Source of the DNA: Rhynchonema sp. JSB1_4
Lineage: Eukaryota > Nematoda > Chromadorea > Monhysterida > Xyalidae
Assembly (NCBI GenBank): GCA_030248065.1
Contig: JASAMV010005045.1
Location: forward strand, 1 to 64,000
Reading direction: 5' to 3'
DNA length: 64,000 nt
Positions 1-64,000 of this stretch are shown here, one piece after another. The position numbers and the translations under genes were made by a program. Within the stretch, counting starts at the first letter, position 1. Each line of letters starts with the position of its first letter. The notes under the pieces were generated by a model that did no database searches, had not been told where the DNA came from, and saw only the letters and a program-made list of their open reading frames with translations.

Positions 1-153
1 TACATTGAGTTACAGCATGTTGAAAACACCTGCCAGTCCCCGTTGGGGGTTGGTCTAGTTTCTTATTTTTTGAAAAAGAAAACCAAGTTGGTTGGCGGAG
101 GAATTTTCGTCGTGACAAAAAAGACCAAGCCCCAAAAGCAGCGCGAGAATCCC

Positions 154-194
<41 letters not shown>

Positions 195-498
195 GATTGC
201 TTCAGCACATGATTGTTGCATAATACCCCAGCTGTGTGTGTGTGTTGTATTAGGGACTTTACGCTCTCTCGGTGAGTGCGTCGCTGCTGGCCCTATCATT
301 ACGTTTATAATGTATCGTAAGGCGGCTTGGCTGTCGGCGTCTTTAGCACAGTGGCAAGCATATCTGACTGTGGTTGTGAGAGCCACGAGTTCGAAAGCTT
401 CTCACAGACAAGGTTTTTGATGTTTTTCTTTAGTGTTTTCAATGTGTAAATATCAATGATTTCAACAAACAGAAACCAATCGCTTCACACCTGACGTT
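1..498. other. No gene recognised; unique flank of the macro-repeat
   Basis: No open frame here resembles a known protein and no splice-bounded exon was found. A CA microsatellite occupies the middle. At about 345-400 there is a tRNA-like pair of short motifs (TTAGCACAGTGG and GAGTTCGAAAGC, reminiscent of A and B boxes), but I could not fold a convincing cloverleaf. Homology to the repeated block begins abruptly at 501. Confidence 0.5.
155..195. repeat. (CA)n microsatellite
   Basis: About 20 uninterrupted CA dinucleotides. The apparent His/Thr or Val/Cys runs in frames across it are by-products of the repeat. Confidence 0.97.
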
Positions 499-1423
499 TG
501 GAATCTGAAAAGAGAAACCACGGTTGGGAGGTTTCTTTCACCAAGACCTGTTTCGCGTATGATTTTGTCAATGAAACTCGTCAATTGTTCAGCAAATGGA
601 TGTTTGTGAGATTTAACAAGGACTTTGGTGAACCAGACACGCGCTCAAGTTTGAGGCTTGAAAATAGCGGCTTGCTTGATTCTGAGCGCATTCTGAGTGC
701 AATTGAAGTCATTGGGATCACGCTGCCATCTGATGTGATTAAACTGACGATGACCTGGGGCACCACAGGTCTCTGCGAGAGCCGGCCGAAACGAGCAGCC
801 GATTAGCACACACGATGCTGTACAGTTCAGTTTGTTCACTCACTATTTCAGATAATTATGACGGTGAAAAGAGGACAAAAAGTTCAGTTTCAAGGAGTTG
901 GAAAGAATTGACACACGATTGCAAACTCAGCTGGTTGTTTGGTCGTCAACTCAAATGGTCAATACAAAGCAGCCTTGCATGAATGCATAGGGGTGGGTTG
1001 ACGAGAAAGAATTGACCACATTGATATGAGCCAAAACTGACACAACAGAAGACCTATCGGTGCAGCAAAGCACACAGTCATGTCAAGACAGAATGAGTGC
1101 TGAGAGCCGACCAGAGGAGAGGCATGAGAGACGCACAACAAAGGGCGGGCAACAGCTTATGCAGTGTTGCAGTGCACAGCAAATCAACAAACGCACATAC
1201 CAGCACACGATGTGTTTGTTGTTTGTGGGCTGACCGCTGCACTCTGCTGGGTGGGATTATTATTGGAGATTAATTTCAAATAGGTACTGAAGAGAATAGA
1301 ATGCCCACCACACTGGTAACTAAGAGGTCAACGTCAGGCAACCAAAAAGCAGCAGTTTACATGCACCATAATTGTACACACGGTCTGTTCATTATCTGAG
1401 CCGAGAAGCATTGTGTACAGAAA

Positions 1424-4400
1424 CGTCAGTCACCCAGCTGCGTGCATTCGCAATACAGGAGATTCTCGGCTCAGGTTATGACTGGCAGAATGAAACATCA
1501 GGAATACGATAGCTTGAAATGGGTGATAGCGCCATTTTGGTCGCATGGAGAATAGAATATCCACCACATTGATAACTAAGAGGTCAACGTCAAATTGGCA
1601 ACAAAAACGTAGTTTGCACACACTGTAATCGTACCCATGGTCTGTTCATTATCTGAGCCGAACAGAAACGTCAGTCACCAAGCTGCGTGCATTCGCAATA
1701 CAGGAGATTCTCGGCTCAGGTTATGACTGGCAGAATGAAACATCAGGAATACGATAGCTTGAAATGGGTGATAGCGCCATTTTGGTCGCATGGAGAATAG
1801 AATATCCACCACATTGATAACTAAGAGGTCCACGTCAAATTGGCAACAAAAACGTAGTTTGCACACACTGTAATCGTACCCATGGTCTGTTCATTATCTG
1901 AGCCGAACAGAAACGTCAGTCACCAAGCTGCGTGCATTCGCAATACAGGAGATTCTCGGCTCAGGTTATGACTGGCAGAATGAAACATCAGGAATACGAT
2001 AGCTTGAAATGGGTGATAGCGCCATTTTGGTCGCATGGAGAATAGAATATCCACCACATTGATAACTAAGAGGTCAACGTCAAATTGGCAACAAAAACGT
2101 AGTTTGCACACACTGTAATCGTACCCATGGTCTGTTCATTATCTGAGCCGAACAGAAACGTCAGTCACCAAGCTGCGTGCATTCGCAATACAGGAGATTC
2201 TCGGCTCAGGTTATGACTGGCAGAATGAAACATCAGGAATACGATAGCTTGAAATGGGTGATAGCGCCATTTTGGTCGCATGGAGAATAGAATATCCACC
2301 ACATTGATAACTAAGAGGTCAACGTCAAATTGGCAACAAAAACGTAGTTTGCACACACTGTAATCGTACCCATGGTCTGTTCATTATCTGAGCCGAACAG
2401 AAACGTCAGTCACCAAGCTGCGTGCATTCGCAATACAGGAGATTCTCGGCTCAGGTTATGACTGGCAGAATGAAACATCAGGAATACGATAGCTTGAAAT
2501 GGGTGATAGCGCCATTTTGGTCGCATGGAGAATAGAATATCCACCACATTGATAACTAAGAGGTCAACGTCAAATTGGCAACAAAAACGTAGTTTGCACA
2601 CACTGTAATCGTACCCATGGTCTGTTCATTATCTGAGCCGAACAGAAACGTCAGTCACCAAGCTGCGTGCATTCGCAATACAGGAGATTCTCGGCTCAGG
2701 TTATGACTGGCAGAATGAAACATCAGGAATACGATAGCTTGAAATGGGTGATAGCGCCATTTTGGTCGCATGGAGAATAGAATATCCACCACATTGATAA
2801 CTAAGAGGTCAACGTCAAATTGGCAACAAAAACGTAGTTTGCACACACTGTAATCGTACCCATGGTCTGTTCATTATCTGAGCCGAACAGAAACGTCAGT
2901 CACCAAGCTGCGTGCATTCGCAATACAGGAGATTCTCGGCTCAGGTTATGACTGGCAGAATGAAACATCAGGAATACGATAGCTTGAAATGGGTGATAGC
3001 GCCATTTTGGTCGCATGGAGAATAGAATATCCACCACATTGATAACTAAGAGGTCAACGTCAAATTGGCAACAAAAACGTAGTTTGCACACACTGTAATC
3101 GTACCCATGGTCTGTTCATTATCTGAGCCGAACAGAAACGTCAGTCACCAAGCTGCGTGCATTCGCAATACAGGAGATTCTCGGCTCAGGTTATGACTGG
3201 CAGAATGAAACATCAGGAATACGATAGCTTGAAATGGGTGATAGCGCCATTTTGGTCGCATGGAGAATAGAATATCCACCACATTGATAACTAAGAGGTC
3301 AACGTCAAATTGGCAACAAAAACGTAGTTTGCACACACTGTAATCGTACCCATGGTCTGTTCATTATCTGAGCCGAACAGAAACGTCAGTCACCAAGCTG
3401 CGTGCATTCGCAATACAGGAGATTCTCGGCTCAGGTTATGACTGGCAGAATGAAACATCAGGAATACGATAGCTTGAAATGGGTGATAGCGCCATTTTGG
3501 TCGCATGGAGAATAGAATATCCACCACATTGATAACTAAGAGGTCAACGTCAAATTGGCAACAAAAACGTAGTTTGCACACACTGTAATCGTACCCATGG
3601 TCTGTTCATTATCTGAGCCGAACAGAAACGTCAGTCACCAAGCTGCGTGCATTCGCAATACAGGAGATTCTCGGCTCAGGTTATGACTGGCAGAATGAAA
3701 CATCAGGAATACGATAGCTTGAAATGGGTGATAGCGCCATTTTGGTCGCATGGAGAATAGAATATCCACCACATTGATAACTAAGAGGTCAACGTCAAAT
3801 TGGCAACAAAAACGTAGTTTGCACACACTGTAATCGTACCCATGGTCTGTTCATTATCTGAGCCGAACAGAAACGTCAGTCACCAAGCTGCGTGCATTCG
3901 CAATACAGGAGATTCTCGGCTCAGGTTATGACTGGCAGAATGAAACATCAGGAATACGATAGCTTGAAATGGGTGATAGCGCCATTTTGGTCGCATGGAG
4001 AATAGAATATCCACCACATTGATAACTAAGAGGTCCACGTCAAATTGGCAACAAAAACGTAGTTTGCACACACTGTAATCGTACCCATGGTCTGTTCATT
4101 ATCTGAGCCGAACAGAAACGTCAGTCACCAAGCTGCGTGCATTCGCAATACAGGAGATTCTCGGCTCAGGTTATGACTGACAGAATGAAACATCAGGAAT
4201 ACGATAGCTTGAAATGGGTGATAGCGCCATTTTGGTCGCATGGAGAATAGAATATCCACCACATTGATAACTAAGAGGTCAACGTCAAATTGGCAACAAA
4301 AACGTAGTTTGCACACACTGTAATCGTACCCATGGTCTGTTCATTATCTGAGCCGAACAGAAACGTCAGTCACCAAGCTGCGTGCATTCGCAATACAGGA

Positions 4401-5146
4401 GATTCTCGGCTCAGGTTATGACTGGCAGAATGAAACATCAGGAATACGATAGCTTGAAATGGGTGATAGCGCCATTTTGGTCGCATGGAGAATAGAATAT
4501 CCACCACATTGATAACTAAGAGGTCCACGTCAAATTGGCAACAAAAACGTAGTTTGCACACACTGTAATCGTACCCATGGTCTGTTCATTATCTGAGCCG
4601 AACAGAAACGTCAGTCACCAAGCTGCGTGCATTCGCAATACAGGAGATTCTCGGCTCAGGTTATGACTGGCAGAATGAAACATCAGGAATACGATAGCTT
4701 GAAATGGGTGATAGCGCCATTTTGGTCGCATGGAGAATAGAATATCCACCACATTGATAACTAAGAGGTCCACGTCAAATTGGCAACAAAAACGTAGTTT
4801 GCACACACTGTAATCGTACCCATGGTCTGTTCATTATCTGAGCCGAACAGAAACGTCAGTCACCAAGCTGCGTGCATTCGCAATACAGGAGATTCTCGGC
4901 TCAGGTTATGACTGGCAGAATGAAACATCAGGAATACGATAGCTTGAAATGGGTGATAGCGCCATTTTGGTCGCATGGAGAATAGAATATCCACCACATT
5001 GATAACTAAGAGGTCAACGTCAAATTGGCAACAAAAACGTAGTTTGCACACACTGTAATCGTACCCATGGTCTGTTCATTATCTGAGCCGAACAGAAACG
5101 TCAGTCACCAAGCTGCGTGCATTCGCAATACAGGAGATTATCGCCT
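1424..5146. repeat. 245-bp tandem array, about 15 units plus a partial
   Basis: Units start at 1430 and recur every 245 bp up to 5105. They are almost identical: an A/C change in the AAGAGGTCAACG segment in a few units (near 1830, 4035, 4525, 4770) and one G/A change near 4179 are the only differences noticed. The array stops inside a unit at about 5140, where the sequence changes to the macro-repeat body. A clearly diverged partial unit at about 1291-1423 precedes the array and may be its founder. The 63-codon minus-strand frame in each unit is identical because the DNA is identical; it resembles nothing I know and I do not call it a gene. Confidence 0.97.
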
Positions 5147-5514
5147 CAAAATGACCACAGAACCGCTATACCTGTTGAAGTATAGATTACGGTAGCTGCT
5201 CACTGGCAATTAGTCGCGCACGACACGCTCAGTCGCGAAGTGCCAAAGTTGCGCCGCCACTGCACTGCGGGTAAGGACCGACTTAGGTTAAATCAGGAAA
5301 CAGGATCCCGGAAATGATTCCGGATGATTTATGCATGGGAACTTTGCGGAGACAGGAAATATTTTGTGTTTTTGCATGCAAATCATTTCCGTGTTTCCGA
5401 CTCCGGATTTAACCTACATAAAGGCAGTCTACGGGAGGTTGTCACTCAGCCCCCGAATACCGTAACCAGGTCGTAATGATGTACAGTCCAGGACGAATTA
5501 AGTGGCACATTTTT

Positions 5515-5910
5515 CCAGTGGCGGATCTAGGTTTCGGCCCAGGGAGGGGGAATCGAAAAGGCCATTTTTTATCTTGTACATGTTTGATGGATCAAAACTC
5601 GTTTTTATCCAGTGCTTGTTTACAATTGGGCGATTTTCAGCCAAATACCATATACAGAATATTAGCATGTGCGCGAAAATGGTGCACTTTTGGCTCCAAC
5701 GAAAGTTAAATTTCATGGAACTGATGGGTATACTGTACCTAACACACGAAGCGCGCGTTTTTTTGGACCTTTGAAGTGTAATAGAAAGTGAAAATTCTGT
5801 CATTTAAGGGTCTCTTTTCCTTGGTCTCTCCCCGAAATGGTGCCCACTTTAGTAGGGCACACCCGGATGACCAAAGGGGGCTGACCCCCGGTGGCCAGCC
5901 TCTGGATCCG
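5515..5910. mobile_element. Non-autonomous element related to the one at 57427-57809
   Basis: The block opens with CAGTGGCGGATC and closes with CTGGATCCG. Its interior matches an element in PIGG intron 4 (the phrases TTTTTATCCAGTGCTTG, GCGCGCG with TTTTTGGAC, and CCGAAATGGTGCCC). It is present in both full macro-repeat copies (also about 9633-10028), so it inserted before the macro-duplication. No coding capacity is recognised. Confidence 0.6.
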
Positions 5911-7717
5911 TTCGTGCATAATGCACCGTGCCGTCGCTCGCTATGTTGTTGTCTGTCGAAGTATACTGTAGATTACGGTAGCTGCTCACTGGCAAATTAA
6001 TCGCGCACGACCACACGCTCACTCGCGACGTGCAAAAGTGTTGCGCCAGCCCGTGCTCTAAATGCACTGCGGGTTAAGGGCCGACCAACGGTAGGTTAAA
6101 TCAGGAAACCGGAATCCGGAAATGATACCGGATGATTTATGCACTGAAACTTTTACGGAGACTGGAAATACATATTTTGTGTCATTTCCGTGTTTTGAAA
6201 TTTTTGGTTATCATCGATACATAAAAACAACTGTTACAGAGCACAATAATAATGTCACACAGTCAGCACATCAACTCACAATAAGAGAGCTGCTACAGTA
6301 TGCAGACAAGCAGAACACCATACGGTCTCAGAACGAACATCGCACACCATTTCAAGCTATTGGTACAATACATCCGCATACACAACACATACAGGACGTT
6401 CGAGAGAGAAAATGTTTCGCATGTTCGAAACAACAACTCTGCTCAGGCCATTTCGGGTTTCCGGTTTTCATCACCGCAGATAAACACAAACTCGTAAACT
6501 GCGATAGGGACTTAAAAAATACGTCGAAGAAATCCGAAATGTATCAAACATTGTTGAAGATTCACAGTGACCAAATAAACTGCAAAGCAAATCATCAATT
6601 CCACCAACCGAAAACAGCCATTCGCTTTCCCGTGTGATGAGTGAGTGTTTGAACTGCGGATCGTTTGTGAACAAATCAAGATGCGCCGACGGACTAACAC
6701 GGGCACGGCCGATTTTCTGAAACCTTTTGGTTGCGGATTTGCCTCGGTCATGTTCGGTTTCGTGGCCATCTGGTGTATTCGCACTGACGATGACCTGGTC
6801 CGGTGCCCGTCCGTGAAAACAGGTCGAAACGGGCAACCAAACACAAAGCTACAACACAAGTCAGATTAAGAGATAAACCAATGTTAACATGGCAGGAGTT
6901 TTATCCAGCCTCAAATTTTCTACACCCGAGACAGAAGCTGTGAAAGGGATTCGGCCCGGGTCACCAACCATAAAAACAGATGTTTGATTGGCTTGACTTG
7001 GAATGACGCGGTTGCGGTTGCGGTTTGCTTATTGCGCGTTGCTGAACAGTTGTGCTGAAAATGGTACATTAGGCACTGTGCGTCATCGGGGATTGGAAAT
7101 TCGAATGAGCGCCACATCGTATTCGAGCGATGCATGCGTGCGTGTAGATTCCATGGGCTGCGTCTCGATAATACAGAAATGCGGAAGAGAATGTACAGAT
7201 AAAAGCGGCGGGATGGCCATTTTTTCGGCAACCGAATTCCGCGTTTATCAGACCACCGTGACGGAATACCTAGCCATTTCTATTAAGCCGTTGACCTCGT
7301 GGCGATCAAAACAGCGTCGGAGAAACAGCGGGGACAAAAACAGCAGCCACTCAAAGATATGTATATTCGGAGCCTTTGCACAAACCTGTGCCTAATCTCA
7401 AGTCCAAGCCTGAGCCAAAGTCAAATCAAACCCAAGTCAAAGATACAAGCTGGATACAAAAAACAGCAGCGGCTGTTCCGTCCGCCGGTCTTTTTCCACC
7501 GCTGTTTGACACCATCAGATGACACACAAAAATTGTCCTTGTCACCTCAAACAACTCATAGCTTCTAAACTCTTAGTACCACCAAACGAACCATCAGACG
7601 AGGCTGCCAGTGAACCAACTGACTGATGTTTCATTGTTTCGGCCCAGATCTTTCGTTGTCTGATAAGTACTGAATACGACCTGATCCAGATTTATTCAGG
7701 ATTGCATAACGAGATAC

Positions 7718-10700
7718 GAATCTGAAAAGAGAAACCACGGTTGGAAGGTTTGTTTCACCAAGACCTGTTTCCCGTATGATTTTGTCACTGAAATTCGTCA
7801 ATTGTACAGCAAATGGATGATTGTGAGATTTAACAAGGACTTCGTGAACCAAAAACGCGCTCAAGTTTGAGGTTTGAAAATAGCGGCTTGCTTGATTCTG
7901 AGCGCATGATGTGCAACTGAAGTCATTGGGATCACGCTGTCATCTGATGTGATTAAACTGACGATGACCTGGGGCACCACAGGTCTCTGCGAGAGCCGGC
8001 CGAAACGGGCAGCCAAATCGCACACACACGATGCTGTACAGTTCAGTTTGTTCACTCACTATTTCAGATAATTATGACGGTGAAAAGAGGACAAAAAGTT
8101 CAGTTTCAAGGAGTTGGAAAGAATTGACACACGATTGCAAACTCAGCTGGTTGTTTGGTCGTCAACTCAAATGGTCAACACAAAGCAGCCTTGCATGAAT
8201 GCATAGGGATGAGTTGACAATCTGAATTGCCCACATTGAAATGAACCAAAACTCACACAACAGAAGACCTATCGGTGCAGCAAAGCACACAGTCATGTCA
8301 AGACAGAGTGAGTATAGTCCGTCCACCAGCTCATGGCACTTTGTGTTGCTGTTGGCTGGTTTGTTCCCTTCCTCCACGTTCTAATGAAAGAGAAATTGAG
8401 TGTGACCGATGTTGCAAAAAAACTAAAAAAAATAATAAAATGTGTCGAAAAAGATTGAATTCGATCAAATTTAAAATTAAATTAAATTAAAATCGATAAA
8501 ACACGTCGATTTCACAAAAACCACAATTTGGGAGCAAAATAATTTTTTTCGGAAACTCAATTTCTCTTTCATTAGAACGTGGAGGAAGGGAACAAGTCGG
8601 CCTGCAGCATCACAAAGTGACATGAGCTGATGGACGGACTATACTGAGAGCCGCCCAACCAGAGGAGAGGCATGAGAGACGCACAACAACGGGCGGGCAA
8701 CAGCTTATGCAGTGTTGCAGTGCACAGCAAATCAACAAACGCACATACCAGCACACGATGTGTTTGTTGTTTGTGGGCTGACCGCTGCACTCTGCTGGGT
8801 GGGATTATTATTGGAGATTAATTTCAAATAGGTACTGAAGAGAATAGAATGCCCACCACACTGGTAACTAAGAGGTCAACGTCAGGCAACCAAAAAGCAG
8901 CAGTTTACATGCACCATAATTGTACACACGGTCTGTTCATTATCTGAGCCGAGAAGCATTGTGTACAGAAACGTCAGTCACCCAGCTGCGTGCATTCGCA
9001 ATACAGGAGATTCTCGGCTCAGGTTATGACTGGCAGAATGAAACATCAGGAATACGATAGCTTGAAATGGGTGATAGCGCCATTTTGGTCGCATGGAGAA
9101 TAGAATATCCACCACATTGATAACTAAGAGGTCAACGTCAAATTGGCAACAAAAACGTAGTTTGCACACACTGTAATCGTACCCATGGTCTGTTCATTAT
9201 CTGAGCCGAACAGAAACGTCAGTCACCAAGCTGCGTGCATTCGCAATACAGGAGATTATCGCCTCAAAATGACCACAGAACCGCTATACCTGTTGAAGTA
9301 TAGATTACGGTAGCTGCTCACTGGCAATTAATCGCGCACGACACGCTCACTCGCGAAGTGCCAAAGTTGCGCCACCACTGCACTGCGGGTAAGGACCGAC
9401 TTAGGTTAAATCAGGAAACCGGATCCCGGAAATGATTCCGGATGATTTATGCATGGGAACTTTGCGGAGACAGGAAATATTTTGTGTTTTTGCATGCAAA
9501 TCATTTCCGTGTTTCCGACTCCGGATTTAACCTACATAAAGGCAGTCTACGGGAGGTTGTCACTCAGCCCCCGAATACCGTAACCAGGTCGTAATGATGT
9601 ACAGTCCAGGACGAATTAAGTGGCACATTTTTCCAGTGGCGGATCCAGGTTTCGGCCCAGGGAGGGGGAATCGAAAAGGCCATTTTTTATCTTGTACATG
9701 TTTGATGGACCAAAACTCGTTTTTATCCAGTGCTTGTTTACAATTGGGCGATTTTCAGCCAAATACCATATACAGAATATTAGCATGTGCGCGAAAATGA
9801 TGCACTTTTGGCTCCAACGAAAGTTAAATTTCATGGAACTGATGGGTATACTGTACCTAACACACGAAGCGCGCGTTTTTTTTGGACCTTTGAAGTGTAA
9901 TAGAAAGTGAAAATTCTGTCATTTAAGGGTCTCTTTTCCTTGGTCTCTCCCCGAAATGGTGCCCACTTTAGTAGGGCACACCCGGATGACCAAAGGGGGC
10001 TGACCCCCGGTGGCCAGCCTCTGCATCCGTTCGTGCATAATGCACCGTGCCGTCGCTCGCTATGTTGTTGTCTGTCGAAGTATACTGTAGATTACGGTAG
10101 CTGCTCACTGGCAAATTAATCGCGCACGACCACACGCTCACTCGCGACGTGCAAAAGTGTTGCGCCAGCCAGTGCTCTAAATGCACTGCGGGTTAAGGGC
10201 CGACTAACGGTAGGTTAAATCAGGAAACCGGAATCCGGAAATGATACCGGATGATTTAAGCACTGAAACTTTTACGGAGACTGGAAATACATATTTTGTG
10301 TCATTTCCGTGTTTTGAAATTTTTGGTTATATCATCTGTCCGATACTTGATACATAAAAAAAACTGTTACAGTAGAGCACAATAATAATGTCACACAGTC
10401 AGCACATGAACTCACAATAAGAGAGCTGCTACAGTATGCAGACAAACAGAACACCATACGGTCTCAGAACGAACATCGCACAACATTTTAAGCTATTGGT
10501 ACAATATATCCGCACCGCATACACAACACATACAGGACGCTCGAGAGAGAAAATGTTTCGCATGTTCGAAACAACAACTCTGCTCAGGCCATTCCGGGTT
10601 TCCGGTTTTCATCACCGCGTGCGTGTTATAACAAATTTTCATGTACTTCTGGTGTTCGGGTTTGCGCGCAGATAAACACAACTCATAAACTGCGATAGGG

Positions 10701-11896
10701 ACTTAGAAAATATGTTGATTAAATCCGAAATTCAACAAATATTGTTGAAGATTCACAGATACCAAAAAAGTCCAAAGCAAATTCCAATTGTCAATTCCAC
10801 CAACCGAAAACAGCCATTGGCTTCCCCCATGTGATCACGATGAGCGAGTGTTTGAACTGCGGATCGTTGTGAAGAAATCGAGATGCGCCGACGGACTGAC
10901 ACGGGCACGGCCGATTTTCTGAAAACTTTTGGTTAGGGATCTGCCTCGGTCATTTTCGGTTCGTGGCCATCTGGTGCATTCGCACTGACGATGACCTGGT
11001 CCGGTTCCCATCTGTGAAAACAGGTCGAAACGGGCAACCAAGCACAAAGCTACAACACAAGTCAGATTATGAGATAAACCAATGTACCACCTGCGCCATG
11101 GCACGAATTTTATCCAGCCTCAAATTTTCTACACCCGAGACAGAAGCTGTGAAAGGGGAATCGGACATGTCACCAACCATAAAAACAGATGTTTGATTGG
11201 CTTGTTCTGATTGTGATTCAGACGCGGTTTGCTTATTGCGCGTTGCTGAACAGTTGTGCTGAAAATGGTACATTAGGCACTGTGCGTCATTGGGGATTGG
11301 AAATTCGAATGAGCGCCACATCGTATTCGAGCGATGCATGCGTGCGTGTAGATTCCATGGGCTGTGTCTCGATAATACAGGAATGCGGAAGAGAATGTAC
11401 AGATAAAAGCGGCGGCATGGCCATTTTTTTCGGCAACCGAATTCCGCGTTTATCAGACCACCGTGACGGAATACCTAGCCATTTCTATAGCTGTTCACCT
11501 CGTGGCGACTAAAACAGCGGGGGCAAAAACAGCTGCCACTCAAAGATATGTATATTCGGAGCCTTTGCACAAACCTGTGCCTAATCTCAAGTCCAAGCTT
11601 GAGCCAAAGTCAAACCAAACCCAAGTCAAAGATACACGCTGGATAAAAAAACAGAAGCGGCTGTTCCGTCCGCCGGTCCTTTTCCACCGCTGTTTGACAC
11701 CAGCAGATGACACACAAAAAATTGTCCTTGTCACCTCAAACAACATATAGCTTCTAAACTCTTAGTACCACCAAACGAACCTTCACACGAGGCTGCCAGT
11801 GACTGATGTTTCATTGTTTCGGCCCAGATCTTTCGTTGTTTGATAAGTACTGAATACGATCTGATCTAGATTTATTCAGGATTGCATAACAGATAC
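7718..11896. repeat. Macro-repeat copy 2 (one 245-bp unit only)
   Basis: This is a tandem copy of 501-7717. It holds one full 245-bp unit (about 8975-9219) plus a partial, where copy 1 has about fifteen. It also carries a 327-bp TA-flanked insertion absent from copies 1 and 3. The shared flanks (for example TTTCGGCCCAGATCTTTCG at both junctions) show head-to-tail arrangement. Confidence 0.9.
8315..8641. mobile_element. MITE with long terminal inverted repeats and TA target duplication
   Basis: The ends are inverted copies of roughly 85 bp, TAGTCCGTCCACCAGCTCAT at the left and its complement at the right. They are flanked by TA (8313-8314 and 8642-8643). Copies 1 and 3 of the macro-repeat lack it at the same position (GAGTGCTGAGAG), giving a natural empty site. 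The AT-rich centre has no open frame. TA targeting suggests mobilisation by a Tc1/mariner-type transposase (inference). Confidence 0.88.
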
Positions 11897-12684
11897 GAAT
11901 CTGAAAAGAGAAACCACGGTTGGGAGGTTTCTTTCACCAAGACCTGTTTCGCGTATGATTTTGTCAATGAAACTCGTCAATTGTTCAGCAAATGGATGTT
12001 TGTGAGATTTAACAAGGACTTTGGTGAACCAGACACGCGCTCAAGTTTGAGGCTTGAAAATAGCGGCTTGCTTGATTCTGAGCGCATTCTGAGTGCAATT
12101 GAAGTCATTGGGATCACGCTGCCATCTGATGTGATTAAACTGACGATGACCTGGGGCACCACAGGTCTCTGCGAGAGCCGGCCGAAACGAGCAGCCGATT
12201 AGCACACACGATGCTGTACAGTTCAGTTTGTTCACTCACTATTTCAGATAATTATGACGGTGAAAAGAGGACAAAAAGTTCAGTTCTGAGAGTTGAAATG
12301 AATTCACACACGATTGCAAACTGAGCTGGTTGTTTTGTCGTCAACTAAAATGGTCAACACAAGCAGTCTTGCGTGAATGCATAGGGGTGGGTTGACGATC
12401 TGCATTGCCCACATTGATATGAGCCAAAACTGACACAACAGAAGACCTATCGGTGCAGCAAAGCACACAGTCATGTCAAGACAGAGTGAGTGCTGAGAGC
12501 CGACCAGAGGAGAGGCATGAGAGACGCACAACAAAGGGCGGGCAACAGCTTATGCAGTGTTGCAGTGCACAGCAAATCAACGAATGGGGCCGCCGCACAT
12601 ATGCCAGCGCACGATGTGTTTGTTGTTTGTGGGCTGACCGCTGCACCCTGCTGGGTGGGATTATTATTGGAGATTAATTTCAAA
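11897..12684. repeat. Macro-repeat copy 3, truncated
   Basis: Matches 501-1280 and 7718-8830, then stops after GGAGATTAATTTCAAA, where the other copies continue with TAGGTACTGAAG. The 245-bp unit and everything after it are missing. Confidence 0.9.
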
Positions 12685-12870
12685 CAAACAAGCAATCAGC
12701 GTGCTGTGACTTGGCCCCAACCCCTTTTGGTTCATTTGTTTCTTCTGCACGTACATAGTTCATTTCTCCCCACACCGCATGCGTCGCTACGAACAATGTT
12801 TCGTCCTTTGAACATTTCGTGATCTTAATGAGGGTCGAAATGTGATTGTATAGTTCCATTAAAAAATATA

Positions 12871-13053
12871 GGCAAACAAAACCAACATGACCTCGATTTC
12901 GCAGCTTGCAGAATAGTGAAACTTTCTGACGTGGCTGCTGTTTTGTGAAATGTTGCACGTTGAAGAATACAAAGTGGTGCATGATGATTTTCTCTTTCTT
13001 TTCGTTTAATACACACCACCTTCGAAATCGGGCTCGTGTTGGTGTGGTTTGCC
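12871..13053. mobile_element. GGCAAAC-type MITE, copy 1
   Basis: Inverted ends (GGCAAAC and GTTTGCC, each followed inward by a CCAACA-containing segment and GATTTCG) enclose a conserved middle including AATGTTGCACGTTGAAGAA and a GAGAAAATCATCATG-like stretch. The same element recurs at 17668, 24186, 29884 and 58899. Confidence 0.8.
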
Positions 13054-13628
13054 TTCACGATCAAAAGAAGGATGCACCTTGATTCATTCTAACGCAGTGA
13101 ACAGCAATGCTATAAATGCGGAACATTCATTTATGGCGGGTTGTTCACGCTTCCATGGTGCTGCATCAACACACGGCGATTGTCGACAACTTGCGTTGAC
13201 TACACTAAAATTAGCCAAACGGATGATCCGACCCTGTCATTGTCGGTTCATTGACCTTGACGCATGTGAATCTGAGCTGCTGCTGCGTTTCTTCGGCCGC
13301 ACGAACTCGGCCATCACTCACGCATTTTGGGAAAAGTTGGTCAGGTTGCCTTGAAACTTGAAAACGCAAATTATCGATTTCACGATGGAAGGCTTGCTCA
13401 ATGGTTTAGCCTAAGCCTAGTAGTAAGCACAAGGGCAAACCTAACTGTAAGCCTGAGAAAAAGGGAAGTCAATTTTAAACTGGAATAGCTTCTCCCAGAA
13501 TGCATCACGCCACCTCCGGTTCGTCAATCTGCGTGCGAAGTGAAACATCATCAAAAAGGCTTGTTTGCCTTTTCAGGTGCACATTGCACTGGTGCACAAC
13601 CCGCAGTATTACCCACACACATATTGAT

Positions 13629-13870
13629 ATTGGTCGCACAATGACCATATAAGAATTCATCAAAATCAATCCTGATTTCCACGTTCAGTGATTCTCACAA
13701 AACATTTTCAGCTGAAAATAATCTAGCAGATCAACCACGTTGCCGCAGGTCTGAAACATTCTCTTTACTACGTGTTTTGTGTGTGATCGCGCAACGCAAC
13801 GTCACCACCCCGTCACTACGATTCAGGAAAAAAATTTGACCAATTCTTATAAAGTCATTGTGCGACCAAT
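13629..13870. mobile_element. MITE with ATTGGTCGCACAATGAC ends
   Basis: The left end ATTGGTCGCACAATGACC and following TATAAGAATT reappear inverted at the right end. Total is about 242 bp with no coding content. No clear target duplication is visible. Confidence 0.75.
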
Positions 13871-14137
13871 ACCTGCCAACCAGTCATATTTTTTATGAAT
13901 AAACAACATCGAACATATTGCGCTTCATGCAAACAGACTTTCGCAAACAAGAATCAAGAACTTGTCACGTTCATTGTGGCTAATACTAATGTCGTTGACG
14001 CAAGTTGTGCGGGCAACGCACAATTGAGCAGCACGAGGAGCCCAAGAAATTCATTGCGTTGCGTCACCAACTTGCGTACACCCGCCAGCACAAACCTTTA
14101 TTTTAACACGCGCAAGCCAGAAACGACCGTCATAAGA

Positions 14138-17100
14138 TCAACATCGCTCAAACACTTTGTACAAATCATGCAAGTCCACAATCTGCTTGGCCAACACCAT
14201 CAATTGACCATCTTTGCTCGCATTCTGCGACGGAGGCATCAACTTTGTCTTGATCGCTGGCACCAACACTCCACCCACCAGCTCATCGACCATGTCCGGC
14301 TGTTGCGCATTGGTGGTCTTGAGAAATGTCACGAAATCCAGGTCAAACGCGTAGAAATTGGCCAAGCAACGACACAATCCATCCAAACATTCCATCTCGG
14401 TCGTTGCATTCGACTGAAGAACACGTGACATTTGTGCCATCAAACTGGGCAGTTTATTGATTGGCATGGGATAGTCAGCCAGAGGCACTGGCACAGCCTG
14501 CAACATCAGCTGTTGCGTTTGTTCGTGGTGGTCGATCTTCAGCGAGAAATAGTCCCACAGCATTTCGGCGTGTTTGGACAGTTGTGCGACCAGTGCGTCC
14601 GAACTGGCTGATGTTTCACGATCGATATGTAATAGATCGATGATGGGCAATGGCGGATCGAGCTCGACGCACGACAGATTTCCGAAATTGAATAGAAGCA
14701 GCTGAAAATAGGTGCACATTTAGCACAATTTTTAGGTGCAAATTTGACCAAGACATCTGCTATTCGGCCTGATTGGGGCGCCTGCGGAACATCTGAGTGC
14801 AGTGGTTTTTTAAAAAAAAATTCGTTCCAAAAGTTAAACAAAATTTTTTTTATTATTTCAAAATTCGAAAATTTCTCTATTTTTTTGCTCTAAAAGTGCT
14901 ATTTTTTGCATAAAAATTGCTACTGTTGACATCACCTAACCCTACCATGGGTGTATTGGGTGCCATAATCGTTGTTTTGTGGCATCTAGACATAGTGCGC
15001 ACATTCACAGGGCCTCTCATATGACTACATACGTACACGTGACTGGGTGGGCATTTATTTATCCATGCCCCAGACCCGAAAGGAGTGATTCTATTTTGTA
15101 TTCACTCTAATTTCACACTATGTGCAGCTTATTTGCATTGGTCGTGTACCTAGACGTCCTAATTTCACCCAAAATTCCCATCCCGAATATCAGAAAGCCA
15201 TACCGTCACACCCGCACCACCTGGGGAAGGGCACGGGCATAGTTTTTTTTTTCAAAATTCACTGGGTGCAAGTTGCACCTAATATGTCAAATTCTAGGTG
15301 CAACTTGCACCTAGAATTTTGTTTTATGAACAAAGTGTGAAAAATCTAGGTGCAAGTTGCACCAAACCTCCAGTTTTTAGGTGCAATTCTGAAATTTTAG
15401 GTGCAAATTGCACCTAAAAAGTGTCTAAAAAACCTATGGGCACGGGTGTGTACCTGACTATGGTTGGTACTTATCGAGCATTGGATAGCATGGTTTTCGC
15501 ATCACCTGTGCTTTATATGCACTTAGAACACATTATGTAACAAAAATACCCCTATTTTGTACTTGAGCGCTCATTTTTTATCGTGTTGGGCAGATTTTGG
15601 CTGGAATAAAAAATTTAAAAAAAAATTTTTTTTTAAAAATGGGGTTCGAATAAAAAATTTTTTTTATTGACCACTGCCTGAGTGCAGTTAAGACGGGGCA
15701 GGCTGAATCGAACAGGGGAAGAACTTTTTAAAGGCCGTGTAATGGGAAACACGTTATTCGACCAAGCTCCATATAGTGAACGACAGTTTCGCCCCCAAAT
15801 CTACGGCTTATAGTAATGTCGTCAACTGAGATCGTCAACGTTTGTCGCCAACTAACATGTACAGTTTCTTGCGCTCATTTAGGGCTGCTCCATTTGATGA
15901 CGAGAGTTGACTAATTGAGTCGACGACCGTGACTGTGTACATTTAGACCAAACCTAGGTTGTTAGATTTCTCTAAATTACTATTTCACGATGAATATACT
16001 CTGTAGTGAGCGAAGCCGCGTGTTCCGTTCGAGTCACTTTATAGGGTGCAATAAGCAGACCGTGATCCCAAACAAATACACACCTGATACATCAGCTCCC
16101 GACTTGTTTGCGGCAATTGAATGGCAGTCACACTCGTTTGGCACTGCACAAACGCGCACGATGCACTCACACAACCGATGTAGACCAACGAACGAACGAG
16201 ATTGCGGAGCTGAGCATCGGCCCTTGTGCACACACGTTGACGCAGCGTGTGGATGGAGGATAGACGCAAACGGGCGTTGCTTGATGCGCTGGGCACCTGA
16301 ACGTTGCGTTGCATCAGTTCCACCCAACGAGGCATGTCTATCAGTGATGCGGCAGCCAACTAGTACAAGCAAGAAAGCTACCTGGCTGGAGGGATCCGCC
16401 ACAGGAAAGTTTGCTAGCTAGCCGGGTACCCCGATTTGGCAGGTATTGGTCCAGAAGTCAAAAACTGGGGTATAAAATTGGTCGAAATTATACAGGACAG
16501 GAACAACGTCAACGGCAATTCAAGTTAGTGCGCACACTCTAACACAATAATAGTCCAAACAAACATAATTGACCAATTCAGTGTCCCTGTTTTTAAACCA
16601 ACCATTATCGATTGATCCGATTGCACAATATCCAAGCCAGCAGCACTGGTCGCATGTGCAACATGATGTTTCATCGCCTTGGCAGCCGCGTTCCTCCAGT
16701 CGCGCTCAAATTGCCTCGTTGCACGATCATCACGTTTGATTGTCGGTGTGCTTCGCGTTGCGGAAGAGCCTGCAGCAACCACAATGCAAATGCATTTCAC
16801 ATGCCTGTTCGTTGTCACAGGTTCAGGCCCTGCCAATTCAGGCCCGGCTGGAGCCTAAGCCTACAAAAAGGTCAATTATGCTGGGCCTGAACTTCCGAGC
16901 CTGAAAAGTCGCGGATTACGTTCGTTGCTGCGATCCTCATTCGTTATAACGAATACCTAAAACACGTGACGAATATGGACGGGACAACAGATTTCATTCA
17001 CATTCAAAACTGCGAAATTCGCTATGACTCGGCATTCGTTATAACGAAGTTCGTCACAGCGATTGCCACATCAGTGAACTCGGACCGGGCAATGTCGGGT

Positions 17101-18185
17101 GTCGGCATCCAAAGAGGTCTAGGTGTTGGGTGCCGCGTACCGCCAATCGCGATCCCGAACACGAGTCTTGGCAGTGGTCACAAATGGACGGTGCATCAGT
17201 AAGTCGTCACCGCAAATGCTCCAAATGTTCGCGTGCTCCCAAAACAAACAATCGTGACTGACACATTATTTATTCGACCCGATGACCCACCACTGACCAT
17301 GAGTGTGATCACGTGACACGAATGTGTCCAATCTGCATTGTTGCGAGTCAGTGCGCACCAAACGATCGGCTCGGAGTGGATGTTGGTGTTGTTGTTGTGT
17401 GCCGCTGGTTGATGCAACAGCACTGCAATTTCGGACCGACGTTAAAATATTGTGCGGAAATTCATAGATCGAATTTCATGACCACCAATTCGAAAGTGTG
17501 CCTGATCAGAACACACACATGCATGTATAAAAACAGAACAACCGAAACCACGCCGTTCATCACAGCTAAGTCGAAAATTGGAGCCAGTCTGCATACATCA
17601 TAGACAGCTTGACCACTTTTGAGGATATCGTCAGTGTATCAATGGCTGCGTGCCTATATGTAAAGCCAAAGGCAAACCACACCAACACGAGCCCGATTTC
17701 GAAGGTGTGTGTATTCAAAACAATAGAAAGAGAAAATCATCATCCTCTGCTTTGTATTCTTCAACGTGTAACATTTTCCAAATCAGCAGCCACGTCAGAA
17801 TGTTTCACTATTCTGCCAGCAGCGAAATCGAGCTCATGTTGGTGTAGTTTGCCTTTACCTGTCGTTCAACTGTTTGTCCCTGCTGTCCACCAACGTCGTC
17901 TGTTTCATCACGCGACCAATTGACTGAGACTGGACGGGTCGTGACCTGTTCAGTTCGTGCAGTCGATCGTCGATTATCTGCAATCCAACGCTGGATTTTT
18001 GGTTGTTCAATCTTGGTGTATCATCAACTTTTGGCGGACGAACGAGAAGTTTGTCTGCTTTTGCATCGGCACAACTCCAAATGAATAACTTTTATGCTGG
18101 TCACAGAATAAGGGCGTCATTCCTATCACCGACAGCAACAAGCTTGCCCAAATAAAAGTTGACAAACATCATTGATGTTGCTTTG

Positions 18186-18233
<48 letters not shown>

Positions 18234-21200
18234 CCAACCAGTTGCAGTTTGGCAATGATCTCCGTTTCGTACAGGAAATGCACTTGTGTCTTTGTCGGGT
18301 GCACGTTGACATCGACTTGGCCCGGTGCCAACAGCAGACTGCAGTAGACGAACGGCTTGTTCACCGCTGGGATGTGGGCTGCAAGCAAGTACACATATGG
18401 CACGTGAAACATCATGACACGGTTTGTCCGGCAAGTGTGATTGAATGTGTGGGTGCGGGGCCGCAACAAGTTTGCTTACGACTGTACGGTTGGGTTAAGG
18501 CAAACGCAAACACTTTGTTTCCAGAGCATATTCAGAATTCTGTGCAACAATTTTGATCAGTGCCAAAGTGGTTCTCACAGATCGATACAGCGATTTTTTT
18601 GAAATTTAGGAATGTCCAAATTATTGCCTATTGTAAATTTACGTGGCCAGTCCAGCCCAAAGTCATTGTAAGTTCCCTTACGCTCATTTAAGGCGCTGTT
18701 TTGGCTCGTCTGTGTGGACGACCGTCATTGACGACTGATCAATGAATTACCGAAGTTAGTGCTCGAATACGAATCACAAGCGCAATGTAGATTGTCGTTG
18801 GAATGTTCTACTGTCCAAAGATGCCTAAAAGCAACTGTTCTCGACTTTACTTGTCCAAGTCACAATAAAGTGTAACATCAGCTGATGCAACAACCAAAAA
18901 ATCCCCAAATGTAATGATGTCGAACTCGGTGCACGATCCTGTCCAATCTTACGTTTTGGTTGGGTTTTTGGAGCCAAATTTGCCAGGGACGTTCGCACTG
19001 ACGAGCCCTGGCGCCTCGGTCTGTCTGCGAAAACCGGGCGAAACAGACCAATGCCACTGTACTCAGTACACGACTTCGTTCGCGCAACCGTTTCGTATCG
19101 CAAATACATATACGCTACACTGATTGCACTGATTCAGAACATGGCTAACAGTTTTGTCGTCAAATCTTTTCATCAAATCTATACATGAGCCCCAGCGAGA
19201 AATCATGCATGTGATTTAAAAACAAATTTGATTCCATGATTTGACGACATTACTATAAGCCCAAAGCAGCAGAGAACACCACCAACGAGCAAATGCGAGT
19301 TCGAGCGCGCGTTTGAGCGGCGCACAATCGACGAGTCGATGGTTGATGAACAGAATGAAGGTGTACGAACGCACGCTGATGTGTGGTGGGCTGATCACGC
19401 ACAACGAGCCATCCAAAATCGATAATGTGACGTCATGAAGGTCGATTCGCACTAGTTCCTGAAAGTCGTTGGCATTACATGGTTTGAGCCGCAGACGATG
19501 TTAGAATAAATATACGGTCGACCATCACTAAAGTGACCCCACGTGGTGAACGAATTTTTGGCGAGCAACCTGCCGCAGAACTCATAATTACTGTTCTGTA
19601 TGGTGAACATTTTACTCCGCGACTTTTCAGGCCCGGAAGTTCAGGCCCAGTTTTTCAGGCCCGGCCGATTCAGGCCCAGCATGTTTGTCCCATTTATAAG
19701 CTTAGGCTTCAGCCGGGCCTAAATGGCCGGGCCTGAACCTGTGCCCCGGGACTGAACCGTCGCACAAAATGAACATTTATGTAGTGAACAACAATGCGTA
19801 TCTCGACCGATTCACTATGTGGATAGTACGCAGCAAACAGAGTAGTACGCACCGGTGACGCGCAAGCTTATCAGAAATTCATAAGAAAATACGGTAAAAT
19901 ATGGAGCGAGATTTACCATACTGCGATTTGCAAAAGCATACAGACTGAATTAATAAAAGTTCCACAAAATGTCATAAAGTGCCCTCCCCAAAATCACCTA
20001 CTTTAGCGAACGCATGTGAATAGAGCAGCGCAATATTGTGCATCACATCAGACTGCGCTTTGGTGCACACATCCACGTCGGCGTCACCCTGTTTCTTCAG
20101 GGTGAACGCAATGTGCGAATTGTGTATGGCGTAGCGAGTGATCAGCTGGGAAACAAACACCAACAAATTGGAGATCTGGCTTGGTCACATGATGTTTTTA
20201 TCGAAACTGATGATAAATGCCACACACACTGTTCATTCAAGGGTTTCATGCGCTCTGCATCAAGAATAATTTTTACGCTGGTTGAGATTTGTGTCGTGTC
20301 ATAAACAATCACCATATTTTTCAATAAAAAATTCACGTGACCAGGATTAGGCCGACCCGGCAAGAATGTGTCATGAAGCACAAATATGATTCGATATGTC
20401 CCTATTACCCAGAATTCAAATTGCGTAACTACAAAACAGACCTGCACAATTTTCGCATACTCTTCGGGGGCAGATCGCATGGCCTGTTTGCGCACGGGAT
20501 TCGAATAGAACAGATCCTGAATGAGCAAGGTCGTGCCTTGATTGCCTGCGCACGGCTGGGGCGATGATTTGGGTCGACCGTCTGAATGAAAAAGGCAGTT
20601 AGCAAGTAGTATAAATAGGTTGAACACAATCCATTGCAGCAAAAATATTAGCCCTTAGATTCAGAGCGAACTCAAGCTTGGTGATCGGACGGGAACGGAA
20701 ACAACTAAGGCATTCATGTGTTGACGATAAAGTGTTGTTGCAAATGCAAAACACTGGTTGTTCTTGATACTTGTCTGCCTGGGAATGACTATTACGCTCA
20801 TGGAATCTCCGGACTTCGCTGCCACAAGATCATGACCGTATATATACCCGCATAGTCGACCCTGAACGCGCAAGGCGAACTCCTTGTCTTGGTCGTGACG
20901 GTGAGATGGGCGACGTGACTGATTGATGCGAGCGCTTCGCCACGAAATCCATGGCTGCCAATTGCTTGCAGATCGGCGTAGCTGCGCAGTTTGCTCGTCG
21001 CAAAGCGTTCGCACAAAAGATCGAGATCGGAACGCGAAATACCCGTGCCGTTGTCCTGTGTGTGAAACATCAGCTATGCAACAGTCTGTCCTCTTGACTT
21101 TGCACGGACACGATCGAGACTGGGCATTTTCGGGCACTACTCATGTCGAATATTCACAACGTGGAGTGGTTGACAGATTGGGAGCAAAAACATCGTTGAA

Positions 21201-21849
21201 AATTATTCGCAATGCACGCCCGGGCCATTGTCCTGTGTGTGAAGCATTACCTATAATACATGCCAACCTCTTCATTGTGAATCGCTACACAATTTCACTG
21301 TTAGGTGACCTGTCCAACAGAATAATAAGTGACCCAAAAATGACAGACCCTCCGGTTTATGTTACTGTAGAGAACAGCGGTGTCGTTGAGAAATCGAAAA
21401 TTTCTCATATTCAGCCCAATATACATAATAAGGCTTTTGGTAAAACAAACAACAATTTACCATTCCCACGGGGTCTCTGAGTGTGCGCAAAAATTTATAG
21501 GTGTCAGAAATGTGAAAAAAAACGATAGAAAACGGCACTTACACAGCGAGCGAAAGCAGGCGATTTTTGACATCTCCAAAAGAAACGGCAAAATCTTCCC
21601 ATACCCATGCCAGGGGGGGCGAGTCCCACGATAACACTAAAAGGATAAAGATCAATCATATTATACCTGTATCTGTATCATCTTCAATCCTCCATGTTTG
21701 ACGATCACGTTGATGAGCGTTGATTGCGCGTCAATCGCGTTCTCAATCAATTCCTTGACCACATTCACTGGTCGTTCAATGATCTCGCCGGCCGCAATGC
21801 GATTCACCACAGATTCAGGCAGACGGCGGATATATGATGTTTCACTCAT
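14138..21849 (-). CDS. MLH1: DNA mismatch repair protein MLH1 (MutL homologue), 11 exons, complete
   Basis: Exons in transcript order: 21667-21849, 20848-21055, 20442-20581, 20002-20145, 19287-19458, 18239-18378, 17859-17977, 17313-17422, 16603-16769, 16084-16359, 14138-14701. All junctions are GT-AG and in phase, giving 740 codons; human MLH1 has 756. The N-terminal GHKL ATPase carries [10 protein letters not shown] (Glu33, Asn37), DNGTG at 62-66 and GFRGEAL near 97-103. The transducer has [10 protein letters not shown] and VDVNVHPTK. The linker exon 17313-17422 has LVRTDS, matching the human MVRTDS region. The C-terminal domain ends in KVFERC, the tail invariant in MLH1 and contributing to the MutL-alpha endonuclease site in known complexes. 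These features exclude PMS1, PMS2 and MLH3. The protein should act in the nucleus as the obligate partner of PMS2-type subunits. The linker exons 17859-17977 and 17313-17422 are less conserved and less certain than the rest. Confidence 0.95.
14720..15440. repeat. Word-array element built on AGGTGCAA / TTGCACCT
   Basis: MLH1 intron 10 contains repeated palindromic words such as AGGTGCAACTTGCACCT, clustered at 15270-15420 and near 14710-14745, separated by T- and A-rich tracts. The same word recurs at about 60640-60715 and 61645-61710. Element ends were not resolved and nothing is coding. Confidence 0.6.
15805..15946. mobile_element. GTCGTCAA-type MITE with GCGCTCATTT core (upstream of MLH1 exon 11, intron 10)
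   Basis: Opens with GGCTTATAGTAATGTCGTC, contains GCGCTCATTTAGGGCTG and ends with repeated GTCGACGAC-like words. It belongs to the MITE group also seen at 19140, 24000, 28560, 31565, 56970, 59110 and 62680. Confidence 0.65.
16818..16912. repeat. Word-array element fragment built on TTCAGGCCCGG
   Basis: Short block with repeated TTCAGGCCC/GGGCCTGAA words in both orientations, located in MLH1 intron 8 just upstream of the exon at 16603-16769. A fuller relative lies at 19625-19745 in intron 4. Confidence 0.6.
17668..17856. mobile_element. GGCAAAC-type MITE, copy 2, abutting the MLH1 exon 7 donor
   Basis: Inverted ends AAAGGCAAAC / GTTTGCCTTT with conserved interior. On the transcribed strand the element begins immediately after the GT of the exon 17859-17977 donor, so the intron reads GT then AAAGGCAAAC. 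Confidence 0.85.
18186..18230. repeat. (CAA)n microsatellite at the start of MLH1 intron 6
   Basis: About 15 CAA triplets (GTT on the transcribed strand) begin a few bases inside the donor of the exon 18239-18378. Read through in frame it would encode polyvaline, but the next exon (17859-17977) joins exactly in phase at the GTTGGT donor at 18238, so I place it in the intron. Confidence 0.85.
19140..19262. mobile_element. GTCGTCAA-type MITE in MLH1 intron 5
   Basis: Ends GGCTAACAGTTTTGTCGTC and its inverted counterpart GACGACATTACTATAAGCC. It starts about 25 bp past the donor of the exon 19287-19458. No clean target duplication was seen. Confidence 0.75.
19625..19745. repeat. Word-array element built on TTCAGGCCCGG
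   Basis: At least six TTCAGGCCC / GGGCCTGAA words in inverted arrangement around a short centre with AAGCTTAGGC, in MLH1 intron 4. Non-coding. Confidence 0.65.
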
Positions 21850-23350
21850 TATGTGCGACTCTGCAACATTCCTGGGGTGTCACAGGCTACATGTTTGAGA
21901 ACCTCGGTCGATCCAAGCACTGGATTGTGCGTTACAACGAAGACGATAGTGGTACACTGTTGCAGACGCCATCTTGTGATGGACTTGTTGCGCAAACTCT
22001 TGACCGGCGTAAAAGTGGTGCACCACAACACCAGCGTCTGATGTACAACTTTTACGCCGGTCAGACTAAAACTTTTAGTAAAAATACGGTTCAAATAAAA
22101 ATGCCACTCACTACCAGATTAAAGGTTTTGGAAACGACCAGATCTGATGTCACAGTTTTAAATGTAAGCCAATGGCAGGCCAGCTTTGTTCGAAGCTACT
22201 GGAATAAATAAAAGCAACGCGAACCGACATTTTTTCTCATTTTTTACACAGAAGGTATCACCAATTACATGCACTTGAAAGGAGAAGATAATTAACAGAA
22301 AAAGCAAATGTTTGATGGGTATCATGATCTTTTACAATAGAACAAAATATTCAAAACCTTACGGAATTACTGCAGTGAACTGCAAAAAACACTTGGTGGT
22401 TATTGTGAAATCATTTCCAGTAACAATGGATAAAATGGATACTGAAGCCCCTGTTGATTAAAATTACATTAAAATTACACAGATTAAAAATGAAAACATC
22501 AATTTGATCAATACCTCAAAGCAATAAAATACAACACCATTTATAGTTCATTAATCGATAGGAATGGGCAAGCACTAATAAAAGATTACACACGTATAAC
22601 AGTTAGTATTGTAAAACGCGACTGCAAACTTCTTCACACTCAACTTCACATGAGCCCAGCTCAATTCACCTGCACATTTGTCAGCGCAAAAGAAAAAAAA
22701 TAAAAATGGGCTATTGACCAATAAATGGCATTCAAGTAGAAAGCAAATGAACGAGTAAAATGTGTGACCATTCAATCATTGTGCATAACTGACACTTGGA
22801 GAAATAGGCAGTGCACGAAAAGAATAAGGTATGGTCGCATGGATGTAGTGAATGGATATAATAATGCACTGAGACCAAACAAGTTAAAGTAAAATAGTGG
22901 AAATCAGTGAACTTGGCAGTAAAATAATGTGGATAAACCCAGTGCAAACGATGCGAGATCAATAAAAGTGGGGTAACACGATACTGAGACGAGCGGATCA
23001 AATCATTCAGAATCATCCAAACACCAGAAATCAATAAAAAAGGGTAGAGCCGGAATTAAAAAACAGGAATCGATAGTACATAGCTTCAAAAGATTGAAAG
23101 CCTTGTTACTCAGCTGTAATCAACCGACATTTTCCAACCAGTGCAGTAATGCTTTGGATTACTAGTGCCATTCGAAATACAGACACAAGAAAATAATGAA
23201 AACATCGGTGAGCATTGCCAGCTAACCACGCTGTCTTCACGAAACACACATACAAATATGTGCGGCACTAATATTCCAAACTTACTAATGAAATTCTCAT
23301 AAATACAAAAACGATAAATCGGTTCTTTGCATGATAAGTTCTCAATCTAT
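21850..23350. other. Intergenic between ANLN stop and MLH1 start
   Basis: No exon recognised. It must hold the MLH1 promoter and the ANLN 3' untranslated region. The only structure seen is an imperfect hairpin at about 22002-22068 (CTTGACCGGCGTAAAAGT and its inverted copy ACTTTTACGCCGGTCAG); the same TTTTACGC(C/T)GGTCA word appears at about 18090, 29300, 38017 and 62948. Confidence 0.5.
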
Positions 23351-26300
23351 TCACTTATCGCGACGCACGGCCATGTCCGGATTCCACATCTGCAGATTTC
23401 GCAGCGTTTCGTTGATGCGCGCTGTCCAGATGACGAAATACTCCTTACTGTCGCCGGACAGAATGATTCTGTGAAACATCAATGGGTCAAGGAAATGAAA
23501 TCACTTGAAATACTTGAAGTTCGTATGAGTAAAGACACTCAGATTTCAGGCGTGCTTCAGAGAGTGTTCCAGTGTGTGCATGTGTATGAAGAAAGCAAGC
23601 GGGTTTATATGCAAAGCGAAAACATTCCGAAACCTTGTGCGTTGACAGCAAAAGACCAACCAGCCGGTTGGCTCACTTTATCTAGTGCATTCGCACTGAC
23701 GAGCACCTGGTGGTGCACCGTCCGTCTGCGCAAGCAGGTCGAAACGGCCAACCGAAAAGGCGTTTACCAAAAAATAAAAAAAAACAACTATGTATAACGA
23801 AAACGACAATCGACGACCAACTTGACAGTGTTCTTGACGGCGGGTCCATCGTTGGTCGCGTCGGGCAACAAATCAACGCGGAACGTGTGTGGACGTGCGC
23901 ACTCCTCACGATTCACGGCCAGCACTTGACGACAGATGCATTGCGACAGGTCGATGATCGCCAATGGCTCCTGTGGGTGTGTGTGTCGGCTTATACTATT
24001 GTTGTCAACGCACAACCTCGACTGTTGCCGTCAACTCCCATGTACAACTACACGCGCTCATTTACGAGCGGGCTGCTTGACTTGACACGACCAGAGTTGA
24101 CCACTTCAGTTGACGACTGTACAATTAACCATCACGTGTGTGGTGTTCGTCCGACTAAATGTTTTCACAGGTCCACCAAGCACATAAAGGCAAACTACAC
24201 CAACATAAGCTCGATTTCGCAGCTGGCAGAATAGTGAAACATTCTGACGTGGCTGCTGATTTGGGAAATGTTACACGTTGAAGAAAACAAAGTGGAGCAT
24301 GATGATTTTCTCTTTCTATTCGTTTTGAATACGCACCACCTTCGAAATCGGGCTCGTGTTGGTGTAGTTTGCCTTTACCTTTTTGTTCTCCTCATCATCG
24401 GGGTACCGCCACAGTCGCATCACACCATCGCGCAGCACCGTCCAGTAACGCGTCCAACTGCCGTAGCCACTCACTTCTTCGTACAGATTCTGGGTGGTTG
24501 GTGACAAAAATAAATAATTGAACTTCATGCCAACCAACATGGACATGTTGTTATTCAACACAAACTGCAGCTCGTGCTCGTCGACCAAGCGCTACTGTTG
24601 TGGATAGACTACCCCGAAGGCTGCTGCACAACTCACAATATGGCACATTCGGAAACTGCATCACCCCAAATGAGACAAAACGTGTTTCTCACGTTTAAAT
24701 CTGGAAAAAAAATCGGCCAGACCCCCTCAATTGCAAGATTTAGCAGATGCGCAGCTTGTGGGGAGATGTCTGACTGCTTGGCTCGCACAATTAACCAACC
24801 AGCGTCAACCAACAAAATATATTATTAATCAAAATACAAAAGATAAGGAAAGAGCACAACTAACAAGACCAGCGTCAATTAAAAAAAAAAAAAAACCCCC
24901 CCCCCCCCCATTTGACAATATACGCTCAACAATAACGTCGACCAACCAAGAATCCCCGCTCGTGCACATGCCCGGCCGAGTCGGCGTAACATCGCAATTT
25001 CACAAAGGCGGTGCCCTCGATCGGCGAGTTGAACTGAACGGCGTCCAATTTGAATTTGTTGCGATTGACAGCCGGCAGCGATAGATTGAGATGCCCGATC
25101 AGTTGGAAGGACGGGTCGAGCACATATGACGGGCCGCCCGGTGAGTGCACGCCTGCCAACATAAATAGAAGAGTTGGCCGATTTTAGCGTGGTCAAACAT
25201 ACATCGTGGAACCCCAAACTCCCAGCCAGCCACGTGCATATACGACTTTTGGGCATTGAGGCCTTCTTTCTGCTGAACCAAAATTCCGGTTCCTACAATG
25301 TATTGATGCGCAGACCACAGGCAAAAAATCGTATAAAGCACTTCAAAATTGACTTTTCTTTGCAATCCGCGATGTAAAATGTCAAAACTTTCGCGATTAC
25401 CGTAAGTTTTTAGGCAATAAGGCCCTGTTTAGAGTCGTGAGGCACCAAAAACACGCCAGAATAGTGCTAAAACAACACATATTACCCCATTTTAAAATGA
25501 GCCAGTAAATTTCAAAACCCTGTCCTACATTCACCGAAGCGTACATCATTGTGGGAGACTAGGCTTCAACATTTGGATCGCTAACTTCCGAATTTAGTTG
25601 TCGCGTGTATAACCCAAGCTAAGGGTCGGCATTGCAAGGAGCCGCGCGTCTATTGCGAACGACTGTATTCACAAAACAATAGCGCCACCTCGTCACTAGA
25701 TAGGGCAATGTGTCCAAAGAAGCGTAGGTGTCCGGGCATTATCACCCCGCTCACCTCACCACCCAAACGAAAGAAACAGCCAACCAACCAGGGCTAAACA
25801 GACTGCTGGATTTGGATCGGAATTTCGACATGGTGATGCCCTTGATGCGATACTTGGCCTCGTGCGGGATCGTCTCGCGTTTCGTTCGCTGAAAATTGCC
25901 ATAAATCAATAATCAATGGCAATAATTGATCTCGGCAAGTTTGTAAAGACGGACCAATTGTAAAGTGGTTGACGCAAGTGGTTGGTTACACACTATCATT
26001 CTCAACGAGAGACTCGGAATGAACGATATACACAGGGCGTAGTTGTGTTTGGCTAACCGCCCCAGTATCAAAACGGAAATGTAGCTTGATGTGTCAAACG
26101 GTGCCCAATCGTGCCGAAAAAGACAAGGAAGTCAACGTCGACCATCACAACCAACCAATGCATAGATTTCGAGTCGCACTTGAAAATTCGGTTTGAGTGC
26201 TGACAGTTTGATGTAATGTTGGAATTCGAGCATGCCGTTATGCAAGCCCTCATCGCTGGTCACCAGTTGGGTCGGATACACTTGGTCGGCATGCTTGACC

Positions 26301-29300
26301 AGGCAGATGAAGTAGTATTGAATGTCACCTGTGTGTGATTGGAAATAATGGGTGAATAAACACAAGACAGCTTCTGAAGAGACTTACCATACTTTACTGA
26401 ACAATAGGATGTTTTTGTTAAAAAAATACAAAGATTTGATACAAAATACGGATTCGGCAAGTAAGCGATCAGTACTTGAGGATGAGACAACTTTTTCATT
26501 GAAGCAAAATAGTTTTCGATTAAAAATAGGTTCGGAAACATTGCGAACATTAAGATAATCGGGTAAAATCTGACCCACAAAATTCGGGCCGGGCCGGGTG
26601 CGCTTTAGCCAACTCGGGCCGGGCCGGAGGTTTGCGGATCGGGCCGGGCCGGCCAAACCCGGCCCGATTGCGACCTCTGGTTCACAGTAAACAGACAAGA
26701 AAAACTTATCCAGATCAATGTAGGCCCGACACTATCGACCGATTTGACACTGGAGCGCAAGTTTTCCCAACGTTGCATCGATATTGGCACCAAAATCAAT
26801 CAAATCAAACCAGAAGCATCCAAAACAAAAAAACAAGAACTCACGATTTTGATTGAAGTTGGTGTTGACGAACTCGCGTTTCAGGGGGACGCTGATGTGC
26901 GATATGGTGAGGGTGCCGGTAGGTAGCGTGCTGCAACATTTTGCGGTTGTCGTAAGGTGGTTGACGCAAGTGGTCGGCAGACTGCATTATTTATTGAACC
27001 ACCCAATCACTGCGGCATTTACATGGGCTAACTACAAGCTCGCAAAACAGGAGGGTGTAGGTGCGTTAGTTTCGAACTGTTTTCACAGATCGTCTTCTCC
27101 CACAATTGGTACCCGGCCAATCGGACCAGAGGTTTACTTTCAGGGTTAAGCCTAGGCCTACACTTACTGCTGAGCTGAGCGTTATGCGTAAAATACACAA
27201 AGTGCGTTGATATGGGCGAGTGCAGCCTAAGCTAAGCCCAACCCTGAAAGTGACGCATCTGTTCCTGCTCGGCGCCAATTGTGGGAGAATACACAGACGG
27301 ACGGTGCACCACGACATCGTCAGTGCATCCAATCGTGTGTGTGTGTGTGTGTGCAAACCTGTCGTGTTCGTTGTTGGATCGTTTCATTCGATTGGCGGTC
27401 ACACTGTCCAACTCCAACAACAACGAGCGTCGTCGTTCGGTCGCCAGCAACAGGGCGCGTTGCGCGTCAACCTGCAATTCGGGTACATGTGTAGGGTGGG
27501 CCAAACGTAGCGACACTGGGTTAAGGATGCATCTGTGAGAAGCTCACGCGAAAGAGCTTCAAACAGGCAAAAAATGGGTACAGGCAGGTTTTTTTCAAAA
27601 TGGGCCAGTGGCTCATTTGCCAAAATCTTGTGGCTCATTCAAAATTTTTAGTGGCTCAATTATGAGTCACCATTACTGGGAAAAGAACCCTGTATCATAT
27701 ATCATGTGGTAAACTTTAAATTCATTGCCGTGCGCACTAGAGTAGCCCCATAGTTAATGTCCACGTGTAAATACCAACGCACGTGTAACCACGTGCTGTG
27801 AAACATTGCGCACAGCTGCCTGGCTGGCTGGCAAGCTGCGTATGTGTTTGCTGCCCAAACGTTTCAACAGTTGATTTTCGGGTTTTGATCGGGGCATTAA
27901 CTATGGGGCGTACCTCAATGTACGGCAGCGATTTGGCGAATTTACTACACTGCGCGTACTGGGGTAACTACGAACCAGAAATTGAAAAGACAGTCAGACA
28001 GACAGACAGAACCAGGTTTTTTCGACTTCTAGGTGCCAAAAAGATCGAAATTCCGGCCAAAGTAACTAACAATGTACGAATCGTAGATCCCACTGGCTCC
28101 TAAGCTCAGAAATTTAAGTGCCAGACTCCAAATGTCAGACGACGTGGCAAATAAAATAAACACCGATATGAACTGATGAGTTCACCTCCTCACGGCTGCC
28201 TCTGAATTCGAGCGTGGTTCGACAAAAGTTCAGCGCCTGACTGGCCTGTGCGATCTGCTCTTGCTGCACGTTCACCGCTTTGTTCATTTCCTGCAAAAAA
28301 AAAGTTGATAATTTTAGCGCCAAGTAAATAGCTGTTACGTTCTTATATGCTAATCATAAACATAACATAACACATACGTATGAACAGGTTCGCTCGAGGG
28401 AAGCTAAAACGAGGCTTACGGCCAAAAATTGTCAGATAAAAGATATCATGCGTTCTCGATGACACGCAAAACGCGCCTCTGAAGGCAACCGATACCAAAC
28501 GGATAGGCAAAAACGGTTGACCACTGTTCAGCTGCACTAAAATATCGGATTAGAGTCCTGTGGTCAAATCAAGTCGTCAAATCACATGCATCATTTCTCG
28601 CGCTCATTTGAGGCTTGATTCGACATCAGCCAACTTGGTCAACCCAAGTGACCAATACGACGTACCATCGAGTTCGATGCCTGTCCAGACAGGTGTTCTT
28701 CATTTCAAAATCGGCAGGGGTGACAAATGCTACTAAATTAGCCAAGCTCAGTCAGCACATGTGGGTGGTGGTGACATGACATACCCTGATTCTCTTCTCA
28801 TATCCCTGTTGAGCGCTGGTGACTGTCGTCGTGTTCACATCGGCGTCCGCTGTCGACCCGCCCGATGACCCGCTCGATTTCGTCTTCACACTGATCGGTG
28901 TTTGATTGCTCATTGTCGACGTGCGTTTCTTTTGTTGCGAACGGTAGAAGGACACCTGGACATACAATGGATGCAAATTGTTCATCAGTTGTTGTTGTTG
29001 TCGTTTTTAGCAGGCGTCTCACACACACTTCTGCCAGAGTGTCAGGAGCAGGTTTGGGGGTTGTCAAGAAAATATCGAATTTTGAAACCATGAAATAAGC
29101 ATTTTTTCAGGAAGAACGGCTGAAAAACTGCAACTCTTTAAGTGTTTCATTAAAAAGACTGTAACTACACCATGCTGTCCGAAATGCACGCTGGCTGGTA
29201 TGCACTTTGCTGGAACGGTCGGGGTTGTGGCATGTCTTGCGACTATGTTGTTTCTGTGAATTTGACCAACGTAAAAGTTGCTGCCATGTGAGCAATGAGA

Positions 29301-32300
29301 ACCTTTTACGCTGTTCGAAATTAGAGAAACAACGAAACCGCATGTATTGATGAACCTATTTTACACCGGACCGAGCCCCACCCGACCCAGACAGCAAAGC
29401 GCACAGTAGAGACGTCAGAGACAAAACGAATCTACAAGTACATAAATTGACCACGTTGAAGTACTTGTGACAACCAGTGCGTGCGACGGCTGGCAGCTGA
29501 TGTTACACGCGTGATAGACTATCGCTGCAAAAAGGGGACAAAAGTGGTTCATCCAAAAAAGATTCCTAACAAAAACAGTAAAACAACTACGGGACGGCAG
29601 ATTGAAAATAATCTCCTTCCGACCAAACCTTGCTCATTTTAGATACACAGGAAGATGCATCGAGAAAACATCATCATCGGTGAACATGAAACGAACCGAA
29701 TGCATGAGGGGCGTGTGTGTCACAGCCTCATCAGTGTTGGTAACTGGTGTGTGTGCCTCCTCACACACAGCTGCCAACGCCGCACGCACATCCGGGGAGG
29801 CGACTGCAGTTGATGTAGCTGCATCGATGGCGACATGCCCATCTGCAACTGTGCGCATATTGTATGTATATTGTGACAAAAAGGCAAACTACACCAACAC
29901 GAGCCCGAGTTCGAAGGCGGTGTGAATTCAAAACGAATAGAAAGGTAAAATCCTCACGCTCCATTTTGTATTCTTCAACGTATAACATATCCCAAATCAG
30001 CAGCCAGCTGCGAAATCGAGCTCATGTTGGTGTAGCTCGATCTTACATTGTTTTGGGATTACACGTACTAAACAGAAATTAACATATATTACAGCATTAA
30101 AAAGCCAGTAACCCAAGTTTCTTGGCAAACAGAACAAATCCTGACATATCGTGTACAATTTTGGCTTATTTTTAACAGGTCTGCAACTGGCATTTGTATT
30201 TGCAGTTTTGCACCTCCAGTGCCAAGTGAATGCAAACGCTCGTAGGCAATGTGGCACATCCTGTTAAACAATAAAGGAGAGAGATCATGAAAGATCACAG
30301 TCTCATGATAAAGGTGGGCAAAGCTGGTTGTGACGATAATGCTGAGTAAATCGATGTTTCCCGTGTTCGGGCACCCACTAACAACAAGAGACCTTCAACC
30401 GTTTCCCATGTGGTAGAATGTACTATGAGCATAGAATTTTTTATCCCACCGACTCAAACACCAACCGGACCACGCAACCAGGGTTGGGCAAAAAACGTTT
30501 TTTTTACAAAAAATCGTTTTTTTTAAAAAAACGTTTTTTTAAAAAAAACGTTTTTTTTAAAACGCCCAGATGACCAAAATATGCCCCCAAATTGGAAAAC
30601 GCTCATGTTGAGAAGAAAACGTGGTTAAATGAAGTAGTTCTATGTGTTCTGAGGCAAAATAAACGGGTTTCAACCCTTTTCTAGCGAGTTGTTAAGATCC
30701 CATATCAGACCCGCATCATGGGACCAACTTTGGCCGGGGTCATCACTGAAAGTCAAACTCCGTATATCGACGTATCTCGTCAAAGTAAAAATTGGTCGAA
30801 ATTTTTTTGAAAAAAATGGGACAAAAAAATTGATTTTCCTTGATAATCAGGGTACTTTCCCTGAAAAATCAGGGAAAATCAAGGAAATTCAGGATTTAAA
30901 AAAAAACGAAAAACGACCCAGGCGTTTTTTTTGAAAAAAAAACGTCGTTTTTTTAAGAAAAAACGCCGTCGTTTTTTTTGCCCAACCCTGTACGCAACCA
31001 ACCAACCTAGTGCCCCATCACCAGCCGTGTTGTTGTCGGGTTCGGCCTGACAGTTGACCTGTTCGAATACGTCATCAATGTACTCGATGATGTGACTTGA
31101 GTCGTCCATCGCACCGGTGCTCAACGTGCGACGACGTTTGGCTGCTTGAACGTTGGTGTTGGTCGATGTTTCATTCGTGCCTGATTCAACAAGGCCGGTG
31201 GTTGTGGTCTCGGTCGGTGTGAGACTGCGCATCGAACGCAGATTGGACGCAGACTGCAATGTTGTTTGCAAACAATAATGTGACGAAACATTTGGGTAAT
31301 GCAAGCGTTTTGCAGACAATAGACAAATGAAAATATAAGGAAACACCAAGCTCGGCTTCGGCTTACAGTACTGTGCAGTGGTGTCGTTGGGGGGGGGGGG
31401 GGTTACCACTTGGAATGGGCTAGGAGAAATCGGCCGCGTGGGACATTTTTTTAACTTTTGGGAAATTTTTGGAGAATCCACCCGATTTCAGGGGGTGTGG
31501 GGAACTTCCCGAAATTTGGGCTGGGTATGAAAAAATTTCGATTTTTGAACGATACTACTGGTACCGTGATCAAATCAGCTCATCAAATCTTGTCCTCAAA
31601 TCAATTAATGATTTCTCGTGCTCATTTGGGGCTGCTTGACTTGACGACAAGATGTGACGTTCTGATTGGACCACGGCACTTCTCCACATGGCCAACAACC
31701 AGCGCAATATTTCAGATAAATCAGCCAATCAAACATGCGGCATCACCAGCTGCACCGACCATCGGAGCATCGTACAATCGACGCGATGTGACCGAATCCT
31801 CTGGATCGCTACTGTCGTGTCGGGCACTGGGCGATCGGATGGACATGGGTTGTGGTTCATGATGTTGTTGTGGCGTGGATTTGGCCGGAGCTGCAAAATC
31901 AGCAGAAATTCAGGGGATTGTGAGTCACTATTTTTCTTGGACAGTAACTCAAAATAACAAAAAAAATCATGACATGACAGTGGTTTTTGTTGGTGCACGG
32001 TGTGCTGGTGTTTGTATTTTGGGGGCTTGGATAATGAGTATAAAGCATGACGTTGAAGCTGTCAAAATTGCTCTTGAGCGTGTTTATCGTAGTTCCGAAA
32101 TTTCGCGCTAACGTGCTTTTGGTCATGTATTTGTTGTCATTTACAAACGAAACATTTTTAATTTTCGGTCCTTTCAAGCGTCATGGCGCCATTTCCCAGA
32201 GCAAGTTACTCACTGACTGAAATTTCGTGTTCCTTGTTTGTTCCCCCTCTAATATATTTCATTGCACTAAATAACGGCTCGCTTGCAAAGATCGGTGGTT

Positions 32301-35300
32301 GAATGCAAATAGAGTTCATTCTTTTCAAAAGCGAAAATCTCCACTTGATCCAACCCAAGTGGCGATCTCAAAATTGAAGTGGCGATTTTGGAACGAAGTT
32401 TATTATTTTCGAGCTAAACTCACCAATTTTAAGCGCGCAGCGCAAATTTTAGGACCGGTTGAACGGGGAAAATGGAGAAATTTGGGTGAAAAGCACTTTA
32501 CTAATTGGAATTGGATAAATTACCAAGGTTCTCAACCTGGTCACATCATGCAAGTAGCGAAAAAAGCCACACTGACCCGAAATTCAAGTGGCGATTTGGA
32601 AATCTCAAGTGGTGTAGAAACCCATGATGCAAAAGTATTGAAACTTTTCATTTGGGAACAAAAAGTTCAAGAAAGATGAGCAGTTTTGGTATAAACATGG
32701 GGTGAAAAAGTTACACACCGTCACTACCAACACCTCAGAAAAAACGAAACACTTTTGGCCGCCGACACCGACCATTTTCCGACACCGACGCCGATCCCTA
32801 ATTGTGACGTTTCGCCACCATAAAGGTATCATCAGATACAGATATACCCACTTTGATTTATGGGTTATGTTGAAATTGTGGAGCGATTGGCAAGAGCAAC
32901 CAACAACATGAACTCTTTTACGCACAGCCAACAACAATGCGCAACTCATACAAATTCAGAGAGTCACGTTTTGTTGCTTGTTATGTGTTTACTGACAAGA
33001 GTGGAAAGCCAAAGAAAGAGACTAATGGACGAACATACTGTGAGTATTTGTGAGTGCCTTGCAATTTTTTCGCAGTCTCTTGTCTATTGACTTATTTTTA
33101 GGCTTGGTAGGCTGATGAGCCTAGAAATAAGCCTGAAAGTAAGTTGGGCAATTGGAAACAAGGACATAGCCTTCGCCTAAAATTGGACGGTGACGCGAAG
33201 TTGTGCGTTGAATTGGCACATTTTGCGAACTGAACAAAGGTCAATAACGGAAAGCTGCTGCCGCACAAAGTGCAACGGAAAAATTTACAATAAAAACGCT
33301 GATCGACATAGCATAAACTCGGAGCACATACTCGGTCTGCGTGGCTGGAGAGTGCGCGCCAGTCGCATCGCAGCGCACGTCAACGCATCGTTGTCGGTGT
33401 CGGGCCCGAGCGGCACACCCGTCGCTGAGCTCAACTCCCAGCTGCAACAACAAAACGAACATAATGATGATCAACTATATGCACCGTGTAGTCAGTCATC
33501 AGATCGGGATCCGGATAAATGAATTACGCAATTTTGCGACAAACAATGAAACAATGTTGGTCTGAAAACTGCCCAAACACAAGCTCATCACGTGACCGCT
33601 GTTTTTTTGAGAAACTTTCCGCCCAACAACACACCAGACACAACAAAGCCCAAATTCGCCCCAGCAAATGAAACCAGTTTTTTTTCAAACCACACACCCA
33701 CCGTTGTCTCAACGTCAGCGCTTTGGTCTGCTGTTGTTGTTGTTGTTGTGGCACCTTTTCATGTTTGACCGATGTTTGTCGTTCGTTTTTGCTGCTTGCT
33801 GCTGCACGAGCCGTTTCGACTTTCGGTATGCTGCCAGCGCTGCGGTAGATGCTCTTGCTCTTCTCCTGTCCGCCCAATGCCAGCGGCAGCGGTGGCGCGT
33901 CCGGAATCTAGAGTGTTGAGAAAAAAACATAGTAGGGTACAAGGTATACTCGCCGAAAAACGTTTTTTTGTCACCTGCAACTACAATTCTGATTTATTCA
34001 TTTGGCATGCATCGCATCTTAAAGTAGTGGTTTGCGAAATGCTGCGAAACTCAGCAGGCTTCGAGAGCTGCGTGCGCTTTACGGATCAGGCAACGCGCTT
34101 GGAAAAGTTTCTCCCAAAACTATTGTGTGTGAGAGTCACAAACCAGCCCACCAACATTGTTCGACAGACTGCCTTCTCTGCGAGCGCTGCTGTGTTTCGG
34201 CGACTTCCTCGCAGATTCGACCCTGTCAGCATCCACCACGGATCCGTGCTTGTCGGGTGCTTGTCTCAACGTCCTTGTCACCTCCTCATTGTCGGCTCGG
34301 TTGTACGCATCGGCCGTTCGTTGACTGCCCGACAGACCCGACTGCCAGAACTCCTTCGCGTCGCGAACCTGCGAATTCAGATTGAACGATGGTGGAGTGA
34401 CCGTTCACGTTGTAGCTATTTTTTGGAAACGGCCAACTCCCAGTAATTGAGACGGGCGGTCGGCCAATTTTCGTCGTTTTAGGAAGCAAATAGATTTGGT
34501 TCTTTGTCTGAAATGACGGACTGCCGGGCCATTTAAAAACAGTTTTCCTAAATCCCATTTCATTTTCAAAAATCAATAAATAAAAGGACCGTATGAACTT
34601 TGTTCGCTGAATCCGAGAAGGCAACGAACGTCAGCTGACCTGTTCACGAAGTTCCTCTTCTGCGCGCGACAGACGTTGCGCCGAGCCAACGAAGGCCACT
34701 GAAATTGTGCACATTTACGTTACAACTCGGAAGGCTTTGTGAGACAAATCATACACAACCTCACTACAAAGCACCCGTTGTATGCAACATACTTACACAC
34801 GCACCACTGCCTATGGCTTATGTCCCACCAAATAAGTCAGACCTGTATAAAACAGTCGTTTTCTAAACTGGCAACCTTGTTTTGGGATCGAGAGCATTTT
34901 AAACAAAAAAAGACGCACTGGCGCCTGTTGACCAAGAAAACAGCAAAGTCACGAAATGCACCGGTAATGTTTCAATTGCAAACAGAGATAGTAAACACAA
35001 CTGACCTGTTCCAGTCGTCTGATACGACGCAAATCCACTCAGTGTGGTCGCACTACTGTTGCTGGCTGCCGGTGTTGCTTGTTGTTGTCGGGACTGAGGA
35101 GGTCCGACCGGTGCACCGCCGCCAAATTTCGCCTCCCAGAACGTGGCCATTTCGCTGATTTTGGTCGACATTCGATGTTCTTGTTGTTGGATTGGCGGCG
35201 CAGAGTTGGCCGGCGCACGCAGACGTACCAGCGAGGGCGACTTGACTGCACCACCGTCACCTGAGATGGAGAGACAGGTAGAGTGCTGCAGTTAGATCGG

Positions 35301-38300
35301 GTGGTGGTGAGTGAGGAAACGCTCTTCTCTGAGTTTAGTGAATATTCTTTACCAAAAAAAACCAAAAATGAAACTCTTCCCGATTACGACACACACAGAA
35401 CGAGATTCGATTGCAAAAACGGAACCGAAACCAACCAGCCGCATCCATCGGCGTGCTGCAAACGGGCGGCGCGGCGCGATCATCGAAACTGTCCTCAATT
35501 GGGTCGGGCGAAAATGGCTGCAACCAAAGAAAAACAACTAGCTGAGGAATAGCTACAAAATCGCGGTGATCATCCGTGCAAAAAAATGGTGCTGCACCTC
35601 AACGCAAAACCTCAGCCACACAAGAATAAACCCATAATTTTCTGCCAGGATAAATAAGTGCGTTGTCAACCACTACCACGTTTCTCCACGCAGCCAGACG
35701 CAAGCCAACCTTGTCGTCATTTGGTTTCGGTGTCTTTTTGCGTCGATAGAACGCCTCGATGCCACACGCATGCTCGTCCTGCAATGTCGAGTCGACGGTG
35801 GCGTCGAACGATGTCGCGTTGTTGGTGGCTGCAAAACGAATACCACAACTTCTTCAATGAAACATTAGCTGGTCGGTCAGTGTTTAAGCCTGAGCCTGAG
35901 CGAAACACCAGGCCAATACCACCGCCGGGCGCGAATCCTACCAGTATCATCAAATCCAACAAACGGACACACTTTACTTGTTGAAGCTAAACGGCAAAAA
36001 ATTAAAAAAAGATCAAAACAGAAATCTTGCACACACAGAGCAGAGGGGACTACAAGCACGCTGGTTAAGGTTGTTTCTGGGGGTGGCTCCGAGTCAGTCC
36101 CGAGCAGAGCTGTTATTTGTTGCAATATTACAGTGACGCGACCAATCGCCGATCAAGCTTGACCGAGTCTGATATTTCACCTTACTGCAATTACTAAACC
36201 AAATACCCAATCACTGACCATTGCTTTGTTCATCGATGTATCCCATTCTGCTTGTGGCCGGCTCACTTTCCTGATAGGTGCTCACTGATTCATCAGCCAT
36301 CGCCACGGCCGCAATTGGGGATGCGAAACGGAGGGCCTTCTTCGCGCTTGACGTCAAACTGCTGCTCTCTTGTGACGCAGACTGCAAGGCACATTTGGAT
36401 AAAAGACGCGCGATGGAGCAATCATAGTGTAGCATATGGATCATAGTGTTCAGACAGGTGCGCAGAAAACAAAGCGCTCGAACTTTGAAAAAAGAACCAT
36501 GCCACGGCTTTATTGGACGTGACTGAACACACTTGGCGAATGGATTGCACCTGCCCTGGCCACGTGAGCCTTTTCTAAACGACCATACTGTTTCGAGGCA
36601 GATGCAGACCAAGTTTGCGTTGATCCAACATCAAAATTAAGGTTCAGTTTCGATTCGTTCACCACGGTTCGACACCGTCTCGCGTCCATCCAACCTTTGG
36701 CGTGCCCCACGACCGACGTGGTGGTGTCTGTCTGATGAAGGCCTCCTTCGATTGGTAGTAGACATTCGGTTTGAGCTCGTCCTCCCGTTCCTTCACTTCG
36801 GCTGCCAGGCGTGCCAGTCGTTCACTACGACACGTTGAGTAGGAGGGCGTGTCGACCGATGACGAACTGGATGTGGTCTGCAACAAAATGGCCGATTTAC
36901 GATTGATTATTGTGATCTTTGGATCGAAGATCCGTAAAAGTGCACGTTTGATTGCGTGAAAACAAAAAAAATATCATAAAAATTCGTGTTGTGAGGCGCA
37001 GATGCGCGCAGTAGTTTTTGGCAAACCACTTAAATTCATTTCAAAAGTATCGTGTCGTTTTAGGGGGATATAAATTGGGGCGCTAATCTTGACCAGCGTA
37101 AATTTACTCATCGCCATCGGTGGCCAAACAAAATATGGCTCACAAATCTATACTACTAAAACAGGAGGCTGCTTGCACTATGCATTCGACGATACGACAG
37201 ACTGCTGAGAGCGAATAAATAAAACAACAACATCACAAGTCCTCTACTACAACCGACCGCAGCGCTGGTGGTCTTCTTTGATGGAGAGACAGTATTTTCT
37301 TTTGGGCCAGTTGAGTCGAGCTGGGAAAATCAGAACACGAAATATGAGATAGACAACAATCGTAATTGCTTGGCAACATGTCAACGAATCAGTACCGTGC
37401 CGGATTAGTAATCCATGTCAACTTTGTTACATTATTTGAACATAATATTGGGTGATATTTTCGAAACGGTGTAAAGGTCAGTTGGGTGTAAAGGTCGGTG
37501 GAAAGCTCGGTCGACAGCTCAGTGTAATAGACCTCGGTGTAATGTAAACTTGAAACATTCCACGTTAATAACAGGCAATGTTTCACGTTTACACCGAGCT
37601 ACGCCGACCGAGCTTTCGACCGAACTTTACACCGACCTTTACGCCCAACTGACCTTTACACCGTTTCGAAAATTCCACCCATTGTGAGATGTGTTTGCAT
37701 AATTACGAGCGCAGCTTTACAAGACAACAAAACAACATTCCGCACTTCAATTGGACATCAACAACCAACCAACCTTGTTCGATTGGTAGAGTCGTTCGTG
37801 CAATTCGGTCTGCGATCGTATCGCATCCAGCTGTTGCGTCGGATACAACGCACGTCGGTCTGTTGATGTGCCCGATCCAGCACGACCATCGATGTCGGTC
37901 AGCGACGCGCGTTTCGCTGGCGGACTCGATACGGCGCTCTTGACCACTGTCCATGCAAATTAACGGAATTTATTATTGTCCAACGTAATTTCGGACAGTG
38001 CCCACAATGCCTATTTTTACGCCGGTCATTGCGTTCAGTGCTGCGGCTACTTTGGCGGGGCGGGTAGGGTACCACACAAGTTTTCTTCGGGTGCCTGTTT
38101 TTATGTACTAAAAAGAGGGGGCAGCGTACCGGGCCGGGTGGGGTACCATTGACCCCCCAGCCACAACACTGATTGCGTTTATGGTGCTATCTGGTGCAGT
38201 TCCATCACTGACGTGACGTGGTGCACAGTGAAAACGGGATAAAACTGATAAAAATTAGCCAGAAACGGCAACACCACGGTGTTCATGCACTCATTCATGT

Positions 38301-41300
38301 AATCCCAAATAAACATACATCATTCTGCACAATTCTGTGCACGCAACGCATGTCACGCCATTCCGGCTGCGGCGATTTGCAATTACGTCTAGTACAAAGC
38401 GCGCTTTTCCCCAGGAGCACACAAGAACATTTACAGAAAATAAACACAAATAATCGAATACCGATGCATTCACCTGCTGATTTGCCGTCATCGGCCGACG
38501 GTCGACGTTTTTGTGTGACGTCACTCGTTTGGTTCTCTTCCTCTTCTTCTTTGCCGCCGCCGCTCAGCTCCGCGTTTAACGCCTGACGTCGCTGTTTCGA
38601 ACGTTGCAAAATTCTCTGAAAAAATTATTAAAAAATGACAAAAAAACAAACGAACGTTGCAAAATTCGCTGAATTTAAAAAATAAGAACGTGCGAAACTT
38701 TGGTCGGCCGATCTGACTAGTCATGACATGATTGATGATATCGTTACAAAGTACAAGCTACCGTATTTTGTCGGAAATGGAACCCTCGAAATCAAAAATA
38801 GAGCCCCATACCAGCCTTTACCATACCACAGATTAATGACACGATATGATGGCAAGGTTATGTTGTGTTGTTGCGTCAAATGTTGTTTAAGCTTGTGTCC
38901 ATTGCAGAATGACGCTTTTTATGCATCATTGACGCTGTTAAAAGTAAACACCCAAAAACAAGCCGTTCCGTGGGTATTATTAAAGCGGCCCCGCCGCTAT
39001 TGTTTTTTTGGTTTTTGACCTCGGTTTTTTCACTTATATCGTTTGTTGGCATCGAGATCAAGAACATTAGTTTTGACGAACTTCACCAAAATGGCGATTA
39101 CCCACCGAAATCGATCCGCCAAGATGGTCTATCGGGAACAAAACTGTCCGATATTGATGCACTTTTGCACATGATGATCAGGAATGACAAGAGAAATTCA
39201 AAATCACTGGGGCGTGATATAGGCGGCGGGTTACGGTAGCCCGATAAAACATTAGCTCTTTTGTAAATAACAAATGTTTTGTCAACCTACCGTAACGCGC
39301 CGCCTATACCACACCTCTGTGATTTGAATTTTGCTTTGGAAATCCTGATTTCCATGCACACATAGTGCATCAATATTGGGATAATTTGTTCCCGTGCGGC
39401 CATGTTGGTTGATCGATTTCGGTGGGTAAACGTCAGTTTGGCGAAGTTCTTGAAGGTTAATGTTCTTCATCTCAGTGCCAACTAACGATTAATATAAAAA
39501 AACCGAGGTCCAAAGCCCAAAAAACAATAGCGGCAGGCCCCCTTTAAGAACGGATTTTTTTATCTCCGGGGTCCACATGAAAAAAAACCAAATTGAACCC
39601 CACCAGTGTAGTTCCTGGGGGAGAGGGGGGTCCCCTAAGGTACGCTAATTTCCCCGACCAAGGTACACTAGTAGACTAATTTTCCGTCCGGGTACACTAA
39701 TTTCTCCAATTTTTGCCTAAAATAGGCATTTTTAGGCCTAAAATGTGTGATTCTTAGGTAAATGTTGTCAAAAGTCGCCAAATTCAAATTTTTATGAAGA
39801 TTTTTCAAAAAGGGGAAAAAAATAGGCAAAAATTTTCTATCTCAAAAAGTGACTTTTTTCTGAATCTGGGTGTCCACCTTCCCTCAAGGAGGTAAACTAA
39901 TTTCCCCTCCGAAAAAGTAGGGAGGTACACTAATTTCCCGCCGGACCAAGTGCAAGTTTTCAAGTTTTATTTTGTAAGCTTAGGCAATGACCTGCAAAAG
40001 TTCCGGAAACACCCGTGACATGACAACCAACATTAATTTTGACCAACCAACCAACCAGTAACATGACCAGGAACCAGTGTAGTGGCTGGGAGGGGGGATG
40101 GGGGGATTCCCCCCTAAGGGGTAGGTACCTTGCAACCACGCCTTGGGGGGATGGGGGGAAAGGGTATGTACCTTGCAACCATCCCGGAGGGTACCTTGCA
40201 ACCATCAATTTATGGTTTTCATAGGCAAAAATGGGTATTTTTCGACCTCAAAACCCCAAAAATCGCGCGCTAAACTCCATATAATAGCTATTTTAGGCAA
40301 ATTTTCCCCCAAGATTTAAAAAGTACCATGTTCTTGGCCAATTTTGCAGTATAATGCATGCAAAAAAACCCTTTTTCGGACCCTAGGGGTACCTTGCAAC
40401 CTTCCCGAGGCTGGGTAGGGGGGTGCCTTGCAACCATCTGGATCCGTCCCCGAGGGTACCTTGCAACAATCTGCCTGCCACCACACTGCCAGGAACCACT
40501 GTACTGGCTGGGGGATAGGTATCTATCTCGAGTCAACCCTCAGGGGGGATGGGGGGAGAAGGGTACCTATCTCTGGCGGACCCCAAAGGGTATCTCGAGT
40601 CAGTAGGTTTATGCTTTTCAAGGCAAAAATGGGTGTTTTTGCGACCTCGGAACCCCTAAAAATCGCGCGCAAACACACAAAAAATGGTCCTTTTAGGCCA
40701 ATTTTCGACCAAAATGTCAAAAAGTACCCATTTTAAGGCCAATTTTTCAGTAAAATTGCATGCAGAAAATGGCCTTTTTTCGGCTTGTGACGGACCACAG
40801 GGGTATCTTGGCTAGCCTGTGGGGGGTACCTCGAGTAACTCCGGAACCTTCCCCCCTCTGTGGTATCTCGGGTCGATTGGCCTTGCCACCACACTGCCAG
40901 GAACCAGTGTTGGAGGTGGGGAGTAGCCCCCCAGTACAGTAGGTATCCCCCCGCCCCGACAGTGATGTAGCTACCCAGGCGGGGCGGCCGGCAACCTACT
41001 GTACCACGAAACCAACCTACCTGCTGCACCGGCCGAGCTGGGGGGGGGGACAAAATTTTTTAGGTCTAAATATTGATGAAAATGTACTCTAAAACACTAA
41101 TTTCGCGCGTAGCGCGCGATTTTTCGCCGTTTTGGAGTGAAAAATACATATTTTACACCATTTTGAGCCTAAAATCGCAACTTACTATACCAGCCGCCCG
41201 GCGGCGACCTACCTACTGTATCAGGATGGAGCGTCAACGTTCCTACCTACTGTACCTAGGGGGGACCCCCTGCTTGCTACCCCATTGCCCCCCCCCCCCC

Positions 41301-42887
41301 CCGATTTTCACCCCGGTGCAGTAGGTATCCCCCGATTTTGCACCAAAGGTGCCAATTTTTGACCAAAATGGGTGTAAAGTCAGTGGTTCTTCACGATTCC
41401 ACACATAATAAAAACATGACAATTTCTCACCCAAAAACGTAACCCCCAACCCCCCAGGCCGTCCGCTCTGGTACCGTAGGTATCCCCCCTCTCTGAGCCC
41501 GGCACCGAAGGTATCCCCCTCCCCCTCCGTCCAGAGTACCTCCAACACTGCCAGGAACAGTGTAGTGGCAGGCAGATGGTTGCAAGGTACCCTTGGGGGG
41601 ATGGATCCAGATGGTTGCAAGCATAGTAGTGGCTGGGGGGGGGGTTGGGGGGGGGGTTACCCCCCCCCCCCTCTCAGTACTGACCAACCACAAAACCCCA
41701 GGGGGGGTGGGGGGGGGGGGAGTACTTACCTCTCACAACTCCAAATCATACCTCTCACAAGCAATTTTATACCTTTTTAAGGCAAAAATCGGTGTTTTTC
41801 TACCTTATTTTCCCAAAAATCGCGCGCTTCGCGCGCAAACCCACCCATTAAACCTATTTTTAGGCGATTTTCGGCGAAAATTTTGAAAAAGTACTATTTT
41901 TACCTCAATTTTTGGCCAAAATTGTATCACAAAAACGGTGTTTTTTCGCCTTTTTGGGTGACCAAAATCATACCTCTCACGCTTCCGGTCCCAACCCCGC
42001 ATCATACTTACCTCCCACACATGGGCCTGCCACTACACTGGTTGCAAGGTACCCCCTACCCAGCCTCCGCAAGGTTGCAAGGTACCCTAAGGCAGTGTAG
42101 TTCCTGGGGGGGAGGGGGACCCCCCAAGGTACACTAATTTCCCCGACCAAGGTACACTAGTATAGTAGTACACTAATTTCCCCTCCGGGTACACTAATTT
42201 CACCAATTTTTGCCTAAAATGGCCATTTTTTGGCCTAAAATGGGCATTTTTAGGCCTAAAATGTGTGATCTTTAGGTCAATGTTCTCAAAAGTCGCCAAA
42301 ATACCCTTTTTATGAAGATTTTTCCAAAAAGGGGTAAAAATCGGTCAAATTTTCCACCTCAAAAAGTGACTTTTCCTGATTTTGGGTCTTCCCCCCCTTC
42401 CCCCCAGGGAGGTACACTAATTTCCCCTCCGAAAAAGTAGGGAGGTACACTAATTTCCCCGCCGGACCAGGAACTACACTGCCCTTAGGGTCCGAAAAAA
42501 GGGTGTTTTTTGCATGCATTGTACTGGAAAATTGGCCAAAAAATTGGTACTTTTTTGCATTTTGGCCGAAAATTCGCCTAAAATAGCTATTATATGGAGG
42601 TTTTGAAGACGAAAAATACCCAGTTTTGACTATGAAGCCATAATTTGATGGTTGCAAGGTACCCTCCGGGATGGTTGCAAGGTACCTCCCCTTCCCCCAT
42701 CCCCCAAGGGGTGGTTGCAAGGTACCTACCCCTTAGGGGGGAATACCCCATCCCCCTACCACTACAGTGGCCAGGAACTACACAGAACCCCACCCACCCA
42801 AATCACCCCAGTGAAAAATAGAACCCCCGGGTTCCATTTCCGACAATAAGGTATGAAGCAAATGCCCACCTGAGTTGCTTCATCCAT
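23351..42887 (-). CDS. ANLN: Anillin (actin/septin-binding cytokinesis scaffold), about 25 exons
   Basis: Exons in transcript order: 42870-42887 (tentative, MDEATQ), 38474-38615, 37774-37946, 36695-36877, 36219-36381, 35710-35828, 35436-35517, 35006-35260, 34640-34698, 34156-34368, 33702-33907, 33332-33441, 31760-31890, 31007-31253, 29649-29842, 28785-28955, 28186-28290, 27359-27471, 26845-26930, 26156-26328, 25789-25888, 24947-25152, 24379-24489, about 23820-23970, 23351-23468. Phases agree except at the last junction. Total is about 1,200 residues; human anillin has 1,124. The N-terminal half is low complexity, with an [10 protein letters not shown] start region, a [10 protein letters not shown] segment and an FYRSQ motif like the human one. 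From about residue 823 comes the anillin homology domain ([16 protein letters not shown], then [22 protein letters not shown] and [17 protein letters not shown]). The C-terminal PH domain reads [14 protein letters not shown] and YPDDEENK, ending in WNPDM. Anillin links RhoA, actin, myosin II and septins at the cleavage furrow. Confidence 0.93.
24186..24376. mobile_element. GGCAAAC-type MITE, copy 3, abutting an ANLN splice donor
   Basis: Full-length copy with inverted ends AAAGGCAAACTACACC. On the minus strand it begins directly after the GT of the donor of exon 24379-24489. The rest of that 408-bp intron (about 24000-24140) is largely a second, GTCGTCAA-type MITE with a GCGCTCATTT core, so the intron is almost wholly transposon-derived. 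Confidence 0.85.
26580..26680. repeat. CGGGCCGGGCC word-array fragment in an ANLN intron
   Basis: Five or more (T)CGGGCCGGGCCGG words, last one inverted, resembling the arms of the larger element at 49122-51001. Non-coding. Confidence 0.6.
28556..28660. mobile_element. GTCGTCAA-type MITE fragment
   Basis: GTGGTCAAATCAAGTCGTC at the left and the CTCGCGCTCATTTGAGGCT core, in the ANLN intron before exon 28186-28290; right end decayed. Confidence 0.6.
29884..30045. mobile_element. GGCAAAC-type MITE, copy 4
   Basis: Left end AAAGGCAAACTACACCAAC, right end GTTGGTGTAG with the last bases lost. Interior matches the other copies. It lies close to the acceptor of ANLN exon 29649-29842. Confidence 0.75.
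30479..30990. mobile_element. hAT-like non-autonomous element with CAGGGTTGGGC ends
   Basis: Inverted ends CAGGGTTGGGCAAAAAACG. Flanked by CACGCAAC (30471-30478) and TACGCAAC (30991-30998), an 8-bp duplication with one mismatch. The subterminal regions repeat AAAACGTTTTTTT words. It sits 16 bp inside the donor of ANLN exon 31007-31253. No open frame of note. Confidence 0.85.
31375..31560. mobile_element. Truncated CAGTGGTGTCGTTGGG element
   Basis: Begins with CAGTGGTGTCGTTGGGGG, the tip of the complete element at 51100-51534, followed by a G run and a short body; no matching right end. It is in the ANLN intron between exons 31760-31890 and 31007-31253. Confidence 0.5.
31565..31682. mobile_element. 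GTCGTCAA-type MITE, decayed
   Basis: Contains TGATCAAATCAGCTCATC, the TCGTGCTCATTTGGGGCTG core and TTGACGACAAGATGTGACG. Same family as 62680-62809. Confidence 0.6.
37450..37681. mobile_element. Inverted-repeat element with GTGTAAAGGTC words, ANLN intron 3
   Basis: Two arms of about 105 bp are inverted copies of each other around a short spacer. The outer tip is GGGTGATATTTTCGAAACGG at the left and its inverse at the right. Each arm repeats the word CGGTGTAAAGGTC. No coding potential. Confidence 0.8.
38985..39540. mobile_element. Foldback element with two diverged arms
   Basis: Arms of about 240 bp, inverted and about 25-30 percent diverged. Outer tips are GGCCCCGCCGCTATTG-like and its inverse CAATAGCGGCAGGCCC. 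The inner sequences are GGCGGGTTACGGTAG / CTACCGTAACGCGCCGCC. Both arms stay open in the corresponding frame: plus-strand [19 protein letters not shown] and minus-strand [19 protein letters not shown], with a shared DIDAL further on. Whether this was ever a protein is unclear. Confidence 0.75.
40075..40488. mobile_element. GGTACCTTGCAACC word element (array member 1)
   Basis: Starts CAGTGTAGTGGCTGGG, ends GCCACCACACTG, bounded on both sides by CCAGGAAC (40067-40074, 40489-40496). Repeats the word GGTACCTTGCAACC near both ends and carries an AAAATCGCGCGC centre. Confidence 0.8.
40497..40896. mobile_element. GGTATCTCGAGTC word element (array member 2)
   Basis: Starts CACTGTACTGGCTGGG, ends GCCACCACACTG, bounded by CCAGGAAC on both sides. 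The words GGTATCTATCTCGAGTC, GGTATCTCGAGTC and relatives repeat at both ends. A relative lies at about 52990-53900. Confidence 0.8.
40905..41550. mobile_element. GTACAGTAGGTATCCCCC word element (array member 3)
   Basis: Starts CAGTGTTGGAGGTGG, ends CCTCCAACACTG, bounded by CCAGGAAC (40897-40904, 41551-41558). Same family as 44430-44906. A further element with CAGTGATGTAGCTACCC and GCTACCCCATTG ends (about 40972-41288) is nested inside. Confidence 0.8.
41622..42040. mobile_element. CATACCTCTCAC word element
   Basis: Ends CATAGTAGTGGCTGG and GCCACTACACTG with a perfect 8-bp duplication GTTGCAAG (41614-41621, 42041-42048). The duplicated bases are part of the host element's own word. Repeats CATACCTCTCAC/CTCTCACAA words and has an ATCGCGCGCTTCGCGCGC centre. 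Confidence 0.9.
42093..42481. mobile_element. Family A element, copy 2 (AATTTCCCC word)
   Basis: Intact 389-bp copy, tips CAGTGTAGTTCCTGG / CCAGGAACTACACTG, flanked by CCCTAAGG and CCCTTAGG (one mismatch). Five GTACACTAATTTC words, three at the left and two at the right. The body has TTTTTAGGCCTAAAATG and CAAAAGTCGCCAAAATACCC. Confidence 0.9.
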
Positions 42888-43490
42888 AACTTCAATAACT
42901 TCGATTTTGGTGGTGACAATAAAGGAAAGGACAGTCGGATTCCTCGATCGATTGATCCGCTTCTTGGTCTGAAAATCGGGCAGGGCCGGAGATTTGGGGA
43001 ATCGGGCCGGGATTTTGGGCACTCCTGGTACGAAAATGTGGTTTAAGCCAAGGGATTGCCGTAAAAACATTTCTTATGGTTTTCATGTTCGCTGAAAACG
43101 AATATGAGATCAATTTTAGCGTTGTAAGCAAAGTCTAAAACCTCACAACCTACACCAGCAAAGTGGCACCTTCAACGCAAGAAGCGCTCGTGTGCCACCC
43201 AGTGTAGTACTTGGTCAGGGTGTTGACGATAGACAGAATGGTACCCGAAATATGTTGACGATAGATAGATGACCCAAGTCCGAAATCTGGGGGGGGGGGT
43301 CGACCCAAACTTGTTGACGATAGATGGTGGGGGGGTGGGTAGCCAAAAATCAAGGTACAGTATAGTGCACTAAGCAGGTAATAATGCTTAAAGCGGGAGT
43401 CCAGGCAGTAAGGTCCGGTCACCAAACTTGCCGAAAACTTCAGATCCGTTTGTCGCAATTCATGTGAATATAATGCAGTTTATATGAAAT
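42888..43490. other. Upstream of ANLN; partial GTTGACGATAGATAGAT element
   Basis: Nothing coding recognised. If the 18-nt first exon is right, the ANLN 5' untranslated region and promoter fall here. A fragment with AGTGTAGTACTTGGTCAGGG and GTTGACGATAGATAG words (about 43200-43400) matches the left part of 51588-52049. Confidence 0.45.
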
Positions 43491-43493
43491 CGG

Positions 43494-43905
43494 TGGTCTC
43501 AGTATCGACCGAGAACGATATCGTCAAAGGTACCAACCCAGGAGTATAAAATATTCCGGACCAGCTGCCCAAAAGCGACATTTATAACGCGTGAGGATAG
43601 GTCACCAATCTCTTTTTATTCGCTGGGTTACGGTAGGACAGCCCAAACCAGCGTGGTCATCAAGCATTTTGTTCCCCAAATGTTAGTGCGCTTATCTACT
43701 GATGGTGAGTTGGCACGTGTGGAACATTTTTCTACCCAGTGCAGTTCTGAAACTACCGTAACCCAGTGAATAAAGAGATTAGCGACCTATCTTCACACGC
43801 TATAAATGTCATTTTTGGGCAGCTGGTCCGAAATTTATTTTGTTCCCGAGTTGGTACCTTTGACGACACTGTTCTCGGTCGATACTGCTTCAATCAAAGT
43901 TCTGT
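43494..43905. mobile_element. Foldback element, arms about 145 bp
   Basis: The left arm (GTATCGACCGAGAACG, GGTACCAAC, CCGGACCAGCTGCCCAAAA, CTGGGTTACGGTAG) reappears inverted at 43745-43905, with a loop of about 110 bp. The inner tip GGGTTACGGTAG is shared with the foldback at 38985-39540. No coding. Confidence 0.8.
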
Positions 43906-44036
43906 AAATGGGATTGTATTCGGATTAATGTCGACTAGAACCTGTGAAAAGTTGAACAAGTTTGGCGCAATGCCCCCACTGCCTGGACCCCCGCATTAAA
44001 TATTAATAAAAATGTACTCAGTAAATCTATAGTGCC

Positions 44037-44170
44037 TATATATGAAAAAAAAACGTTTTTTTCCTGGTGAAAACGGAAAAAACCGTTTTTTTCCGGAGCC
44101 AGATTAATTTCCTCCAAAACAAATAACCGAAAAAATTACCGGTAAATTATTTTTCGTAGAAAAATGTGTT
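44037..44170. repeat. AAAACCGTTTTTT word-array fragment
   Basis: Repeated GGAAAAAACCGTTTTTTTCC-type words, a fragment of the family represented complete at 55072-55437. Confidence 0.5.
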
Positions 44171-44429
44171 TTCTTGGTCTAAAATGGCGAAAAATTTTCT
44201 TGAGAGGATAAATGTTACATGTTCTTCATGTTACAAAATCGATTAAAAAGAGGCTAAAACAAGTGAAAACAAGGTTTTATCGCCTTATCGGGCCAACAAT
44301 ACACGCGCGGCACTTGTTAAGCCCCAAACAAGCAAAAAACTGCCTAAAAGTAGGTGTTTCGCCCATCGGGAGATAGAGTTCACAGAAAACCAAACGGAAT
44401 CCAACTCTGGGTTTCTCTTTCGTTCAACT

Positions 44430-44906
44430 CAGTGTTGGAGGTGGGGGTGGGGGTTTGGGGGGGTAGCCCCCCAGTACAGTAGGTATCCCCCCTCGCCTGG
44501 TACAGTAGGTATCCCCCCCGATGTTTGGCATGGTACAGTAGGTATCCCCCCCCCGGATTTGCACCCCGGTACAGTAGGTATCCCCCCCCCCCCCCCGATT
44601 TTGCCTCAAAAGTGCCAATTTTTGACCAAAATGGCCAAAATTAGTGTAAAATCAGTGGTTTTTACCTCAAATTACCCCAAATTCGCGCGCTGCGCGCGCA
44701 AATACTACGTTTTCACACGATTCCACACATAATAAACACATAAAAAAATTTCACCCCAAAACCTAACCCCCCCCCCCAACCCCCCAAACCCCCCCCCCCT
44801 GGGTACATAACCCCCCCCCAGGCCATCGGCTCTGGTACAGTAGGTATCCCCCCCTCTCCGAGCGCGGTACAGTAGGTATCCCCCCTCCAGAGTACCTCCA
44901 ACACTG
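44430..44906. mobile_element. GTACAGTAGGTATCCCCC word element
   Basis: 477 bp with tips CAGTGTTGGAGGT / ACCTCCAACACTG and a perfect 8-bp duplication GTTCAACT (44422-44429, 44907-44914). At least six GTACAGTAGGTATCCCCC words at the two ends, inverted relative to each other, and a centre with CGCGCGCTGCGCGCGC. Confidence 0.93.
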
Positions 44907-45199
44907 GTTCAACTTTTGGCTCAGACTTCAATTCAGGCTTAGGCTTAGAAAATTATTATTTGTTTATATATTGTTATTTATTTATATTATATTATATTAT
45001 TATTTATTATATGTATATCTCATTATCTGGGAAAATTTTGACTTTTTGGTCGTTCAAAATAATGATGAAAGTGCTTTTCTATCATTTGAGAAACAAGTTC
45101 AGTTGTCAGGCATGACACTCGAACGAATTTCTGATCATAAACCATCAATTTGAGGAAAAAACTAGACATAATTAGACAAATTATGGGTCATTTTGGTAT

Positions 45200-45370
45200 T
45201 GCCTAAATGGAATCGCACCCACCCAATACCCAATACCCAATACCAAGCGCGCCACCCAATACCCAATACCAATACCAGGTATTGGGTTAGTATTGGGTAC
45301 CCAATACCAGGTATTGGGCATTGGGTGGTATTGGGTATGGGTATATTGGGTATTGTGCCCATGCCTAGTT
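45200..45370. repeat. ACCCAATACC word-array fragment
   Basis: Dense ACCCAATACC / GGTATTGGGT words arranged in opposite orientations around the middle; a small relative of the elements at 46258 and 49165. Confidence 0.65.
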
Positions 45371-45439
45371 TCGCGTCAGTTGGATTCCGTTTGTGTGAAT
45401 TCTATCTCCGCGTGTTTCGCCCTTCGGAATTCCTTAAGT

Positions 45440-45925
45440 ACCGGTAATTTATTTGGTGTTTTTTAGAAAAAAAAATATAATCTCTGATCCTGCCTATACT
45501 TGCGGGCCGGAAAAAAACCGTTTTTTTCGGAAAAAACCGAAAAAAAACCGTTTTTTTTCCGAGGCCCGGAAAAATACGTTTTTATTTTTCCGGAAATTTT
45601 TCCAAGTGGCAACTTTTGGAAAAAAACGGTTTTTTTCAAAAATTTCCGAGATATTTTCAAGGGTTGCGAAAGGATGTTGTCAAAACCAACCAATGTAAAT
45701 CAGTGCTAAACAGTTCAAAATGAGCACTTTTTAATCTCCAAGTGCATTTTTAGCCCGTTTCAGGCCATTTCCAGCGCAGACAAAATTTTCTCAAAAATAG
45801 GCGTTTTTGGACCGTGGGTATCCTTAAGTACTGGAAAAATATTTGAAAAAAAAAACGGTTTTTTTTCGAAAAAAACGGTTTTTTTTCAAAAATATATTTT
45901 GCGGAAAAATACGCAAGTATAATGG
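45440..45925. repeat. AAAACCGTTTTTT word-array element
   Basis: Multiple AAAACCGTTTTTTT words on both sides of a core with GCCCGTTTCAGGCC. Ends CTTAAGTAC and TACGCAAGTATA were not matched to a target duplication. Open frames over it are low-complexity Phe/Lys artefacts. Confidence 0.6.
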
Positions 45926-46784
45926 CAGCAGTGCCTGATCCCAAAATCTGGTTACCGTATTGTCGGAAATAGAACCCGGGGGGTCTATTTTGTCACTGGG
46001 GTCATTTTGGGGGGGGTTCAATTTATGGGGGGGGGTCAATTATTGGGGGGGTTATATTTTTCATTTGGCCCCCCGACGAAAAAAATCATTGTTAATAATG
46101 CCCATAAAAATGGCTTGTTTTCGGTATTTTCTAACTTCAACAGCGGCAATTATGCTTAAAAAGCTGTATTCTGTTGTGCACGCAAGCTCAAACAACGTTT
46201 GACACAACAACACAGCCCTACCATACCACTAATCTGTGGTACGGTGAAGGTTGGGGGTAGGCCTGGGCACAATACCACTTTTGACACCCAATACCAATAC
46301 CCAATACCAATACCGGCCCTGTACCAATACCCAATACCAATACCAAATTGGTGACCCAATACCAATACCCAATACCAATACCGGGTCAGACCCAATACCA
46401 ATACCAATACCCAATACCAGATCAATACTACTGAAGTGTTTGGTATTGGGTTTGGTATTGGGTTGGTATTGGTATTGAGTATTGGGTATTGGTCTTAGTA
46501 TTGGTTTGGTATTGGGTTTTTGGTCTGGTATTGGGTTGGTATTGGGTTTGGTATTGGTTTGGTATTGGGTTTTGAGTCAGGTATTGGGTTTGGTATTGGT
46601 TTGGTATTGGGTTTTTCTGGATTAGTATTGGGTATTGGTTTTGACCCAATACCTGGGCAAACCCAATACCAATACCCAATACCAATACCAGGCCAGCTTC
46701 AATACCAATACCCAATACCCAATACCAGAATTAGACCCAATACCAATACCAAACACTGGTATTGGTATTGGTATTGGGTGGTAT

Positions 46785-47930
46785 CAGTGTAGTTCCTGGG
46801 GGGGGGGGGAGGGGGGGGGGGGTCCCCCCCCTCCCCTAAGGTACACTAACCGCCGCGACCAAGGTACACTAGTACACTAACCGCCGCGCCAGGTACACTA
46901 ACCGCCTCAATTTTTGCCTAAAATTGGCATTTTTAGGCCTAAAATGGGCATTTTTAGGCCTAAAATGAGTGATTTTTAGGTCAATGATGTCAAAAGTCGC
47001 CAAAATACCCTTTTTATGAAGAATTTTTTCCAAAAAGGGGCAAAAATCGGTCAAATTTTCGGGAACGTAATTCGTGGACCGGCCGACCGCTGACCGGTAC
47101 ATTTAGCTACGGTAGCTATAGCACAGGCAGCATAGCTACCGTAACCCATATTTCCGATAGCAGGACATTCCCACACGCACACGGTTAACGGAGTTGCCGT
47201 TAGCGGGCTCCGTCCGCTGCTCCAGCTTGCAGAACATTCCCACACGGTTAACGGAGTTGCCGTTAGCGGGCTCCGTCCGCTGCTCCAGCTTGCAGAGCAT
47301 TCCCACACGGTTAATGGAGTTGCCGTTAGCGGGCTCCGTCCGCTGCTCCAGCTTGCAGAACATTCCCACACGGTTAACGGAGTTGCCGTTAGCGGGCTCC
47401 GTCCGCTGCTCCAGCTTGCAGAACATTCCCACACGGTTAACGGAGTTGCCGTTAGCGGGCTCCGTCCGCTGCTCCAGCTTGCAGAACATTCCCACACGGT
47501 TAACGGTGTTGCCGTTAGCGGGCTCCGTCCGCTGATCCAGCTTGCACAAGATTTCCACGCGGTAAACGACGTTGCCGTTAGCGAACTCCGTCCGCTGATT
47601 CAGCTTGCAGAACATTCCCACACGGTAAATGATGTTGCCGTTATCGGAGTCCGTCCGCTAATCCAGCTTGCAGAACATTCCCACACGGTTAACGGTGTTG
47701 CCGTTAGCGGGCTCCGTCCGCTGCCTGTGCTATAGCTACCGTAGCTAAATGTACCGGTCAGCGGTCGGCCGGTCCACGAATTACGGCCCCAAATTTTCTA
47801 CCCCAAAAAGTGACTTTTTCCTGGATTTGGGTCTTCCCCCCCCCCTTCCCCCCCAGGGAGGTACACTAACCGCCGCACGGAAAAAAGGGGTAGGTACACT
47901 AACCGCCGCGCCGGACCAGGAACTACACTG
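46785..47930. mobile_element. Family A element, copy 3 (AACCGCCGC word; interrupted)
   Basis: Tips CAGTGTAGTTCCTGG / CCAGGAACTACACTG; perfect 8-bp duplication GGTGGTAT (46777-46784, 47931-47938). Same body as the 42093 copy, but all five words read GTACACTAACCGCC. Interrupted by the element at 47061-47790. Confidence 0.93.
47061..47790. mobile_element. Long-TIR element with 63-bp minisatellite core
   Basis: Terminal inverted repeats of about 70 bp (CGTAATTCGTGGACCGGCC inward through CGGTAGCTATAGCACAGGCAG), perfect 8-bp duplication AAATTTTC (47053-47060, 47791-47798). The core (about 47160-47722) is about nine tandem 63-bp units containing GGAGTTGCCGTTAGCGGG; the last three or four are diverged. 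Because 63 is a multiple of three, long repeat frames exist on both strands, but none looks like a real protein. Confidence 0.92.
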
Positions 47931-47967
47931 GGTGGTATTGGTATTGGGTATTGGGTATTGTGCCCAC

Positions 47968-48827
47968 CAATGGTGTGGCTGGGGGGGGGGGGTGTGGGGG
48001 GGGGTCCCCCCCCCCCAAGGTACAGTAGGTAGGTTGCCGCCCCTCGCCTGGTACAGTAGGTAGGTTGCCGCCCCTCCCCTGGTACAGTAGGTAGGTTGCC
48101 GCCCCACCTAACTTTTCACCCAAAACATTCATTTTTGGCTTAAAATTGCATAAAATTAGCGTATTTGTCTGCAAATAGGCAAAAAATCGCGCGCTGCGCG
48201 CGAAATTAGTGTTTTAGGCCACATTTTCGTCAGTATTTAGACATAAAAAATTTCGGTTTCCAGATGACCCCCCCCCCAAGTGGTACGACCCCCCTCCTCG
48301 CTCGGCTGGTACAGTAGGTAGGTTGCCGCCCCGCATTTTGGGTGGTACAGTAGGTTGCCGCCCCGCCGGGGTACCGTAAAAACCTAAATAGAAGGGGGGG
48401 GGCTCTATTAACTCACTGACCCCATTTTGGGGGGGCTCTATTACGGGGGGGGCTCTATTCCGGGGGGGCCTCTATTAATTCACTGACCCGAACCTGAAAA
48501 TTGTTCCCAGAAACACCCCAAAAACCCCTAACAACGGGTTTGAAAGGATGTTTTTTCGCTTGCAACCGCATTTATTCGTGTCTATTCGTCAATAGGAGGC
48601 GTATTATGTGCTCTGAACAAACAACAAACGTACATAAATGTACCTGTACACCACTATCAAGCCTTAATACACTACAGTATAGGGGGATGTTACTTTGGGG
48701 GGGGGGTCTTATTTCGGGGGGGGGGGGGCTCTATCAATTCACTGACCCCTTTTTGGGGGGCGGTATTACGGGGGGGCTCTATTCCGGGGGGGGCTGTACT
48801 TAGGTTTTTACGGTAGCTACACCACTG
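47968..48827. mobile_element. GTACAGTAGGTAGGTTGCCG word element (interrupted)
   Basis: Ends CAATGGTGTGGCTGG and AGCTACACCACTG; perfect 8-bp duplication GTGCCCAC (47960-47967, 48828-48835). Words GTACAGTAGGTAGGTTGCCG at both ends, centre ATCGCGCGCTGCGCGCGAAA. Interrupted near its right end by 48374-48813. Confidence 0.9.
48374..48813. mobile_element. TA-flanked element with CCGTAAAAACCTAA ends
   Basis: Inverted ends CCGTAAAAACCTAAATA / TACTTAGGTTTTTACGG, flanked by TA. Subterminal GGGGGGCTCTATT words alternate with CACTGACCCC. Youngest insertion in its branch of the nest. Related arms surround the element at 51100-51534. Confidence 0.85.
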
Positions 48828-49164
48828 GTGCCCACCCATAGTTGGGGGTGGGGTTCTATTAATGGGGGGGTCAATTAATGGGGGGGGTTATATTTTTGAT
48901 TTCGAGCCATTTAGGGGGGGGGGTTCAATTAATGGGGGGGGGTCAATTAATGGCGGGGTTCTATTTCCGACAATACGGTAGTTAAGTTAAATTAAAACTC
49001 TGGTTTGAATTATTCAAGCTCGATTACGGTAACGTGTAACCCCTCCTTGACACGTCAGGACCATAGCGCAACCTGGGGACCCCGTTCAGTACATGGAGTT
49101 GCTTAAAATAAAATCAGAGGTTAGAGATCGGAAACGGGCCGGGTAAAGTCGGCCCGGCCCGGCC

Positions 49165-49742
49165 TATGGGTGGGCACAATACCCAATACCCAATACCAAT
49201 ACCACCCAATACCAATACCAATACCAGTGTTTGGTATTGGTATTGGGTCTGATTCTGGTATTGGGTATTGGTATTGAAGCTGGCCTGGTATTGGTATTGG
49301 TATTGGGTTTGCCCAGGTATTGGGTCAAAACCAATACCCAATACTAATCCAGAAAAACCCAATACCAAACCAATACCAAACCCAATACCTGACTCAAAAC
49401 CCAATACCAAACCAATACCAAACCCAATACCAACCCAATACCAGGCCAAAAACCCAATACCAAACCAATACTAAGACCAATACCCAATACCCGATACCAA
49501 TACCAACCCAATACCCAATACTCAATACCAATACCAACCCAATACCAAACCCAATACCAGGCACTTCAGTAGTATTGATCTGGTATTGGGTATTGGTATT
49601 GGTATTGGGTCTCGCCCGGTATTGGTATTGGGTATTGGTATTGGGTCACCAATTTGGTATTGGTATTGGGTATTGGTACAGGGCCGGTATTGGTATTGGG
49701 TATTGGTATTGGGTGTCAAAAGTGGTATTGTGCCCAGGCCTA
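49165..49742. mobile_element. ACCCAATACC word element, copy 2 (intact)
   Basis: Ends TATGGGTGGGCACAATACC and GGTATTGTGCCCAGGCCTA, perfect 8-bp duplication GCCCGGCC (49157-49164, 49743-49750), which is also the host's word. Very similar to 46258-46784 in inverse orientation. Protein-like frames rich in Tyr-Trp-Val/Asn-Pro-Ile are artefacts of the word. Confidence 0.93.
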
Positions 49743-50017
49743 GCCCGGCCCGGTCGGCGAAAAGTCCGGCCCGGCCCGGCCCGGCCCGGTGGAGGGCTGC
49801 AGGTCGGCCCGGCCCGGCCCGTTTTGGCTTTGAGGTCGGCCCGGCCCGGCCCGGCCCGGTCAGCCAATTTTCAAGGGCTGAAAACTAAAAAAGTCCAAAA
49901 AGCTGAAAAAAATTCGAAAATTTTCTGCAGAATAGGTACTTGTTTTCACTGGTTGGTACAGCTGGGGCTGGGGGGGAAGGGTAGGTTGGTAGATTGACGC
50001 GCCATCCTGATGCGGTA

Positions 50018-50461
50018 CAGTGCTGTGGCTGGGGGGGGGGGGTGGGGGGGTCCCCCCCCCCAATGGTACCCTACCCGCCCCGGCCTGGTACGCTACCCCC
50101 CTACCCGCCCCGCTCTGGTACCCTACCCCCCTACCCGCCCCGCCCTGGTACCCTACCCGCCCCGATTTTTACCCCCAAAATGCCCATTTTTCGGTCAAAA
50201 ATGCCCAAATTTCGACCGAAAACCCTAAAAAGTGCAAAAAATTTCGCGCTGCGCGCGATATATGTACTTTTTAGTACATAAAAACAGGCACGCGAAAAAA
50301 CTTGTGTTGTACCCTACCCGCCCCGAAAAATCTTCCCCCCCCCCCCCCCCCCCCAAACCGGATTTCCCCCCCCCCAGATCCCAGGGACACGACCCCCCCA
50401 CCCGCCCCGATTTTTTCCACCTATGTACCCTACCCGCCCCGCAAAAGTAGCCACAGCACTG
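50018..50461. mobile_element. GGTACCCTACCCGCCCC word element
   Basis: Tips CAGTGCTGTGGCT / AGCCACAGCACTG, perfect 8-bp duplication ATGCGGTA (50010-50017, 50462-50469). About eight (G)TACCCTACCCGCCCC words and a TTTCGCGCTGCGCGCGAT centre. Confidence 0.93.
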
Positions 50462-51099
50462 ATGCGGTACGTAAGTCACCGCCCCGGTTGGTACTGTAGT
50501 AGGTATGGTATAACTTTTGCTCGCTCAAAATGGTTTAAAATCGGTATTTTTCACTCCATATAGGCGAAAAATCGCGCGTGACGCGCGAAATTAGCGCTTA
50601 AGAGTATATTCTCATCAATATGTAGACATAAATTCCCGGACGACTCCCCCCAGCTCGGCCGGTCGGTACTACAGTAGGTAGGTTGATTGCAGGCATGCTT
50701 TTTTGGTACAGTAGGTTGATTGCTGCAAAGCAAAGGCCTGGGTATGTGTAGCTACTGCTTCTTTCTTCAAAACGATGACTGAAAAGATCAAGAACTAGGA
50801 AATGTTATTGCGCGAAGCGCAAAAATTTTGAAAATTTTGGTTCAAAAAAATGGTAATTTCGTTCAAATTTAGGCATACCGGGCCGGACCGGGCCGGGCTG
50901 CTCGGCCCGGCCCGGCCCGGTCCCCCCAAATCTCCGGCCCGGCCCGGCCCGGCCCGGTCGACCAACTCCAAAATCGCGGCCCGGCCCGTTTCCGATCTCT
51001 GTCAGAGCTGTGAGAGACGACAGACCACGCACGAGAGACTACCTTATTCCCTGAAATAGAGCCCCCCAAAATAGAGCCCCCAAAATACACCCCCCTAAA

Positions 51100-51534
51100 C
51101 AGTGGTGTCGTTGGGAAATCAAAAAGTCAGGATACCGGATACCCAAAATCCAAAATTTTCGGATACCGGATACCCAAAATGAAAAATCTCGGATACCAGG
51201 GGGGGGTTGCTCCCTAAAATAAAAAATCTCGGATACCCAGGGGGGGGGTTGTTCAAAAAAGGTCAGTTTTTTTAGAGGAAAATTGAGCAAAATCGGTGTT
51301 GAAAGCGCAAAAAATGGTCATTTGGGGGGCTATGCTTGCGCCAGCAAGCGATTTTGAGCATTTTGGAGGTAAAAATGGGCGATTTTTACGGTTTTCGGAA
51401 AAATTTTAGGGCAGGATACCCCTGGACAAAAAGTCAGGATACCGGATACCCCTGGGTGAAAAAATCAAGATACCGGATACCGGATACTAGGGGGGGGTAA
51501 CCCCCCCCCCTTCCCCCCCCCAACGACACCACTG
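51100..51534. mobile_element. GGATACCGGATACC word element
   Basis: Tips CAGTGGTGTCGTTGGG / CCCAACGACACCACTG, perfect 8-bp duplication CCCCTAAA (51092-51099, 51535-51542). Repeats GGATACCGGATACCC near both ends. Nested inside a GAGCCCCCCAAAATA-type element (about 51045-51595). Confidence 0.93.
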
Positions 51535-51587
51535 CCCCTAAAAGGGGTCAGTGAAAAAATAGAGCCCCCCAAAAATACAGCCCCCCC

Positions 51588-52049
51588 CAATGTAGTACTT
51601 GGTCAGGGTGTTGACGATAGATAGGTTGGGACCCGAAATGTGTTGACGATAGATAGATGACCCAAGTCCGAAATCTGGGGGGGGGGTCGACCCAAACTTG
51701 TTGACGATAGATAGATGGTGGGGGGGTCGCCAAAAATCAAGGTATATTATAGTGCACTAAGCAGGTAATAATGTGTAAATATTAATGAAAATGCACTTGG
51801 ATGTACTAAATCCGCGCGTAGCGCGCGATTTTTTGCCTATTTGGGACAAAAAATACCGATCTTGAGCCATTTTGAGGCAAAAATACCCATTTTGGGGTCG
51901 AAATGTGTTGACGATAGATAGATTGTTCCCAGAATTTGTTGACGATAGATAGATTTGCCCATAAGTGTTGACGATAGATAGATGAAATCAAAAAGTGTTG
52001 ACGATAGATAGATGAATTTGGGGGGGGGGACCCCCCAAGTACTACCCTG
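51588..52049. mobile_element. GTGTTGACGATAGATAGAT word element
   Basis: Ends CAATGTAGTACTTGG and CCAAGTACTACCCTG; flanks are runs of C so the target duplication cannot be judged. Eight GTTGACGATAGATAG words, three at the left and four at the right all in the same orientation, around a centre with CCGCGCGTAGCGCGCGATTT. Confidence 0.85.
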
Positions 52050-52059
52050 CCCCCCCCCA

Positions 52060-52650
52060 ACTTGGAATTCCCCGCTTGTTGGGGGTCGTAAGAGCGTCAC
52101 TGTAAGGCTTGGGGATCGCCCCCAAGTCCCACCTGTCTATTTTTGTGGGAATGAGCAGATTGTTTCACCTCCCCATGTCCGGGACCTGTGTGTCATAATT
52201 GACCAACAAAATTTAAAATTTGAGTCACACACATTGGTAAAATTGTGGCCGACGCCAGCAGAATGGAAAAGACCATCCGCCGTAACTTCCACAGTCGTAA
52301 TCGCGACTTCCTCCGCAAACTCTACTTGGCCTATGTTCGTCCATTACTGGAATTTTCCATGTCCATTTGGTCCCCTCAAAATGTCACTTTGGCTAAAAAC
52401 GTTGAAAAAATTCAACGTAGGTTCACTTATTATTTACCAGGCATGCAGACACTTTCTTACCAACAGCGTTTGCATGCACTAAATTTGGACCCCCTAATTT
52501 ATCGCCGGACCGTGAACGATCTTGTACTCGTGTACAAAGTACAAAGTCGTTCGTGGTCTCCTGCTGGGGTAACCAAGGAATCATTCTTTCCATCGCGTGA
52601 CACCGGCCGCCCAACCCGAGGGCACTACCACAGATTGTGTCGAGTTCATG
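52060..52650 (+). pseudogene. Non-LTR retrotransposon reverse transcriptase, C-terminal fragment, broken
   Basis: Two frames are needed. The first (to about 52240) reads VRDLCVIIDQQ, the second (from about 52250) reads LYLAYVRPLLEFSMSIWSP, KIQRRFTYYLPG and LNLDPLIYRRTVNDLVLVYK. This is the usual end of a Jockey/CR1-type reverse transcriptase (thumb and following region). The catalytic palm is absent, there is a frameshift, and no endonuclease or 3' tail is visible. It is a dead fragment 160 bp upstream of PIGG exon 1. Family assignment is from motif memory only. Confidence 0.8.
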
Positions 52651-52812
52651 GCCTTATATTGGTATTGGCTGCGTGGTATTTATATTGAGTATTGGGTATT
52701 GTACCCACTTAAAATACATGAAAAATCATTATAATCATTGACCGGCAGGCGAGCGACTGAGCATCTGCGCAAAAAACCAATAAATAAATGGATATGCCGT
52801 GCCAATAACATA

Positions 52813-55800
52813 ATGAGAACAAGGAACGTGCAACTGTTGACGATTTTCGCGGCCACGGTGGTGCATTTTTTCTCAATTTACTGTTTCTCGAAAGCATTTT
52901 TTCCGACAATTCGCTCACCCGGCAACACCAGGAAGCAAACTGAAGCAGGTTAGGATGACATAATTTGAATTTGTCTTTGGCGCGGCAACCACTGTAGCGG
53001 CTGGGGTATGGAGGGATTCCCCCAAGGGGTATCTATCTCGAGTCAACCCTCAGGGGCAGTGTAGTTCCTGGGGGGAGGGGGTCCCCCCTCGGGTGCGCTA
53101 TCTCCCCCTCAGGTGGTACACTATCCCCCTATCTCCCCCTCCGGGTACACTATCTCCCCCCAATTTTTGCCTAAAATAGGCATTTTTAAGCCTAAAATGG
53201 GCATTTTTAGGCCCAAAATGTGTGATTTCAGGTCAATGTTGTCAAAAATCGCCAAAATACCCTTTTTATGAAGATTTTTTTTCAAAAAGGGGCAAAAATA
53301 GGTCAAATTTTCTCCCTCAAAAAGTGACTTTTTCCTGAATTTGGGTCTCCCCCCTCTGGGGTACACTATACCCCCTCCGAAAAAAACGGGGGGTCCGCTA
53401 TCTCCCCCTCCAGACCAGGAACTACACTGCTCAGGGGAGAACGTATCTATCTCGAGCCGACCCCAAACATGGTATCTCGATCCAGTAGATTTGTGCTTTT
53501 CAACGGCAAAATGGGTGTTTTTCGACCTTGGAACCCGTAAAAATCGCCCGCTCCGCGCACAAATGCGCAAAAATGGTCGTTTCAGGCCGATTTTCGGCCA
53601 AAATCCCAAAAAGTAGCCATTTTAGGAAAATTTTGCAGTAAAATTGCATGCAAAAAATGGCCTTTTTCGCCTTTTGACGGGCCATAGGGCAGGGGTATCT
53701 TGGCCCTGGGAAGCCTTGGAGGTATCTTGAGTAACTGCGAACCTTCCTCCGGAAACTTCGAGTAAAGCGCTAATTTCGCTCGTGGCGCGCAGTTTTTTTC
53801 GCCTACTTGGAGTGAAAAATAACCGATTTTGTACCATGTTGAGCCAAAAATCGCAACCTACTGTTCCAATCAGGAGGAGGAGGTGATCACACACTGTAGT
53901 GGCTTGGGGGATGAGGGGATTCTGGTTACATTTGGCTCAATTTACTGAATTCAATTCAAGTTTTCTTCAAACGAAATAAACACCAAATGTTAAATTTGGC
54001 TCGAAGCAGTGTAGTTCCCGGTCCGGCGGGGAAATTAGTGTACGACCCTACTTTTTCTGAGGGGAAATTAATGTACCTACCTGGGGGAAGGGGGAAGACA
54101 CAAATTCAGGAAAAAGCCACTTTTTGAGGTGGAAAATTTGGTCTATTTTTGCCCCTTTTGGAAAAAATTCTTCATAAAAATGGTATTTTGGCGACTTTTG
54201 ATGACGTTGACCAAAAAATCACACAATTTAGGCTTAAAATGCCAATTTTAGGCCTAAAAATGCCTATTTTTGGCAAAAATTGGGGAAATTAGTGCACCCG
54301 GAGGTGAAATTAGTGTACTAATGTACCTTGATCGGGGAAATTAGTGTACCTTAGGGGGCCCTCCCCCAGGGAACTACGCTGGCTCGAAGAAAAATTTTTC
54401 ACAAAATTCTTCTCTCATCATCACATCATCAAAACTGATGTCATGAACCTCAAGTCTCGGGTGTTGGCTGTCTGCTGTCGGGTCCCAAAAAACCGACACC
54501 CGACATCTGGAGGCATCTGGACCGACACCCGGACCCGACAGACAGCTGACACTAGGGTTAGAGGTCGGGGGGTACCCGACAGCCGACACCCGACATCTGG
54601 AAGTACCCGACACCCGACATCTGAGAAAAAAGCCGACACCCGACAGTTGCAAAAAACCCGACACCCGACATCTAATTTTTGAAAAAAAAACCGACACCCG
54701 ACACCTGTTTTTGGACCAAAAACAGGCAAATTTTTGCTCATTTGCATCATTAGTGAAATTTTTTGGCTCAAGCTACCGAATTCAAGTATTTTCACACAAA
54801 ATAAACGCCAAAATGTCACATTCTGCGTCTTCGGAAACATTTGGTTCGAAGAAAATTTTCTCTCAAAATTCTTCTCTCAGCAAAACTGATGTTTTGAACC
54901 GTAAGTGTCGGGTCCTAAAAAAACCGACACCCGACATCTGGAGGTACCCGACACCCGACACCTACACTTTTTTGGCACCCGACACCCGACATCTCTCTAA
55001 CCCTAGCTGACACCCGACATCCCTTTAACCTAGTGCGGTGTTAATGAATGGCAAGTGACTGACCAAGCAAGTATAGTTGCAATTTTTCCGGAAAAATATA
55101 TTTACTGAAAAAAAACCGTTTTTTCCCGATATTTTTCCGAGCCAACTTTGGGCCCATCAAAATGGTGTATATTTGGCACATTATGCGCTAAAAATGGTGT
55201 ATGAAAAGGTATCCTGTTCAGAAAGTGCGAATAAAAGCTGTAAAAGGGCTGGAAACACTTGAAAAGGTATGTTTCCGAAATAAAACTAGGTTGTTTCCCA
55301 TAATTTTGACACTTTTGTCAGAAACGTTCAAAATCCACCGCGCAATTTTTGCGGAAAAATATATTTCACTGGAAAAAAAACGGTTTTTTTTACCTTTTTT
55401 ACCCTGAAAAAAACCGTTTTTTCCACCTGCAACTATACAAGCAAGTGCCTAATTTTGTTGACGATCTGTTCACAAGCTGACACAGATGATGGCCACACGG
55501 CTGATTGGCGCGGTCGCGTTGTGTTGGTTGTCGTTGATGCGCTGCGATATGATTTCGTCGCTCGAAACTCGTCCGACGGCCAGCCGAGCATGCCGTTTCT
55601 GTCCGCCCGGTTGCGCGACCATCCGACGACGTCGTTTAGATTCATGGCCCGAACGCAACTGCCGACTGTGACGTTGCCGAGAATTAAGGTGCTCGTTCGA
55701 TGTTTGTTTGATGATTATGTTCAAACATGATTGCTAGGAACTCACACGGACACTGACAGTCAAATCCGCTATGCACCTTTTCTCGCGGTGGCCAGCCACG

Positions 55801-58800
55801 CGGGGGAACCGTCGCCCCTTCCCACATTGTCCTTTTGGGCCAATACTTCAATGTGGTGCCACTTTGGAGCATATTTTGATCATCTGTGCGTTTTTGTTTA
55901 GAAAAACGATTTTTCTGTGTGGCACAAAATGAAAGTTACCTATCGATTGGTTATTTTTTGAATGAGCTTCACGCGCCGTTTGTGTTGTTCGACCGATGAG
56001 CAGGGGGCAAAATGTCACGCCGATGGTCCCGTCTCGAATCTGAAAACTTGTTTTTTTTCAAATTTTTTTTTCTTTCACCTTTGACACCGAACTTAATTCA
56101 TGCATTGTAACATTCTCGTACACTTTTTAAACTTGCAGGCGCTCACGGTCGGTTCAGTGTCCTCATTTCTGGATGTGCTCAACAACTTTGCGTCCTCCGA
56201 GCTCAGCACGGATAATCTGATCGATCGACTACTTGCTCGTCAGCAGCACGTGTTGTTCTACGGTGATGACACGTGGATGAAGTTGTTTCCGAATCGATTT
56301 CTCGCTCGTTCGGAGGGCACCGCGTCCTTCTTCGTGTCTGACTTTTATGAGGTGACATTGTTGCAACTCGTCTTGAGCCTTTTCTGCCTATCTGGTAACT
56401 GGTCACGAGATCGGCATCTTGGGGGTAACCTGCACCAAAACATAAAAACCTGACCTGACAAGAAAGTAAAAGCCGACACCCGACATTTGAAAAAAATGCC
56501 CGACATCGTATTTTTGGACCAAAAACATGGAAAATTTTGCCCAGTTGCCTAACTAATGACAAGTTTTTTCAGCTTCATTCTCTCAATTAGAAGGGGTTTG
56601 AACGAAATGAACACCGAAACAATGTGTTCTGCTCCTTGGTTGAAAACTGGATTGGGGAAGAACAAATATTTTGAGGAAATTTTTTCTCTGAACACTGTGC
56701 TTGAAAGTGTAAACTTCGGGTGTCAAATGTCGGGTGCAACAAAACCCGACATCTGAGAGCACCCGACACGTACACTTTTCTTGGGTGTCGACACCCGACA
56801 TGCCCGATCCCTATCCGCCGGAGTTTGACATGCAAAACATGCTTGTGTTGGTTCCATTTTTTTCGGGGGCAGTTCGCACCAAGGTATTATATTCCAGAGC
56901 TGTAAATAGACCAAACGATAGGTAATTTTAGCCGTTTATACATGTACAAAAAAACTCGGTGCGAATTGCGGCTATGGTTTTGTCGTCAAACCATGTCGAC
57001 AAATAAAGTCGTCGAACAAGAACGAGCAATAATACATGCGCCAAATGAGTGCGAAAATAATACACGTGATTTGATGACAAAATGTGACGGCATTACTATG
57101 AGCCCGAATTGCATTGCACCTAAAAATCGCAGTGAAACATCATTATTCCCGCGAATGCAGGTCGACAACAACATCACACAACATCTGGCGGCTGAATTCG
57201 AATCACATCAATCCGACTGGGATCTGCTCATTCTGCACTACCTCGGCCTCGACCATATTGGTCATGTGCATGGCGCCAGGCATCCGTTGATCGATGAGAA
57301 ATTAAGAGAAATGGATGGCATTATTGCCGATATCTGGCGCAACTGCACCGTCATGGGCAGGATCTACAATGTATGTCTCATGTCCGTTTGGTTTTTTGTC
57401 AATTTAGCTCGAAATGGTAGCTGAGGCAGGGGCGGATCAGCTTTTGCCCAAAATGGAGGTGAATCCAAAAAGTCGTTTTTTATCTAGTGCTTGTTCCTTT
57501 TTTCAAAAGTCATTTTTTTATCTAGTGCTTGTGAAGAATTTCGTTTTAACATCGGATATCATGCAAAATGCGGCCCCGCGTAAGATTTTGGCAGTTTTTG
57601 CGCGCGCGAAAGCCAAATTTCATTACAAATGGCCAATTGGGTGTATCCGACGCGCGAAGCAAGCGCGCGATTTTTGGACTTTTGAACTGTATCAGAGCGA
57701 AAATCTTGCGATTTGGGGTCCTTTCTTCTTCTTCCGAAACGGTGCCCCCCTTCAGGGGCCAAATGGACCAAAGGGGGCACGGCCCCTGTGCCCCCTGGAT
57801 CCGCCCTTGAGCTGAGGACGAAAAATGTATCCGATTTGCGGCCAATGTGTGGTTTGCTGGCATGGTCTCGGGGTCCGGTGGGGTTTGGTCTGGGGTGTAA
57901 AATGGGTTGGGTCATATCTATCGATCATGTAGTTTCTGTGATCTTGTCCAGCGTGCGTAAAACTTGATGATCCCTTGTGAGCTGTGAAAACACGCTTGAC
58001 AACGTCAACAGAAACGACAAAATCGTCTTATCGTCACTTTGCACCCGCGACCCAAACATGCCAGCAAACTGCATACCGGCCTGTATAAAAGGCACAAATT
58101 CAATGACGGCATCAGCGGTCTTTGGTTGACTCAGCGTCTGATCAGGCTATCTTACAATGCTGTATTTCGATGTTTACTAATGCGACGAATTGCGATCAGC
58201 TAATTTAGTTGATATAGCAACTTTTTAAATTCGCTGCCGTGCACTAAAATACGCCAGATTGTTAACGTCAAGTTCTAAACCCGAACGCTGACCACGCGCA
58301 ATTCTGAAACTTTGCGCACAGCTGCCCGGCTGGCTGGGCATGCTGGAAGTGTGTCTGTTGCACGAATGTTTCAAAAGTGGACTTTCGGGTATAGAACTTG
58401 ACATTAACTATGGTGTGTATTGTATTTCCTTGTGCGGCAGCAAATTTAGACATGTATTATATTGCATTTCGCAGGCAATATCGCATCATTCCTGCCATGT
58501 GATAATAGTGGGTGATCATGGCATGACCGAGGCCGGCAGTCACGGCGGTGCATCGTCCGATGAAACGTCTGTGCCTTTGGTGTTGCTCACACATTCACAA
58601 AATGGTGGCGAAAGTGACGCGGACAATTATGCACCATCGACCTATTGGCACGACCATAACGATATTCAGCAAGTCGATCTAGTGCCCACACTGAGCGCTC
58701 TGTTCGACGTTGCACCGCCCCAAGACTGCATTGGCGTACCCTTGTTGCCTGTTCTACAAAGGGTATTCGATGATGACAAATGCACACCGTTGTGTGTGAT

Positions 58801-61800
58801 GCTGGCCAATATGAAACATTTGTTACGCACATTGGGCCATGATGCGGGCACGTGTTTGAGTCAGACTTCACTGGGTGAGTCGGTGGTTTGAATTTATGAG
58901 GGCGCACTACGCCAACACGAGCCCGATGTCGGAGATGGTGATAAAACGAAAAGAAAGAGAAAATCCTCGTGCACCATTTGCATTCTACAACGTGTTGCAC
59001 TTCCCAAATCAGCAGCCACGTCTGAATGTTTCACTCGTCTGTCAGCTCCGAAATCAGGCTCGTGTTGCCGCAGTTGTACTACACAGAACACGATAACACC
59101 TGTGTCAAACGGCCAATGGTACTGTCGTCAACTCAGCAGAAGCAGCCCCAAATGAGCGCGAGAAATAATGCATTGAGTTGATAAGATTTGACCACACTAC
59201 CATAAGCATGTGAAACCATTGTTGCCACAGTTTGCAACAGCTGCACCAAAACTTATTTTTACCAAGACGTTCTGACGCTAAGTAGAAGTGCACTTTGATT
59301 CCGCAATGTTTTTTGAGTTGCTGAATGGAACATGAATTTTGAAACAAGTACAACAGCACATAGATTTTGCTGTGCTCTTTTATCATTCAGATTCGGCTCA
59401 TTTGTCCGACCTGGCGCAGTCGTTCTGCGATTGCGGCAAGCGTCGCGGGAATGCGGACTCTCGTGGTACTCCATCCAACAACTTCAGAGCAACGGATGTA
59501 CAGAAACTGTCCGGTCAGTTGTACATTGTGTGCAAGTTGGTGCAGAAATGTTTACTCGAACAATCGACGGATTACGATCATCATGCACTATTGGCTGCCA
59601 TGGTCGTGGCTTGGACGGTACGTTTGGTGACGGTCTGTTCCCTTTTTTTGGGGGCTTAACAAACTGAAGTTGTCATCATCGCGTTTCGAGTCGCACATTT
59701 GCTTTCTGGAGTGCTGCCCGTTTCATGCCATGTCCATCATGACGAGCCGTATTTGTGAACGGTGACTTACATCGCAGTGGTCAAATCACTTCGTCAACTC
59801 ACATTGTAGAGTCGTCAACTCACGTCATTTCATGGCTGCTGTGAATCGACGAAGTGATTTGACCACTGTACTATTATCCTGAATAACGATGTCCTTTTCG
59901 CAGCTGAGTGTGTGCCTCGTGCGTGTCGTCTACTGCCTGTCGCATCGTCAAACCAATGTAATCAGTCTGTTTATGGTCGTTGGTTGTGTGCTGGTCTGCA
60001 TGGCTGGACTCAGCTCCAGTGCCGTCGAAGAGGAACATCAGGTATCGCCAATGGAAATATTTCTGTGTTTGGACGTTTGTTGAAGGGCAAGTGGTTCATT
60101 GGGAATAGACAGGCTGGATCTGCCTTTGTCGCATGACATATTGTAACGATTAGGGTTACAGATCTGGGGAGTGCCCGACACCGGACATCTGGGCAAAAAA
60201 CAAACACCCGGCGGTATTAAAAATATCCAAAAATAGCCCACACCCGAATTTTTGGACCACAAACGGGCAAAATTTGCTGTTTAGCTTCATCAATGCAAGT
60301 TTTTGGCTCAATTTACGGAATACAAAGGTTTTTTTTTCGAAGAAAAACTTCCCTCAAAATCCGTTTCTCAGCAAAATTAGTGTTTTGAACTCTAACTGTC
60401 GGGTTTCGGCCGTCGGGTTTCGAAAAAAACCGATACCCGATATCTGGAGGTACCGGACACCTGAGATCTGTATATTTTTGGTACCCGGGCGACACCCAAC
60501 ATCGCTCTAACCCGGGTGGAATCAATTTCAACTGAAGTTTTTTATTGGGCAATCTGCGAAATGATGCTGCCACTGCAAACCGAAATTCAGTATAATCGGT
60601 AGCCTTCAAGATTAACATAGCTTTTTTTAGACACTTTTTAGGTGCAATTTGCACCTAAAAAATCAGAATTGCACCTAGAAATGCAGGGTTAGGTGCAAGG
60701 TTGCACCTAAAATTTTGGGCCCTTATTTGCTTAATTTAGCATTTACGTATACAGCATCTTTTAAGGTTGGAAAGCTTAGAAACAAAAAAAATGCGCTGCG
60801 CGGCTTTTCATTCCTTCCAATAAATTCCATCGAAGCATTTGGTCGACATCGACAAAAAATATTGATCTGATTGATTGATTTCGTACACAGTTAGTACCTG
60901 GTGTGCTGGTGATAAGATTCAAAACAAATACATGCTGTACTAGGATCAGTGTAGTTCCTGGTCCGGCGAGGCGGTTAGTGAACCTACCCACTTTGTCGGT
61001 GCGGCGGTTAGTGCACCTCCCTGTGGGGGGAACGAGGGGGGAAGACCAAAATTCAGGAAAAAGTCCTTCTTTGAGAAACTTCTTTAAAAAATTTGACCTA
61101 TTTTTGCCCTTTTTTGGAAAAAAATTCTCCATAAATAGGGTATTTTGGCGACTTTTGACTACATTGACCTGAAAATTACCCATTTTAGGCCTAAAATGCC
61201 CATCTTGGGCTAAAAATGCCTATTTTAGGCAAAAATTGCGGCGGTTAGTGTACCTGGAGCGGCGGTTAGTGTACCGTACCTTAGGACGGGACCCCCTCCC
61301 CCCAGGCACTACACTGACCAGAACTAGAGCAGAGCATGACAACAGTATTAGATACCCACACAGTAAATGAACAGCGAAAGTAATTGATTCGTACGTGACC
61401 CCCAAATGTGGACATGGTGACATGAAAATTTTACTGTTTCGTTTTCTTCTCAATCGGTGCTCAATAATGAAACTGGTACAGAATGTGCTACAAAATGTTG
61501 AACTTTCCCTGAAAAGTTTGCTTTTGCTAAAGGAAAAGGCATTCATTGCGTTACAACTTTATTGAACTTCCAAAAGCACGCAAATAGCATTGAACACACA
61601 ACCTGGCAAAAAAGTCTAAAATTGGCATTTTTGTCCAAAATAGGGGTTGCACCTACTTTGGCCAGCTTGCACCTAAAAATTGGGGGGTTGCACCTAAGTT
61701 GCACCTAGTGAATTTTGGAAAAAAAAACCCTGAAGATTAAGAAACTCAGTCTACGAACATAGACCAACTGACTCAGCAAGTTCGCCATCAACAAAGTAAC

Positions 61801-64000
61801 AATTCTGTTTTGCACAGATTTGGTATCTCCTGACGCCTTCACTGATTGTTGTGTTGCTGCACAGCGAGATCGGGCAGTTGCTTCGGTCACGTGCTGCTAA
61901 AAGGACGTCCACGGACAACGACGCTGACGTTGATACGATGTCGGACGTAGTTTGGTTGGTTACGAAAGAAAAGCAGCGGTGGAAAAGACAGCGAATGCTG
62001 CTTCTTTATAAAGCTTATACGTTGGACTAAACTTAGGTTAGGGCATACGCCACGGTTTTTTTTCAAAATGGGCCCTTGAACCTCTGGTGGCTCATTTGCC
62101 AAACATATAGTGGCTCATTCGTACTTAAGTACAGGCTCCCTGAAAATCAAGTTGCTGATTGGTGGCTCATTTGCCAAAATCTTGTGGCTCATTCAAACTT
62201 TTAGTGACCCAATTGGCCACCATCAGTGGCAAAGAAAACCCTGGGCCTACGCCTCCCCGATTACACATCTCTCAGAGTGGCCGCTGATGTTGAAAAGTCG
62301 CTGTTTTGTCCGCCACATGAATTTTGTGCGGAGGTTCTAAGCATGGTGATCAGAACCTGAGGTTGATGTCGAGTGTTTTTGATTGTTTTTGATGAGCTTG
62401 ACAACCGCAAAAATTTTACTTGAACTTTATATTTTTAGCTTGTGACCAACTTCTAATCTGCCCGGGTGCACATGCACAAACATCGGCAATTTATGTATTT
62501 ATTGTTGTTTCTTGTTTTAATCAAACATCTAATCGAACACCCAACATTGCAGGTACGGCCTGGTTGTGTGCTGGCGTTACGCGTGTCTGTTCGTTGTGCA
62601 TCGTGTTTGTCGCGGCTGGATCAGTGCTGGTGTGAAATGGTCGCATCTCACATCATACGCTGACGTCATTAAAAGGTGTGGCTTATAGTAATGTCGTCAA
62701 ATCATGTCGTCACATTTTGTCGTCAAATTGCGTGTTATTTTCGCGCTCATTTGGGGCTCATGTATTATTGCTTGTTCGACGACTTTGTTTGACGACAAAA
62801 CTATTAGCCAAAGGTGTACGATCGACGGTATCGTTCGTGCTGGCTGATTCAGGTTCAGCTTTGAACTCAGCCATTCAGTCATATTCAGCGAGTTCGGCAG
62901 CCGTACTTTCATCCAGAGTGAACGTTGTTTTTAGTCAACAAACAAACCTTTTACGCTGGTCAAAATCAGAGGGGTACCATTACAGTGGTCAACTGAAGTG
63001 GTCAAATCATTTCGTCAATTCACAACAGCCCCGAATGAGCGCGGGAAATAACACATGGCATTCGGGGTGAGTTGACGACCTTACAAAGTAGGTTGACGAA
63101 GTGATTTGACCACTTGAGTTGACCACTGTAACAAACACTCACAAGATTGATACCGGAGTCATCTTTCTTTCAGCACACCGCTGTTGCGCTCACAACTGAC
63201 GTGGCTCGCTTTGCTGTATTTATGCTTCAACTGGACGTTACATCGTGTGAAACGCACCAAGCAGCCCACAATATCGACGTTTGTCTCCAACGTGCTTGAT
63301 TGGGCATGCGCTTTGGTGGCATTCGCTGCCTTGCTGATGTTTCACAGCAAGACCGCTCACGATGTGCTATGGGCACACGTCGGGGAATTGGACGAATTTG
63401 CCCAGCTGGTGTGAGTGGATAAAATTCGCTTTATGTTCTGGTTATTATGTTCTTGTATTTTCTCAAACCTGGTGCTGATATGGGTCGTGACTGTTTTGCA
63501 CCAAGCGTGTTTTGAGGTTTGCTAACGTCGCCTCACCGCTACCAACGTGAAGCGCGTTGTTTAAGCCTCCCACACAATGCAAGCAGATTAGACTCGCGTG
63601 CTGTAGCATGGCGCGCGAGACCCGCTAATCGACTTTCATTCCACGGGAGGCCTTAACGTCGCGTGATCAACGCAGCATGACACCTGTGTCTCTGATCCGT
63701 GTGTTTGTTCCTGTAAATTGCTTTCGAACAACAAAGCATCCACACGCCCTCACCATTCCAGCGTCTATTGCCCGACCATTGTGCTGTTGTGTATCGCCGT
63801 CCACCTGCTTCGTGGTCGCGCACACCGCGCGCTCTGCACATTCGCGTGTTTGTACGGTCGCAGCGAGCATCTGGCATTATACGCACTCGTCGACGGTGCG
63901 TCGAATCGCTGGCACACGCACGTGCTGCGCGCCTGGCCGACCGACCTCGCTGCGTTGCTGCTCTATTGGCTCGCGAACACGGCCTTCTTTCATACGGTTG
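52813..64000 (+). CDS. PIGG: GPI ethanolamine phosphate transferase 2 (PIGG/GPI7), 3' end beyond window
   Basis: Exons: 52813-52948, 55486-55688, 56139-56351, 57161-57370, 58475-58874, 59391-59617, 59904-60041, 61818-61954, 62553-62675, 63174-63410, 63762 to the window end. All junctions are in phase; about 754 codons are visible. The enzyme transfers ethanolamine phosphate to the second mannose of the GPI precursor, in the ER membrane. Exon 1 encodes a hydrophobic signal-anchor ending in KAFFP, as in human PIGG. The alkaline-phosphatase-type domain has VVVDALRYDF (metal-binding Asp63), PTVTLPRIK (nucleophile Thr), FYGDDTWMKLFP, HYLGLDHIGHVHG and VGDHGM (about 267-271). FYGDDTW and LHYLGLDHIGH are PIGG-type rather than PIGN or PIGO. 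The later exons encode hydrophobic transmembrane segments and a cytoplasm-type link GVKWSHL like the human GxKWAH. The start codon is the ATG at 52813; an in-frame region upstream has no further support. Confidence 0.93.
52990..53900. mobile_element. GGTATCTCGAGTC word element in PIGG intron 1 (interrupted)
   Basis: Starts near CACTGTAGCGGCTGGGG and ends near CACACTGTAGTGGC. Words GGTATCTATCTCGAGTC flank the nested family A element. Relative of 40497-40896. Exact ends and target duplication not resolved. Confidence 0.65.
53057..53429. mobile_element. Family A element, copy 4 (ATCTCCCC word)
   Basis: Tips CAGTGTAGTTCCTGG / CCAGGAACTACACTG, perfect 8-bp duplication CTCAGGGG (53049-53056, 53430-53437). 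Same body as other copies, but the words read (G)TACACTATCTCCCCC at corresponding sites. Confidence 0.93.
54007..54381. mobile_element. Family A element, copy 5 (AATTTCCCC word, inverse orientation)
   Basis: Tips CAGTGTAGTTCCCGG and GGGAACTACGCTG, perfect 8-bp duplication GCTCGAAG (53999-54006, 54382-54389). Words GGGGAAATTAGTGTAC are the inverse of GTACACTAATTTCCCC. Lies in PIGG intron 1. Confidence 0.92.
54553..55005. mobile_element. CCGACACCCGACATCTG word element
   Basis: Ends TAGGGTTAGAG / CTCTAACCCTA, perfect 8-bp duplication GCTGACAC (54545-54552, 55006-55013). It lies within another array of the same word (54470-54552 and 55006-55030), so a like element has jumped into a like element. 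About ten CCGACACCCGACATCTG words. Confidence 0.9.
55072..55437. mobile_element. AAAACCGTTTTTT word element
   Basis: Ends TATAGTTGCA / TGCAACTATA, perfect 8-bp duplication CAAGCAAG (55064-55071, 55438-55445). Words GGAAAAATATATTT and AAAAACCGTTTTTT at both ends. About 50 bp before the PIGG exon 2 acceptor. Confidence 0.92.
56460..56815. mobile_element. CCGACACCCGACATCTG word element, PIGG intron 3
   Basis: Words CCGACACCCGACAT at the left and inverted GGGTGTC / CCCGACATCTGAG at the right, with the same body as 54700-54900 (GGACCAAAAACA, then AATTTT). Ends not exactly resolved. Confidence 0.65.
56970..57104. mobile_element. GTCGTCAA-type MITE with 8-bp target duplication
   Basis: Ends GGCTATGGTTTTGTCGTC / GACGGCATTACTATGAGCC, perfect 8-bp duplication CGAATTGC (56962-56969, 57105-57112). 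It establishes that this abundant MITE family, with its CCAAATGAGTGCGA-type core, also makes 8-bp duplications. PIGG intron 3. Confidence 0.92.
57427..57809. mobile_element. CAGGGGCGGATC element, PIGG intron 4
   Basis: Ends CAGGGGCGGATC / GGATCCGCCCTTG, perfect 8-bp duplication AGCTGAGG (57419-57426, 57810-57817). Interior matches 5515-5910. No transposase frame. Confidence 0.9.
58899..59080. mobile_element. GGCAAAC-type MITE, copy 5 (diverged ends)
   Basis: CACTACGCCAACACGAGCCCG at the left start and CGTGTTGCCGCAGTTGTAC at the right; interior matches the other copies. It begins 24 bp after the donor of PIGG exon 58475-58874. Confidence 0.75.
59110..59215. mobile_element. GTCGTCAA-type MITE, PIGG intron 5
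   Basis: ACTGTCGTCAACTCAGCAG at the left, the AGCCCCAAATGAGCGCGAG core, and GATTTGACCACACTACCATAAGC at the right. No clear target duplication. Confidence 0.65.
59775..59872. mobile_element. CAGTGGTCAAATCACTTCGTC MITE, PIGG intron 6
   Basis: Near-perfect terminal inverted repeats CAGTGGTCAAATCACTTCGTC with a 55-bp middle. A longer relative is at 62985-63132. Confidence 0.8.
60150..60515. mobile_element. CCGACACCCGACATCTG word element, PIGG intron 7
   Basis: Ends TTAGGGTTACAGAT / ATCGCTCTAACCC with decayed CCGACACCGGACATCTG words and the same A-rich body as 54553-55005. Target duplication not evident. Confidence 0.65.
60947..61316. mobile_element. Family A element, copy 6 (AACCGCCGC word, inverse orientation)
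   Basis: Tips CAGTGTAGTTCCTGG / CAGGCACTACACTG. Words GCGGCGGTTAGTGTAC are the inverse of GTACACTAACCGCCGC. The flanks ACTAGGAT and ACCAGAAC match at five of eight positions only. PIGG intron 7. Confidence 0.85.
62680..62809. mobile_element. GTCGTCAA-type MITE inserted at the PIGG exon 9 donor
   Basis: Ends GGCTTATAGTAATGTCGTC / GACGACAAAACTATTAGCC, perfect 8-bp duplication AAAGGTGT (62672-62679, 62810-62817). The duplicated octamer spans the splice donor AAAG|GTGT, so the donor now exists twice. Confidence 0.93.
62985..63132. mobile_element. ACAGTGGTCAACT MITE, PIGG intron 9
   Basis: Inverted ends ACAGTGGTCAACT / AGTTGACCACTGT, then AGTGGTCAAATCATTTCGTC on each side, with the CCCCGAATGAGCGCGGG core. 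Second MITE within the same intron. Confidence 0.8.

Follow-up and report, generated by a model that had tools for sequence, protein, structure and literature searches.

How do five separated sites of a small mobile element come to carry one word within a copy when other copies carry a different word at all five? The question is raised by six copies of an approximately 390-bp element in the window, the whole 64,000-nucleotide stretch analysed.

The elements and their words

Direct reading of the six copies bore out the coordinates, words and layout of the original prediction, with corrections. The element has 15-bp inverted tips (CAGTGTAGTTCCTGG at both ends), 8-bp target duplications and repeated words near both ends. 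Each word is 16 nt long and consists of two 8-nt halves, X and Y. As described, three sites (1-3) lie near one end and two (4 and 5) near the other, but site 2 is a 24-nt long form (8-nt X, 8 nt, 8-nt Y) and reaches 32 nt in the copy at 42093. In the copies read, all words lie on one element strand, which makes them direct rather than inverted repeats when the two ends are compared. The window contains 23 occurrences of the first half GTACACTA, whereas 100 shuffles average 0.82.

Copy 1 (39604-39949, plus strand), of class A1 (ATTTCCCC), is worn and lacks the right tip; its sequence was read directly, and its words lie at 39640-39655, 39663-39686, 39692-39707, 39892-39907 and 39925-39940. Copy 2 (42093-42481, plus strand), also A1, is flanked by the target duplication CCCTAAGG/CCCTTAGG (7/8) and has words at 42129-42144, 42152-42183 (the 32-nt form), 42189-42204, 42412-42427 and 42445-42460. 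Copy 3 (46785-47930, plus strand; target duplication GGTGGTAT/GGTGGTAT) is of class A2 (ACCGCCGC), with words at 46841-46856, 46864-46887, 46893-46908, 47861-47876 and 47894-47909. It is split by a nested insert (47062-47785, limits approximate, no strand assigned) whose inverted-repeat ends (GTAATTCGTGGACCGGCC...) enclose 8.7 units of a 63-bp tandem repeat. Copy 4 (53057-53429, plus strand; target duplication CTCAGGGG/CTCAGGGG) represents class A3 (TCTCCCCC), with words at 53093-53108, 53116-53139, 53145-53160, 53361-53376 and 53393-53408; these are worn, and among the four 16-nt words one is exactly GTACACTATCTCCCCC and one is the usual site-5 form of class A3. Copy 5 (54007-54381, minus strand; target duplication GCTCGAAG) has A1 words at 54334-54349, 54303-54326, 54282-54297, 54061-54076 and 54028-54043, on a body whose alleles at positions 17, 19, 133 and 179 are of A2/A3 type. 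The expectation of five words per copy held for the other copies but not for copy 6 (60947-61316, minus strand), an old A2 copy whose flanks match at 5/8 positions: it has four recognisable words (61259-61274, 61238-61253, 61001-61016 and 60968-60983; two exact, one GTGCACTAACCGCCGC and one GTTCACTAACCGCCTC) and a GTAC stub. As a check of coding capacity, none of the six open reading frames of at least 180 amino acids in the window overlaps an element copy.

Three related families are also present, all on the plus strand. One (40075-40488; target duplication CCAGGAAC) has a tip of similar type (CAGTGTAGTGGCTG) and a word of its own (GTACCTTGCAAC). The second (44430-44906; target duplication GTTCAACT) has tip CAGTGTTGGAGGTG and word GTACAGTAGGTATCCCC, and the third (50018-50461; target duplication ATGCGGTA) has tip CAGTGCTGTGGCTG and word GTACCCTACCCGCCCC; 24-nt long forms of GTACCCTACCCGCCCC were seen in copies elsewhere (L014, L018).

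Word classes across the genome

Exact tips number 9,703 in the 204-Mb genome (4872 + 4831), compared with 1 + 1 for a reversed-pattern control. Inverted-tip pairs with duplications numbered 45 versus 0 in a shifted control, and target duplications matched at 7-8 of 8 positions in 30 of 47 tip pairs, a set that includes mispaired and nested tips. The abundance of tips, the defined ends and the length (about 390 bp, under about 600 bp) are those of a MITE; the 8-bp target duplications and short inverted tips beginning YARNG, the hAT tip consensus, are those of hAT transposons. The copies are best read as miniature elements of hAT type, non-autonomous and divided into four or more end classes.

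Copies were sampled from tip-rich stretches (L039-L058) and from 60 of the 100 places listed among 3,846 (L059-L118). This sample gave 109 anchor hits, with all five sites called in 58 and at least two in 95; 81 copies entered the body tree. Classes were called by whole-word fits, because the Y half alone mislabelled C-rich tracts as class 4. Four classes (X + Y) were found: A1 (GTACACTA + ATTTCCCC), A2 (GTACACTA + ACCGCCGC), A3 (GTACACTA + TCTCCCCC) and A4 (GTACGTCT + GTTCCCCC). The prediction that the first half stays constant while the tail is swapped therefore holds for A1-A3 but not for A4, which lies outside the window and differs in the first half as well. Site 5 gave a similar division: of the 100 words listed from 3491, 93 are at most one base from a class word (A1 11, A2 35, A3 34, A4 13); six differ by two changes and the remaining one by four, with a single class nearest in every case. 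Spacers between words differ from class to class, and certain sites have their own usual form within a class (ACCGCCTC at A2 site 3, GTCCGCTA at A3 site 5 and GCTCCCCC at A4 site 3).

Words were predicted to be constant within and variable between copies, and this was borne out. The class is uniform in 58/58 copies with all five sites callable, and a genome-wide search for exact A1/A2 hybrids spanning sites 1-2 gave 0 + 0 (both directions) versus 1,365 matches of the covering pattern. Both ends agree in 70/70 copies with both ends called (from the 109 anchor hits), a count that excludes two mixed-end copies, L049:2349-2739, which was missed by the anchor, and L048:4614-5155, whose right end lies beyond the segment. 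Both lack their own target duplication; L048 is labelled A3 in the body tree from its left end. Among 100 listed matches of the covering pattern, three site combinations are not pure. As intermediate word combinations, C34:4386 (inside L049) was rejected as a chimera and C390 (= L119) as a single copy with scattered mutations; the third, C97, is known from the pattern match only. Another copy, L120, combines one half of an A1 element with an A4 piece in inverted orientation.

Bodies and matched ends

Bodies seem at times to have been exchanged between classes, judging from one full hybrid with A2 ends and an A1 body and from a left junction allele that recurs in the genome. The hybrid, L078, has five A2 words, A2 spacers, a class-1 body with the A1 base at 9/10 A1/A2-diagnostic positions, and a perfect target duplication (CTATACAG). 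Its spacers and site-3 oddity are class-2 too, so the end blocks stay together while the body between them differs. The A1 body allele at its junction, GGCC, was counted by reading in 28 of 100 A2 junctions listed from 395 pattern matches, 27 of them known at the left body junction only; all 28 fall on the AAC sub-lineage (28/37 versus 0/63 of those listed). In the body-anchored sample the allele is present in only 1/19 class-2 bodies. Part of the sharing of body alleles could be old polymorphism, since 7/27 A3 copies likewise have GC at positions 17/19 of the body. Fisher values, which treat parallel sites as independent, are descriptive only. Within the sampled bodies the main alleles at 17/19 and at 179 were seen in no more than three of their four combinations; disagreement is therefore shown for words against body, and not within the body itself. 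On the body tree it was visible as anticipated, with seven word changes (minimum three) over 81 copies.

In the sampled copies the left and right word arrays are inherited with their spacers as a matched set, and on this view the words do not switch jointly within an element. Of the earlier proposal that words switch together, the variation as a set stands, but the disagreement with the body needs no switch. The simplest reading is that an element inherits its two ends as one matched unit and that bodies pass from class to class; together with an origin of the classes by changes in transposase specificity, we consider it reasonably probable. Each end would consist of the tip and an array of class-specific words (X8 + Y8, site 2 having the long form), and a working element would need matching ends since a single transposase has to recognise both. 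The AT-rich body, common to all classes, would at times move from one class to another, most simply through a single tract of conversion or gap repair involving two copies. If so, the similarity of bodies may understate the age of the word classes. The direct orientation of the words, odd for a symmetric synapse, counts against this reading.

We find it doubtful that the classes are four long-separated families whose word sets track their transposases and whose bodies are alike through conservation or recent homogenisation. Class A4 would fit, as it forms its own body clade (100/97 support) with 20-25 of 190 body bases different, and so would the spacer differences. Words also mostly follow the body, the nearest body being of the same class, or tied with one that is, in 75/81 copies. 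Constraint on the body is possible too, since one A1 body, taken as single-stranded DNA, outdoes 200 shuffles in folding (z -4.03). However, the consensus bodies of A1, A2 and A3 differ at only 8-10 of 190 positions (4-5%), compared with 3-4 of 8 for the Y half, and these classes are not single clades (5, 3 and 4 changes, respectively, on a tree with many weak branches).

Concerted switching inside an element, in which one site changes and templated repair or conversion spreads the new word, is improbable in our judgement. In its favour, the sites of each class do have one new Y half in common (bar single-site oddities), which independent mutation would not produce. The templated copying suggested earlier finds no support: shared substitutions were found in 0/302 pairs of sites within a copy (55 substitutions in 254 words), a weak test with little power against rare copying (shuffled mean 0.57). 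In addition, the site-specific oddities persist as usual forms, the long form at site 2 is kept in every class, and in L078 the non-word spacers moved along with the words. It is very improbable that a host factor or a silencing system, rather than a transposase, targets the words and that their change is a means of escape. Although Y is fast relative to the body, as would fit an arms race, the words of the copies read lie near the ends at fixed spacing and matched across both, and hAT-domain elements of the same genome also have repeated words, as expected of transposase sites.

Transposases and known systems

A search with PF05699 gave 330 candidates, of which 150 were scored and 30 loci cut. 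No hAT gene with CAGTGTAGTTCCTGG tips, and hence no autonomous relative of the kind envisaged for each word, was found among these 30: 25 lie in elements with other tips and 5 have no inverted-tip pair, in a tip check that required an 8/8 duplication and had no shifted control. For PF02892 (BED) there were 32 matches, and the two loci examined (L015, L121) belong to other families. PF10683 had no match in the genome, its control being silent too, and PF18758 (the KDZ transposase domain; KDZ/Zisupton) matched neither this genome nor any control genome. L014 was rejected as an autonomous partner because its hAT domain lies within a TAGGGATCGG element that is itself nested in one of class A3; L036 was judged to be nested similarly, from tips and word positions only. 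In both, class words flank the hAT domain.

As no transposase with CAGTGTAGTTCCTGG ends was found, the link is by analogy: the classes probably diverged through hAT-type transposases of different DNA-binding specificity. The change of transposase envisaged at the outset is our best guess for class origin, with transposase lineages that would have changed the DNA-binding part reading Y and kept the part reading X. The subterminal repeats are putative transposase-binding sites, and the matched sets at both ends fit the suggestion that the words are recognition sites.

According to one report (PMC3260210), the Ac transposase binds subterminal repeats (AAACGG) and internal Ds sequence is often unrelated to Ac. 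Maize Ds1, Ds2 and Ds-l4, with Ac, resemble the present elements in short inverted tips, 8-bp target duplications and subterminal repeats. The Ds classes share tips and, partly, one hexamer (absent from 314/331 Ds1) and differ in body, whereas the present classes have tips and body in common and are set apart by the word set; here, moreover, every word of a copy, among those read, has one orientation. A second report (PMC8097297) describes bipartite BED and Hermes-type DNA-binding regions in hATs, and CGG-binding proteins derived from them, with diverse specificities; the motifs of four hAT-encoded proteins match subterminal regions of their own elements. Such diversity is the kind that a word-class system would need; the four words here are tied to no protein. 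For P-element MITEs of Anopheles gambiae, bodies were proposed (PMC1562414) to derive from internal deletion and ectopic repair between retained ends; those bodies are unrelated sequence, whereas here same-family bodies seem to pass between end classes. A literature search by titles, with subscription papers mostly outside it, gave no description of shared-body elements with class-specific matched end words.

The thousands of copies are a natural data set in which site specificity (words) could be followed apart from the passenger (body). Provided that every word class is served by a transposase of its own, a single genome would hold several specificity steps, each retaining X and exchanging Y in a bipartite site, bearing on the co-evolution of transposases and sites and on how miniature elements keep pace. 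An unlikely extension is that word sets are compatibility codes: autonomous elements would change one half-site specificity and escape parasitic miniature elements, and successful bodies would recombine onto new matched ends. One genome would then maintain several transposition systems that share one chassis but are incompatible with each other.

Elements with a hAT domain, CAGTG tips and 8-bp duplications occur in the same genome and count in favour of the hAT-type reading. The hAT elements with tips CAGTGTTCGAACGGGA and TAGGGATCGGCGTCGG resemble the present family in inverted tips, 8-bp duplications and repeated words, and have hAT dimerisation or BED domains; they differ in the tips and words themselves and in carrying parts of a transposase gene.

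Anatomy of the A family and its word classes

The assembly that holds the window (in contig C3098) comprises 204 Mb in 5,747 contigs. Direct reading of the window sequence confirmed the six A-family copies of the original prediction, which start at 39604, 42093, 46785, 53057, 54007 and 60947. Copies are typically some 390 bp long and carry CAGTGTAGTTCCTGG or a worn form of it at both ends; genome-wide this tip has 4,872 + 4,831 occurrences, and the reversed pattern 1 + 1. With the words reading forward, an element opens with a tip, a G-rich stretch and words 1–3; an AT-rich body some 190 bp long separates these from words 4 and 5, which are followed by the second tip. In the copies read a single strand carries every word of an element. 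The 8-bp target duplications match at 7 or 8 of 8 positions in 30 of 47 tip pairs, with nested or mispaired tips counted as well. When the window and loci from tip-rich stretches of the same genome (L039–L058) were searched more broadly, 45 pairs of CAGTG-like inverted tips with duplications were found, with at least one start entered twice, and 0 pairs when the duplication partner was moved 40 bp as a control.

Each word is 16 nt long and consists of an X half and a Y half of 8 nt each. The A1 word is GTACACTA+ATTTCCCC. Words A2 and A3 have the same X half followed by ACCGCCGC and TCTCCCCC, respectively, and site 5 of A3 is usually GTCCGCTA+TCTCCCCC; the A4 word is GTACGTCT+GTTCCCCC. Among A1, A2 and A3 the Y halves differ at 3–4 of 8 positions. 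Site 2 is usually 24 nt (X + 8 nt + Y), a form common to A1–A4, and in the 42093 copy it is X + 16 nt + Y. A related family with the tip CAGTGCTGTGGCTGG also has 16- and 24-nt forms of its word, GTACCCTA+CCCGCCCC (loci L014 and L018). Site-5 words were collected with a pattern that needs an intact right tip and is blind to the one-base-longer A4 form; among the first 100 of 3,491, at most one base separated 93 from a class word, 6 had two changes and 1 had four, and every one had a single nearest class.

Constancy of the words within a copy

The original prediction held that the repeated word is exchanged at all five sites together. We compared words within 109 matches to a body anchor (window and loci L039–L118), the full copies being a sample drawn in part from tip-rich stretches. 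All 58 copies with five callable sites had uniform words, the left and right ends agreed in 70 of 70 copies in which both were callable, and no mixed words were found among the 95 anchor-found copies with at least two sites called. Two mixed copies were seen outside this set, the anchor having missed or cut both: L049:2349–2739 is A2 on the left and A3 on the right, with flanks agreeing at 2 of 8 positions, and in L048:4614–5155 an A3 left end is nested in an A2 element with an A2 right end (0 of 8). Exact A1/A2 combinations over sites 1 and 2 were absent genome-wide (0 and 0). A pattern covering these sites had 1,365 matches, and the first 100, counted by reading, were 81 pure A2, 16 pure A1 and 3 others. 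A1 junctions at C318:14889–16646, on another contig, are spaced about every 435–444 bp, which suggests a tandem array of A1 copies.

Copying of one site onto another was not supported. The 254 16-nt words examined carry 55 substitutions relative to the usual form of each site, and none was shared in 302 pairs of sites of one copy (shuffled mean 0.57), a test with little power against rare copying. Oddities of a single site are the usual form within their class (A2 site 3, A3 site 5, A4 site 3), which argues against homogenisation, since it would erase them.

Words and bodies

The consensus bodies of A1, A2 and A3 differ pairwise at 8–10 of 190 bases, and that of A4 differs from them at 20–25 of 190. 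In a tree built from the bodies of 81 copies, with weak support at 34 of its 73 inner branches, A4 forms one clade and A1–A3 do not. The word classes need 7 changes on this tree (minimum 3) against a shuffled mean of 40.9, so words largely follow bodies; the anticipated conflict between word type and body phylogeny is limited to exceptions, with 6 of 81 copies whose nearest body is solely of another word class (shuffled mean 50.7). The body of the 42093 A1 copy (42204–42392) has a single-stranded DNA fold better than 200 of 200 shuffles (z −4.03).

Locus L078 is the clearest exception. All five of its words are A2, as are its spacers and its site-3 oddity, and its body has the A1 base at 9 of 10 A1/A2-diagnostic positions, compared to 0–2 in the 18 other A2 copies. 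The duplication CTATACAG flanks it on both sides, which indicates that the hybrid moved as a hybrid. Since spacers and oddities accompany the words, insertion of a body between A2 ends is a better reading of L078 than the rewriting of five words. A single internal tract is enough for the former, and the latter takes a tract at each end. The exchanged body would naturally come from gap repair templated by another copy; a similar origin was proposed for the bodies of Anopheles P-MITEs (PMC1562414). If bodies are exchanged, the word classes cannot be dated from body similarity.

The A1 body allele GGCC was present in 28 of the first 100 of 395 matches to the A2 word-3/body junction, all on copies beginning with AAC (28 of 37 versus 0 of 63, counted by reading); of these, L078 is known as a full copy and the other 27 at this junction only. 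GGCC was less frequent among the copies found with the body anchor, where 1 of 19 A2 copies had it. The A1 junctions for which letters were obtained (94 of 234) comprised, by reading, 80 GGCC, 6 AGGC, 6 GGGC and 2 AGCC, and GC at body positions 17/19 was found in 7 of 27 A3 copies too.

Candidate transposases and neighbouring elements

The likeliest reason for matching ends would be that one transposase must hold both. The genome contains hAT-domain elements with repeated words; the 30 loci cut had the tip CAGTGTTCGAACGGGA in 20 cases, TAGGGATCGGCGTCGG in 5 and no element in 5, each element having the 8-of-8 duplication that the search itself demanded. No transposase with A-family tips was found in these 30 loci. 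The DNA-binding regions of hAT transposases are bipartite and diverse in specificity (PMC8097297), which would fit an X half that is kept and a Y half that is replaced; by this analogy a hAT transposase is a candidate for holding A-family ends.

An approximately 1.4-kb CAGTGTTCGAACGGGA element (L015:1185–2565), a short span for a catalytic part, has a BED finger frame of 117 aa and a hAT dimerisation frame of 168 aa; its product might be an inhibitor that binds DNA and dimerises. A TAGGGATCGGCGTCGG element of about 0.9 kb (L121:562–1461) has a BED finger, 26 more BED matches score near it (31.3–31.7 bits), and other TAGGGATCGGCGTCGG-tipped elements carry the dimerisation domain.

Within the window, three elements of different families lie side by side at 40067–41558, the middle one judged by reading only, with the same 8 bp, CCAGGAAC, between them (starts 40067, 40489, 40897 and 41551); they look as though all three had used one target site. 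CCAGGAAC also forms part of the A-family tip. The 46785 copy contains an insert (47062–47785) in which 8.7 units of a 63-bp tandem repeat are enclosed by long inverted ends. Two more families (44430–44906 and 47968–48827) have GTACAGTAGGT in common, followed by ATCCCC or TGCCGC, and are possibly a second case in which the first half is kept and the second changed.
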